A stretch of DNA of 64,000 nucleotides from Amphibalanus amphitrite (lineage: Eukaryota; Arthropoda; Thecostraca; Balanomorpha; Balanidae), in NCBI RefSeq assembly GCF_019059575.1, contig NW_024882712.1, positions 62,001-126,000 of the forward strand, read 5' to 3'. Positions 1 to 64,000 of this stretch are shown here, piece by piece (within the stretch, counting starts at the first letter, position 1; every line of letters starts with the position of its first letter). The notes under the pieces were generated by a model that had not been told where the DNA came from, searched no databases, and worked only from the letters and a program-made list of their open reading frames with translations. The position numbers and the translations under genes are program-made.

Positions 1-548
1 ACAAGTCCTGAAAGTTAAAGCAAAATCGTATCATATAATTTTGTACAATGAGCGAATGAAAATGTCTGCAAAAACGCCCATTGACTTAACATGGGGAGCG
101 AAAAAAGTTCAACTTCAAACTCGTGCAACTCAAGTTAACGAATTCTGACGGGTATACGGCGCACACTGGCGTGTACCAGAACGTGTTTGCCATAAAATGC
201 GTGGAAGAAAATCACCTCTTCCTTGGCTCGTTTTCCCGCTATTGGCGATCGCGCAAAAAGTGTCCAAAACCCCGTTGACTTAACATGGGGAAAATGGAAT
301 CGCACGTGCCACGTGCCACGAGGTTTTAAGCGAGTAGCGACCGGTGCCATCAGGTAGATCGCCTCCGGGAGCCCATACTCTGAACTTTTTACGGAAATTG
401 AGCGATTCGTCTAGGCCCCTACCAAGTTGCCCCAATTCGCTGCCAGACTTGCAAAACATAGCCCGGAGAACGACCGCTCCGGTTGTTTTTCAATAGAAAA
501 ACACAATTCTAACGAATAGTGTTTGTCTTTTCAAACAACCTGCGGTTA
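1..548 (+). repeat. A0: A block cut by the window edge
   Basis: It holds the second and third A modules and ends at the fixed terminus GGTTA. The next base begins another A block at its GACCATATATAGG start, so no B block lies between these two copies. This is one of the clearest cases of a unit starting far inside the usual sequence. Confidence 0.85.
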
Positions 549-1396
549 AGACCATATATAGGTCTGAGCTCAAATCTCGGTAAAGTCGTGCTTTTTTACC
601 AAATTCCTCAAAAACGGCACAACGTGCAATAACTTTCTATATATCATTGGAAAGAGCATCAAAAGTTGTATAACCTATCAACTTTTCACTTAAATATATC
701 TCAACTGTAAAAAGTTATTAAGCAGCAAAGACGCTCCCATTGACTTTCCATGTTAAAATTTTTCATTTTTAAACGAGCCTTAAAAGAACAAACGAATTTG
801 CACAGCTTAAAGAAGCATAATAACATGTTCTATGGTCTTTTCTCAACAAGTCCTGGAAGTTTAAACAAAATCGTATCATATAATTTTGTACAATGAGCGA
901 ATGAAAAAGTCTCTGCAAAAACGCCCATTGACTTAACATGGGGAGCGAAAAAAGTTCAACTTTGACCTCGTGCAAAGACACGTTACGAAGTTCTGAGGGG
1001 TATACGGCGCACACTAGCGTGTACCCAAACGTGTTTGCCATAAAATGCTGGGAAGAAAACCACCTCTTCCTTGGTTCGTTTTTCCGCCATTGGCGATCGC
1101 GCAAAAAGTGTCCAAAACCCCGTTGACTTAACATGGGGAAAATGGAATCGCACGTGCCACGTGCCACGAGGTTTTAAGCGAGTAGCGACCGGTGCCATCA
1201 GGTAGATCGCCTGCGGGAGCCCATACCCTGAAATTTTTACGAAGATTGAGCGATTTGTTTAGGCCCCTGTCAAGTTGTACTGATTCGCTGGCAGACTTGC
1301 AAAACATAGCCCGGAGAAGGACCGCTCCGGTTGTTTTTCAATAGAAAAACACAATTCTAACGAATAGTGTTTGTCTTTTCAAACAACCTGCGGTTA
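549..1396 (+). repeat. A1: reference A block
   Basis: This block opens with a conserved AT-rich stretch (GACCATATATAGGTCTGAG, then CTCAAATCTCGG). It contains three degenerate ~190-bp modules, each centred on a CCCATTGACTT-like core at about 736, 923 and 1118. The third module ends in tandem CACGTG boxes (CGCACGTGCCACGTGCCACG). The last ~90 bp fold into hairpins and stop at CCTGCGGTTA. Short open frames of 60-132 codons occur on both strands here and in the sister blocks. They overlap each other and match no family I recognise, so I read them as by-products of repeat identity. Confidence 0.9.
1311..1396 (+). repeat. Terminal hairpin region and fixed 3' terminus (reference copy, contains E1)
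   Basis: Hairpin 1 pairs CCGGAG (1311-1316) with CTCCGG (1325-1330). Hairpin 2 pairs 1347-1357 with 1362-1372, an 11-bp stem with one mismatch and a TAAC loop. An outer stem pairs GGTTGTTT (1329-1336) with AAACAACC (1381-1388) and can extend as ACCGC (1321-1325) with GCGGT (1390-1394). The outer stem and hairpin 1 share bases, so they exclude each other. The last 54 bp (1343-1396, E1) recur alone at 16284, 51631 and 51686. All 33 termini in the window end in GGTTA; the next base is C in 26 of 33. Confidence 0.85.
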
Positions 1397-2579
1397 CCAG
1401 CATCTGCGATGCTGGGCTCCGCATCGCGGGACCGCAGGTTGTTTGAGCAAGCACCTTTGTAAACGCAGCAAAAACGCCCGCCGCCAAACGAGAGGATGAG
1501 CCTTGCACGTGCAGACCGGAGTCGGTGTGTTACAAACTGACGTGCACGGCACCCTACTCGCTGATCTATAGCGGTGTGCCAAATTTGAGTGTAATCGGCT
1601 CGGCCATTTTCGAGATCTGGAAGCGTCACCCTGCACGTGCGCACGTGCAAGCTGTGTCCAATTGCATTGTGCATGGGACCCTATTCGCCGGTCCCTAGCG
1701 GTGTACCAAATTCGAGCTCAATCGGCCCAGCCGTTTTCAAGATCTTGAAACGACCCCTCCACGTGCGCACGTGCAGTTGCATCTCAACCGTGACACATGG
1801 AAATACATACTAACTGACTTGTGCACGGCACCCTACTGATCGATCTCTAGATGTTTGCCGAATTTGAGTGCAATCGGTCCAGCCGTTCTTGAAATCTGGA
1901 AGCGTCACCCTGCACGTGCGCACGTGCAAGATGGGTCCAAACTGACTTGCGCACGGCACCCTACTAATCGGTCTCTAGCGGTGTACCAAATTTGAACTCA
2001 ATCGGCCCGGCCGTTCTCGAGATCTGGAAGCGTCACCCTGCACGTGCGCACGTGCAGTTGCACCCCAATCGTGGCACATGGAAATACATACTAAATGACT
2101 GCAACCTACTGATCGGTATCAAGCGTTATGCCAAATTTGAACACAATCGGTCCAGCCGTTCTCGAGATCTGGAAGCGTCACCCTGCACGTGCGCACGTGC
2201 AGTTGCACCCCTACCAAGACACATGGAAATGCATCGCCTGGAAAGTGTCTACCTCCATGCCAAGTTTTAGCGCAATCGGCCCAGTAATTACCGCGAGCTA
2301 TTGCGCTTATTACAAAACAGGCACCTCTTGGCTTTGCACGTGGAACGTGCGTTAGGGGTCACCCATATGCATCGAGAGTAGCACACTATGTGAAAGAAGG
2401 GAAAAAGCTACCCCACACAAAAAAACCGCACGTGTATCAGCCCAGTGGTTGCCGAGATATAAGTCGTACAAAAACGTCCCCACGGCGGCCGGCCGCTATT
2501 TAGCAGTAAAATCGTGTCGCATCCTTCTATTAGAGGTATCCCCGTCACCTGTTCGTATACTGTCTGAGCAAAGGCCATA
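1397..2579 (+). repeat. B1: minisatellite B block, five palindromes
   Basis: After E2 comes a spacer (about 1463-1560), then minisatellite monomers. Each reads roughly CTCTAGCGGTGTGCCAAATT, a TCGGCCCGGCCGTT segment, GAGATCTGGAAGCG and the 18-bp palindrome. The palindromes lie at 1632, 1758 (one mismatch), 1911, 2040 and 2184, so spacing alternates near 126-129 and 144-153 bp. The tail (about 2255-2579) is unique within the unit and holds the 12-bp palindrome GCGGCCGGCCGC and CACCTGTTCGTATACTGTCT. B1, B5 and B8 look nearly identical by eye. Confidence 0.88.
1398..1462 (+). repeat. E2: 5' hairpin element (reference copy)
   Basis: A CAGCATC-TGC-GATGCTG hairpin (1398-1414) is followed by a GC-rich stretch and ACCGCAGGTTGTTTGA (1431-1446). 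That 16-mer is the exact reverse complement of 1379-1394 at the terminus of the preceding copy. E2 opens most B blocks within a few bases of GGTTA, in CAGCATC/GATGCTG or GGCATC/GATGCC versions whose two arms change together. I read it as the 5' end of the repeating element. It is absent where a unit starts further in. Confidence 0.8.
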
Positions 2580-3387
2580 CGTTACGGTCCAAACTCCATA
2601 GTGAGGCGGACATACGAATTTACGAGAGTTTAGCGACGAAATGATTCACTTAATTGTTAAGTAATGGGTACCATTAGGTAGACCATAAATTTTATCTAGC
2701 ATCTCACCGTAGATGCAGTAAAAAGTGCTTTACTTTTCAATGTATGTAAAGACTTGCTCAGCTCAATCAGTTCACTCTGTATTGGCTCAAGCCGTATCAT
2801 GCGAACGCAATACAAACTAGAGCACCGACAGCGCAGCGCTCCCCAACTCACTGCTCGCCCAGTCCACCCGGGCCGCCGCCACGACGGCCCCCCCCCCGCA
2901 AGTAGGCATCCCGCACTGCACCGACAGCCGCGGGCGACCAGCTGACCGGCCAGCTGACCGGCCAGCAGCCGGCGGGCGGCAAGCCACGGATGGCCGACCC
3001 GCCGGCGCGGCGAGGGAGGGGAGGGACGCAGCTGAAAGACCCGACTACATATATATCAAAGAATGATACATTATATGTAATCATCGATGACGCGACATAA
3101 ATCTGCTTTATTGGGTTTAGCGGTGTAGTCTGTGATGCCATCACAATGAAAATAGCCTAGTTTTGTAGAGCATCAAATTCTGATTCCATAACGACTCTCG
3201 CTAGTCCATTTTCAATTGTAAATAAGCCTTTTATTGCGATGCAAAGTCCCGAAATGGTGCCGACGCGACGGCGGCCGGTCCCCCGATGGTACCATACCAT
3301 AGATGGTAAACAGGTTAGTTCACATTCCCGCCGCTATGCGGGCGGCGGCGGCGCCACCTGTCCTCGTGTCCGCCTGACACCGTAACG
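2580..3387 (+). mobile_element. C1: TIR element fixed at the B/A boundary (reference copy)
   Basis: The ends are CGTTACGGT (2580-2588) and ACCGTAACG (3379-3387). A second shared segment, AGGCGGACA, lies just inside each end (2604-2612, and inverted near the right end), so the inverted ends are longer but offset. Units without C join directly as GACCATATATAGG. The flanks are AT repeats, so the target duplication (probably ATA or TA) cannot be settled. The interior has a GC- and CpG-rich half, a poly-C run (10 C here) and a GCGGCGGCGGCG stretch. No transposase is visible. It is probably a non-autonomous DNA transposon that entered one unit and was then amplified with the array. Confidence 0.7.
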
Positions 3388-4226
3388 ATATAGGTCTGAG
3401 CTCAAATCTCGGTAATGTCGTGCTTTTTTACTATATTTCTCAAAAACGGCACCACGTGCAATAAAGTTGTATATATCATTGGAAAGAGCATCAAAAGTTG
3501 TATAACCTATCAACTTTTCACATAAATATATCTCAACTGTAAAAAGTTATTAAGCAGCAAAGACGCTCCCATTGACTTTCCATGTTAAAATTTTTCATTT
3601 TTAAACGAGCCTAAAAGAACAAACGAATTTGCACAGCTTAAAGAAGCATAACAACATGTTCTATGGTCTTTTCTCAACAAGTCCTGGAAGTTTAAACAAA
3701 ATCGTATCATATAATTTGTACAATGAGCGAATGAAAAAGTCTCTGCAAAAATGCCCATTGACTTAACATGGGGAGCGAAAAAAGTTCAACTTTGACCTCG
3801 TGCAAAGTCACGTTACGAAGTTCTGAGGGGTATACGGCGCACACTAGCGTGTACCCAAACGTGTTTGCCATAAAATGCTGGGAAGAAAACCACCTCTTCC
3901 TTGGCTCGTTTTCCCGCTATTCGCGATCGCGCAAAAAGTGTCCAAAACCCCATTGACTTAACATGGGGAAAATGGAATCGCACGTGCCACGTGCCACGAG
4001 GTTTTAAGCGAGTAGCGACCGAAGCCATCAGGTAGATCGCCCCCGGGAGCCCATACCCTGAAATTTTTACGAAAATCGCAATGCACGTTTAGGCCCCGGT
4101 CAAGTTGCCCCAATTCGCGGCCAGACTTGCAAAACATAGCCCGGAGACGGACCGCTCCGGTTGTTTTTCAATAGAAAAACACAATTCTAACGAATAGTGT
4201 TTGTCTTTTCAAACAACCTGCGGTTA
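3388..4226 (+). repeat. A2: A block
   Basis: A complete A block of the subtype ending in GACGGACCG within hairpin 1. Its last 170 bp (4057-4226) are repeated at once in the next entry. Confidence 0.88.
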
Positions 4227-4396
4227 CCTGAAATTTTTACGAAAATCGCAATGCACGTTTAGGCCCCGGTCAAGTTGCCCCAATTCGCGGCCAGACTTGC
4301 AAAACATAGCCCGGAGACGGACCGCTCCGGTTGTTTTTCAATAGAAAAACACAATTCTAACGAATAGTGTTTGTCTTTTCAAACAACCTGCGGTTA
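4227..4396 (+). repeat. A2': 170-bp tandem copy of the A2 end
   Basis: It is an apparently identical copy of 4057-4226, starting at CCTGAAATTTTTACG immediately after GGTTA and ending at a second GGTTA. The joint shares only the short word CCTG. A unit reduced to its last 170 bp explains it simply. Confidence 0.9.
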
Positions 4397-4913
4397 CCCC
4401 AATCGTGGCACATGGAAATACATACTAAATGACTGCAACCTACTGATCGGTATCAAGCGTTATGCCAAATTTGAACACAATCGGTCCAGCCGTTCTCGAG
4501 ATCTGGAAGCGTCACCCTGCACGTGCGCACGTGCAGTTGCACCCCTACCAAGACACATGGAAATGCATCGCCTGGAAAGTGTCTACCTCCATGCCAAGTT
4601 TTAGCGCAATCGGCCCAGTAATTACCGCGAGCTATTGCGCTTATTACAAAACAGGCACCTCTTGGCTTTGCACGTGGAACGTGCGTTAGGGGTCACCCAT
4701 ATGCATCGAGAGTAGCACACTATGTGAAAGAAGGGAAAAAGCTACCCCACACAAAAAAACCGCACGTGTATCAGCCCAGTGGTTGCCGAGATATAAGTCG
4801 TACAAAAACGTCCCCACGGCGGCCGGCCGCTATTTAGCAGTAAAATCGTGTCGCATCCTTCTATTAGAGGTATCCCCGTCACCTGTTCGTATACTGTCTG
4901 AGCAAAGGCCATA
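4397..4913 (+). repeat. B2: B block starting inside the minisatellite
   Basis: It lacks E2, the spacer and most monomers. It begins at CCCCAATCGTGGCACATGG inside a monomer and keeps one palindrome (about 4519) and a full tail. Confidence 0.85.
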
Positions 4914-5731
4914 CGTTACGGTCCAAACTCCATAGTGAGGCGGACATACGAATTTACGAGAGTTTAGCGACGAAATGATTCACTTAATTGTTAAGTAATG
5001 GGTACCATTAGGTAGACCATAAATTTTATCTAGCATCTCACCGTAGATGCAGTAAAAAGTGCTTTACTTTTCAATGTATGTAAAGACTTGCTCAGCTCAA
5101 TCAGTTCACTCTGTATTGGCTCAAGCCGTATCATGCGAACGCAATACAAACTAGAGCACCGACAGCGCAGCGCTCCCCAACTCACTGCTCGCCCAGTCCA
5201 CCCGGGCCGCCGCCACGACGGCCCCCCCCCCCCCCCCCCCCGCAAGTAGGCATCCCGTCCCGCACTGCACCGACAGCCGCGGGCGACCAGCTGACCGGCC
5301 AGCTGACCGGCCAGCAGCCGGCGGGCGGCAAGCCACGGATGGCCGACCCGCCGGCGCGGCGAGGGAGGGGAGGGACGCAGCTGAAAGACCCGACTACATA
5401 TATATCAAAGAATGATACATTATATGTAATCATCGATGACGCGACATAAATCTGCTTTATTGGGTTTAGCGGTGTAGTCTGTGATGCCATCACAATGAAA
5501 ATAGCCTAGTTTTGTAGAGCATCAAATTCTGATTCCATAACGACTCTCGCTAGTCCATTTTCAATTGTAAATAAGCCTTTTATTGCGATGCAAAGTCCCG
5601 AAATGGTGCCGACGGCGGCCGGTCCCCCGATGGTACCATACCATAGATGGTAAACAGGTTAGTTCACATTCCCGCCGCTATGCGGGCGGCGGCGGCGCCA
5701 CCTGTCCTCGTGTCCGCCTGACACCGTAACG
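4914..5731 (+). mobile_element. C2: C element with a 20-C tract
   Basis: Full length with both TIRs. The poly-C run before GCAAGTAGGC is 20 bases, the longest of the ten copies. A small CCCGT duplication follows it. The TATA-like site is degenerate (TATGTAAA). Confidence 0.7.
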
Positions 5732-6572
5732 ATATAGGTCTGAGCTCAAATCTCGGTAATGTCGTGCTTTTTTACTATATTTCTCAAAAACGGCACCACG
5801 TGCAATAAAGTTGTATATATCATTGGAAAGAGCATCAAAAGTTGTATAACCTATCAACTTTTCACATAAATATATCTCAACTGTAAAAAGTTATTAAGCA
5901 GCAAAGACGCTCCCATTGACTTTCCATGTTAAAATTTTTCATTTTTAAACGAGCCTAAAAAGAACAAACGAATTTGCACAGCTTAAAGAAGCATAACAAC
6001 ATGTTCTATGGTCTTTTCTCAACAAGTCCTGGAAGTTTAAACAAAATCGTATCATATAATTTTGTACAATGAGCGAATGAAAAAGTCTCTGCAAAAATGC
6101 CCATTGACTTAACATGGGGAGCGAAAAAAGTTCAACTTTGACCTCGTGCAAAGTCACGTTACGAAGTTCTGAGGGGTATACGGCGCACACTAGCGTGTAC
6201 CCAAACGTGTTTGCCATAAAATGCTGGGAAGAAAACCACCTCTTCCTTGGCTCGTTTTCCCGCTATTCGCGATCGCGCAAAAAGTGTCCAAAACCCCATT
6301 GACTTAACATGGGGAAAATGGAATCGCACGTGCCACGTGCCACGAGGTTTTAAGCGAGTAGCGACCGGTGCCAACAGGTAGATCGCCTGCGGGAGCCCAT
6401 ACACTGAAATTTTTAAGAAAATCGAGCCACAAGTTTAGGCCTGACCCAAGTTGCCCCAATTCGCGGCCAGACATGCAAAACATAGCCCGGAGACGGACCG
6501 CTCCGGTTGTTTTTCAATAGAAAAACACAATTCTAACGAATAGTGTTTGTCTTTTCAAACAACCTGCGGTTA
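5732..6572 (+). repeat. A3: A block
   Basis: A complete A block. It is followed by a 5'-shortened E2 (CTCCGCATCGCGGGACCGC). Confidence 0.88.
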
Positions 6573-6792
6573 CTCCGCATCGCGGGACCGCAGGTTGTTT
6601 GAGCAAGCACCTCTGTACCGCCCGCCGCAAAACGCAAAACCGCAAAACTCGCAAAACGCACGCTCAAAACGCAACGCAAAAGCCGCAAAAAAAAAACAAT
6701 CGCCCGCAGGCTCAAAACCGCAGAAAAAACGCAAAAAAGCCGCAAAAACGCCCGTCCGCCGCAAAACGCAAACACCGCAAAAAACGCAAATA
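6573..6792 (+). repeat. B3: E2 remnant plus short T-poor block
   Basis: A partial E2 and CACCTCTGTA are followed by ~175 bp of CCGCAAAACGC-type sequence, a short copy of the blocks at 48885 and 61236. The minisatellite and tail are missing: the block runs straight into the interior of C3. Confidence 0.75.
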
Positions 6793-7533
6793 GATTCACT
6801 TAATTGTTAAGTAATGGGTACCATTAGGTAGACCGACCATAAATTTTATCTAGCATCTCACCGTAGATGCAGTAAAAAGTGCTTTACTTTTCAATGCATA
6901 TAAAGACTTGCTCAGCTCAATCAGTTCACTCTGTATTGGCTCAAGCCGTATCATGCGAACGCAATACAAACTAGAGCACCGACCCGACAGCGCAGCGCTC
7001 CCCAACTCACTGCTCGCCCAGTCCACCCGGGCCGCCGCCACGACGGCCCCCCGCAAGTAGGCATCCCGCACTGCACCGACAGCCGCGGGCGACCAGCTGA
7101 CCGGCCAGCTGACCGGCCAGCAGCCGGCGGGCGGCAAGCCGCGGATGGCCGACCCGCCGGCGCGGCGAGGGAGGGGAGGGACGCAGCTGAAAGACCCGAC
7201 TACGTATATATCAAAGAAACATTATATGTAATCATCGATGACGCGACATAAATCTGCTTTATTGGGGTTAGCGGTGTAGTCTGTGATGCCATCACAATGA
7301 AAATAGCCTAGTTTTGTAGAGCATCAAATTCTGCTTCCATAACGACTCTCGCTAGTCCATTTTCAATTGTAAATAAGCCTTTTATTGCGATGCAAAGTCC
7401 CGAAATCGTGCCGACGGCGGCCGGTCCCCCGATGGTACCATATCATAGACGGTAAACAGGTTAGTTCACATTCCCGCCGCTATGCGGGCGGCGGCGGCGC
7501 CACCTGTCCTCGTGTCCGCCTGACGCCGTAACG
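6793..7533 (+). mobile_element. C3: C element lacking its left end
   Basis: It starts at GATTCACTTAATTG, so the left TIR and about the first 70 bp are gone. It has a six-C tract, TGCATATAAAG at the TATA position, and a right end of ACGCCGTAACG. Confidence 0.7.
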
Positions 7534-8374
7534 ATATAGGTCTGAGCTCAAATCTCGGTAATGTCGTGCTTTTTTACTAAATTTCTCAAAAACGGCACAA
7601 CGTGCAATAACGCTCTGTATATCATTGGAAAGAGCATCAAAAGTTGTATAACCTATCAACTTTTCACTTAAATATATCTCAACTGTAAAAAGTTATTAAG
7701 CAGCAAAGACGCTCCCATTCACTTTCCATGTTAAAATTTTTCATTTTTAAAGAAGCCTAAAGACAACAAACGAATTTGCACAGCTTAAAGAAGCATAACA
7801 ACATGTTCTATGGTCTTTTCTCAACAAGTCCTGAAAGTTTAAACAAAATCGTATCATATAATTTTGTACAATGAGCGAATGAAAAAGTCTCGGCAAAAAC
7901 GCCCATTGACTTAACATGGGGAGCGAAAAAAGTTCAACTTTGACCTCGTGCAAAGACACGTTACGAAGTTCTGAGGGGTATACGGCGCACACTAGCGTGT
8001 ACCCAAACGTGTTTGCCATAAAATGCTGGGAAGAAAACCACATCTTCCTTGGCTCGTTTTCCCGCCATTGGCGATCGCGCAAAAAGTGTCCAAAACCCCG
8101 TTGACTTAACATGGGGAAAATGGAATCGCACGTGCCACGTGCCACGAGGTTTTAAGCGAGTAGCGACCGAAGCCATCAGGTAGATCGCCTGCGGGAGCCC
8201 ATACCCTGAAATTTTTACGAAGATTGAGCGATTCGTTTAGGCCCCGGTCAAGTTGCCCCAATTCGCGGCCAGACTTGCAAAACATAGCCCGGAGACGGAC
8301 CGCTCCGGTTGTTTTTCAATAGAAAAACACAATTCTAACGAATAGTGTTTGTCTTTTCAAACAACCTGCGGTTA
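7534..8374 (+). repeat. A4: A block
   Basis: A complete block. The following E2 is the GGCATC/GATGCC version preceded by four extra bases (CACGC). Confidence 0.88.
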
Positions 8375-8514
8375 CACGCGGCATCTGCGATGCCGGGCTC
8401 CGCATCGCGGGACCGCAGGTTGTTTGAGCAAGCACCTTTGTAAACGCAGCAAAAACGCCCTCCACCAAACGAGAGGATGAGCCTTGCACGTGCAGACCGC
8501 AGTCGGTGTGCTAC
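8375..8514 (+). repeat. B4: B block stub
   Basis: E2 and the spacer up to GTCGGTGTGCTAC are present. The array then stops and unrelated sequence follows; no minisatellite monomers remain. Confidence 0.8.
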
Positions 8515-9506
8515 CCTGCTGGGGGGAGGGGGCGTGTAACTCGGCTCCTCGGCCAATTAACGATACGGGAAAGCGGTGTTCGGAAGAGAGTAAAAAAACA
8601 ACGACGAAATCCACAAGTCACGTTTTTCGTCAGGTCAAAGATCATGTCACCAGAGGTCATTGAAGTTAAATAACGCGCCTTTTAGGGCGACAAAGGAAGG
8701 AGCGGGAGAGTGAGCCATGATACGTGGTAAGAGTGGCTACAGACTTCAGACTTTATGCAGACTTAACATTGAGGTATTATATATGCAACTAAATGACACA
8801 CATGGTGTTTGTTCTAACCTTCTCAACAGAAAGTGAACGTGTCAGGACAGCACCCCTTGGTGACCATTATACTCAAGGGGTGTAGGAACTGATTCCCCAG
8901 GGGTGAAGCGATAGAAGCAAAAACATGAGTCACAAGTTCCCTCCTGCAGTGTATGGAGTACCTATATTCACATTACCAATAATATGATGCACAACAGGCC
9001 ATAGAAAACCAGTGAATGTTGAATTGTACCCCAATTTCAATATCAATATGGCACTTGGCAATAACAGTAAAACACACTGTTTTTTATGTTAAATCAACAG
9101 AGAAAACTCCTGAACCTAAAAAATGATCAGAATGTATAATAAGGATAACAGTATAAATAAAAAACGACGACATCGGCACCTATCATCGCCGTTCCACATT
9201 CACCACTCCCCATTCCACGCACAGATTGTTTACGCCTTGGTTTACCCCGTGTTCGCAGTCTCCCTGACGACGGAGATTCTTTACGCCCACCGACCAATCA
9301 CGTTCAAGATCAGCGGGGCTTGGCCGCAGTTCTCGGACGCCATTGGCCAGATTTAGCAGGACCTTCGTCGTCAGGAAAACTGTGAACACGGTGTTACATA
9401 TTTCGTCATGGTAACAAAAGCGCCAGAATTGACTACCAGAATTGGATCCGAAGGTCAAATGGGTCACGTGACTGTCAAGTTCGGATGGACAACACCTGGA
9501 AAGTGG
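8515..9506. other. Unrecognised ~1-kb non-array segment
   Basis: The segment replaces the rest of B4 and about the first 75 bp of A5. It opens with a G-run (GGGGGGAGGGGGCG). I found no matching inverted ends, no target duplication, no long open frame on either strand (longest about 110 codons) and no element I can name. It could be host DNA captured when two array ends joined, or the unique part of a variant unit. Confidence 0.5.
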
Positions 9507-10292
9507 AAAACCGCACAACGTACAATAACGCTCTATATATCATTGGAAAGAGCATCAAAAATTGTATATCCTATCAACTTTTCACTTGAATATGTCTTCA
9601 AGGTACAAAGTTATTAAGCACCAAAGACGCTCCCATTGACTTTCCATGTTAAAATTTTTCATTTTTAAAGAAGCCTAAAGACAACAAACGAATTTGCACA
9701 GCTTAAAGAAGCATAACAACATGTTCTATGGTCTTTTCTCAACAAGTCCTGAAAGTTTAAACAAAATCGTATCATATAATTTTGTACAATGAGCGAATGA
9801 AAAAGTCTCTGCAAAAACGCCCATTGACTTAACATGGGGAGCGAAAAAAGTTCAACTTTGACCTCGTGCAAAGACACGTTACGAAGTTCTGAGGGGTATA
9901 CGGCGCACACTAGCGTGTACCTGAACGTGTTTGCCATAAAATGCTGGGAAGAAAACCACCTCCTTCTCGGCTCGTTTTTCCGCTATTGGCGATCGCGCAA
10001 AAAGTGTCCAAAACCCCGTTGACTTAACATGGGGAAAATGGAATCGCACGTGCCACGTGCCACGAGGTTTTAAGCGAGTAGCGACCGGTGCCATCAGGTA
10101 GATCGCCTGCGGGAGCCCATACCCTGAAATTTTTACGAAGATTGAGCGATTCGTTTAGGCCCCGGTCAAGATGTCTCGATTCGCGGCCAGACTTGCAAAA
10201 CATAGCCCGGAGACGGACCGCTCCGGTTGTTTTTCAATAGAAAAACACAATTCTAACGAATAGTGTTTGTCTTTTCAAACAACCTGCGGTTA
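9507..10292 (+). repeat. A5: A block lacking its first ~75 bp
   Basis: It picks up at AAAACCGCACAACG inside the first module and continues to the terminus. It shares the CTTGAATATGTCTTCAAGG variant with A8, A11 and A17. Confidence 0.85.
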
Positions 10293-11475
10293 CCAGCATC
10301 TGCGATGCTGGGCTCCGCATCGCGGGACCGCAGGTTGTTTGAGCAAGCACCTTTGTAAACGCAGCAAAAACGCCCGCCGCCAAACGAGAGGATGAGCCTT
10401 GCACGTGCAGACCGGAGTCGGTGTGTTACAAACTGACGTGCACGGCACCCTACTCGCTGATCTATAGCGGTGTGCCAAATTTGAGTGTAATCGGCTCGGC
10501 CATTTTCGAGATCTGGAAGCGTCACCCTGCACGTGCGCACGTGCAAGCTGTGTCCAATTGCATTGTGCATGGGACCCTATTCGCCGGTCCCTAGCGGTGT
10601 ACCAAATTCGAGCTCAATCGGCCCAGCCGTTTTCAAGATCTTGAAACGACCCCTCCACGTGCGCACGTGCAGTTGCATCTCAACCGTGACACATGGAAAT
10701 ACATACTAACTGACTTGTGCACGGCACCCTACTGATCGATCTCTAGATGTTTGCCGAATTTGAGTGCAATCGGTCCAGCCGTTCTTGAAATCTGGAAGCG
10801 TCACCCTGCACGTGCGCACGTGCAAGATGGGTCCAAACTGACTTGCGCACGGCACCCTACTAATCGGTCTCTAGCGGTGTACCAAATTTGAACTCAATCG
10901 GCCCGGCCGTTCTCGAGATCTGGAAGCGTCACCCTGCACGTGCGCACGTGCAGTTGCACCCCAATCGTGGCACATGGAAATACATACTAAATGACTGCAA
11001 CCTACTGATCGGTATCAAGCGTTATGCCAAATTTGAACACAATCGGTCCAGCCGTTCTCGAGATCTGGAAGCGTCACCCTGCACGTGCGCACGTGCAGTT
11101 GCACCCCTACCAAGACACATGGAAATGCATCGCCTGGAAAGTGTCTACCTCCATGCCAAGTTTTAGCGCAATCGGCCCAGTAATTACCGCGAGCTATTGC
11201 GCTTATTACAAAACAGGCACCTCTTGGCTTTGCACGTGGAACGTGCGTTAGGGGTCACCCATATGCATCGAGAGTAGCACACTATGTGAAAGAAGGGAAA
11301 AAGCTACCCCACACAAAAAAACCGCACGTGTATCAGCCCAGTGGTTGCCGAGATATAAGTCGTACAAAAACGTCCCCACGGCGGCCGGCCGCTATTTAGC
11401 AGTAAAATCGTGTCGCATCCTTCTATTAGAGGTATCCCCGTCACCTGTTCGTATACTGTCTGAGCAAAGGCCATA
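10293..11475 (+). repeat. B5: B block, five palindromes
   Basis: Sister of B1 and B8 with the same monomer order and spacing. Differences are rare by eye, so duplication was recent or homogenisation is active. Confidence 0.88.
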
Positions 11476-12280
11476 CGTTACGGTCCAAACTCCATAGTGA
11501 GGCGGACATACGAATTTACGAGAGTTTAGCGACGAAATGATTCACTTAATTGTTAAGTAATGGGTACCATTAGGTAGACCATAAATTTTATCTAGCATCT
11601 CACCGTAGATGCAGTAAAAAGTGCTTTACTTTTCAATGTATGTAAAGACTTGCTCAGCTCAATCAGTTCACTCTGTATTGGCTCAAGCCGTATCATGCGA
11701 ACGCAATACAAACTAGAGCACCGACAGCGCAGCGCTCCCCAACTCACTGCTCGCCCAGTCCACCCGGGCCGCCGCCACGACGGCCCCCCCCCCCCGCAAG
11801 TAGGCATCCCGCACTGCACCGACAGCCGCGGGCGACCAGCTGACCGGCCAGCTGACCGGCCAGCAGCCGGCGGGCGGCAAGCCACGGATGGCCGACCCGC
11901 CGGCGCGGCGAGGGAGGGGAGGGACGCAGCTGAAAGACCCGACTACATATATATCAAAGAATGATACATTATATGTAATCATCGATGACGCGACATAAAT
12001 CTGCTTTATTGGGTTTAGCGGTGTAGTCTGTGATGCCATCACAATGAAAATAGCCTAGTTTTGTAGAGCATCAAATTCTGATTCCATAACGACTCTCGCT
12101 AGTCCATTTTCAATTGTAAATAAGCCTTTTATTGCGATGCAAAGTCCCGAAATGGTGCCGACGGCGGCCGGTCCCCCGATGGTACCATACCATAGATGGT
12201 AAACAGGTTAGTTCACATTCCCGCCGCTATGCGGGCGGCGGCGGCGCCACCTGTCCTCGTGTCCGCCTGACACCGTAACG
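11476..12280 (+). mobile_element. C5: C element, 12-C tract
   Basis: Full length with intact TIRs. It has a degenerate TATA-like site (TATGTAAA) like C1, C2 and C8. Confidence 0.7.
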
Positions 12281-13121
12281 ATATAGGTCTGAGCTCAAAT
12301 CTCGGTAATGTCGTGCTTTTTTACTATATTTCTCAAAAACGGCACCACGTGCAATAAAGTTGTATATATCATTGGAAAGAGCATCAAAAGTTGTATAACC
12401 TATCAACTTTTCACATAAATATATCTCAACTGTAAAAAGTTATTAAGCAGCAAAGACGCTCCCATTGACTTTCCATGTTAAAATTTTTCATTTTTAAACG
12501 AGCCTAAAAAGAACAAACGAATTTGCACAGCTTAAAGAAGCATAACAACATGTTCTATGGTCTTTTCTCAACAAGTCCTGGAAGTTTAAACAAAAGCGTA
12601 TCATATAATTTTGTACAATGAGCGAATGAAAAAGTCTCTGCAAAAATGCCCATTGACTTAACATGGGGAGCGAAAAAAATTCAACTTTGACCTCGTGCAA
12701 AGACACGTTACGAAGTTCTGAGGGGTATACGGCGCACACCAGCGTGTACCCAAACGTGTTTGCCATAAAATGCTGGGAAGAAAACCACCTCTTCCTTGGC
12801 TCGTTTTTCCGCTATTCCCGATCGCGCAAAAAGTGTCCAAAACCCCGTTGACTTAACATGGGGAAAATGGAATCGCACGTGCCACGTGCCACGAGGTTTT
12901 AAGCGAGTAGCGACCGGTGCCAACAGGTAGATCGCCTGCGGGAGCCCATACACTGAAATTTTTAAGAAAATCGAGCCACAAGTTTAGGCCTGACCCAAGT
13001 TGCCCCAATTCGCGGCCAGACATGCAAAACATAGCCCGGAGAAGGACCGCTCCGGTTGTTTTTCAATAGAAAAACACAATTCTAACGAATAGTGTTTGTC
13101 TTTTCAAACAACCTGCGGTTA
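12281..13121 (+). repeat. A6: A block
   Basis: A complete block. It shares the AAGAAAATCGAGCC ending variant with A3, A7, A8, A9 and A17. Confidence 0.88.
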
Positions 13122-14204
13122 CCAGCATCTGCGATGCTGGGCTCCGCATCGCGGGACCGCAGGTTGTTTGAGCAAGCACCTCTGTAACGCCGCTAAAGGT
13201 GTGCCGAATTTGAATGCAATCAGCCCAGCCGTTTCTGAGATCTGAAAGCCTCACCCTGCACGTGCGCACGTGCAAGCTGGGTCCCAAATGACTTGTGGAC
13301 GGCACCCTAGTTGCCGGTCTCTAGCGGTGTACCGAATTTAAGCTCAATCGGCCCAGCCGTTTTCAAGATCTGGAAGCGACCCCTACACGTGCGCACGTGC
13401 AGTTGCACCCCAACCGAGACACATGAGTATACATACTAACTGACTTGTGCACAGCACCCTACTAACCGGTCTCTAAAGGTGTGCCGAATTTGAATGCAAT
13501 CGGCCCAGCCGTTCCTGAGATCTGGAAGCGTCACCCTGCACGTGCGCACGTGCAACCTGGGGCCCAGCAGACCTGTGCAAGACACCCTACTACGCGATCT
13601 CTAGCGGTGTGCCAAATCTGAGCACAATTGGCCCGGCCGTTCTCGAGATCTGGAAGCGTCATCCTGCACGTGCGCACGTGCAGTTGCATCCCAATCGTGG
13701 CACATGGAAATACATACTAAATGACTGCAACCTACTGATCGGTATCAAGCGTTATGCCAAATTTGAACACAACCGGTCCAGCCGTTCTCGAGATCTGGAA
13801 GCGTCACCCTGCACGTGCGCACGTGCAGTTGCACCCCTACCAAGACACATGGAAATGCATCGCCTGGAAAGTGTCTACCTCCATGCCAAGTTTTAGCGCA
13901 ATCGGTTCAGTAATTACCGCGAGCTATTGCACTTATTACAAAACAGGCACCTCTTGGCTTTGTACGTGGAACGTGCGTTAGGGGTCACCCATATGCATCG
14001 AGAGTAGCACACTATGTGAAAGAAGGGAAAAAGCTACCCCACACAAAAAACCGCACGTGTATCAGCCCAGTGGTTGCCGAGGTATAAGTCGTACAAAAAC
14101 GTCCCCACGGCGGCCGGCCGCTATTTAGCAGTAAAATCGTGTCGCATCCTTCTATGGGAGGTATCCCCGTCACCTGTTCGTATACTGTCTGAGCAAAAGC
14201 CATA
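13122..14204 (+). repeat. B6: B block, five palindromes
   Basis: E2 is followed by a shortened spacer that joins the minisatellite at GTAACGCCGCTAAAGG. Palindromes lie near 13258, 13386, 13536, 13666 and 13811. The tail is complete. Confidence 0.85.
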
Positions 14205-15001
14205 CGTTACGGTCCAAACTCCATAGTGAGGCGGACATACGAATTTACGAGAGTTTAGCGACGAAATGATTCACTTAATTGTTAAGTAATGGGTACCATT
14301 AGGTAGACCATAAATTTTATCTAGCATCTCACCGTAGATGCAGTAAAAAGTGCTTTACTTTTCAATGTATATAAAGACTTGCTCAGCTCAATCAGTTCAC
14401 TCTGTATTGGCTCAAGCCGTATCATGCGAACGCAATAAAAACTAGAGCACCGACAGCGCAGCGCTCCCCAACTCACTGCTCGCCCAGTCCACCCGGGCCG
14501 CGCCGCCACGACGGCCCCCCGCAAGTAGGCATCCCGCACTGCACCGACAGCCGCGGGCGACCAGCTGACCGGCCAGCTGACCGGCCAGCAGCCGGCGGGC
14601 GGCAAGCCGCGGATGGCCGACCCGCCGGCGCGGCGAGGGAGGGGAGGGACGCAGCTGAAAGACCCGACTACATATATATCAAAGAAACATTATATGTAAT
14701 CATCGATGACGCGACATAAATCTGCTTTATTGGGGTTAGCGGTGTAGTCTGTGGTGCCATCACAATGAAAATAGCCTAGTTTTGTAGAGCATCAAATTCT
14801 GATTCCATAACGACTCTCGCTAGTCCATTTTCAATTGTAAATAAGCCTTTTATTGCGATGCAAAGTCCCGAAATGGTGCCGACGGCGGCCGGTCCCCCGA
14901 TGGTACCATACCATAGGTGGTAAACAGGTTAGTTCACATTCCCGCCGCTATGCGGGCGGCGGCGGCGCCACCTGTCCTGGTGTCCGCCTGACACCGTAAC
15001 G
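14205..15001 (+). mobile_element. C6: C element, six-C tract
   Basis: Full length. It keeps TATATAAA at 14368-14375. Confidence 0.7.
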
Positions 15002-15842
15002 ATATAGGTCTGAGCTCAAATCTCGGTAATGTCGTGCTTTTTTACTATATTTCTCAAAAACGGCACCACGTGCAATAAAGTTGTATATATCATTGGAAAG
15101 AGCATCAAAAGTTGTATAACCTATCAACTTTTCACATAAATATATCTCAACTGTAAAAAGTTATTAAGCAGCAAAGACGCTCCCATTGACTTTCCATGTT
15201 AAAATTTTTCATTTTTAAACGAGCCTAAAAAGAACAAACGAATTTGCACAGCTTAAAGAAGCATAACAACATGTTCTATGGTCTTTTCTCAACAAGTCCT
15301 GAAAGTTTAAACAAAATCGTATCATATAATTTTGTACAATGAGCGAATGAAAAAGTCTCTGCAAAAACGCCCATTGACTTAACATGGGGAGCGAAAAAAA
15401 TTCAACTTTGACCTCGTGCAAAGACACGTTACGAAGTTCTGAGGGGTATACGGCGCACACCAGCGTGTACCCAAACGTGTTTGCCATAAAATGCTGGGAA
15501 GAAAACCACCTCTTCCTTGGCTCGTTTTTCCGCTATTCCCGATCGCGCAAAAAGTGTCCAAAACCCCGTTGACTTAACATGGGGAAAATGGAATCGCACG
15601 TGCCACGTGCCACGAGGTTTTAAGCGAGTAGCGACCGGTGCCAACAGGTAGATCGCCTGCGGGAGCCCATACACTGAAATTTTTAAGAAAATCGAGCCAC
15701 AAGTTTAGGCCTGACCCAAGTTGCCCCAATTCGCGGCCAGACATGCAAAACATAGCCCGGAGAAGGACCGCTCCGGTTGTTTTTCAATAGAAAAACACAA
15801 TTCTAACGAATAGTGTTTGTCTTTTCAAACAACCTGCGGTTA
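15002..15842 (+). repeat. A7: A block
   Basis: A complete block. Its last 389 bp are repeated in tandem directly after the terminus. Confidence 0.88.
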
Positions 15843-16231
15843 CGCACACCAGCGTGTACCCAAACGTGTTTGCCATAAAATGCTGGGAAGAAAACCACCT
15901 CTTCCTTGGCTCGTTTTTCCGCTATTCCCGATCGCGCAAAAAGTGTCCAAAACCCCGTTGACTTAACATGGGGAAAATGGAATCGCACGTGCCACGTGCC
16001 ACGAGGTTTTAAGCGAGTAGCGACCGGTGCCAACAGGTAGATCGCCTGCGGGAGCCCATACACTGAAATTTTTAAGAAAATCGAGCCACAAGTTTAGGCC
16101 TGACCCAAGTTGCCCCAATTCGCGGCCAGACATGCAAAACATAGCCCGGAGAAGGACCGCTCCGGTTGTTTTTCAATAGAAAAACACAATTCTAACGAAT
16201 AGTGTTTGTCTTTTCAAACAACCTGCGGTTA
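15843..16231 (+). repeat. A7': 389-bp tandem copy of the A7 end
   Basis: It repeats 15454-15842 with no difference I can see, starting at CGCACACCAGCG and ending at GGTTA. The joint has short homology (CGCACAC). Confidence 0.9.
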
Positions 16232-16337
16232 CCTATTCGCCGGTCTATAGCGGTGTGCCAAATTTGAGTGCAATCGACCCGGTAGAAAAACACAATTCTA
16301 ACGAATAGTGTTTGTCTTTTCAAACAACCTGCGGTTA
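16232..16337 (+). repeat. 106-bp mini-unit ending in solo E1
   Basis: It consists of 52 bp of B sequence (CCTATTCGCCGG to CGACCCGGT) joined to the 54-bp E1 (16284-16337). The next unit restarts at the same CCTATTCGCCGG, so this is an internally deleted copy next to its parent. It defines the left edge of E1 as AGAAAAACAC. Confidence 0.85.
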
Positions 16338-17219
16338 CCTATTCGCCGGTCTATAGCGGTGTGCCAAATTTGAGTGCAATCGACCCGGTCGTTTTCGAGA
16401 TCTGGAAGCGACACCCTGCACGTGCGCACGTGCAGCCTAGGCCCCAATTGACTTGTGCACGGCACTCTATTCGCCGGTTTCTAGCGGTGTACCAAATTGG
16501 AGCTCAATCAGCCCCGTCAATTTCAAGATCTGGAAGCGACCCCTACACGTGCGCTGGTGCAACTGCACCCCAACCGTGGCACATGAAAATACATACTAAC
16601 TGACTTGTGCACGGCACCCTACTAACCAGTCTCTAGCGGTATGCCAAATTTCAGCAGAGTCGGCCCAGCCGTTCTTGAGATCTGGAAGCGTCAGCCTGCA
16701 CGTGCGCACGTGCATAGCGGGTCCCATCTGACTTGTGCACGGCACCCTACTTACCAGCCTCTAGCGGTGTGCCAAGTTTGATCACAATCGGCCCAGCCGT
16801 TCTCGACATCTGGAAGCGTCACCCTGCCCGTGCGCACGTGCAGTTGCACCCCTACCAAGACACGTGGAAATGCATCGCCTGGAATGTGTCTACCTCCATG
16901 CCAAGTTTTAGCGCAATCGGCCCAGTAATTACCGCGAGCTATTGCACTTATTACAAAACAGGCACCTCTTGGCTTTGCACGTGGAACGTGCGTTAGGGGT
17001 CACCCATATGCATCGAGAGTAGCACACTATGTGAAAGAAGGAAAAAAGCTACCCAACACAAAAAACCGCACGTGTATCAGCCCAGTGGTTGCCGAGATAT
17101 AAGTCGTACAAAAACGTCCCCACGGCGGCCGGCCGCTATTTAGCAGTAAAATCGTGTCGCATCCTTCTATGGGAGGTATCCCCGTCACCTGTTCGTATAC
17201 TGTCTGAGCAAAGACCATA
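16338..17219 (+). repeat. B7: B block starting after E2
   Basis: Starts at CCTATTCGCCGG. It has three good palindromes and one decayed one (ACACGTGCGCTGGTGCA, near 16547), then a full tail. B10 has the same monomer order. Confidence 0.85.
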
Positions 17220-18017
17220 CGTTACGGTCCAAACTCCATAGTGAGGCGGACATACGAATTTACGAGAGTTTAGCGACGAAATGATTCACTTAATTGTTAA
17301 GTAATGGGTACCATTAGGTAGACCATAAATTTTATCTAGCATCTCACCGTAGATGCAGTAAAAAGTGCTTTACTTTTCAATGTATATAAAGACTTGCTCA
17401 GCTCAATCAGTTCACTCTGTATTGGCTCAAGCCGTATCATGCGAACGCAATGCAAACTAGAGCACCGACAGCGCAGCGCTCCCCAACTCACTGCTCGCCC
17501 AGTCCACCCGGGCCGCCGCCACGACGGCCCCCCGCAAGTAGGCATCCCGCACTGCACCGACAGCCGCGGGCGACCAGCTGACCGGCCAGCTGACCGGCCA
17601 GCAGCCGGCGGGCGGCAGGGCGCGGATGGCCGACCCGCCGGCGCGGCGAGGGAGGGGAGGAACGCAGCTGAAAGACCCGACTACATATATATCAAAGAAA
17701 CATTATATGTAATCATCGATGACGCGACATAAATCTGCTTTATTGGGGTTAGCGGTGTAGTCTGTGATGCCATCACAATGAAAATAGGCGCCTAGTTTTG
17801 TACAGCATCAAATTCTGATTCCATAACGACTCTCGCTAGTCCATTTTCAATTGTAAATAAGCCTTTTATTGCGATGCAAAGTCCCGAAATGGTGCCGACG
17901 GCGGCCGGTCCCCCGATGGTACCATACCATAGATGGTAAACAGGTTAGTTCACATTCCCGCCGCTATGCGGGCGGCGGCGGCGCCACCTGTCCTCGTGTC
18001 CGCCTGACACCGTAACG
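17220..18017 (+). mobile_element. C7: C element, uninterrupted
   Basis: Full length with a six-C tract. It carries the empty versions of two insertion sites that are filled in sister copies: the palindrome ATGGTACCAT (17916-17925) and TATGTAAT within the sequence near 17707-17714. It also has a 112-codon open frame (17394-17732) rich in R, P, A and G that recurs in C10 and C25. The frame lies on the GC-rich half and overlaps an antisense frame, so coding is doubtful. Confidence 0.7.
17383..17417 (+). promoter_or_regulatory. Possible TATA plus initiator inside C7
   Basis: TATATAAA (17383-17390) is followed by TCAGTT (17407-17412) and TCACTCT, which fits YYANWYY with its A at 17414, 29 nt after the start of TATAAA. 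The TATA is kept in C6 (14368), C10 (25664), C17 (44031) and C25 (63077), and is TATGTAAA in C1, C2, C5 and C8. This is a motif match only. Confidence 0.3.
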
Positions 18018-18858
18018 ATATAGGTCTGAGCTCAAATCTCGGTAATGTCGTGCTTTTTTACTATATTTCTCAAAAACGGCACCACGTGCAATAAAGTTGT
18101 ATATATCATTGGAAAGAGCATCAAAAGTTGTATAAAATATCAACTTTTCACTTGAATATGTCTTCAAGGTACAAAGTTATTAAGCACCAAAGACGCTCCC
18201 ATTGACTTTCCATGTTAAAATTTTTCATTTTTAAAGAAGCCTAAAGACAACAAACGAATTTGCACAGCTTAAAGAAGCATAACAACATGTTCTATGGTCT
18301 TTTCTCAACAAGTCCTGAAAGTTTAAACAAAATCGTATCATATAATTTTGTACAATGAGCGAATGAAAAAGTCTCTGCAAAAACGCCCATTGACTTAACA
18401 TGGGGAGCGAAAAAAGTTCAACTTTGACCTCGTGCAAAGACACGTTACGAAGTTCTGAGGGGTATACGGCGCACACTAGCGTGTACCTGAACGTGTTTGC
18501 CATAAAATGCTGGGAAGAAAACCACCTCTTCCTTGGCTCGTTTTCCCGCTATTCGCGATTGCGCAAAAAGTGTCCAAAACCCCGTTGACTTAACATGGGG
18601 AAAATGGAATCGCACGTGCCACGTGCCACGAGGTTTTAAGCGAGTAGCGACCGGTGCCAACAGGTAGATCGCCTGCGGGAGCCCATACACTGAAATTTTT
18701 AAGAAAATCGAGCCACAAGTTTAGGCCTGACCCAAGTTGCCCCAATTCGCGGCCAGACTTGCAAAACATAGCCCGGAGACGGACCGCTCCGGTTGTTTTT
18801 CAATAGAAAAACACAATTCTAACGAATAGTGTTTGTCTTTTCAAACAACCTGCGGTTA
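18018..18858 (+). repeat. A8: A block
   Basis: A complete block with the GTATAAAATATCAAC variant shared with A11 and A17. This places the three in one recently duplicated group. Confidence 0.88.
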
Positions 18859-19162
18859 AAAGACTGACTCATTTTATCCAAAACCCCGTTGACTTAACAT
18901 GGGGAAAATGGAATCGCACGTGCCACGTGCCACGAGGTTTTAAGCGAGTAGCGACCGATGCCATCAGGTAGATCGCCTGCGGGAGCCCATACCCTGAACT
19001 TTTTACGGAAATTGAGCGATTCGTCTAGGCCCCACCCAAGTTGCCCCAATTCGCGGCCAGACTTGCAAAACATAGCCCGGAGAACGACCGCTCCGGTTGT
19101 TTTTCAATAGAAAAACACAATTCTAACGAATAGTGTTTGTCTTTTCAAACAACCTGCGGTTA
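18859..19162 (+). repeat. A8': partial A block behind a short filler
   Basis: About 18 bp of foreign sequence (AAAGACTGACTCATTTTA) lies between GGTTA and a copy of the third A module starting near TCCAAAACCCCG. It runs to its own terminus. Confidence 0.82.
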
Positions 19163-20346
19163 CCCAGCATCTGCGATGCTGGGCTCCGCATCGCGGGACC
19201 GCAGGTTGTTTGAGCAAGCACCTTTGTAAACGCAGCAAAAACGCCCGCCGCCAAACGAGAGGATGAGCCTTGCACGTGCAGACCGGAGTCGGTGTGTTAC
19301 AAACTGACGTGCACGGCACCCTACTCGCTGATCTATAGCGGTGTGCCAAATTTGAGTGTAATCGGCTCGGCCATTTTCGAGATCTGGAAGCGTCACCCTG
19401 CACGTGCGCACGTGCAAGCTGTGTCCAATTGCATTGTGCATGGGACCCTATTCGCCGGTCCCTAGCGGTGTACCAAATTCGAGCTCAATCGGCCCAGCCG
19501 TTTTCAAGATCTTGAAACGACCCCTCCACGTGCGCACGTGCAGTTGCATCTCAACCGTGACACATGGAAATACATACTAACTGACTTGTGCACGGCACCC
19601 TACTGATCGATCTCTAGATGTTTGCCGAATTTGAGTGCAATCGGTCCAGCCGTTCTTGAAATCTGGAAGCGTCACCCTGCACGTGCGCACGTGCAAGATG
19701 GGTCCAAACTGACTTGCGCACGGCACCCTACTAATCGGTCTCTAGCGGTGTACCAAATTTGAACTCAATCGGCCCGGCCGTTCTCGAGATCTGGAAGCGT
19801 CACCCTGCACGTGCGCACGTGCAGTTGCACCCCAATCGTGGCACATGGAAATACATACTAAATGACTGCAACCTACTGATCGGTATCAAGCGTTATGCCA
19901 AATTTGAACACAATCGGTCCAGCCGTTCTCGAGATCTGGAAGCGTCACCCTGCACGTGCGCACGTGCAGTTGCACCCCTACCAAGACACATGGAAATGCA
20001 TCGCCTGGAAAGTGTCTACCTCCATGCCAAGTTTTAGCGCAATCGGCCCAGTAATTACCGCGAGCTATTGCGCTTATTACAAAACAGGCACCTCTTGGCT
20101 TTGCACGTGGAACGTGCGTTAGGGGTCACCCATATGCATCGAGAGTAGCACACTATGTGAAAGAAGGGAAAAAGCTACCCCACACAAAAAAACCGCACGT
20201 GTATCAGCCCAGTGGTTGCCGAGATATAAGTCGTACAAAAACGTCCCCACGGCGGCCGGCCGCTATTTAGCAGTAAAATCGTGTCGCATCCTTCTATTAG
20301 AGGTATCCCCGTCACCTGTTCGTATACTGTCTGAGCAAAGGCCATA
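19163..20346 (+). repeat. B8: B block, five palindromes
   Basis: Sister of B1 and B5. It begins with one extra C before E2 (CCCAGCATC). Confidence 0.88.
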
Positions 20347-21152
20347 CGTTACGGTCCAAACTCCATAGTGAGGCGGACATACGAATTTACGAGAGTTTAG
20401 CGACGAAATGATTCACTTAATTGTTAAGTAATGGGTACCATTAGGTAGACCATAAATTTTATCTAGCATCTCACCGTAGATGCAGTAAAAAGTGCTTTAC
20501 TTTTCAATGTATGTAAAGACTTGCTCAGCTCAATCAGTTCACTCTGTATTGGCTCAAGCCGTATCATGCGAACGCAATACAAACTAGAGCACCGACAGCG
20601 CAGCGCTCCCCAACTCACTGCTCGCCCAGTCCACCCGGGCCGCCGCCACGACGGCCCCCCCCCCCCCGCAAGTAGGCATCCCGCACTGCACCGACAGCCG
20701 CGGGCGACCAGCTGACCGGCCAGCTGACCGGCCAGCAGCCGGCGGGCGGCAAGCCACGGATGGCCGACCCGCCGGCGCGGCGAGGGAGGGGAGGGACGCA
20801 GCTGAAAGACCCGACTACATATATATCAAAGAATGATACATTATATGTAATCATCGATGACGCGACATAAATCTGCTTTATTGGGTTTAGCGGTGTAGTC
20901 TGTGATGCCATCACAATGAAAATAGCCTAGTTTTGTAGAGCATCAAATTCTGATTCCATAACGACTCTCGCTAGTCCATTTTCAATTGTAAATAAGCCTT
21001 TTATTGCGATGCAAAGTCCCGAAATGGTGCCGACGGCGGCCGGTCCCCCGATGGTACCATACCATAGATGGTAAACAGGTTAGTTCACATTCCCGCCGCT
21101 ATGCGGGCGGCGGCGGCGCCACCTGTCCTCGTGTCCGCCTGACACCGTAACG
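20347..21152 (+). mobile_element. C8: C element, 13-C tract
   Basis: Full length with intact TIRs and a degenerate TATA-like site. Confidence 0.7.
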
Positions 21153-21993
21153 ATATAGGTCTGAGCTCAAATCTCGGTAATGTCGTGCTTTTTTACTATA
21201 TTTCTCAAAAACGGCACCACGTGCAATAAAGTTGTATATATCATTGGAAAGAGCATCAAAAGTTGTATAACCTATCAACTTTTCACATAAATATATCTCA
21301 ACTGTAAAAAGTTATTAAGCAGCAAAGACGCTCCCATTGACTTTCCATGTTAAAATTTTTCATTTTTAAACGAGCCTAAAAAGAACAAACGAATTTGCAC
21401 AGCTTAAAGAAGCATAACAACATGTTCTATGGTCTTTTCTCAACAAGTCCTGGAAGTTTAAACAAAATCGTATCATATAATTTTGTACAATGAGCGAATG
21501 AAAAAGTCTCTGCAAAAATGCCCATTGACTTAACATGGGGAGCGAAAAAAGTTCAACTTTGACCTCGTGCAAAGTCACGTTACGAAGTTCTGAGGGGTAT
21601 ACGGCGCACACTAGCGTGTACCCAAACGTGTTTGCCATAAAATGCTGGGAAGAAAACCACCTCTTCCTTGGCTCGTTTTCCCGCTATTCGCGATCGCGCA
21701 AAAAGTGTCCAAAACCCCATTGACTTAACATGGGGAAAATGGAATCGCACGTGCCACGTGCCACGAGGTTTTAAGCGAGTAGCGACCGAAGCCATCAGGT
21801 AGATCGCCTGCGGGAGCCCATACACTGAAATTTTTAAGAAAATCGAGCCACAAGTTTAGGCCTGACCCAAGTTGCCCCAATTCGCGGCCAGACATGCAAA
21901 ACATAGCCCGGAGAAGGACCGCTCCGGTTGTTTTTCAATAGAAAAACACAATTCTAACGAATAGTGTTTGTCTTTTCAAACAACCTGCGGTTA
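21153..21993 (+). repeat. A9: A block
   Basis: A complete block that carries the TGCAAAGTCACG variant of A2 and A3. Confidence 0.88.
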
Positions 21994-23615
21994 CCCAGCA
22001 TCTGCGATGCTGGGCTCCGCATCGCGGGACCGCAGGTTGTTTGAGCAAGCACCTTTGTAAACGCAGCAAAAACGCCCGCCGCCAAACGAGAGGATGAGCA
22101 TTGCACGTGCAGACCGGAGTCGGTGTGCTACGAACTGACGTGCACGGCATCCTATTCGCCGGTCTATAGCGGTGTGCCAAATTTGAGTGCAATCGACCCG
22201 GCCGTTTTCGAGATCTGGAAGCGACACCCTGCACGTGCGCACGTGCAGCCTGGGCCCCAATTGACTTGTGCACGGCACTCTATTCGCCGGTTTCTAGCGA
22301 TGTACCAAATTTAATCTGAATCGGCCCAGCCGTTTCCAAGATCGGGAAACGACCCCTACCCGTGCGCACGTGCAGCTGCACCCCAACCGCGGCACATGAA
22401 AATACATACTTACTGACTTGTGCACGGCACCCTACTAACCAGTCTCTAGTGGTAACTGGTATGCCAAATTTGAGCACAGTCGGTCCAGCCGTTCTTGAGA
22501 TATGGAAGCGTCAGCCTGCACGTGCGCACGTGCAAGCTGGGTCCCATCTGACTTGTGCACGGCACCCTACTCGCCGAGTCCTAACGGTGTGCCAACTTTG
22601 ATCACAATCGGCCCAGCCGTTCTCGAGATCTGGAAGCGTCACCCTGCCCGAGCGCACGTGCAGCGGCACCCCAACCGTGACACATGGAAATGCATTGCGG
22701 GGCGGGTGCCTACATCCATGCCAAGGATCAGCGCAATCGGCAAAATAACTACAGAGTTATTACACTTGCTACCGAACTGACACCTCTTCGTTTTGCACGT
22801 GGCAGATCTTGAAGCGGCACCCTTCACGTGCGCACGTGCTACCTGGATCCCAATGGACTTGTGCACGGCACTCTATTCGCCGGTCTCTAGCGGTGTACCG
22901 AATTTAATCTGAATCGGCCCAGCCGTTTCCAAGATCTTGAAGCGACCCCTACACGTGCGCACGTGCAGCTGCACCCCAACCGTGGCACATGAAAATACAT
23001 ACTAACTGACTTGTGCACGGCACCCTACTAACCAGTCTCTAGCGGTATGCCGAATTTGAATGCAATCGGCCCAGCCGTTCCTGAGATCTGGAAGCGTCAC
23101 CGTGCACGTGCGCACGTGCAAGATGGGTCCTAACTGACTTGCGCACGGCACCCTACTAACCGGTCTCTAGCGGTGTACCAAATTTGAAGTCAATCGGCCC
23201 GGCCGTTCTCGAGATCTCGAAGCGTCACCCTGCACGTGCGCACGTGCAGTTGCACCCCAACCGTAGCACATGAAAAGGCATGGTCCGGCGGGTGCCTACA
23301 TCCTTGTGTAGTTTCAGTGCAATCAGCCAAGTAATTACCGTGTTATTGTCATTACAACAAAAGTGAAACCTCTCCGTTTTACACCAGTCACGTGCAGTAG
23401 GGGTCACCCGCATGCATCATCCATAGTACCTAAATACTTCTAAGAAGGGTATACGCTAACCCACACAAAAAACCGCAAGTGTATCGGTCCCCTGCTTGCG
23501 GAGACATAAGTCGTACAAAAACGTCCCCACGGAGGCCGGCCGCTAATAATTAGCATTAAATCGCATCCTTCAATGGGAGGTATCCCCGTCACCTGTTCGT
23601 ATACTGTCTGAGCAA
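21994..23615 (+). repeat. B9: long B block, eight palindromes, no C element
   Basis: The longest ordinary B block. Palindrome-bearing monomers lie near 22232, 22360, 22517, 22645, 22823, 22953, 23103 and 23233. A partial tail-like stretch near 22680-22800 sits between monomers four and five, so two B blocks appear fused. It ends as GAGCAAGACCATATGTAGG, an empty site for C. Confidence 0.82.
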
Positions 23616-24461
23616 GACCATATGTAGGTGTGAGCTCAAATCTCGGTAATGTCGTGCTTTTTTACTAAATTTCTCAAAAACGGCACAACGTGCAATAACG
23701 CTCTATATATCATTGCAAAGAGCATCAAAAGTTGTATATCCTATCAACTTTTCACTTAAATATATCTTCAACGTACAAAGTTATTAAGCACCAAAGACGC
23801 CCCCATTGACTTTCCAGGTTAAAATTTTTCAATTTTAAACGAGCATAAAAAGAGCAAACGAATTCTGACAGCTTAACGAAGCATAACAACATGTTCTATG
23901 GTCGTTTCTCAACAGGTCCTGAAAGTTTAAACAAAATCGTATCATATAATTTTGTACAATGAGCGAATGAAAATGTCTTTGCAAAAACGCCCATTGACTT
24001 AACATGGGGAGCGAAAAAAGTTCAACTTCAAACCCGTGCATCTCAAGTTAACGAATTCTGACGGGTATACGGCGCACACGGGCGTGTACCTGAACGTGTC
24101 GGTCATAAAATGGTGTGCAGCAAACCATACCTTGCTCCGCGATTTTTTCCGCTATTCGCGATCGCGCAAAAAGTGTCCAAAACCCCATTGACTTAACATG
24201 GGGAAAATGGAATCGCACGTGCCACGTGCCACGAGGTTTTAAGCGAGTAGCGACCGGTGCCATCAGGTAGATCGCCTGCGGGAGCCCATACCCTGAAATT
24301 TTTACGAAGATTGTACATTTCGTCTAAGCTGCGACCAAGATGTCTCGATTCGCTGCCAGACTTGCAAAACATAGCCCGGAGAACGACCGCTCCGGTTGTT
24401 TTTCAATAGAAAAACACAATTCTAACGAATAGTGTTTGTCTTTTCAAACAACCTGCGGTTA
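23616..24461 (+). repeat. A10: A block, second subtype
   Basis: A complete block of the subtype with CTTCAAACCCGTGCATCTC and a GTGTGCAGCAAACC third module. Similar blocks are A19 and A23. Confidence 0.85.
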
Positions 24462-25500
24462 CCCGGCATCTGCGATGCCGGGCTCCGCATCGCGGGACCG
24501 CAGGTTGTTTGAGCAAGCACCTTTGTAAACGCAGCAAAAACGCCCGCCACCAAACGAGAGGATGAGCCTTGCACGTGCAGACCGCAGTCGGTGTGCTACG
24601 GACTGACGTGCACGGCACCCTATTCGTCGGTCTATAGCGGTGTGCCAAATTTGAGTGCAATCGACCCGGCCGTTTTCGAGATCTGGAAGCGACACCCTGC
24701 ACGTGCGCACGTGCAGCCTAGGCCCCAATTGACTTGTGCACGGCACTCTATTCGCCGGTTTCTAGCGGTGTACCAAATTGGAGCTCAATCAGCCCCGTCA
24801 ATTTCAAGATCTGGAAGCGACCCCTACACGTGCGCTGGTGCAACTGCACCCCAACCGTGGCACATGAAAATACATACTAACTGACTTGTGCACGGCACCC
24901 TACTAACCAGTCTCTAGCGGTATGCCAAATTTCAGCAGAGTCGGCCCAGCCGTTCTTGAGATCTGGAAGCGTCAGCCTGCACGTGCGCACGTGCATAGCG
25001 GGTCCCATCTGACTTGTGCACGGCACCCTACTTACCAGCCTCTAGCGGTGTGCCAAGTTTGATCACAATCGGCCCAGCCGTTCTCGACATCTGGAAGCGT
25101 CACCCTGCCCGTGCGCACGTGCAGTTGCACCCCTACCAAGACACGTGGAAATGCATCGCCTGGAATGTGTCTACCTCCATGCCAAGTTTTAGCGCAATCG
25201 GCCCAGTAATTACCGCGAGCTATTGCACTTATTACAAAACAGGCACCTCTTGGCTTTGCACGTGGAACGTGCGTTAGGGGTCACCCATATGCATCGAGAG
25301 TAGCACACTATGTGAAAGAAGGAAAAAAGCTACCCAACACAAAAAACCGCACGTGTATCAGCCCAGTGGTTGCCGAGATATAAGTCGTACAAAAACGTCC
25401 CCACGGCGGCCGGCCGCTATTTAGCAGTAAAATCGTGTCGCATCCTTCTATGGGAGGTATCCCCGTCACCTGTTCGTATACTGTCTGAGCAAAGACCATA
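24462..25500 (+). repeat. B10: B block, sister of B7
   Basis: GGCATC-type E2, spacer, three good palindromes and one decayed one, then a full tail. From about 24610 onward it matches B7 closely. Confidence 0.86.
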
Positions 25501-26202
25501 CGTTACGGTCCAAACTCCATAGTGAGGCGGACATACGAATTTACGAGAGTTTAGCGACGAAATGATTCACTTAATTGTTAAGTAATGGATACCATTAGGT
25601 AGACCATAAATTTTATCTAGCATCTCACCGTAGATGCAGTAAAAAGTGCTTTACTTTTCAATGTATATAAAGACTTGCTCAGCTCAATCAGTTCACTCTG
25701 TATTGGCTCAAGCCGTATCATGCGAACGCAATGCAAACTAGAGCACCGACAGCGCAGCGCTCCCCAACTCACTGCTCGCCCAGTCCACCCGGGCCGCCGC
25801 CACGACGGCCCCCCGCAAGTAGGCATCCCGCACTGCACCGACAGCCGCGGGCGACCAGCTGACCGGCCAGCTGACCGGCCAGCAGCCGGCGGGCGGCAGG
25901 GCGCGGATGGCCGACCCGCCGGCGCGGCGAGGGAGGGGAGGAACGCAGCTGAAAGACCCGACTACATATATATCAAAGAAACATTATATGTAATCATCGA
26001 TGACGCGACATAAATCTGCTTTATTGGGGTTAGCGGTGTAGTCTGTGATGCCATCACAATGAAAATAGGCGCCTAGTTTTGTAGAGCATCAAATTCTGAT
26101 TCCATAACGACTCTCGCTAGTCCATTTTCAATTGTAAATAAGCCTTTTATTGCGATGCAAAGTCCCGAAATGGTGCCGACGGCGGCCGGTCCCCCGATGG
26201 TA
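25501..26202 (+). mobile_element. C10, left part: C element split by a 4.5-kb insertion
   Basis: Intact left TIR, six-C tract and TATATAAA at 25664. It is cut at the TA in the centre of ATGGTACCAT and resumes at 30706. Confidence 0.7.
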
Positions 26203-26899
26203 CAGGGACCCGCAGTTGCTTCTGTACACACTAGTATTTCAGCGTATTCTTGGCCTGTGACACCGTTGAAGGCGAATTGGGAAATGATTGTGTGCTTATT
26301 GAATCCACCATCTGAAGGGCTTTAAACTGATGTGCTGCTCTCCTAATTCAATGAACGTTTTATGGCTGTATCAGCAAAACCTTGTTTTCAGCGCTTCTTC
26401 CTGCCCCATTCCTTCTAAAACCTGGAACCGCTTATTCCATTCACTCCTGCCATCTGACGATGGTCGTGCTGATTACTAGTTCCGGCGCTAGAAACTGCTC
26501 CAGTTTTGCACCCGGCACAAACGGAGGCGGCACCGGGGCTCGACCAGTGAAGGTCGGACCGAGCCGACTGCCTGGGGCGCGGTTAGATCAAGGGACGGGA
26601 ATGAAGGGGAGGGCAGGAGGTGGTCACGTGGTCCGTCCAAGCTCGCAGACGACCTGTCCCGCGCCCAGCCATGTTCCGTGATCCAAAATGGCACTCGAGA
26701 GCTGTGGAATTCGTGGAGGAGACGCTTCGAAAGTGAACTTCAGCAGCACTATTTAAATGAATATTGTCTTGTTGCAGAAAAATTGTATGCCTAAGCAGTA
26801 AGCTGTATAAGCTGTATCTTTTTAAAAGCTGTAGGTAAATAGGATTATTTTTAGGGACTTACGGGTTTCGTATACCTACACAGTGAAGTGTTACATTAA

Positions 26900-27366
26900 A
26901 GGGACCCTCCCACCTTCAAAAAAGTTAATGAATTGGCATGAAAGTGATGTCGCTCGGTTCAGAAAGAGCGAAAACCAATATCTACCAAATTTCATCGAAA
27001 AACATTCACCGGTTTTCAAGATATTAGACCTTTACTTTTGTTTACTTTTTGGGATCTCCGCTGTTCCTAGCGACTTTATTTAAAAGTGCGGCATTTGTTG
27101 CGCGCAAAGCAGCATATACCACCGCGTGCTACAAAACGTTTTAGTCAAACATTTAAAAATCGTTAGATATCTGCGATGACGTCACACATTCAGAGGGGTA
27201 TTCCTATGCACTAGCCCCTCTGAATCAAAATGCTGCAATTTTGAAATTCAATATTTCCTATTAAGGCATTTCTCGATGTTGTGAGTGCCGAAACCGGTAA
27301 TTGTGAGCCAGGGACCCCATTTTGGCTATCTCAACTCAAATCTAATGTTAAGGTGGAAGGGTCCCT
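26900..27366. mobile_element. 467-bp miniature element with TTAA target duplication
   Basis: The ends AGGGACCCTCCCACCTT and its inverted partner (one mismatch) are flanked by TTAA at 26896-26899 and 27367-27370. TTAA is the target of piggyBac and Kolobok transposons. A shorter inverted pair (ATTCAGAGGGG / CCCCTCTGAAT) lies near 27188-27226. There is no coding capacity. It is nested in the 4.5-kb element. Confidence 0.72.
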
Positions 27367-27401
27367 TTAAGCCGCTTCACTCTTATGGTTAGAACTGAAG
27401 C

Positions 27402-27705
27402 GTTATGCTTTTTCTTACAGGGAATAACAATACAATAACAATACGAATAAAACCAGACGTTTCGCACAACAAAGTGCCTTCGTCAGTGGCAAGAAATAAG
27501 TCACTATAGCACATCATGGAAGCATATAAATATTTGTGTATTTTATCGGCAACCCGGCTGGCCAGACCGAGACGGTGCCGCATACATTAATAATCGATGT
27601 TAAACCTACACTTATTTTTCTCCACTGACGAAGGCACGTTGTTGTCCGAAACGTCTGATTTTTCGCATTGTTATTGTATTGACATTGTCCGTGAGAAAAA
27701 CATAC
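27402..27705. repeat. Inverted pair of hammerhead-like retroelement ends
   Basis: About 95 bp at 27402-27500 (minus strand) and 27612-27705 (plus strand) are clearly related by eye. Each holds CTGACGAAGGCAC, a TTGTTGT loop and GAAACGTC (27456-27486 minus, 27626-27656 plus). In the minus copy GCAC pairs with GTGC as a stem II, and CCA before CTGA pairs with TGG after GTC. This resembles hammerhead motifs known in Penelope-like retroelements. Two extra bases before stem II make it non-canonical. Confidence 0.45.
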
Positions 27706-27785
27706 TCAAGTGGACTGGTCTCAGTTCATGTAGAAATTGTCGCTCATTCATCAACACAGATAAAATGAATATTAACCCTCACCAC

Positions 27786-28047
27786 TAGTGATGTCAGTTA
27801 CGAAAAATATTGATACCGATACCAAACCAAATACCAACAATAACCATGGAAGAATACCGAAACCGAACCAACTTGGTAAACTTAGCAAAATACCAACTTT
27901 TTACCAAATTCACAACCTCTTTTGCATTAGGGACGATTCACAATACCAACAAAATACCAAATGCATTAGCCTTGAAATACCAAATACCAAGTTGGTATCG
28001 GTTTGGTATCGGTATACCAAAAAGTTGGTATCTGATTGACATCTCTA
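27786..28047. mobile_element. 262-bp hAT-type miniature element
   Basis: The ends TAGTGATGTC and TAGAGATGTC (inverted) are flanked by an exact 8-bp duplication, CTCACCAC (27778-27785 and 28048-28055), as expected for hAT. The interior is rich in ATACCAA and GATACC words on one strand and TTGGTATC on the other. Confidence 0.75.
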
Positions 28048-28055
28048 CTCACCAC

Positions 28056-30660
28056 ACATACCTACAAATAGAGTCAAGTAGACCCCGCCCTCTGTTTTTC
28101 ACGAATACCTAAATCGCGTAAAAGCTAAGGATTGCGACGATTCTTTGGTGCCCTGGAGATAATTAATTTTACAGCTTCCCGGAAAAGTAAATAGCCCTTA
28201 TTATTTTTGCACCTTCCCCGAGAATTTGAAATCCCTGAACCAAATTACCATTGACCTGTGATTAGTTTTTCTCAAGATCATGTCAGGCCAGAAGAGCGAT
28301 TGAAAGTCAGTCAGCGCACATCTTCTGTGTGTTTCCAGTCTTTTCGTGATTAGGGACGTGACAACATGTGAAATATAATATTTAATGTTTGTCTCAAGAT
28401 TGTTGTGGGTGCCAAGGTCAAGTGAAACTCAGATTAAGGTCGTTTACTTGAAATGATCTCGGTTAACTTTCTTAAACTTACATCTTTTTACTGTGGTTTT
28501 TAGGTAATGTTGGACGTTGGTTTGAATTTTAGCATCCATTTTAGCATTTGAAAACTAGGTATAGTTTGGTATCAGTTATAGTGCCTATGCAACATGTTGC
28601 AAGGCTGTTAGTGCCGGTTAACATTCTATGGATAGCCGGCAGAACGCCTACGGCCTAATGGATGATCTGGCGTGACCCGTCCTACCCGAAATGCTTTGAT
28701 ACATCATCTTTGAACAAAGCAAGTGCAAAGTCGAAGTCAGGAGCAAGCCAAGTCTCAGCAAACTTCACTTGGAGAAATTCTAGCAGGACCCAATTTTCCG
28801 TGCTTTTGGGTTACCTATTAACCTGATCTGGGAGGTCGACCTAGGATCTCAACATTGACCAGGACATAAAGATAATTGGCTTTCTCTCGTCAGCGATGAC
28901 CAGGACCCTAAAATCATTGGATTTCTCTTGTCACGAGCAGCACGCTCTTTTTTCTTTTTTCAGCGAAGCTCTGGCCCTATTATCAAGGGCCGAACAACTG
29001 AATGTTTCTACGCCCCTCCGCTACATGTTAGACGCTGAAAAATGCCTAGATTGGTGAGGTTTAAATGTCGATTGTTTTTAAGTGCCGAAACACTTTAAGT
29101 TACTTCGATAGCAGTTTTTAAGACCAACGAGCTCGAAAACAACAACTTCTTGAATAATGTAAGCATCATATATAATGAATCATCGTGAGAGAAGCGGCTC
29201 AAGATTGAGGAGCTATGAGACACTTAATAAAAAAACGGCATAGATTAGAAACAACGCTTAACTTGCACTGCCGTTTTTAAACCTTCCCGTTGCAGACTGG
29301 TAGATTAAATTTTAGGATTGATTTCATCTGACGCTCAAATGATGTAGAGCTTTTCATTCGTTCATTCATGCGACCATCCATTCATAAAAGAACTTAATCA
29401 AAGTTGAGAGCCCAAAAACGTAACACAATTGAGGGCATTTTAGGCCATCACATCAAAGTATTTGAGTATTTGTCAACAATTGTTGTTGTTGGGGGAGGGG
29501 GGGGGGAAACTGGGGAGGGTGGTTGCTGGCTCATAAACTGTAAAAAAAACGAAACGATCATCAGCGAATGAACTATTGAGCTCGAACCGAGCTGGCGAAT
29601 CGATTTATAGGTATGCAACATGACTCACGATGCCACTTTTTGACTTCTTGTGTCGGTATAAATTCCATCATCTGGATAGCACGTCAACATTCTATTTGAC
29701 ATTTTGCAATAAACGTATACTATTTGGCGCGATTAGCCTCAGAAATGTTCTGAAACTAAAACCGTTTCTTTCCAATTAACTTTGCCCACGTGATCCCAGC
29801 TTATGCACGACAAAAATAAAATACTGCTTCAGGATCACTGGCCTGAATTCCAAAGGTTTACTTAAAACCGGTGTGGCTGAGGCACTATTCGCTACATCTC
29901 GTGACGGCCACCATTGTGTTGCATCTTTTCGGTAAGCTATAACTTAATAAGGAAAGGATTGTGAGTGTGTTGAAAACAGCCCTCCCCCTATCCTTCTTCT
30001 GGAAACATAAGTATTCGAAAGATCAGGCGGCAATGGTTTATCCACCTCGTCTGCCGCCGCGCTGCGAGGCCTCGATTCGTTCAGTATGTGGCTTCCTGAG
30101 CGGTCCTCCCCGGAGGCAAGGTGAAAGGTCATGGCCTGTATCAGAAATTTATACGTTCCTGCATATGTTTTACAGTTCTTCCAAGACCTTGGACACCGTT
30201 TTCTTATATCGTAAAAGCGTTGCACTTTCTTGTTAATCAATACATTTAAAGAAAACTTTATCACAATCTCATACTGCGGCAATTGTAGTTCTGCTTACGG
30301 CTGCCTTTTTATGATACGGGCCACCACCACCTCCACTGCGCTGGAGCTCTGGCGTTCTACCCCTCCCCGCTACGGACCGGCCCTCGGGCTAGGTGTGTTA
30401 GTACTGAGCGCAAACGTGTAGTAGTCACGTGACTTTCATTCACGTAGCGGGAGCGGGAGCTAGTGGCGATACCAAGGACGGGCTCTGGGGAGGCAACCGG
30501 CACAGAAAAATAGCACGATTGTAGTTTTGGAAGAATATCTGTTGCGGTAAGAGGAATTATGCAAAACATTCGTCCTAGAAGCAAACATGTGTTATTCCTC
30601 TATACTTTGCGCTACATTTCTTTTCTCCAATGGCCAGCACTTAGCAAATAATAGCACAAT
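28056..30660. other. Body of the 4.5-kb element, no gene recognised
   Basis: Mostly AT-rich single-copy-looking sequence. The longest open frame is ~112 codons (29944-30282, minus) and has no motif I recognise. A G-rich run at 29491-29519 could form a quadruplex. A GC-rich patch lies near 30040-30130. Confidence 0.5.
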
Positions 30661-30705
30661 TCTAAATTGGTAATATATGTGTACAGTAGCAACTGCGGGT
30701 CCCTG

Positions 30706-30803
30706 TACCATACCATAGATGGTAAACAGGTTAGTTCACATTCCCGCCGCTATGCGGGCGGCGGCGGCGCCACCTGTCCTCGTGTCCGCCTGACACCGTA
30801 ACG
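30706..30803 (+). mobile_element. C10, right part
   Basis: It resumes with TACCATACCATAG after the second TA and ends in ACACCGTAACG. Confidence 0.7.
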
Positions 30804-31644
30804 ATATAGGTCTGAGCTCAAATCTCGGTAATGTCGTGCTTTTTTACTATATTTCTCAAAAACGGCACCACGTGCAATAAAGTTGTATATATCATTGGAA
30901 AGAGCATCAAAAGTTGTATAAAATATCAACTTTTCACTTGAATATGTCTTCAAGGTACAAAGTTATTAAGCACCAAAGACGCTCCCATTGACTTTCCATG
31001 TTAAAATTTTTCATTTTTAAAGAAGCCTAAAGACAACAAACGAATTTGCACAGCTTAAAGAAGCATAACAACATGTTCTATGGTCTTTTCTCAACAAGTC
31101 CTGAAAGTTTAAACAAAATCGTATCATATAATTTTGTACAATGAGCGAATGAAAAAGTCTCTGCAAAAACGCCCATTGACTTAACATGGGGAGCGAAAAA
31201 AGTTCAACTTTGACCTCGTGCAAAGACACGTTACGAAGTTCTGAGGGGTATACGGAGCACACTAGCGTGTACCTGAACGTGTTTGCCATAAAATGCTGGG
31301 AAGAAAACCACCTCCTTCTTGGCTCGTTTTCCCGCTATTCGCGATCGCGCAAAAAGTGTTCAAAACCCCATTGACTTAACATGGGGAAAATGGAATCGCA
31401 CGTGCCACGTGCCACGAGGTTTTAAGCGAGTAGCGACCGGTGCCATCAGGTAGATCGCCTCCGGGAGCCCATACACTGAACTTTTTACGAAAATCGCAAT
31501 GCACGTTTAGGCCCCGGTCAAGTTGCCCCAATTCGCGGCCAGACTTGCTAAACATAGCCCGGAGAAGGACCGCTCCGGTTGTTTTTCAATAGAAAAACAC
31601 AATTCTAACGAATAGTGTTTGTCTTTTCAAACAACCTGCGGTTA
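30804..31644 (+). repeat. A11: A block
   Basis: Sister of A8 and A17 over most of its length. Its last third (CAATGCACGTTTAGG) instead matches A2, which points to exchange between subtypes. Confidence 0.87.
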
Positions 31645-32663
31645 CCAGCATCTGCGATGCTGGGCTCCGCATCGCGGGACCGCAGGTTGTTTGAGCAAGC
31701 ACCTCTGTAACACCGCAAAAACGCCCGCCACCAAACGAGAGGATGAGCCTTGCACGTGCAGACCGGAGCGGGTGTGCCACGAACTGATGTGCACTGCACT
31801 CTACTAACCGGTCTCTAGCGGTTTGCCAAATTTGAGTGCAATCGACTCGGCCGTTTTCGAGATCTGGAAGCGACACCCTGCACGTGCGCACGTGCAACCT
31901 GGGTCCCAATTGACTTGTGCACGGCACTCTATTCGCCGGTCTCTAGCGGTGTGCCAAATCTGAGCACAATAGGCCCGCCCGTTCTCGAGATCTGGAAGCG
32001 TCGCCCTGCACGTGCGCACGTGCAGTTGCACCCCAATCGTGGCGCATGGAAATACGTACTAAATGACTGGTGGATGGCGCCCTACTGATCGGTATCAAGC
32101 GGTATGCCAAATTTGAGCACAGTCGGCCCAGCCGTTCTTGAGATCTGGAAGCGTCAGCCTGCACGTGCGCACGTGCCAAATGGGTTCCATCTGACTTGTG
32201 CACGGCACCCTACTCGCCGATCCCTAACGGTGTGCCAACTTTGATCACAATCGGCCCAGCCGTTCTCGAGATCTGGAATCGTCACCCTGCCCGTGCGCAC
32301 GTGCAGCTGCACCCCAACCGTGACACATGGAAATGCATTGCCCGGCGGTTGCCTACATCCATGCCAAGTATCAGCGCAATCGGCAAAATAACTACAGAGT
32401 TATTAGACTTGTTACCGAACTGACACCTTATCGTTTTGCACGTGGCACGTGCATTAGGGGTCACCCATACGCATCGAGAATAGCACACTACGTGTAAGAA
32501 AGGAAGGTGCTATCCCACACAAAAGACCGCGAGTGAATCAGTCAAGCAGTTGTGGAGATAGAAGCTTTGCAAGGCGCCCCTACGGCGGCCGACTGCTAAT
32601 ATTTAGCAATAATCAGTGTCGCATCCGCACACGGGAGGTATCCCCGTCACCTGTTCGTATACT
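31645..32663 (+). repeat. B11: B block, four palindromes, no C
   Basis: E2 is followed by palindromes near 31881, 32008, 32160 and 32290. The tail is of a second subtype (AAAGACCGCGAGTGAATC) and leads into a divergent A block. Confidence 0.84.
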
Positions 32664-33506
32664 CTCATGTGGTTGGGTTCAAGTCACAGTCGAGCCCTGA
32701 TTTTTTACAGCTTTTCTTAAAAACGGCACATAGTGCAGTGACGTTCAATGCATCAGTGGAAAGAGCATCAAAAGTTGTATATTATATTAACTTTTCACCT
32801 ATATATATTACTAACGATAAAAGTTATAGAGGAATAAAGACGCTCCCATTGACTTTCCATGTTAAAAATTTCCATTTTCAAACGAACTTTATTAGACAAA
32901 ACGATTTTGCACAGCTTAACGAAGCAAAACAGCATATCCTATGTTCCTTTCTCAACATCTCTCGAAAGTTTGAACGAAATCGTGACACATATTTTTTTAC
33001 AATGCGCGAATGAAAATATCGCTGCAAAACTCTCCATTCACTTAACATGGGACACAGCAAAATTCCAACTTTGACCTCGTGCAAAGAAACGTTCCGAGAT
33101 TCTGACGGGTATACGGCGCACACTGGCGTGTACCGGAACGTGTTTGCCATAAAATGCTGGGATGAAAACCACCCCTTTCTTGGCTCGTTTTTCCGCCATT
33201 CCCGATGGCGCAAAAAGACCCCCAAACCCCCATTGACTTAACATGGGGAAAATGGAAACGCACGTGCCACGCGCAAAAGAATTCTGAGCGAGTAGCGACC
33301 GGTGCCATCAGCTAGATCGCCTCCGAAAATCTATACCCTGAAATTTTTACGAAAATCGTTGCAGTAGTTTGGGCTGGAATCAATGTGCCCCAATTCGCTG
33401 CCAAGTATGGAAAACATAGCCCGGTGAACGACTGCTCCGGTTGTTTTTCAATAGAAAAACACAATTCTAACGAATAGTATTTGTCTTTTCAAACAACCTG
33501 CGGTTA
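32664..33506 (+). repeat. A12: divergent A block
   Basis: The most diverged of the A* subtype (A12, A15, A21, A22). These open with TGTGGTTGGGTTCAAGTCAC in place of CCATATATAGGTCTGAGC and use GACACAGCAAAATTCC in the second module. The word GTTCAAGTC (32677-32685) fits the Pol III B-box consensus, but no A box is placed correctly. The terminus is still exactly GGTTA. Confidence 0.82.
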
Positions 33507-33679
33507 CTCCGCATCGCGGGACCGCAGGTTGTTTGAGCAAGCACCTCTGTGAACGCAGCAAAAACGCCCGCCGCCAAACGAGAGGACGAGCATTGCACGT
33601 GCAGACCGGGGTGGGTGTGCTACAAACTGACGTGCACGGCACCCTATTCGCCGGTCTATACCGGTGTGCCAAATTTGAG
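33507..33679 (+). repeat. B12: B block stub
   Basis: A shortened E2, the spacer and part of the first monomer up to GTGCCAAATTTGAG, where an AGGTCA-rich block takes over. Confidence 0.8.
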
Positions 33680-35280
33680 TCAGGTCAGGTCAGGTCAACC
33701 GGTAGGGGTCGTGACGGGTATTCGTAATACCTGTCATACGCCTCTGACAGCTTCGTAACATGTTACGAAGGCACCAAAACTACTTCGTAAACTTTCAAAT
33801 GGTTGCTAAATTCGAATTCAGCTCCAAAAACTAGTCTAGAAACATGTAAAACTCGAAAAAGTGAACCGAGGTCACCAAAGGTCAGTGACCTGACCTGACC
33901 TTCAGATGACCTTGACACCCACCCTAATAGACACCCCCTAGGAAGCAGCATCATATCACATGTTTGGACGTTTGAAACCATGAAAAGCTTGCAAACGCGC
34001 GGCTAATGCGAGCCGACATAGGACGCAGAATCGCGATTCCGGCCAAATATGGTCTCGGAAAAGAGGTCACAGGTCAAAGGTCATTTGGGTCAGGGTCATG
34101 AAATTTTAAGGGTAGGTGTAAAATTGATCAATTCGTGGGTACTGAAAGCTTCGTCGCGATCGGCCGCTTTTTACGCGAGTTATTCGCGAAAAACCCTAGG
34201 GGGGTTGCATCAACCCCCCCGTTAAGGTCTAATGTCAACTAGTGACCTCTGAGGTCACGACAATTGACCCAAGATACGGGCTTGGTTTCCGCTAAATGAC
34301 TTCGCAAAAATTGCCACAGAGCCGCGATTTCTGCATCATCGTGCTTACCTTGCTAAGGCGCGTCGAATGGTATACTTTTTGTTTGGTTGAGGTCAACCTA
34401 AGGTTGACCTGACCTGCCCTTGACCTCGGGTCAAGGGCAGGTCAGAGCCCCTCATGTCATGAGGTTGGTCGAATGAGGTCATATCGCATATCAAGTTTCA
34501 GCACTTTGTCGCCGGCGTGACTCGAGCTATCACGAAAAAACCATATGGGAGGAGGCGGGTGCTGCCCCCTCTGCGGCGAGGGTAAATCAATATTGACGCA
34601 ATGGTGACGTCACGGTCGCCGTCGACGTCACCATTCAAATCAGAGTCATTGACTTGTGCCGACTATCAAGTTTAATATTGATGCTTCAACGGATCTGATC
34701 TTATCAGCCGAAAACACATTACATTCCTTTTTACTCGCTAGATGGCAGAAGCGTCAAACGCCTGAATGTATGCTGTGCCGCAATGCCGGCTCTATTGTAT
34801 ATAACCGCCTAAATGAATGGCGGAGTAATGAGGGATCCGGGAAAACCACTACCTCTTTAGAACTGATGAGTGATGACTCTCACGAAACTGAAGCTTTTGA
34901 AGACGATTACCGAGTGTGGTAAATGAGTCTGGTATTTTTGATTTTAGCCAAGCATTTACTCGCTAGATGACGCAGACGTGTCAAACGCCTGAAAGCATGT
35001 TGCGCCGCAGTGCCACCTCTTCCGTATGTAGCCGCATGAATGAAGATTTAAGCGGAATTGGCTCAGCCGTTGTCGCCTATGTGTACCTACATAGAGGTCC
35101 AACCATGCCGCTGAAATTGATCTATCATTCAAAGCTTCATAACAATGCGCGGAGTAATTTTCCTAACAAACGCAAAAAAAACTAATAGGTGTGGTTAAAA
35201 ACGCCCCTGCCCCACTCGGGCGGAGGTTAATGTGTTGTGGTAGCAAACTCATTAATTGTTTCCGTCTAGTCTTCTATTTG
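33680..35280. repeat. D1: AGGTCA/CRE-rich block, first copy
   Basis: The block opens with overlapping GGTCA repeats (33680-33698). It holds many AGGTCA words in both orientations, including three spaced by one base at 34064-34083. A 32-bp inverted repeat at 34602-34633 contains TGACGTCA. Two diverged ~225-bp repeats starting TACTCGCTAGATG lie at about 34733 and 34958. From about 34500 it matches D2. No convincing gene is seen (longest frame 88 codons, 34656-34922). It ends against an A-type tail. Confidence 0.7.
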
Positions 35281-35399
35281 GATTCGCGGCCAAGTATGCA
35301 AAACATAGCCCGGTGAAGGACTGCTCCGGCTGTTTTTTCAATAGAAAAACACAATTCTAACGAATAGTGTTTGTCTAATGAAGAAACAGCCTGCGGTTA
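35281..35399 (+). repeat. A-type tail of the D1 unit
   Basis: Only the last ~119 bp of A are present, with a variant E1 (GTCTAATGAAGAAACAGCC before TGCGGTTA). This unit shares its 3' end, not its interior, with ordinary units. Confidence 0.85.
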
Positions 35400-36344
35400 C
35401 CCACCGCCAAACGAGAGGATGAGCCTGGCACGTGCAGACCGGAGTGGGTGTGCTACGAGCTGACGAACAGGACACTCTACTAACCACTCTAGCGGTGTGC
35501 AAAATTTGAGTGCAATCGGTCCTGCCGTTTTCGAGATCTTGAAGCGGCACCCTTCACGTGCGCACGTGCAAGCTGGGTCCCAATTGTGTTGTGCACGGCA
35601 CCCTAGTTGCCGGTCTCTAGCGGTGTACCGAATTTGAGCTAAATCGGCCCAGTCAATTTCAAGATCTGGAAGCGACCCCTGCACGTGCGCACGTGCAGTT
35701 GCAATCCAACCGTGACACATACCAATACATACTAACTGACTTGTGCACGGCACCCTACTGATAAGTCTCTAGAAGTGTGCCGAATTTGAATTCAATCGGC
35801 CCAGCCGTTCCTGAGATCTGAAAGCGTCACCCTGCACGTGCGCACGTGCAACCTGGGGCCCAGCTGACCTGTGCAAGACACCCTACTGCGCGGTCTCTAG
35901 CGGTGTGCCAAATCTAAGCACAATTGGCCCGGCCGTTCTCGAGATCTGGAAGCGTCACCCTGCACGTGCGCACGTGCAGCTGCACCCCAACCGTAGCACA
36001 TGGAAAGGCATGGTCCGGCGGGTGCCTACATCCTTGTGTAGTTTCAGCAGAATCTCCTCAGGCATTGCCGTGGTACTGTCATTACAACAAAAGTGACACC
36101 TCTCCGTTTTACACGTGTCACGTGCAGTAGGGGTCACCCGCATGCATCGTCCATAGTAAAATACTTGTAAGAAGGGTATAAACTACCCCACACACAAAAC
36201 CGCAAGTGTATCGGTCCACTGGTTGCGGAGATAGAAGTCGTACAAAAGCGTCCCCACGGCGGCCGGCCGCTAATATTTAGCATTTAATCGCATCCTTCTA
36301 TGGGAGGTATCCCTGTCACCTGTTCGTATACTGTCTGAGCCAAG
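35400..36344 (+). repeat. B13: B block without E2, four palindromes
   Basis: It starts in the spacer at CCACCGCCAAACGAGAGG. Palindromes lie near 35555, 35683, 35833 and 35962. The tail is complete and followed by A with no C. Confidence 0.84.
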
Positions 36345-37193
36345 GCAATATATGTATAGGTCTGAGCTCAAATCTCGATAGAGTCTTTTTTTTTTACTTA
36401 ATTTCTCAAAAACGGCAAAACGTGCAATAGCGGTCTATATGTCATTGGAAAGAGCATCAAAAGTCGTATAACCTATCAACTTTTCACTTAAACATATCTT
36501 CAACGTAAAAAGTTATTAAGCACCAAAGACGCTCCCACTGACTTTGCATGTTAAAAATTTTCTTTTTTTAACGAGCTTAAAAAGACCAAACGAATTCTGA
36601 GAGCTTAACGAAGCATAACAACATGTTCTATGGTCGTTTCTCAACAGGTTCTGACAGTTTAAACAAAATCGTATCATATAGTTTTGTACAATGAACAAAT
36701 GAAAATGTCTCTGCAAAAACGCCCATTGACTTAACATGGGGAGCAAAAAAACTTCAACTTCAAACTCGTGCAACTCAAATTAACGAATTCTGACGGGTAT
36801 ACGACGCACACGGGCGTGTACCTGAATGTGTGGGCCATAAAATGGTGGGCAACAAACCATACCTTGATCCGCGATTTTTTCCGCTATTCCCGATCGTGCA
36901 AGAAGTGTCCAAAACCCCGTTGACTTAACATGGGGAAAATGGAATCGCACGTGCCACGCGCAAAAGAATTCTGAGCGAGTAGCGACCGGTGCCATCAGGT
37001 AGATCGCCTGCGGGAGCCCATACCCTGAAATTTTTACGAAGATTGAGCCATTTGTTTAGGCCCCTGTCAAGTTGCCCCAATTCGCTGCCAGACTTGCAAA
37101 ACATAGCCCGGAGAACGACCGCTCCGGTTGTTTTTCAATAGAAAAACACAATTCTAACGAATAGTGTTTGTCTTTTCAAACAACCTGCGGTTA
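36345..37193 (+). repeat. A13: A block, second subtype
   Basis: A complete block. Its CACGTG pair is reduced to one box (GTGCCACGCGCAAAAG), as in A12, A20 and A21. Confidence 0.85.
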
Positions 37194-37777
37194 TTTCACT
37201 ATAAAATATATCCGCAACGGAGGTGCCCAAATTTGCACGTGTGCCACGTGATCGCCGGTGGTGTAAGCAGGACTTGTCTCCTCACTGATTGCACCATTTC
37301 AGTATTCCTGGCTTGTGCTGTTTTCGGTCTCTAGCGGTGTACCAAATTTGAACTAAATCGGCCCGGCCGGTCACGAGATCTGGAAGCGTCACCCTGCACG
37401 TGCGCACGTGCAGCGGCACCCCTACCGTGGCACATGAAAATGGATCGCCTAGTAGGTGACTACCTCCATGCCAAGTTTCAGCGCAATCGGCCCAGTAATT
37501 ACCGAGTTATTGCACTAATTACAAAACTGACATCTCTCCGTTTTACACGTGTCACGTGCAGTAGTGGTCACCCGCATGCATCGTCCATAGTAAAATACTT
37601 GTAAGAAGGGTATACCCTACCCCACACAAAAAACCGCAAGTGTATCGGTCCCCTGGTTGCGGAGATATAACTCCTGCAAAAACGTTCCCACGGCGGCCGG
37701 CTGCTTATGTTTAGTATTAAATCGCATCCTTCAATAAGAGGTATCCCCGTCACCTGTTCGTATACTGTCTGAGCCAA
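37194..37777 (+). repeat. B14: B block starting in the G-type tail
   Basis: It begins at TTTCACTATAAAATATATCC, sequence otherwise seen after the T-poor blocks (49806, 62172). One palindrome lies near 37395, then a full tail. Confidence 0.83.
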
Positions 37778-38623
37778 GACCATATATAGGTCCGAGGTCA
37801 AATCTCGGTAATGTCGTGCTTTTTTACTAAATTTCTCAAAAACGGCACAACGTGCAATAACGCTCTGTATATCATTGGAAAGAGCATCAAAAGTTGTATA
37901 ACCTATAAACTTTTCACTTAAATATATCTTTAACGTAAAAAGTTATTAAGCAGCAAAGACGCTCCCATTGACTTTCCATGTTAAAATTTTTCATTTGTAA
38001 ACGAGGTTAAAAAGAAGAAACGAATTTGCACAGCTTCAAGAAGCATAACAACATGTTCTATGGTCTTTTCTCAACAAGTCCTGGAAGTTTAAACAAAATC
38101 GTATCATATAATTTTGTACAATGAGCGAATGAAAATGTCTCTGCAAAAACGCCCATTGACTTAACATGGGGAGCGAAAAAGTTCAACTTTGACCTCGTGC
38201 AAAGACACGTTACGAAGTTCTGAGGGGTATACGCCGCACACTAGCGTGTACCCAAACGTGTTTGCCATAAAATGCTGGGAAGAAAACCACCTCTTCCTTG
38301 GCTCGTTTTCCCGCCATTGGCGATCGCGCAAAAAGTGTCCAAAACCCCGTTGACTTAACATGGGGAAAATGGAATCGCACGTGCCACGTGCCACGAGGTT
38401 TTAAGCGAGTAGCGACCGGTGCCATCCGGTAGATCGCCTCCGGGAGCCCATACCCTGAACTTTTTACGAAGATTGAGCGATTCGTCTAGGCTGGAATCAA
38501 GTTGCCCCAATTCGCTGCCAGACTTGCAAAACATAGCCCGGAGAAGGACCGCTCCGGTTGTTTTTCAATAGAAAAACACAATTCTAACGAATAGTGTTTG
38601 TCTTTTCAAACAACCTGCGGTTA
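37778..38623 (+). repeat. A14: A block
   Basis: A complete block, with a first module of the second subtype and a third module of the first subtype, so it looks mosaic. Confidence 0.86.
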
Positions 38624-39640
38624 CCAGCATCTGCGATGCTGGGCTCCGCATCGCTGGACCGCAGGTTGTTTGAGCAAGCACCTTTGGAAACGCAGCAAAA
38701 ACGCCCGCCGCCAAACGAGAGGATGAGCCTTGCACGTGCAGACCGGAGTCGGTGTGCTATGGACTGACGTGCACGGCACCCTATTCGCCGGTCTATAGCG
38801 GTGTGCCAAATTTGAGTGCAATCGACCCGGCCGTTTTCGAGATCTGGAAGCGTGACCCTGCACGTGCGCACGTGCAGCCTGGGCCCTAATTGACTTGTGC
38901 ACGGCACTCTATTCGCCGGTTTCTAGCGATGTACCAAATTTAATCTGAATCGGCCCAGCCGTTTCCAAGATCGGGAAACGACCCCTACACGTGCGCACGT
39001 GCAGCTGCACCCCAACCGCGGCACATGAAAATACATACTTACTGACTTGTGCACGGCACCCTACTAACTAGTCTCTAGTGGTATGCCAAATTTGAGCACA
39101 GTCGGTCCAACCGTTCTTGAGATATGGAAGCGTCAGCCTGCACGTGCGCACGTGCAAACTGGGTCCCATCTGACTTGTGCACGGCACCCTACTCGCCGAG
39201 CCCTAACGGTGTGCCAACTTTGATCACAATCGGCCCAGTCGTTCTCGAGATCTGGAAGCGTCACCCTGCCCGTGCGCACGTGCAGCGGCACCCCAACCGT
39301 GACACATGGAAATGCATTGCGCGGCGGGTGCCTACAACCATGCCAAGTATCAGCGCAATCGGCAAACTAACTACAGAGTTATTAGACTTGTTACTGAACT
39401 GACTTCTTTTCGTTTTGCACGTGGCACGTGCATTAGGGGTCACCCATACGCATCGAGAGTAGCACACTACGTGTAAGAAAGGAAGGAGCTATCCCACACA
39501 AAAGACCGCGAGTGAATCGGTCCAGTGGTTGCAGAGATATAAGGTTTGTACAGGCACCCCACAGGCGGCCTACTGCTAATATTTAGCAATAATCAGTGTC
39601 GCATCCGCACACGGGAGGTATCGCCGTCACCTATTCGTAT
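38624..39640 (+). repeat. B15: B block, four palindromes
   Basis: E2 has one altered base (GCATCGCTGG). Palindromes lie near 38860, 38987, 39140 and 39270. The tail is of the second subtype, as in B11, B21 and B22. Confidence 0.84.
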
Positions 39641-40496
39641 ACTCTAATGTGGTTGGGTTCAAGTCACAGTCGAGCCCTGCTTTTTTACAACTTTTCTTAA
39701 AAACGGCACATCGTGCAGTGACGTTCTATACATTATTGGAAAGAGCATCGAAAGTTGTATGTTTTATTAACTTTTCACTTTGATATATCTGTAACGTAAA
39801 AAGTTATTAAGCAACAAAGACGCTCCCATTGACTTTCCATGTTAAAAATTTTCATTTTCAAACGAACTTTATTAGAAAAAACGATTTCTGCCAGCTTAAC
39901 GAAGCATAACGGCATGTACTATGCTCTTTCCTTTACAAGATATAAGAGCTTGGGCGAAATCTATCTCTAAAATTTTGTACAAAGATCGAATGAAAATGTC
40001 TCTGCAAAGTCTCGACATCGCCGTCCATTGACTTAACATGGGACACAGCAAAATTCCAACTTTGACCTCGTGCAAAGACACGTTCCGAGATTCTGAGGGG
40101 TATACAGCGCACACTAGCGTGTACCCAAACGTGTTTGCCATAAAATGCTGGGAAGAAAACCACCTCTTCCTTGGCTCGTTTTCCCGCTATTGGCGATCGC
40201 GCAAAAAGTGTCCAAAACCCCGTTCACTTAACACGGGGAAAATGGAATCGCACGTGCCACGTGCCACGAGGTTTTAAGCGAGTAGCGACCGATGCCATAA
40301 GGTAGATCGCCTCCGGGAGCCTATACACTGAACTTTTTACGAAGATTGTACATTTCGTCTAGGCCCCAATCAAGATGTCTCGATTCGCTGCCAGACTTGC
40401 AAAACATAGCCCGGAGAACGACCGCTCCGGTTGTTTTTCAATAGAAAAACACAATTCTAACGAATAGTGTTTGTCTTTTCAAACAACCTGCGGTTA
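39641..40496 (+). repeat. A15: divergent A* block
   Basis: The second module reads GACATCGCCGTCCATTG and is longer than usual. GTTCAAGTC is at 39657-39665. The terminus is normal. Confidence 0.84.
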
Positions 40497-41570
40497 CCCC
40501 ATTGACTTATAATAGTGAGGTCACATGACCGACCTGACCTCATGTGACCTTTGAAAAATACGAGTTATACAAGTTGGACATCCTGGGAGGCTACTACGTC
40601 CTGTAAGTTTCATCTTTCTGTGAAAGTTCCTCTGGTACTGAGGGCGGTGCGAAGTTGCGACCTCTGAGGACAGTGCAGAAGTTCACTTATGACGTCATAG
40701 GTCAGTGACCTTACGTAACCAGAAAATGTGGTCGAAGTCATAAGATCCGGCTTAAATCATAGGTTAGGTATTCCAAGTTTCAGCACTTTTGTCTCCGGCG
40801 TGTCCCGAGCTATCACGAAAAACCCTATGGGAAGAGGCGGGTGCTGCCCCTCTGCCGGCGAGGGTTAATCAATATTGACGCAATGGTGACGTCACGGTCG
40901 CCGTCGACGTCACCATTCGAATCAGAGTCATTGAATTGTGCCGAATATCAAGTTTAAGATTGATGCTTCAACGGATCTGTATATCAGTCGAAAACACCTT
41001 ACATTCCTTTTTACTCGCTAGATGGCAGAAGCGTCAAACGCCTGAATGTATGCTGTGCCGCAATGCCGGCTCTATTGTATATAACCGCCTAAATAAATGG
41101 CGGAGTAATGAGGGATCCGGGAAAACCACTATCTCTTTAGAACTGATGACTCGCACGAGACTGGAGCTTTTGAGGACGATTATCGAGTATGGTAAATGCG
41201 TCTGGCATTTTAGCCAAACATTCCGTTTTACTCGCTAGATGACGCAGAAGTGTCAAACGCCTGAAAGCATGTTGCGCCGGAGTGCCACCTCTTCTGTATG
41301 CAGCCGCATGGATGAAGATTTAAGCGCAATTGGCGCAGCCGTTCTCGCCGGTGTGTGCCTACATAGAGGTCCAACCATGCCGCTGAAATTGATCTATCAT
41401 ACAAAGCTTTATAACAATGCGCGTAGTGATTTTCTTAACAAACGCAAAAAAGCTAATAGGTGTGGCTAAAAACACCTTCGCCCCACTCGGGCGGAGGTTA
41501 ATGTGTTTTGGTAGCAAACTCGCCGATTGTTCCCTGTTCGAGTCTTCTACTGCAATCACAAACACATTTC
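40497..41570. repeat. D2: AGGTCA/CRE-rich block, second copy
   Basis: It starts straight after GGTTA at CCCCATTGACTTATAATAG. It contains the same 32-bp CRE inverted repeat (40884-40915) and the two ~225-bp repeats. It is shorter than D1 at the left, so it is 5'-truncated relative to D1. Confidence 0.72.
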
Positions 41571-41690
41571 GATTCGCGGCCAACCATGCAAAACATAACC
41601 CGGTGAAGGACTGCTCCGGTTGTTTTTTTCAATAGAAAAGCACAATTCTAACGAATGGTGTTTGTCTAATGAAGAAACAACCTGCGGTTA
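41571..41690 (+). repeat. A-type tail of the D2 unit
   Basis: A 120-bp tail with the same GTCTAATGAAGAAAC variant E1 as the D1 unit, confirming a separate unit type. Confidence 0.85.
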
Positions 41691-42643
41691 CCCGCCGCCA
41701 AACGAGAGGATGAGATTGGCACGTGCAGACCGGAGTGGGTGTGCTACGAACTGACGAACAGGACACTCTACTAACCACTCTAGCGGTGTGCAAAATTTGA
41801 GTGCAATCGGCCCGGCCATTTTCGAGATATTGAAGCGGCACCCTTCACGTGCGCACGTGCAAGCTGGGTCCCAACTGACTTGTGCACGGCACTCTAGTTG
41901 CCGGTCTCTAGCGGTGTACCGAATTTAAGCTCAATCGGCCCAGCCGTTTTCAAGATCCGGAAGCGACCCCTACAAGTGCGCACGTGCAGTTGCACCCCAA
42001 CCGTGACACATGAATATACATACTAACTGACTTGTGCACAGCACCCTACTAACCAGTCTCTAAAGGTGTGCCGAACTTGAATGCAATCGGCCAAGCCGTT
42101 CCTGAGATCTGGAAACGTCACCCTGCACGTGCGCACGTGCAACTTGGGGCCCAGCTGACCTGTGGAAGGCACCATACTGCGCGGTCTCTAGCGGTGTGCC
42201 AAATCTAAGCACAATCGGCCCGGCCGTTCTCGAGATCTGGAAGCGTCACCCTGCACGTGCGCACGTGCAGTTGCACCCCAGCCGTAGCACATGGAAAGGC
42301 ATGGTCCGGCGGGTGCCTACATCCTTGTGTATGTAGTTTCAGCAGAATCTCACCAGTAATTACCGTGTTATTGTCATCACAACAAAAGTGACCCCTCTCC
42401 GTTTTACACGTGTCACGTGCAGTAGGGGTCACCCGCATGCTTCGTCCATAGTAAAATACTTCTCCGGAAGGGTATACGCAACCCCATACAAAAAACCGCA
42501 AGTGTATCGGTCCAGCGGTTGCGGAGATAGGTCGTACAAAAACGTCCTCACGGCTGCCGGCCGCTAATATTCAGCATTAAATTCGTGTCGCATCCTTCTA
42601 TGGGAGGTATCCCCGTCACCTGTTCGTATACTGTCTGAGTCAA
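41691..42643 (+). repeat. B16: B block without E2, four palindromes
   Basis: It starts at CCCGCCGCCAAACG, close to the B13 start. Palindromes lie near 41846, 41975 (one mismatch), 42125 and 42254. Confidence 0.84.
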
Positions 42644-43498
42644 GACCATATATAGGTTTGAGCTCAAATCTCGGTAATGTCGTGCTTTTTTACTTAATTC
42701 CTCAAAAACGGCACGACGTGCAATAACGTTCTATATATCATTGGAAAGAGCATCAAAAGTTGTATAACCTATCAACTTTTCACTTAAATATATCTCAAAT
42801 GTAAAAAGTTATTAAGCAACAAAGACGCTCCCATTGACTTTCCATGTTAAATTTTTTCATTTGTAAAGAAGCCTAAAGACAACAAACGAATTCTGACAGC
42901 TTAACGAAACATAACAACATGTTCTATGGTCTTTTCTCAACAAGTTCTGAAAGTTTAAACAAAATCGTATCATATAATTTTGTACAATGAACGAATGAAA
43001 ATGTCTCTGCAAAAACGCCCATTGACTTAATTAACATGGGGAGCGAAAAAAGTTCAACTTTGACCTCGTGCAAAGACACGTTACGAAATTCTGAGGGGTA
43101 TAGTACGGCGCACACTAGCGTGTACCCAAACGTGTTTGCCATAAAATTCTAGGAAGAAAACCACCTGCTTCTTGGCTCGTTTTCCCGCTATTGGCGATCG
43201 CGCAAAAAAGTGTCCAAAACCCCATTGACTTAACATGGGGAAAATGAAATCGCACGTGCCACGTGCCACGAGGTTTAAAGCGAGTAGCGACCGGTGCCAT
43301 CAGGTAGCTCGCCTGCGGGAGCCCATACCCTGAAATTTTTACGAAGATTGAGCGATTCGTTTAGGAGAGGCTCAACTTGTCTCGATTCGCTGCCAGACAT
43401 GCAAAACATAGCCCGGAGAAGGACCGCTCCGGTTGTTTTTCAATAGAAAAACACAATTCTAACGAATAGTGTTTGTCTTTTCAAACAACCTGCGGTTA
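42644..43498 (+). repeat. A16: A block
   Basis: A complete block with a small TTAA duplication in the second module (GACTTAATTAACATGG) and a GAGAGGCTCAACTTG ending shared with A23. Confidence 0.86.
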
Positions 43499-43867
43499 CC
43501 TACCAAGACACGTGGAAATGCATCGCCTGGAATGTGTCTACCTCCATGCCAAGTTTTAGCGCAATCGGCCCAGTAATTACCGCGAGCTATTGCACTTATT
43601 ACAAAACAGGCACCTCTTGGCTTTGCACGTGGAACGTGCGTTAGGGGTCACCCATATGCATCGAGAGTAGCACACTATGTGAAAGAAGGAAAAAAGCTAC
43701 CCAACACAAAAAACCGCACGTGTATCAGCCCAGTGGTTGCCGAGATATAAGTCGTACAAAAACGTCCCCACGGCGGCCGGCCGCTATTTAGCAGTAAAAT
43801 CGTGTCGCATCCTTCTATGGGAGGTATCCCCGTCACCTGTTCGTATACTGTCTGAGCAAAGACCATA
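43499..43867 (+). repeat. B17: B block reduced to its tail
   Basis: It starts at CCTACCAAGACACGTGG, after the last palindrome position, and keeps the tail. The sequence matches B7 and B10. Confidence 0.86.
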
Positions 43868-44361
43868 CGTTACGGTCCAAACTCCATAGTGAGGCGGACA
43901 TACGAATTTACGAGAGTTTAGCGACGAAATGATTCACTTAATTGTTAAGTAATGGGTACCATTAGGTAGACCATAAATTTTATCTAGCATCTCACCGTAG
44001 ATGCAGTAAAAAGTGCTTTACTTTTCAATGTATATAAAGACTTGCTCAGCTCAATCAGTTCACTCTGTATTGGCTCAAGCCGTATCATGCGAACGCAATG
44101 CAAACTAGAGCACCGACAGCGCAGCGCTCCCCAACTCACTGCTCGCCCAGTCCACCCGGGCCGCCGCCACGACGGCCCCCCGCAAGTAGGCATCCCGCAC
44201 TGCACCGACAGCCGCGGGCGACCAGCTGACCGGCCAGCTGACCGGCCAGCAGCCGGCGGGCGGCAGGGCGCGGATGGCCGACCCGCCGGCGCGGCGAGGG
44301 AGGGGAGGAACGCAGCTGAAAGACCCGACTACATATATATCAAAGAAACATTATATGTAAT
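43868..44361 (+). mobile_element. C17, left part: C element split by a hAT element
   Basis: Intact left TIR, six-C tract and TATATAAA at 44031. It is interrupted after TATGTAAT and resumes at 45936. Confidence 0.7.
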
Positions 44362-45935
44362 CAGGGTTACTTTTAAAGGGGGGGAAGAGGGGAATTTCCC
44401 CCCTTCGAAAATTCCGCTCCCCCTTTCAAATCGTGTCTGAACGGCTAGGGAGGGAAGGGGGAATTTCCCCCTTTCAAATTTATTTTGGAGCCCATTTTCA
44501 ATCAATTCGCTATTCAGATTCTATAGTCATCGTTAATCAGATTCTCGTCATCAATCAACGTTGCTGGCGTTAAGATAATTATTAATTTTCAATTTTCGGT
44601 TCCATCCAACCATTTTACGTTCAGTGCAGCAGGAACTCCAGATTTGACCCGATACCGATCGGATAGTCGGTGGGACCGTCTCTTGTCTTGTCTCTTCCGT
44701 CTTTTCGCAATCACTGACATATCGGTACAGGCGTCGGCGTAGAAACCGGCGGGGGACGGGATTACCTCTCCGAACCAAGGGTGGATACAGGGGGAGGGGG
44801 GCAATGGGCCATGGCCCCTCCTTTGACGCAAAAAGAAGGTGACCCCCTTTTGGACCCCCTTTTATATTCTGTGTTCTTTCTCAGAAACGACCCATTTATT
44901 CACGATTATTTTCACTTTTTCATCGACGCCAAGGGCAAGGCCAGACATCTAAAATTTTTGTCCCAATATGACAATGGCCGTGTTTAACCATCCTCCAAAC
45001 CGGAATCATTGAAGGAAAAACAACGTTATTTTTGTCCCATAGGCATCAAAGCTTTGAGTAATAAATGACTTTTCTCTTTATGCAGCATTCACGTTCATCT
45101 GCTTTGCATGCAGAGCAGGGCGCAAAAAAAAATGTACCTCATCACAGCCGGCTTTCCCAATGGAACTTTCACTGCTCACTAATACTAATAGTAATAATTC
45201 AAGTTTTGTGCTTCATTAGTTTTTGTTCGGATATCACTGCCCACCTTGTAGTTGTAGAGGTTGCAGTTTTGTAGCGCCGTCGTTTCTCTACATACACGAC
45301 CACACAAAGAACTTTGGAATTGCTCGTTAACTGTAGCTTTTGTGAGCGTTTAAGAATTTCATGTTTTTTGCTCATTTTTGCTCGAACAGTTTGACATCAA
45401 TTACTCCTGACCTAAGGTGACCTAAGACTTGAAATTTTGTGCGAAGGTTTCAAATTGATGCCCGGTAAGGTACTAAAAATTTGGCGGCGCTGCGCGCCGC
45501 CGTTTTTCGCTTTTCAAGAAAACCCACATGGGGGCCAAAATGACCTCCAATCAGGGCGCGGATTAACCTCTCTCTTTAGAAAGGCGTTACTTAATGTTTG
45601 GCCGGGGTATACCTACTAGTTATTGATACCACTGATAGGTTGATACTACTGATTGGCATTTGCAAGGGCGCAGTCAAGTTGGGACCTCCCCCGCCCCTTA
45701 CAGCCAAGGTAGGTGCGTATATTTTTAAGCAAAATTATTTTTTGGCAACCTTCCAAAATAAAGTGGCTGAAACCCGAGGAAAGAATAGGATTTGGGGGTA
45801 GGTAAGGTTCTGCGGGCTCCATCCTAACGAAAAACCTAATGGTATTGCCGCCCACCCCCCTTTCAGATGCCCCTGGATCCGCCTTTGCCCCGAACTTTAT
45901 TCCCCCTCTCAACTTTTCCTGTAAAAGTAACCCTG
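44362..45935. mobile_element. 1,574-bp hAT element, non-autonomous
   Basis: The terminal inverted repeats CAGGGTTACTTTTAAAGG and CAGGGTTACTTTTACAGG (right end inverted) differ at one base. An exact 8-bp duplication, TATGTAAT, flanks it (44354-44361 and 45936-45943), and C7 shows the empty site. The left part repeats GGGGAATTTCCCC (near 44389 and 44457), a kappa-B-like palindrome. No transposase frame is visible. Its absence from the sister copies C7 and C10 places the insertion after their duplication. Confidence 0.82.
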
Positions 45936-46247
45936 TATGTAATCATCGATGACGCGACATAAATCTGCTTTATTGGGGTTAGCGGTGTAGTCTGTGATGC
46001 CATCACAATGAAAATAGGCGCCTAGTTTTGTACAGCATCAAATTCTGATTCCATAACGACTCTCGCTAGTCCATTTTCAATTGTAAATAAGCCTTTTATT
46101 GCGATGCAAAGTCCCGAAATGGTGCCGACGGCGGCCGGTCCCCCGATGGTACCATACCATAGATGGTAAACAGGTTAGTTCACATTCCCGCCGCTATGCG
46201 GGCGGCGGCGGCGCCACCTGTCCTCGTGTCCGCCTGACACCGTAACG
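45936..46247 (+). mobile_element. C17, right part
   Basis: It continues to ACACCGTAACG. The words GGCGCCTAG and TACAGCATC are shared with C7. Confidence 0.7.
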
Positions 46248-47088
46248 ATATAGGTCTGAGCTCAAATCTCGGTAATGTCGTGCTTTTTTACTATATTTCT
46301 CAAAAACGGCACCACGTGCAATAAAGTTGTATATATCATTGGAAAGAGCATCAAAAGTTGTATAAAATATCAACTTTTCACTTGAATATGTCTTCAAGGT
46401 ACAAAGTTATTAAGCACCAAAGACGCTCCCATTGACTTTCCATGTTAAAATTTTTCATTTTTAAAGAAGCCTAAAGACAACAAACGAATTTGCACAGCTT
46501 AAAGAAGCATAACAACATGTTCTATGGTCTTTTCTCAACAAGTCCTGAAAGTTTAAACAAAATCGTATCATATAATTTTGTACAATGAGCGAATGAAAAA
46601 GTCTCTGCAAAAACGCCCATTGACTTAACATGGGGAGCGAAAAAAGTTCAACTTTGACCTCGTGCAAAGACACGTTACGAAGTTCTGAGGGGTATACGGA
46701 GCACACTAGCGTGTACCTGAACGTGTTTGCCATAAAATGCTGGGAAGAAAACCACCTCCTTCTTGGCTCGTTTTCCCGCTATTCCCGATCGCGCAAAAAG
46801 TGTCCAAAACCCCGTTGACTTAACATGGGGAAAATGGAATCGCACGTGCCACGTGCCACGAGGTTTTAAGCGAGTAGCGACCGGTGCCAACAGGTAGATC
46901 GCCTGCGGGAGCCCATACACTGAAATTTTTAAGAAAATCGAGCCACAAGTTTAGGCCTGACCCAAGTTGCCCCAATTCGCGGCCAGACATGCAAAACATA
47001 GCCCGGAGAAGGACCGCTCCGGTTGTTTTTCAATAGAAAAACACAATTCTAACGAATAGTGTTTGTCTTTTCAAACAACCTGCGGTTA
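46248..47088 (+). repeat. A17: A block
   Basis: A complete block, sister of A8 and A11, with the same AAAATATCAAC variant. Confidence 0.88.
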
Positions 47089-47985
47089 CAGCATCTGCGA
47101 TGCTGGGCTCCGCATCGCGGGACCGCAGGTTGTTTGAGCAAGCACCTCTGTAACGCCGCAAAAACGCCACCCGCCAAAGGAGAGGATGAGCCTTGCACGT
47201 GCAGATCGGAGTGGGTGTGCTACGAACTGACGTGCACTGCACTCTGCTAACCGGTCTCTAGCGGTGTGCCAAATTTGAGCTCAATCGGCCCGGCCGTTCT
47301 CGATATCTGAAAGTGTCACCCTGCACGTGCGCACGTGCAGCTGCATCCCAACCGTGACACATGAAAATACATACTAACTGACTTGCACACGGCACCCTAC
47401 TGACCGGTGTCTAAAACTGTGCCAAATTTGAATGCAATCGGCCCGGCCGTTCCTGAGATCTGGAAGCGTCACCCTGCACGTGCGCACGTGCAACCTGGGA
47501 CCCAACTGATCTATGCAATGCACCCTACTACGCGGTCTCTGGCGGTGTGCAAAATTTGAACTCAATCGGCCCGGCCGGTCACGAGATCTGGAAGCGTCAC
47601 CCTGCACGTGCGCACGTGCAGCGGCACCCCTACCGTGGCACATGAAAATGGATCGCCTGGTAGGTGACTACCTACATGCCAAGTTTCAGCGCAATCGGCC
47701 CAGTAATTACCGAGTTATTGCACTTATTACAAAACTGACACCTCTCCGTATTACACGTGTCACGTGCAGTAGGGGTTACCCGCATGCATCGTCTACAGTA
47801 AAATACTTCTAAGAAGGGTATACGCTACCCCACACAAAAAACCGCAAGTGTATTGGTCCAGTGGCTGCGGAGATATAAGTCGTACAAAAACGTCCTCAAG
47901 GCGGCCGGCTGCTAATGTTTAGTATTAAATCGCATCCTTCAATGGGAGGTATCCCTGTCACCTGTTCGTATACTGTCTGAGCCAA
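47089..47985 (+). repeat. B18: B block, three palindromes
   Basis: E2, spacer, palindromes near 47323, 47474 and 47605, and a tail of a third subtype (GTATTGGTCCAGTGGCTGC). From about 47275 it matches B23. Confidence 0.85.
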
Positions 47986-48829
47986 GTCCATATATAGGTC
48001 TGAGCTCAAATCTCGGTAAAGTCGTGCTTTTTTACCAAATTCCTCAAAAACGGCACAACGTGCAATAACGTTCTATATATCATTGGAAAGAGCATCAAAA
48101 GTTGTATAACCTATAAACTTTTCACTTAAATATATCTCAACTGTAAAACGTTATTAAGCAACAAAGACGCTCCCATTGACTTTCCATGTTAAAATTTTTC
48201 ATTTTTAAACGAGCTTAAAAAGAACAAACGAATTTGCACAGCTTAAAGAAGCATAACAACATGTTCTATGGTCTTTTCTCAACAAGTCCTGGAAGTTTAA
48301 CAAAATCGTATCATATAATTTTGTACAATGAACGAATGAAAATGTCTCTGCAAAAACGCCCATAGACTTAACATGGGGAGCGAAAAAAGTTCAACTTCAA
48401 AGTCGTACTACAAAAAATATCGACTTCTTACGGGTATACAACGGACAGGGGCGTGTACCTGAACGTGTCGGTCATAAAATGGTGTGCAGCAAACCATACC
48501 TTGATCGGGGATTTTTTGCGCTATTCGCGATCGCGGAAAAAGTGTCCCAAACCCCCATTGACTTACTATGGGAAAATGGAATCGCACGTGCCACGTGCCA
48601 CGAGGTTTTAAGCGAGTAGCGACCGATGCCATCAGGTAGATCGCCTGCGGGAGCCCATACTCTGAACTTTTTACGAAGATTGATCGATTCGTCTAGGCCC
48701 CAATCAAGTTGCCCCAATCTCAGGCCAACTTTGCAAACATAGCCCGGAGAAGGACCGCTCCGGTTGTTTTTCAATAGAAAAACACAATTCTAACGAATAA
48801 TGTTTGTCTTTTCAAACAACCTGCGGTTA
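47986..48829 (+). repeat. A18: A block
   Basis: A complete block with a diverged third module (ACAACGGACAGGGGCG). E1 has TAATGTTTG for TAGTGTTTG. Confidence 0.85.
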
Positions 48830-48884
48830 GCCGGGCTCCGCATCGCGGGACCGCAGGTTGTTTGAGCAAGCACCTCTGTACCGC

Positions 48885-49530
48885 CCGCCGCAAAACGCAA
48901 AACCGCAAAACTCGCAAAACGCACGCTCAAAACGCAACGCAAAAGCCGCAAAAAAACAATCGCCCGCAGGCACAAAACCGCAGAAAAAAACGCAAAAAAC
49001 GCAAAAACGCCCGTCCGCCGCAAAACGCAAACACCGCAAAAAAACGCAAATACCACCGCCACAAAAAATCGCCCGCATCGCCCGCCGCCAAAGGCAAAAC
49101 GCCGCGAAACGCGGCCGCCCGCCTAAAACCGCAACACCGCCAATAACGCCCGGCCGCCGGCGACCGCAAAACCCCGCAAAAAATGGCCGCCCGCCGCAAT
49201 CTACAAAACGCCGCAAAAAACGGCCGCCCGCCGCAAACCGCCGCTAAAACGGCCGCCCGCCGCCAAACGCAAACACCGCAAAACACCCGCATCGCCCGCC
49301 CGCCCGCCGCCAAACACAAAAAAAAACGCAAAAAACGCAAACACCGCCGCAAAAAACGCCCGCAACGCACGCCCGCCCGCCGCCAACCGCAAAACGCCGC
49401 AAAAAACGGCCGCCCGCGGCCAAACAAAAACACCGCAAAAAACGCAATAACGGCCGCCCGCCACCAAACGCAAACACCGAAAAAACACAAACACCGCCGC
49501 AAAAACGCCCGCCGTAGGCAAAACGCAAAT
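48885..49530 (+). repeat. T-poor low-complexity block
   Basis: About 650 bp of degenerate CCGCAAAACGC, CGGCCGCCCGCCGCCAAAC and AACACCGC words. The plus strand has almost no T, so stop codons (all of which need T, or A on the other strand) are nearly absent in every frame. This explains open frames of up to 191 codons here. Confidence 0.85.
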
Positions 49531-49943
49531 ACTGACGCATTAAGACAAATATGGCGCCCTGCGGCAAATGCGGTGCATTCATATCTACCGTTTAAGCAGC
49601 CATCGCTTAATTACAGCGCATCCTAATCGTCCAATTTTCGACAAAATAACGCACATTCTGCACTTTGTGGCAAAAATGGCGCTTTGAGACAAACGTGGCG
49701 CACTGCAACAAACGTGCCGCATTCGTTCATGTCGCTTAACAATTCATCAACCCACCAAATTCTAGTCCAATCGGACTTAAACTGACAAAGTTATGTACAT
49801 TTGAATATTTCACTATAAAATATATCCGCAACGGAGGTGCCCAAATTTGCACGTGTGCCACGTGATCGCCGGTGGTGTAAGCAGGACTTGTCTCCTCACT
49901 GATTGCACCATTTCAGTATTCCTGGCTTGTGCTGTTTTCGGTC
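49531..49943. repeat. G-type tail: degenerate GGCGC/GACAAA repeats and AT-rich end
   Basis: Short words of the form ATGGCGC...GACAAA and GTGGCGCACTGCAAC recur four or five times near 49550-49720, followed by AT-rich sequence. The last ~140 bp begin the shortened unit at 37194. No gene is seen. Confidence 0.65.
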
Positions 49944-50391
49944 TCTAGCGGTGTACCAAATTTGAACTAAATCGGCCCGGCCGGTCACGAAATCTGGAAG
50001 CGTCACTCTGCACGTGCGCACGTGCAGCTGCACCGCAACCGTGGCACATGAAAATGGATCGCCTGGTAGGTGACTACCTCCATGCCAAGTTTCAGCGCAA
50101 TCGGCCCAGTAATTGCCGAGTTATTGCACTTATTACAAAACTGACACCTCTCCGTATTACACGTGTCACGTGCAGTAGGGGTCACCCGCATGCATCGTCC
50201 ATAGTAAAATACTTCTAAGAAGGGTATACGCTACCCCACACAAAAAACCGCAAGTGTATTGGTCCAGTGGCTGCGGAGATATAAGTCGTACAAAAACGTC
50301 CCCACGGCGGCCGGCTGCTAATGTTTAGTATTAAATCGCATCCTTCAATGGGAGGTATCCCTGTCACCTGTTCGTATACTGTCTGAGCCAA

Positions 50392-51237
50392 GACCATATA
50401 TAGGTCTGAGCTCAAATCTCGGTAAAGTCGTGCTTTTTTACCAAATTCCTCAAAAACGGCACAACGTGCAATAACGTTCTATATATCATTGGAAAGAGCA
50501 TCAAAAGTTGTATAACCTATCAACTTTTCACTTAAATATATCTCAACTGTAAAAAGTTATTAAGCAGCAAAGACGCTCCCATTGACTTTCCATGTTAAAA
50601 TTTTTCAATTTTAAACGAGCATAAAAAGAGCAAACGAATTCTGACAGCTTAACGAAGCATAACAACATGTTCTATGGTCGTTTCTCAACAGGTCCTGAAA
50701 GTTTAAACAAAATCGTATCATATAATTTTGTACAATGAGCGAATGAAAATATCTCTGCAAAAACGCCCATTGACTTAACATGGGGAGCGAAAAAAGTTCA
50801 ACTTCAAACTCGTGCATCTCAAGTAAACGAATTCTGACGGGTATACGGCGCACACGGGCGTGTACCTGAACGTGTCGGTCATAAAATGGTGTGAAGCAAA
50901 CCATACCTTGTTCCGCGATTTTTTCCGCTATTCGCGATCGCGCAAAAAGTGTCCAAAACCCCATTGACTTAACATGGGGAAAATGGAATCGCACGTGCCA
51001 CGTGCCACGAGGTTTTAAGCGAGTAGCGACCGATGCCATCAGGTAGATCGCCTCCGGGAGCCCATACCCTGAACTTTTTACGAAGATTGAGCGATTCGTC
51101 TAGGCTGCGACCAAGTTGTACTGATTCGCGGCCAGACTTGCAAAACATAGCCCGGAGAAGGACCGCTCCGGTTGTTTTTCAATAGAAAAACACAATTCTA
51201 ACGAATAGTGTTTGTCTTTTCAAACAACCTGCGGTTA
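50392..51237 (+). repeat. A19: A block, second subtype
   Basis: A complete block. It has the longest A-block open frame (50611-51039 minus, 142 codons), which spans the module repeats. It has no family match I know and is broken or shorter in most sister copies. Confidence 0.86.
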
Positions 51238-51630
51238 CGCAGCAAAAACGCCCGCCACCAAACGAGAGGATGAGCCTTGCATGTGCAGACCGGAGTGGGT
51301 GTGCTACAAACTGACGTGCACGGCACCCTATTCGCCGGTCTATAGCGGTGTGCCAAATTTGAGCTCAATCGGCCAAGCCAATTTCAAGATCTGGAAGCGA
51401 CCCCTACACGTGCGCACGTGCAGCTGCACCCCAACCGCGGCACATGAAAATACATACTTACTGACTTGTGCACGGCACCCTACTAACCAATCTCTAGTGG
51501 TATGCCAAATTTTAGCACAGTCGGTCCAGCCGTTCTTGAGATATGGAAGCGTCAGCCTGCAAGTGCGCACGTGCAAACTGGGTCCCATCTGACTTGTGCA
51601 CGGCACCCTACTCGCCGAGCCCTAACGGTT

Positions 51631-51684
51631 AGAAAAACACAATTCTAACGAATAGTGTTTGTCTTTTCAAACAACCTGCGGTTA
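51631..51684 (+). repeat. Solo E1, 54 bp (first)
   Basis: AGAAAAACAC to GCGGTTA, joined on the left to CTAACGGT of a monomer. The left edge is the same as at 16284. Confidence 0.88.
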
Positions 51685-51685
51685 T

Positions 51686-51739
51686 AGAAAAACACAATTC
51701 TAACGAATAGTGTTTGTCTTTTCAAACAACCTGCGGTTA
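51686..51739 (+). repeat. Solo E1, 54 bp (second)
   Basis: It follows the first solo copy after a single T. The left edge AGAAAAACAC is again the same and the right edge is GGTTA. It is the shortest unit in the window. Confidence 0.88.
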
Positions 51740-52608
51740 CCTATTCGCCGGTCTATAGTGGTGTGCCAAATTTGAGTGTAATCGGCCCGGCCGTTTTCGA
51801 GATCTTGAAGCGGCACCCTTCACGTGCGCACGTGCAAGTTGGGTCCCAATTGTGTTGTGCACGGCACCCTAGTTGCCGGTTTCTAGAAGTGTACCGAATT
51901 TGAGCTAAATCGGCCCTGCCATTTTCAAGATCTGGAAGCGACCCCTACACGGCCGCACGTGCAGTTGCACCCCAACCGTGACACACGGAAATACAAACTA
52001 ACTGACTTGTGCACAGCACCCTACTAACCGATCTCTAAAGGTGTGCCGAATCTGAATGCAATCGGCCCAGCCGTTCCTGAGATCTGGAAGCGTCACCCTG
52101 CACGTGCGCACGTGCAACCTGGGGCCAGCTGACCTGTGCAAGGCACCCTACTGCGCGGTCTCTAGCGGTGTGCCAAATCTGAGCACAATCGGCCCGGCCG
52201 TTCTCGAGATCTGGAAGCGTCACCCTGCACGTGCGCACGTGCAGTCGCACCCCAACCGTAGCACATGGAAAGGCATGGTCCGGCGGGTGCCTCCATCCTT
52301 GTGTGGTTTCAGCAGAATCTCCCCAGGAATTACCGTGGTATTGTCATTATAACAAAAGTGACACCTCTCCGTTTTACACGTGTCACGTGCAGTGGGGGTC
52401 ACCCGCATGCATCGTGCATAGTAAACTGCTTGTAAGAAGGGTATACCCTACCCCACACAAAAAACCGCAAGTGAATCGGTCCAGTGGTTGCGGAGATATA
52501 ACTCCTGCAAAAACGTCCCCACGGCGGTCGGCTGCTAATATTTAGCATTAAATCGTATCCTTCAATGAGAGGTATCCCCGTCACCTGTTCGTATACTGTC
52601 TGAGCCAA

Positions 52609-53454
52609 GACCATATATAGGTCTGAGCTCAAATCTCGATAGAGTCGTGCTTTTTTACTAAATTTCTCAAAAACGGCACAACGTGCAATAACGCTCTATA
52701 TATCATTGGAAAGAGCATCAAAAGTTGTATATCCTATCAACTTTTCGCTTAAATATATCTTCAACGTACAAAGTTATTAAGCACCAAAGACGCCCCCATT
52801 GACTTTCCATGTTAAAAATTTTCATTTTTAAACGAGCTTAAAAAGTACAAACGAATTCTGACAGCTTAACGAAGCATAACAACATGTTCTATGGTCTCTT
52901 CTCAACAGGTCCTGAAAGTTTAAACAAAATCGTATCATATAATTTTGTACAATGAGCGAATGAAAATGTCTCTGCAAAAACGCCTATTGACTTAACATGG
53001 GGAGCGAAAAAAGTTCGACTTCAAAGTCGTACTACAAGAAATATCGACTTCTTACGGGTATACGGTACACAGGGGCGTGTACCTGAACGTGTCGGCCATA
53101 AAATGGTGTGCAGCAAATCATACCTTGACCTGCGATTTTTCCCGCTATTCGCGATCGCGCAAAAAGTGTCCAAAACCCCGTTGACTTAACATGGGGAAAA
53201 TGGAATCGCACGTGCCACGCGCAAAAGAATTCTGAGCGAATAGCGACCGGTGCCATCAGGTAGATCGCCCCCGGGAGCCCATACCCTGAACTTTTTACGA
53301 AGATTGATCGATTCGTCTAGGCCCCGCTCAAGTTGCCCCAATTCGCGGCCAGACTTGCAAAACATAGCCCGGAGACAGACCGCTCCGGTTGTTTTTCAAT
53401 AGAAAAACACAATTCTAACGAATAGTGTTTGTCTTTTCAAACAACCTGCGGTTA
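52609..53454 (+). repeat. A20: A block
   Basis: A complete block with the GTCGTACTACAAGAAATATCG variant also seen in A18, and one CACGTG box instead of two. Confidence 0.86.
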
Positions 53455-54470
53455 CCAGCATCTGCGATGCTGGGCTCCGCATCGCGGTACCGCAGGTTGT
53501 TTGAGCAAGCACCTTTGTAAACGCAGCAAAAACGCCCGCCGCCAAACGAGAGGATGAGCCTTGCACGTGCAGTCTGGAGTCGGTGTGCTACGGACTGACG
53601 TGCACGGCACCCTATTCGCCGGTCTATAGCGGTGTGCCAAATTTGAGTGCAATCGACCCGGCCGTTTTCGAGATCTGGAAGCGACACCCTGCACGTGCGC
53701 ACGTGCAGCCTGGGCCCCAATTGACTTGTGCACGGCACTCTATTCGCCCGTTGCTAGCGATGTACCAAATTTAATCTGAATCGGCCCAGCCGTTTCCAAG
53801 ATCGGGAAACGACACCTGTACGTGCGCACGTGCAGCTGCACCCCAACCTTAACACATGGAAATACACACTAACTGACTTGTGCACGGCACCCTACTAACC
53901 AGTCTCTAGTGGTATGCCAAATTTGAGTGCAATCGACCCGGCCGTTTTCGAGATCTGGTAGCGTCGTCCTGCACGTGCGCACGTGCAAACTGGGTCCCAT
54001 CTGACTTGTGCACGGCACCCTACTCACCGATCCCTAACGGTGTGCCAACTTTGATCACAATCGGCCCAGCCGTTCTCGAGATCTGGAAGCGTCACCCTGC
54101 CCGTGTGCACGTGCAGCGGCACCCCAACCGTGACACATGGAAATGCATTGCGCGGCAGGTGCCTACAACCATGCCAAGTATCAGCGCAATCGGTACACTA
54201 ACTACAGAGTTATTAGACTTGTAACCGAACTGACACCTCTTCGTTTTGCACGTGGCACGTGCATTAGGGGTCACCCATACGCATCGAGAACAGCACACTA
54301 CGTTTGGGAAAGGAAGAAGCTATCCCACACAAAAGACCGCGAGTGAATCGGTCCAGTGGTTGCAGAGATATAAGGTTTGTAAAGGCACCCCACAGGCGGC
54401 CTACTGCTAATATTTAGCAATAATCAGTGTCGCATCCGCACACGGGAGGTATCGCCGTCACCTGTTCGTA
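53455..54470 (+). repeat. B21: B block, four palindromes
   Basis: E2 with GCATCGCGGTACCGC. Palindromes lie near 53690, 53818, 53970 and 54100. Second-subtype tail. Confidence 0.84.
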
Positions 54471-55327
54471 TACTCTAATGTGGTTGGGTTCAAGTCACAG
54501 TCGAGTCCTGCTTTTTTACAGCTTTTCTTAAAAACGGCACATCGTGCTGTGACGTTCTATACATTGTTGGAAAGAGCACCGAAAGTTGTATATTTTATTA
54601 ACTTTTCACTTTGATATATCTGCAACGTAAAAAGTTATTAAGCAACAAAGACGCTCCCGTTGACTTTCCATGTTAAAAATTTTAAATTTCAAATGAACTT
54701 TATAAGAAAAAATGAGTTTTGCCAGCTTAACAAAGCATAACGGCATGTACTATGCTCTTTCCTCTACAAGATATAAGAGTTTGGGCGAAATCCATCTCTA
54801 AAATTTTGTACAAAGATCGAATGAAAATGTCTCTGCAAAGTCTCGGCATCGCCGTCCATTGACTTAACATGGGACACAGCAAAATTCCAACTTTGACCTC
54901 GTGCAAAGACACGTTCCGAGATTCTGAGGGGTATACAGCGCACACTTGCGTGTACCCAAACGTGTTTGCCATAAAATGCTGGGAAGAAAACCACCTCTTC
55001 CTTGGCTCGTTTTCCCGCCATTCGCGATCGCGCAAAAAGTGTCCAAAACCCCGTTGACTTAACATGGGGAAAATGGAATCGCACGTGCCACGCGCAAAAG
55101 ACTTCTTAGCGAGTACCGACTGGTGCCATCAGGTAGATCGCCTGCGGGAGCCCATACCCTGAAATTTTTACGAAGATTGAGCGATTCGTTTAGGCCCCAC
55201 CCAAGTTGCCCCAATCTCAGGCCAACTTTGCAAAACATACCCCGGACAACGACCGCTCCGGTTGTTTTTCAATAGAAAAACACAATTCTAACGAATAGTG
55301 TTTGTCTTTTCAAACAACCTGCGGTTA
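54471..55327 (+). repeat. A21: divergent A* block
   Basis: GTTCAAGTC at 54488-54496. The third module ends GCGCAAAAGACTTCTTAGC, unlike A15. The terminus is normal. Confidence 0.84.
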
Positions 55328-56349
55328 GACCGGCATCTGCGATGCCGGGCTCCGCATCGCGGGACCGCAGGTTGTTTGAGCAAGCACCTTTGTAAACGCA
55401 GCAAAAACGCCCGCCACCAAACGAGAGGATGAGCCTTGCACGTGCAGACCGGAGTCGGTGTGCTACGGACTGACGTGCACGGCACCCTATTCGTCGGTCT
55501 ATAGCGGTGTGCCAAATTTGAGTGCAATCGACCCGGCCGTTTTCGAGATCTGGAAGCGACACCCTGCACGTGCGCACGTCCAGCCTAGGCCCCAATTGAC
55601 TTGTGCACGGCACTCTATTCGCCGGTTTCTAGCGGTGTACCAAATTGGAGCTCAATCGGCCCCGTCAATTTCAAGATCTGGAAGCGACCCCTACACGTGC
55701 GCTCGTGGAGCTGCACCCCAACCGTGGCACATGAAAATACATACTAACTGACTTGTGAACGGCACCCTACTAACCAGTCTCTAGTGGTATGCCAAATTTG
55801 AGTGCAATCGACCCGGCCGTTTTCGAGATCTGGAAGCGTCAGCCTGCACGTGCGCACGTGCAAACTGGGTCCCATCTGACTTGTGCACGGCACCCTACTC
55901 GCCGATCCCTAACGGTGTGCCAACTTTGATCACAATCGGCCCAGCCGTTCTCGAGATCTGGAAGCGTCACCCTGCACGTGTGCACGTGCAGCGGCACCCC
56001 AACCGTGACGCATGGAAATGCACTGCGCGGCAGGTGCCTACAACCATGCCAAGTATCAGCGCAATCGGCAAACTAACTACAGAGTTATTAGACTTGTTAC
56101 CTAACTGACACCTCTTCGTTTTGCACGTGGCACGTGCATTAGGGGTCACCCATACGCATCAAGAACAGCACACTACGTGTAAGAAAGGAAGAAGCTATCC
56201 CACACAAAAGACCGCGAGTGAATCGGTCCAGTGGTTGCAGAGATATAAGGTTTGTAAAGGCATCCCACAGGCGGCCTACTGCTAATATTTAGCAAATAAT
56301 CAGTGTCGCATCCGCACACGGGAGGTATCGCCGTCACCTGTTCGTATCC
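55328..56349 (+). repeat. B22: B block, four palindromes
   Basis: GGCATC-type E2 after GACC. One palindrome is decayed (near 55695, GCGCTCGTGGA). Second-subtype tail. Close to B21 in its right half and to B10 in its left. Confidence 0.84.
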
Positions 56350-57203
56350 TCTAATGTGGTTGGGTTCAAGTCACAGTCGAGCCCTGATTTTTTACAGCTT
56401 TTCTTAAAAACGGCACATCGTGCAGTGACGTTCTATACATTGTTGGAAAGAGCATCGAAAGTTGTATATTTTATTAACTTTTCACTTTGATATATCTGCA
56501 ACGTAAAAAGTTATTAAGCAACAAAGACGCTCCCATTGACTTTCCATGTTAAAAATTTTAAATTTCAAATTAACTTTATAAGAAAAAATGAGTTCTGCCA
56601 GCTTAACGAAGCATAACGGCATGTACTATGCTCTTTCCTCTACAAGATATAAGAGTTTGGGCGAAATCTATCTCTAAAATTTTGTACAAAGATCGAATGA
56701 AAATGTCTCTGCAAAGTCTCGACATCGCCGTCCATTGACTTAACATGGGACACAGCAAAATTCCAACTTTGACCTCGTGCAAAGACACGTTCCGAGATTC
56801 TGAGGGGTATACAGCGCACACTAGCGTGTACCTGAACGTGTTTGCCATAAAATGCTGGGAAGAAAACCACCTCTTCCTTGGCTAGTTTTCCCGCCATTGG
56901 CGATCGCGCAAAATGTGTCCAAAACCCCATTGACTTAACACGGGGAAAATGGAATCGCACGTGCCACGTGCCACGAGGTTTTAAGCGAGTAGCGACCGGT
57001 GCCATAAGGTAGATCGCCTCCGGGAGCCCATACACTGAACTTTTTACGAAGATTGTACATTTCGTCTAGGCCCCTACCAAGTTGCCCCAATTCGCTGCCA
57101 GACTTGCAAAACATAGCCCGGAGAACGACCGCTCCGGTTGTTTTTCAATAGAAAAACACAATTCTAACGAATAGTGTTTGTCTTTTCAAACAACCTGCGG
57201 TTA
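56350..57203 (+). repeat. A22: divergent A* block
   Basis: Close to A15 and A21, with GTTCAAGTC at 56364-56372. It is followed by a 67-bp filler. Confidence 0.84.
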
Positions 57204-58357
57204 CGTGTATGTTTGTTTGATGCTCACGCATGCTTGTGAACCAATTGCTTGTGAAATGCATGCTTGTATACCAGCATCTGCGATGCTGGGCTCCGCATCG
57301 CGGGACCGCAGGTTGTTTGAGCAAGCACCTCTGTAACGCCGCAAAAACGCCCGCCGCCAAACCAGAGGATGAGCCTTGCACGTGCAGACCGGAGCGGGTG
57401 TGCCACGAACTGATGTGCACTGCACTCTATGCAGCCTGGGTCCCAATTGACTTGTGCATGGCACTCTATTCGCCGGTTTCTAGCGATGTACCAAATTTAA
57501 TCTGAATCGCCCCACCCGTTTCCAATAATCGACCCGGCCGTTTTCGAGATCTGGAAGCGACACCCTGCACGTGCGCACGTGCAAAATGGTCCCATCTGAC
57601 TTTTGCACGGCAACCTATTCGCTGGTCTCTAGCGGTGTACCAAATTTGAGCTCAATCGGCCCGGCCGTTCTCGAGATCTGAAAGTGTCACCCTGCACGTG
57701 CGCACGTGCAGCTGCATCCCAACCGTGACACATGAGAATACATACTAACTGACTTGCGCACGGCACCCTACTGATCGGTGTCTAAAACTGTGCCAAATTT
57801 GAATGCAATCGGCCCGGCCGTTCCTGAGATCTGGAAGCGTCACCCTGCACGTGCGCACGTGCAACCTGGGACCCAACTGATCTATGCAATGCACCCTACT
57901 ACGCGGTCTCTGGCGGTGTGCAAAATTTGAACTCAATCGGCCCGGCCGGTCACGAGATCTGGAAGCGTCACCCTGCACGTGCGCACGTGCAGCGGCACCC
58001 CTACCGTGGCACATGAAAATGGATCGCCTGGTAGGTGACTACCTACATGCCAAGTTTCAGCGCAATCGGCCCAGTAATTACCGAGTTATTGCACTTATTA
58101 CAAAACTGACACCTCTCCGTATTACACGTGTCACGTGCAGTAGGGGTTACCCGCATGCATCGTCCACAGTAAAATACTTCTAAGAAGGGTATACGCTACC
58201 CCACACAAAAAACCGCAAGTGTATTGGTCCAGTGGCTGCGGAGATATAAGTCGTACAAAAACGTCCTCAAGGCGGCCGGCTGCTAATGTTAAGTATTAAA
58301 TCGCATCCTTCTATGGGAGGTATCCCCGTCACCTGTTCGTATACTGTCTGAGCCAAG
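57204..58357 (+). repeat. B23: B block with a 67-bp filler before E2, four palindromes
   Basis: The filler (57204-57270) is built of GCATGCTTGTG-like words that resemble the filler in B24. E2 then starts as usual. Palindromes lie near 57566, 57696, 57847 and 57976. The right part matches B18. Confidence 0.84.
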
Positions 58358-59202
58358 GCCATATATAGGTCTGAGCTCAAATCTCGGTAATGTCGTGCTT
58401 TTTTACCAAATTCCTCGAAAACGGCACAACGTGCAATAACGCTCTATATATCATTGGAAAGAGCATCAAAAGTTGTATATCCTATCAACTTTTCACTTAA
58501 ATATATGTTCAACGTACAAAGTTATTAAGCACCAAAGACGCTCCCATTGACTTTCCATGTTAACAATTTTCAATTTTAAACGAGCTTAAAAAGAACAAAC
58601 GAATTCTGACAGCTTAACAAAGCATAACAACATGTTCTATGGTCGTTTCTCAACAAGTCCTGAAAGTTTAAACAAAATCGTATCATATAATTTTGTACAA
58701 TGAACAAATGAAAATGTCTCTGCAAAAACGCCCATTGACTTAACATGGGGAGCGAAAAAAGTTCAACTTCAAACTCGTGCATCTCAAGTTAACGAATTCT
58801 GACGGGTATACGGCGCACACGGGCGTGTACCTGAACGTGTCGGTCATAAAATGGTGGGCAGCAAGCCATACCTTGTCCCGCGATTTTTTCCGCTATTCCC
58901 GATCGCGCAAAAAGTGTCCAAAATCCCGTTGACTTAACATGGGGAAAATGGAATCGCACGTGCCACGTGCCACGAGGTTTTAAGCGAGTAGCGACCGGTG
59001 CCATCAGGTAGATCGCCTGCGGGAGCCCATACCCTGAAATTTTTACGAAGATTGAGCGATTCGTTTAGGAGAGGCTCAACTTGTCTCGATTCGCGGCCAG
59101 ACTTGCAAAACATAGCCCGGAGAAGGACCGCTCCGGTTGTTTTTCAATAGAAAAACACAATTCTAACGAATAGTGTTTGTCTTTTCAAACAACCTGCGGT
59201 TA
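58358..59202 (+). repeat. A23: A block, second subtype
   Basis: A complete block with the GAGAGGCTCAACTTG ending of A16, followed by a 38-bp filler. Confidence 0.86.
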
Positions 59203-60265
59203 TGCTTGTGTAATGTGTGTGTACTTGCAGTTTGGCATACCCAGCATCTGCGATGCTGGGCTCCGCATCGCGGGACCGCAGGTTGTTTGAGCAAGCACCT
59301 CTGTAACGTCGCAAAAGCGCCCGCCGCCAAACGAGAGGATGAGCCTTGCACGTGCAGACCGGAATGGGTGTGCTACGAAATGACGTGCACTGCACTCTGC
59401 TAACCGGTCTCTAGCGGTGTGCCAAATTTGAGTGCAATCGACCCGGCCGTTTTCGAGATCTGGAAGCGACACCCTGCACGTGCGCACGTGCAAAATGGTC
59501 CCATCTGACTTTTGCACGTCACCCTATTCGCCGGTCTCTAGCGGTGTACCAAATTTGAGCTCAATCGGCCCGGCCGTTCTCGAGATCTGAAAGTGTCACC
59601 CTGCACGTGCGCACGTGCAGCTGCATCCCAACCGTGACCCATGAAAATACATACTAACTGACTTGCGCACGGCACCCTACTGATCGGTCTCTAAAGGTGT
59701 GCCAATTTTGAATGCAATCGGCCCGGCCGTTCCTGAGATCTGGAAGCGTCACCCTGCACGTGCGCACGTGCAACCTGGGACCCAACTGATCTGTGCAAGG
59801 CACCCTACTACGCGGTCTCTGACGGTGTGCCAAATTTGAACTCAATCGGCCCGGCCGGTCACGAGATCTGGAAGCGTCACCCTGCACGTGCGCACGTGCA
59901 GCGGCACCCCTACCGTGGCACATGAAAATGGATCGCCTGGTAGGTGACTACCTGCATGCCAAGTTTCAGCGCAATTGGCCCAGTAATTACCGAGTTATTG
60001 CACTTATTACAAAACTGACACCTGTCCGTATTACACGTGTCACGTGCAGTAGGGGTCACTCGCATGCATCGTCCATAGTAAAATACTTCTAAGAAGGGTA
60101 TACGCTACCCCACACAAAAAACCGCAAGTGTATTGGTCCAGTGGCTGCGGAGATATAAGTCGTACAAAAACGTCCCCACGGCGGCCGGCTGCTAATGTTT
60201 AGTATTAAATCGCATCCTTCAATGGGAGGTATCCATGTCACCTGTTCGTATACTGTCTGAGCCAA
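59203..60265 (+). repeat. B24: B block with a 38-bp filler before E2, four palindromes
   Basis: The filler TGCTTGTGTAATGTGTGTG... (59203-59240) shares words with the B23 filler. Palindromes lie near 59475, 59605, 59755 and 59883. Third-subtype tail. Confidence 0.84.
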
Positions 60266-61112
60266 GACCATATATAGGTCTGAGCTCAAATCTCGGTAAA
60301 GTCGTGCTTTTTTACCAAATTCCTCAAAAACGGCACAACGTGCAATAACTTTCTATATATCATTGGAAAGAGCATCAAAAGTTGTATAACCTATCAACTT
60401 TTCACTTAAATATATCTCAACTGTAAAAAGTTATTAAGCAGCAAAGACGCTCCCATTGACTTTCCATGTTAAAATTTTTCATTTTTAAACGAGCCTAAAA
60501 AGAACAAACGAATTTGCACAGCTTAAAGAAGCATAATAACATGTTCTATGGTCTTTTCTCAACAAGTCCTGGAAGTTTAAACAAAATCGTATCATATAAT
60601 TTTGTACAATGAGCGAATGAAAAAGTCTCTGCAAAAACGCCCATTGACTTAACATGGGGAGCGAAAAAAGTTCAACTTTGACCTCGTGCAAAGACACGTT
60701 ACGAAGTTCTGAGGGGTATACGGCGCACACTAGCGTGTACCCAAACGTGTTTGCCATAAAATGCTGGGAAGAAAACCACCTCTTCCTTGGCTCGTTTTTC
60801 CGCCATTGGCGATCGCGCAAAAAGTGTCCAAAACCCCGTTGACTTAACATGGGTAAAATGGAATCGCACGTGCCACGTGCCACGAGGTTTTAAGCGAGTA
60901 GCGACCGGTGCCATCAGGTAGATCGCCTGCGGGAGCCCATACCCTGAAATTTTTACGAAGATTGAGCGATTTGTTTAGGCCCCTGTCAAGTTGTACTGAT
61001 TCGCTGCCAGACTTGCAAAACATAGCCCGGAGAAGGACCGCTCCGGTTGTTTTTCAATAGAAAAACACAATTCTAACGAATAGTGTTTGTCTTTTCAAAC
61101 AACCTGCGGTTA
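60266..61112 (+). repeat. A24: A block
   Basis: A complete block, closely matching A1 by eye, although 60 kb apart. Confidence 0.88.
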
Positions 61113-62913
61113 CCAGCATCTGCGATGCTGGGCTCCGCATCGCGGGACCGCAGGTTGTTTGAGCAAGCACCTTTGTAAACAGCATCTGCGATGCCGGGCT
61201 CCGCATCGCGGGACCGCAGGTTGTTTGAGCAAGCACCTATGTACCGCCCGCCGCAAAACGCAAAACCGCAAAACTCGCAAAACGCACGCTCAAAACGCAA
61301 CGCAAAAGCCGCAAAAAAAACAATCGCCCGCAGGCACAAAACCGCAGAAAAAACGCAAAAAAAGCCGCAAAAACGCCCGTCCGCCGCAAAACGCAAACAC
61401 CGCAAAAAAACGCAAATACCACCGCCACAAAAAATCGCCCGCATCGCCCGCAGCCAAATGCAAAACGCCGCGAAACGCGGCCGCCCGCCTAAAACCGCAA
61501 CACCGCCAATAACGCCCGGCCGCCGGCGACCGCAAAACCCCGCAAAAAACGGCCGCCCGCCGCAAACTACAAAACGCCGCAAAAAAAACGGCCGCCCGCC
61601 GCAAACCGCCGCTAAAACGGCCGCCCGCCGCCAAACGCAAACACCGCAAAACACCCGCATCGCCCGCCCGCCCGCCGCCAAACACAAAAAACGCAAAAAC
61701 GCAAACACCGCCGCAAAAAAACGCCCGCAACGCACGCCCGCCCGCCGCCAACCGGAAAACGCCGCAAAAAACGGCCGCCCGCCGCCAAACAAAAACACCG
61801 CAAAAAACGCAAAAACGGCCGCCCGCCGCCAAACGCAAACACCGAAAAAACACAAACACCGCCGCAAAAACGCCCGCCGTAGGCAAAACGCAAACACTGA
61901 CGCATTAAGACAAATATGGCGCCCTGCGGCAAATGTGGTGCATTCATATCTACCGTTTAAGCAGCCATCGCTTAATTACAGCGCATCCTAATCGTCCAAT
62001 TTTCGACAAAATAACGCACATATTGCACTTTGTGGCAAAAATGGCGCTTTGAGACAAACGTGGCGCACTGCAACAAACGTGCCGCATTCGTTCATGTCGC
62101 TTAACAATTCATCAACCCACCAAATTCTAGTCCAATCGGACTTAAACTGACAAAGTTATGTACATTTGAATATTTCACTATAAAATATATCCGCAACGGA
62201 GGTGCCCAAATTTGCACGTGTGCCACGTGATCGCCGGTGGTGTAAGCAGGACTTGTCTCCTCACTGATTGCACCATTTCAGTATTCCTGGCTTGTGCTGT
62301 TTTCGGTCTCTAGCGGTATACCAAATTTGAACTAAATCGGCCAGGCCGGTCACGAGATCTGGAAGCGTCACCCTGCACGTGCGCACGTGCAGTTGCACCC
62401 CAATCGTGGCACATGGAAATGCATACTAAATGACTGCAAACTACTGATCGGTATCAAGCGTTATGCCAAATTTGAACACAATCGGTCCAGCCGTTCTCGA
62501 GATCTGGAAGCGTCACCCTGCACGTGCGCACGTGCAGTTGCACCCCTACCAAGACACATGGAAATGCATCGCCTGGAAAGTGTCTACCTCCATGCCAAGT
62601 TTTAGCGCAATCGGCCCAGTAATTACCGCGAGATATTGCGCTTATTACAAAACAGGCACCTCTTGGCTTTGCACGTGGAACGTGCGTTAGGGGTCACCCA
62701 TATGCATCGAGAGTAGCACACTATGTGAAAGAAGGGAAAAAGCTACCCCACACAAAAAACCGCACGTGTATCAGCCCAGTGGTTGCCGAGATATAAGTCG
62801 TACAAAAACGTCCCCACGGCGGCCGGCCGCTATTTAGCAGTAAAATCGTGTCGCATCCGTCTATGGGAGGTATCCCCGTCACCTGTTCGTATACTGTCTG
62901 AGCAAAGGCCATA
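61113..62913 (+). repeat. B25: B block with tandem E2 and T-poor insert
   Basis: Two E2 copies lie in tandem (61114-61178, then 61179-61242). The first is the CAGCATC version; the second has CAGCATC paired with GATGCCG. They are followed by the T-poor block, the G-type tail (61891-62308), two palindromes near 62375 and 62518, and a full tail. Confidence 0.83.
61236..61890 (+). repeat. T-poor low-complexity block, second copy
   Basis: Nearly the same as 48885-49530 with small differences in run lengths. Open frames of 274 codons (minus, 61073-61897) and 266 codons (plus, 61191-61991) cross it on opposite strands. Both follow from the lack of T and are not evidence of genes. Confidence 0.85.
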
Positions 62914-63616
62914 CGTTACGGTCCAAACTCCATAGTGAGGCGGACATACGAATTTACGAGAGTTCAGCGACGAAATGATTCACTTAATTGTTATGTAATG
63001 GGTACCATTAGGTAGACCATAAATTTTATCTAGCATCTCACCGTAGATGCAGTAAAAAGTGCTTTACTTTTCAATGTATATAAAGACTTGCTCAGCTCAA
63101 TCAGTTCACTCTGTATTGGCTCAAGCCGTATCATGCGAACGCAATACAAACTAGAGCACCGACAGCGCAGCGCTCCCCAACTCACTGCTCGCCCAGTCCT
63201 CCCGGGCCGCCGCCACGACGGCCCCCCGCAAGTAGGCATCCCGCACTGCACCGACAGCCGCGGGCGACCAGCTGACCGGCCAGCTGACCGGCCAGCAGCC
63301 GGCGGGCGGCAAGCCGCGGATGGCCGACCCGCCGGCGCGGCGAGGGAGGGGAGGGACGCAGCTGAAAGACCCGACTACATATATATCAAAGAAACATTAT
63401 ATGTAATCATCGATGACGCGACATAAATCTGCTTTATTGGGGTTAGCGGTGTAGTCTGTGATGCCATCACAATGAAAATAGCCTAGTTTTGTAGAGCATC
63501 AAATTCTGATTCCATAACGACTCTCGCTAGTCCATTTTCAATTGTAAATAAGCCTTTTATAAATTGCGATGCAAAGTCCCGAAATGGTGCCGACGGCGGC
63601 CGGTCCCCCGATGGTA
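62914..63616 (+). mobile_element. C25: C element interrupted at its right end
   Basis: Left TIR, TATATAAA at 63077 and a six-C tract. A small AAAT insertion lies near 63560. It is cut at the central TA of ATGGTACCAT, the same base pair as in C10. Confidence 0.7.
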
Positions 63617-64000
63617 CGGGGACCCGCAGTTGCTACTGTACAGCGACCCTGAGTAAATTGTCCCAGCACCCTCACAGGGAACAACGATAAGCTGTCAGAG
63701 GGCACGCACAGAAAACTTCAACTGCTCTTGTACAGAGATCAGCAGTCGATATCAATGTTATCGGTTATTACTGGACAGGACAGACGGTTAGAGTTGGGGT
63801 TCATGTACGGCCCTCCAGGTATTAAGTGGTTGGTTGCCAACATCACAATAATTGATCTACATTGATGAATACGTTTAATGGCTGTTGAAAACCACTGCCG
63901 AAATGTGTGCACGAACCCTCTTCTCATTTCTATTGAGTCATTTTGCGGCAGTGTCTCTGTCATTTAAATTTATTCCACCAAAAGCACATAGGCTAACCAA
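63617..64000. mobile_element. Left end of a second TA-flanked TIR element, cut by the window edge
   Basis: It begins CGGGGACCCGCAGTTGC then TACTGTACA, matching the end of the 26203 element for about 26 bp. The sequence after that differs, so it is another member or a rearranged derivative. No gene is seen in the remaining ~350 bp. Confidence 0.6.

What the first reader, a model, noticed from the sequence alone, without database searches (positions are those of the whole stretch)
1..63616. Array of units with one fixed 3' terminus and many different 5' starts
All 33 copies of the terminus end at the same base (CCTGCGGTTA). The following sequence starts at E2 in about half the cases and otherwise inside the spacer, minisatellite, A modules, E1, or unrelated blocks. 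Ordinary satellites made by unequal exchange keep a constant register; this array does not. Fixed 3' ends with ragged 5' starts are the signature of 5'-truncated retroposons laid head to tail (as in HeT-A/TART telomere arrays), or of an element whose replication always stops at one end.
Basis: partly seen in the sequence, partly recalled or inferred. Interest (0 to 1): 0.82.

Follow-up and report, generated by a model that had tools for sequence, protein, structure and literature searches.

The report
Helitron-type arrays with one fixed end
This DNA array is a pile-up of non-coding rolling-circle jumping elements that share the same starting end but stop at many different places, which may show how such elements turn into satellite-like arrays.

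Summary
In detail: 33 of 33 termini end at the same base and the next unit starts at many different places. The ragged ends are variable 3' ends: RTS, truncated RTS, bypass into flank, or early stop. The window's genome (807.5 Mb) holds 3,435 LTS, 1,722 RTS (stricter pattern) and 1,187 LTS-RTS junctions, plus solitary copies. Adjacent units are hardly more alike than distant ones, unlike a satellite homogenised by unequal exchange. I infer that copies are added in front of resident LTSs, and that LTS-only units of 36-63 nt record aborted firings in place. No transposase gene with these ends was found, in a partial search, and no enzymology was tested. Tandem Helitron arrays are known; this is a new variant.

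The parts
1..64000 (-). Head-to-tail array of non-autonomous rolling-circle elements; each unit reads LTS to 3' end on the minus strand. Further copies lie beyond the window on the same contig (G000:C1215).
4157..4226 (-). LTS (5' terminal 70 nt) of a representative full-length unit. The 33 LTS first bases lie at 548, 1396, 4226, 4396, 6572, 8374, 10292, 13121, 15842, 16231, 16337, 18858, 19162, 21993, 24461, 31644, 33506, 35399, 37193, 38623, 40496, 41690, 43498, 47088, 48829, 51237, 51684, 51739, 53454, 55327, 57203, 59202, 61112
   Evidence: DNA fold -14.2 kcal/mol, z -3.87, 1 of 200 shuffles as good
4209..4226 (-). 5' end TA plus 16-nt 5'-ATIR ACCGCAGGTTGTTTGA
1397..4226 (-). Representative full-length unit (2,830 nt) with LTS, body, 128-bp minisatellite, 3'-ATIR and RTS
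1397..1415 (-).
   Evidence: variable pair A-T or G-C
1431..1446 (-). 3'-ATIR, exact reverse complement of the 16-nt 5'-ATIR, 34 nt from the 3' end
4057..4396 (-). Exact tandem duplication of the first 170 nt of the downstream unit; inner junction at an LTS end
15454..16231 (-). Exact tandem duplication of the first 389 nt of the downstream unit; inner junction at an LTS end
51630..51739 (-). Two exact LTS copies of 55 nt; inner junction at an LTS end
16177..16389 (-). Exact duplication of 55-nt LTS plus 51 nt of neighbouring minisatellite; inner junction is not at an LTS end
57204..57270 (-). 67 nt beyond the RTS of unit 57204-59202, begins TATACAAG: read here as RTS bypass into flank
59203..59239 (-). 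37 nt beyond the RTS of unit 59203-61112, begins TATGCCAA: read here as RTS bypass into flank
33507..35399 (-). Unit with a variant LTS and a 1.6-kb unrelated block
40497..41690 (-). Unit with a variant LTS followed only by unrelated sequence, no RTS

Best explanation
The array is made of non-autonomous rolling-circle transposons with Helitron2-type ends, read on the minus strand. Shown: a fixed 5' end with 16-nt ATIR and hairpin, a 3' ATIR followed by a terminal hairpin, variable 3' ends, solitary copies, and a strong bias for G just before the LTS. Inferred: a transposase supplied in trans nicks G^TAACC at the LTS. Synthesis runs toward the RTS and ends at the RTS hairpin, a little beyond it, or anywhere earlier. 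The product is joined at G^TA sites, and the LTS of a resident copy is a favoured site. Each event thus adds a unit with the same 5' end and its own 3' end in front of the previous one. Very short LTS-only units are aborted firings in place.
For: Anatomy: LTS fold z -3.87, RTS hairpins z -5.37 and -4.78; ATIR arrangement as described for Helitron2 (PMC3627910 passages). Variable RTS pair: 47 A-T and 10 G-C among 57 junctions matched between two listings (58 typed of the 100 listed of 1,187; 1 unmatched; one side limited to C/T by the pattern). Polarity: 33 of 33 units align from position 1; LTS 3,435 against RTS 1,722, with a stricter RTS pattern, and 33 against 15 full RTS in the window by my sorting. 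Base before the LTS is G in 2,283 of 3,242 exact LTS, canonical RTS ends included. Solitary copies. RTS abuts a ~68-nt LTS of a related subfamily at two loci (L086, L088). Bypass. Of 14 exact tandem duplications, 10 are one 12-bp internal repeat; of the other 4, 3 have the inner junction at an LTS end, chance about 0.0005-0.0016 each. LTS-LTS spacings of 33-63 nt (limits of the pattern): 94 genome-wide; of 77 whose letters were shown I read 62 as LTS prefixes and 15 as composites. Neighbours average 90.4% identity against 89.4% overall, permutation P 0.053. Helitron Rep domains: 148 hits, a lower bound; PF14214 in two ORFs. Helraiser needs its LTS but not strictly its RTS, and makes truncations and read-throughs (PMC4778049, PMC5876387 passages).
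Against: No Rep/helicase gene was found with these ends, in a partial search: 1.5 kb on each side of 30 Rep loci, and 3 kb starting about 1.5 kb upstream at 12 loci (only 3 of these 12 also had the nearest 1.5 kb read), with further stretches for two. No empty site was found for the one copy tested. The G^TA bias differs from the TTTT or TT targets printed for Helitron2 and Helentrons. Most full-length units are not closest to their neighbour, and the 304-nt unit at 18859 is closer to a distant unit (98.1% against 92.5%), so in-place duplication explains a minority. The G bias could be a target preference or a termination preference. The assembly was not checked against reads.
Confidence: 0.77

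Rival explanations
1. Break-induced, template-switching repair at nicks or breaks in the LTS makes the units: a host polymerase copies from the break and switches template, without true transposition into the array.
For: Composite mini-units join a stretch of LTS to copies of neighbouring flank (C7 edge: 24 nt of LTS plus a flank copy; C9 edge: 32 nt of LTS plus a copy of the last 10 nt of the flank); one 18-nt filler; exact copies of the neighbouring unit at 4057 and 15454.
Against: Full-length units with a proper RTS and closest matches far away, and solitary copies elsewhere, suggest transposition. The fixed LTS junction still asks for a site-specific nick.
Confidence: 0.3
2. Ordinary satellite evolving by unequal exchange, with chimeric units.
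For: Some units are near-identical (u04, u07, u08, u13 at 98.6-99.6%) and adjacent similarity is slightly raised, P 0.053.
Against: One near-invariant junction with many partners in 33 of 33 units; solitary copies and many separate clusters in one genome.
Confidence: 0.05
3. 5'-truncated retroposons joined head to tail as in HeT-A/TART.
For: One fixed and one ragged end; one solitary copy lies in a (TTAGG)n tract.
Against: The fixed end carries a hairpin and asymmetric inverted repeats, the other end has its own conserved hairpin terminus in 13 of 33 units, no poly(A) run at the ends shown, telomere junction at one locus only.
Confidence: 0.02
4. Concatemers of a circular intermediate inserted as blocks, as proposed for plant centromeric Helitrons after loss of the terminator.
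For: Head-to-tail RTS-LTS junctions as expected of circles; three units of 2,829-2,831 nt, not adjacent to each other.
Against: A concatemer would repeat one 3' end and one sequence; here neighbouring units often differ in 3' end and in subfamily sequence.
Confidence: 0.15

Closest known systems
Helitron2 / Helentron elements and HINE/DINE-1 non-autonomous derivatives (PMC3627910, PMC4067079; passages seen)
   Same: 5' T, 5'-ATIR within 2 nt of the end, 5' hairpin, 3'-ATIR upstream of a 3' hairpin, central tandem repeats, no coding capacity
   Different: G^TA bias instead of TTTT^T/C or TT; large tandem arrays; no partner protein linked
Fusarium FoHeli Helitron2 with multiple 5' termini (PMC5148889; passages seen)
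   Same: short duplicated 5' ends in front of one element, self-insertion proposed
   Different: here LTS number in the thousands, with LTS-only units of 36-63 nt (63 is the limit of my search)
Plant centromeric Helitron arrays (Xiong, Dooner and Du 2016; known to me only through PMC12628747 and PMC5148889 passages)
   Same: tandem Helitrons with many 5' ends and fewer 3' ends
   Different: many of those arrays are described as truncated elements with a single 3' end; here units have their own 3' ends and many keep the RTS; ends here are Helitron2-type
Helraiser and bat Helitrons (PMC4778049, PMC5876387; passages seen)
   Same: LTS essential, RTS hairpin acts as terminator, truncation and bypass, insertion next to another Helitron with 5' end against 3' end
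   Different: Helitron1 ends (TC/CTAG, A^T target), experimental system

Membership tests
Helitron2 (termini) | 5'-ATIR 0-2 nt from a 5' end that starts with T | tested here: met
   TA then ACCGCAGGTTGTTTGA; 16 nt against the printed 8-15
Helitron2 (termini) | 5' hairpin that uses the 5'-ATIR | tested here: met
   GGTTGTTT of the ATIR pairs with downstream AAAACAACC in the predicted fold, z -3.87
Helitron2 (termini) | 3'-ATIR subterminal, immediately upstream of a 3' hairpin | tested here: met
   exact 16-nt match, 34 nt from the 3' end (printed 20-30), hairpin pair kept in 57 of 57 matched junctions
Helitron2 (termini) | no target site duplication (usual, with printed exceptions) | tested here: inconclusive
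   none seen at C5:738596-741630; the TTAGG-tract copy is uninformative; no empty site found
Helitron2 / Helentron | insertion after TTTT or within TT (reported, not universal: FoHeli differs) | tested here: not met
   left base G in 7 of 11 solitary or edge LTS (T 2, A 2); right flank starts with T in 8 of 9 and TA in 7 of 9 RTS read, with the end placed after the hairpin by me
Helitron2 / Helentron | mobilised by a RepHel of the Helitron2 clade sharing the ends | tested here: inconclusive
   148 Rep-domain hits in the genome; no shared ends in the limited flanks read; clade not placed
Telomeric retroposon (HeT-A/TART type) | poly(A) or telomere-joined 3' end, RT-derived | tested here: not met
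   telomere junction at one locus only; no poly(A) run at the ends shown; conserved hairpin at the other end
Helitron1 | 5'-TC, CTRR-3', A^T target | tested here: not met
   5' TAACC, 3' hairpin at the very end, G before the LTS

The most novel reading that the evidence does not exclude
The LTS works as an origin that can re-fire in place: each nick at G^TAACC copies a variable stretch and rejoins in front of the old LTS, so a rolling-circle transposase builds a satellite directly at the donor locus, with LTS-only units of 36-63 nt as footprints of firings that aborted in the 5' hairpin.
Probability: 0.3. Interest if true: 0.75.

Novelty: new variant of a known kind. Interest (0 to 1): 0.52.

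Why it matters
How rolling-circle transposons end, misfire and turn into satellites is mostly inferred from a few systems. Here one genome keeps more than 3,400 starts beside 1,722 canonical ends, with solitary copies, bypassed ends, truncated ends and minimal units, so start fidelity, termination signals and self-targeting could be measured directly from sequence.

Tried and rejected
Retroposon/HeT-A reading: rejected on end anatomy and because a telomere junction was found at one locus only, listed as three overlapping matches. Unequal exchange: rejected on register and weak neighbour similarity (one search stopped with an error after its first table, 160 nt). Autonomous partner: the flanks read at Rep loci did not show the ends, but the search is partial: 1.5 kb each side of 30 loci, and 3 kb blocks beginning about 1.5 kb upstream at 12 loci, 9 of which had no nearer flank read. 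The minisatellite (about 73% over 853 nt upstream of C433) and a block at 33679-34127 (79% over 455 nt, upstream of C919) looked like links, but no LTS was found further up. Empty site for the C5 copy: only its own two flanks and short partial matches came back. Coding capacity: ORFs up to 300 aa, the longest in repeat-rich sequence. Neighbour rank: against simple local copying, most full-length units match distant units best. Literature: the listings showed me no title or abstract start on Helitron2 arrays with LTS-only units; I saw passages of six papers, and nothing of Xiong 2016 itself.
Full report
Observation. The 10-mer terminus occurs 33 times on the + strand with no inexact copy at one mismatch. 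Cutting there and reading the minus strand, 33 of 33 units align to a full-length reference unit from its position 1 (the first is cut by the window start), and then stop at very different places. In 24 units compared (7 shorter than 800 nt and 2 with a variant terminus dropped) the first 60 nt average 1.00 per 20-nt block, rounded, while the later blocks average about 0.92 (my mean of the table). At least one single-base difference in the 60 nt is visible (terminus 48829).

Anatomy on the minus strand. The unit begins T-A-ACCGCAGGTTGTTTGA. Part of this pairs with downstream bases in a predicted 5' hairpin around an inner hairpin (-14.2 kcal/mol, z -3.87). The canonical other end is TCAAACAACCTGCGGT (the exact 16-nt inverted repeat) and then, 34 nt from the end at its outer base, a stretch that closes with the terminal hairpin CCAGCATC-GCA-GATGCTGG (z -5.37 and -4.78 for two versions with one more pair). 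The variable pair of that hairpin is A-T in 47 and G-C in 10 of the 57 junctions that could be matched between two listings (58 rows typed of the 100 listed of 1,187; 1 unmatched), with no mismatch; one side was limited to C/T by the pattern. Two other RTSs (C1:84317, C1:1534693) show G against T there, a wobble. With two pair types only, this may be few events. The arrangement is the one printed for Helitron2 (PMC3627910, passages) and close to Helentron/HINE elements (PMC4067079, passages).

What varies. The ends opposite the LTS are: canonical RTS 13, RTS cut inside its hairpin 3, RTS followed by 67 or 37 nt of other sequence 2, points inside the element 14, unrelated sequence 1, of 33 (my sorting). 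Both bypass tails start with TA. A replicative element with a strict start and a loose terminator would look like this; Helraiser requires its LTS but not strictly its RTS, and makes truncations and read-throughs (PMC4778049 and PMC5876387, passages).

Genome-wide. Counts: LTS 3,435, RTS 1,722, LTS within 12 nt of an RTS 1,187, reversed controls 0. The LTS pattern allowed one mismatch in 21 bases and the RTS pattern was exact over 28, so the two-to-one ratio overstates the excess by an unknown amount. The first 100 listed places fall in separate clusters, on long contigs both in the middle and nearer an end. A solitary full-length copy sits inside an interstitial (TTAGG)n tract at C1:81663-84347. 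A copy at C5:738596-741630 has two LTS and one RTS. Telomere repeats close to an LTS were found at this one place only.

Junction preference. The base before the LTS is G in 2,283 of 3,242 exact LTS. Canonical RTS ends supply many of these, since the RTS ends in G. Taking 1,187 junctions, of which 90 of the first 100 listed have G, roughly 59% of the remaining LTS are preceded by G; this is an estimate because the patterns differ. At solitary or edge LTS (edges judged from the order of the listing) the base is G in 7 of 11 (T 2, A 2). Right of nine RTS ends the next base is T in 8 and TA in 7; duplicated RTSs are not counted and I placed the end after the hairpin, which is a choice. At L086 and L088 the RTS abuts a ~68-nt LTS of a related subfamily. 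I infer that G^TA, best of all a resident LTS, is the joining site.

How the array grows. A scan for exact tandem duplications found 14; 10 are one 12-bp repeat inside the units. Of the other four, three (55, 170, 389) have the inner junction exactly at an LTS end and one (106) does not. Units 4227-4396 and 15843-16231 are exact copies of the start of the unit just downstream over the compared 160 nt and over the full duplication. LTS-LTS spacings of 33-63 nt, the limits of the pattern, number 94 genome-wide. For 77 of them letters were shown; I read 62 as plain LTS prefixes of 36-63 nt (3 with small differences) and 15 as composites; 28 of 77 are 51 nt long, just past the inner hairpin. Shared descent of many 51-nt units by array duplication is likely, so these are not 28 events. 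Against local copying as the main route: most full-length units match distant units best, the 304-nt unit at 18859 is closer to a distant unit than to its neighbour, and neighbours average 90.4% against 89.4% overall (P 0.053). I therefore favour repeated insertion of separate copies at resident LTSs, with in-place aborted firings as a minority.

What is missing. No transposase gene with these ends was found. The genome has 148 Rep-domain hits, a lower bound, two of them confirmed as Helitron_like_N in long open frames. The search for shared ends was partial: 1.5 kb on each side of 30 Rep loci, and 3 kb starting about 1.5 kb upstream at 12 loci, of which 3 also had the nearest 1.5 kb read, with 3.5 and 1.8 kb more at two. 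No empty site was found for the one copy tested. Membership in Helitron2 thus rests on the ends alone, and the G^TA bias differs from printed targets.

Verdict. The finding is real and its polarity should be reversed. Tandem Helitron arrays are known (plants, bats and others, as cited in PMC12628747, PMC5148889 and PMC5876387 passages). What looks unusual here is the scale, the separate 3' ends of the units, and the ladder of minimal LTS units.

Noticed in passing
window 26203-30705: A 4.5-kb block with inverted ends CAGGGACCCGCAGTTGCT / AGCAACTGCGGGTCCCTG, flanked by TA on both sides: looks like a TIR DNA transposon inserted in one unit.
   Followed up: partly
window 61114-61243; L035 4675-4760: RTS present twice about 66 nt apart at the 3' end of a unit; a second, partial case in L035 ends right after the 3'-ATIR.
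   Followed up: no
G000:C2217:7200-33503, C173, C2314: Helitron Rep domains stand in a row at about 11-13 kb spacing, so autonomous elements may also form arrays.
   Followed up: no
L081 1332-2295, L074 1723-2013: The CACGTGCGCACGTGC minisatellite of the units recurs, diverged, upstream of two Rep genes in the same orientation.
   Followed up: partly
L089 (G000:C7:1980380-1980600): At one array edge a 24-nt LTS is followed by a copy of the flank, as if flank and LTS were duplicated together.
   Followed up: partly
window 48888-49520 and 61251-61900: Some units carry a degenerate CCGCAAAA/GCGGCGGGCGG repeat region before the RTS instead of the 128-bp minisatellite.
   Followed up: no
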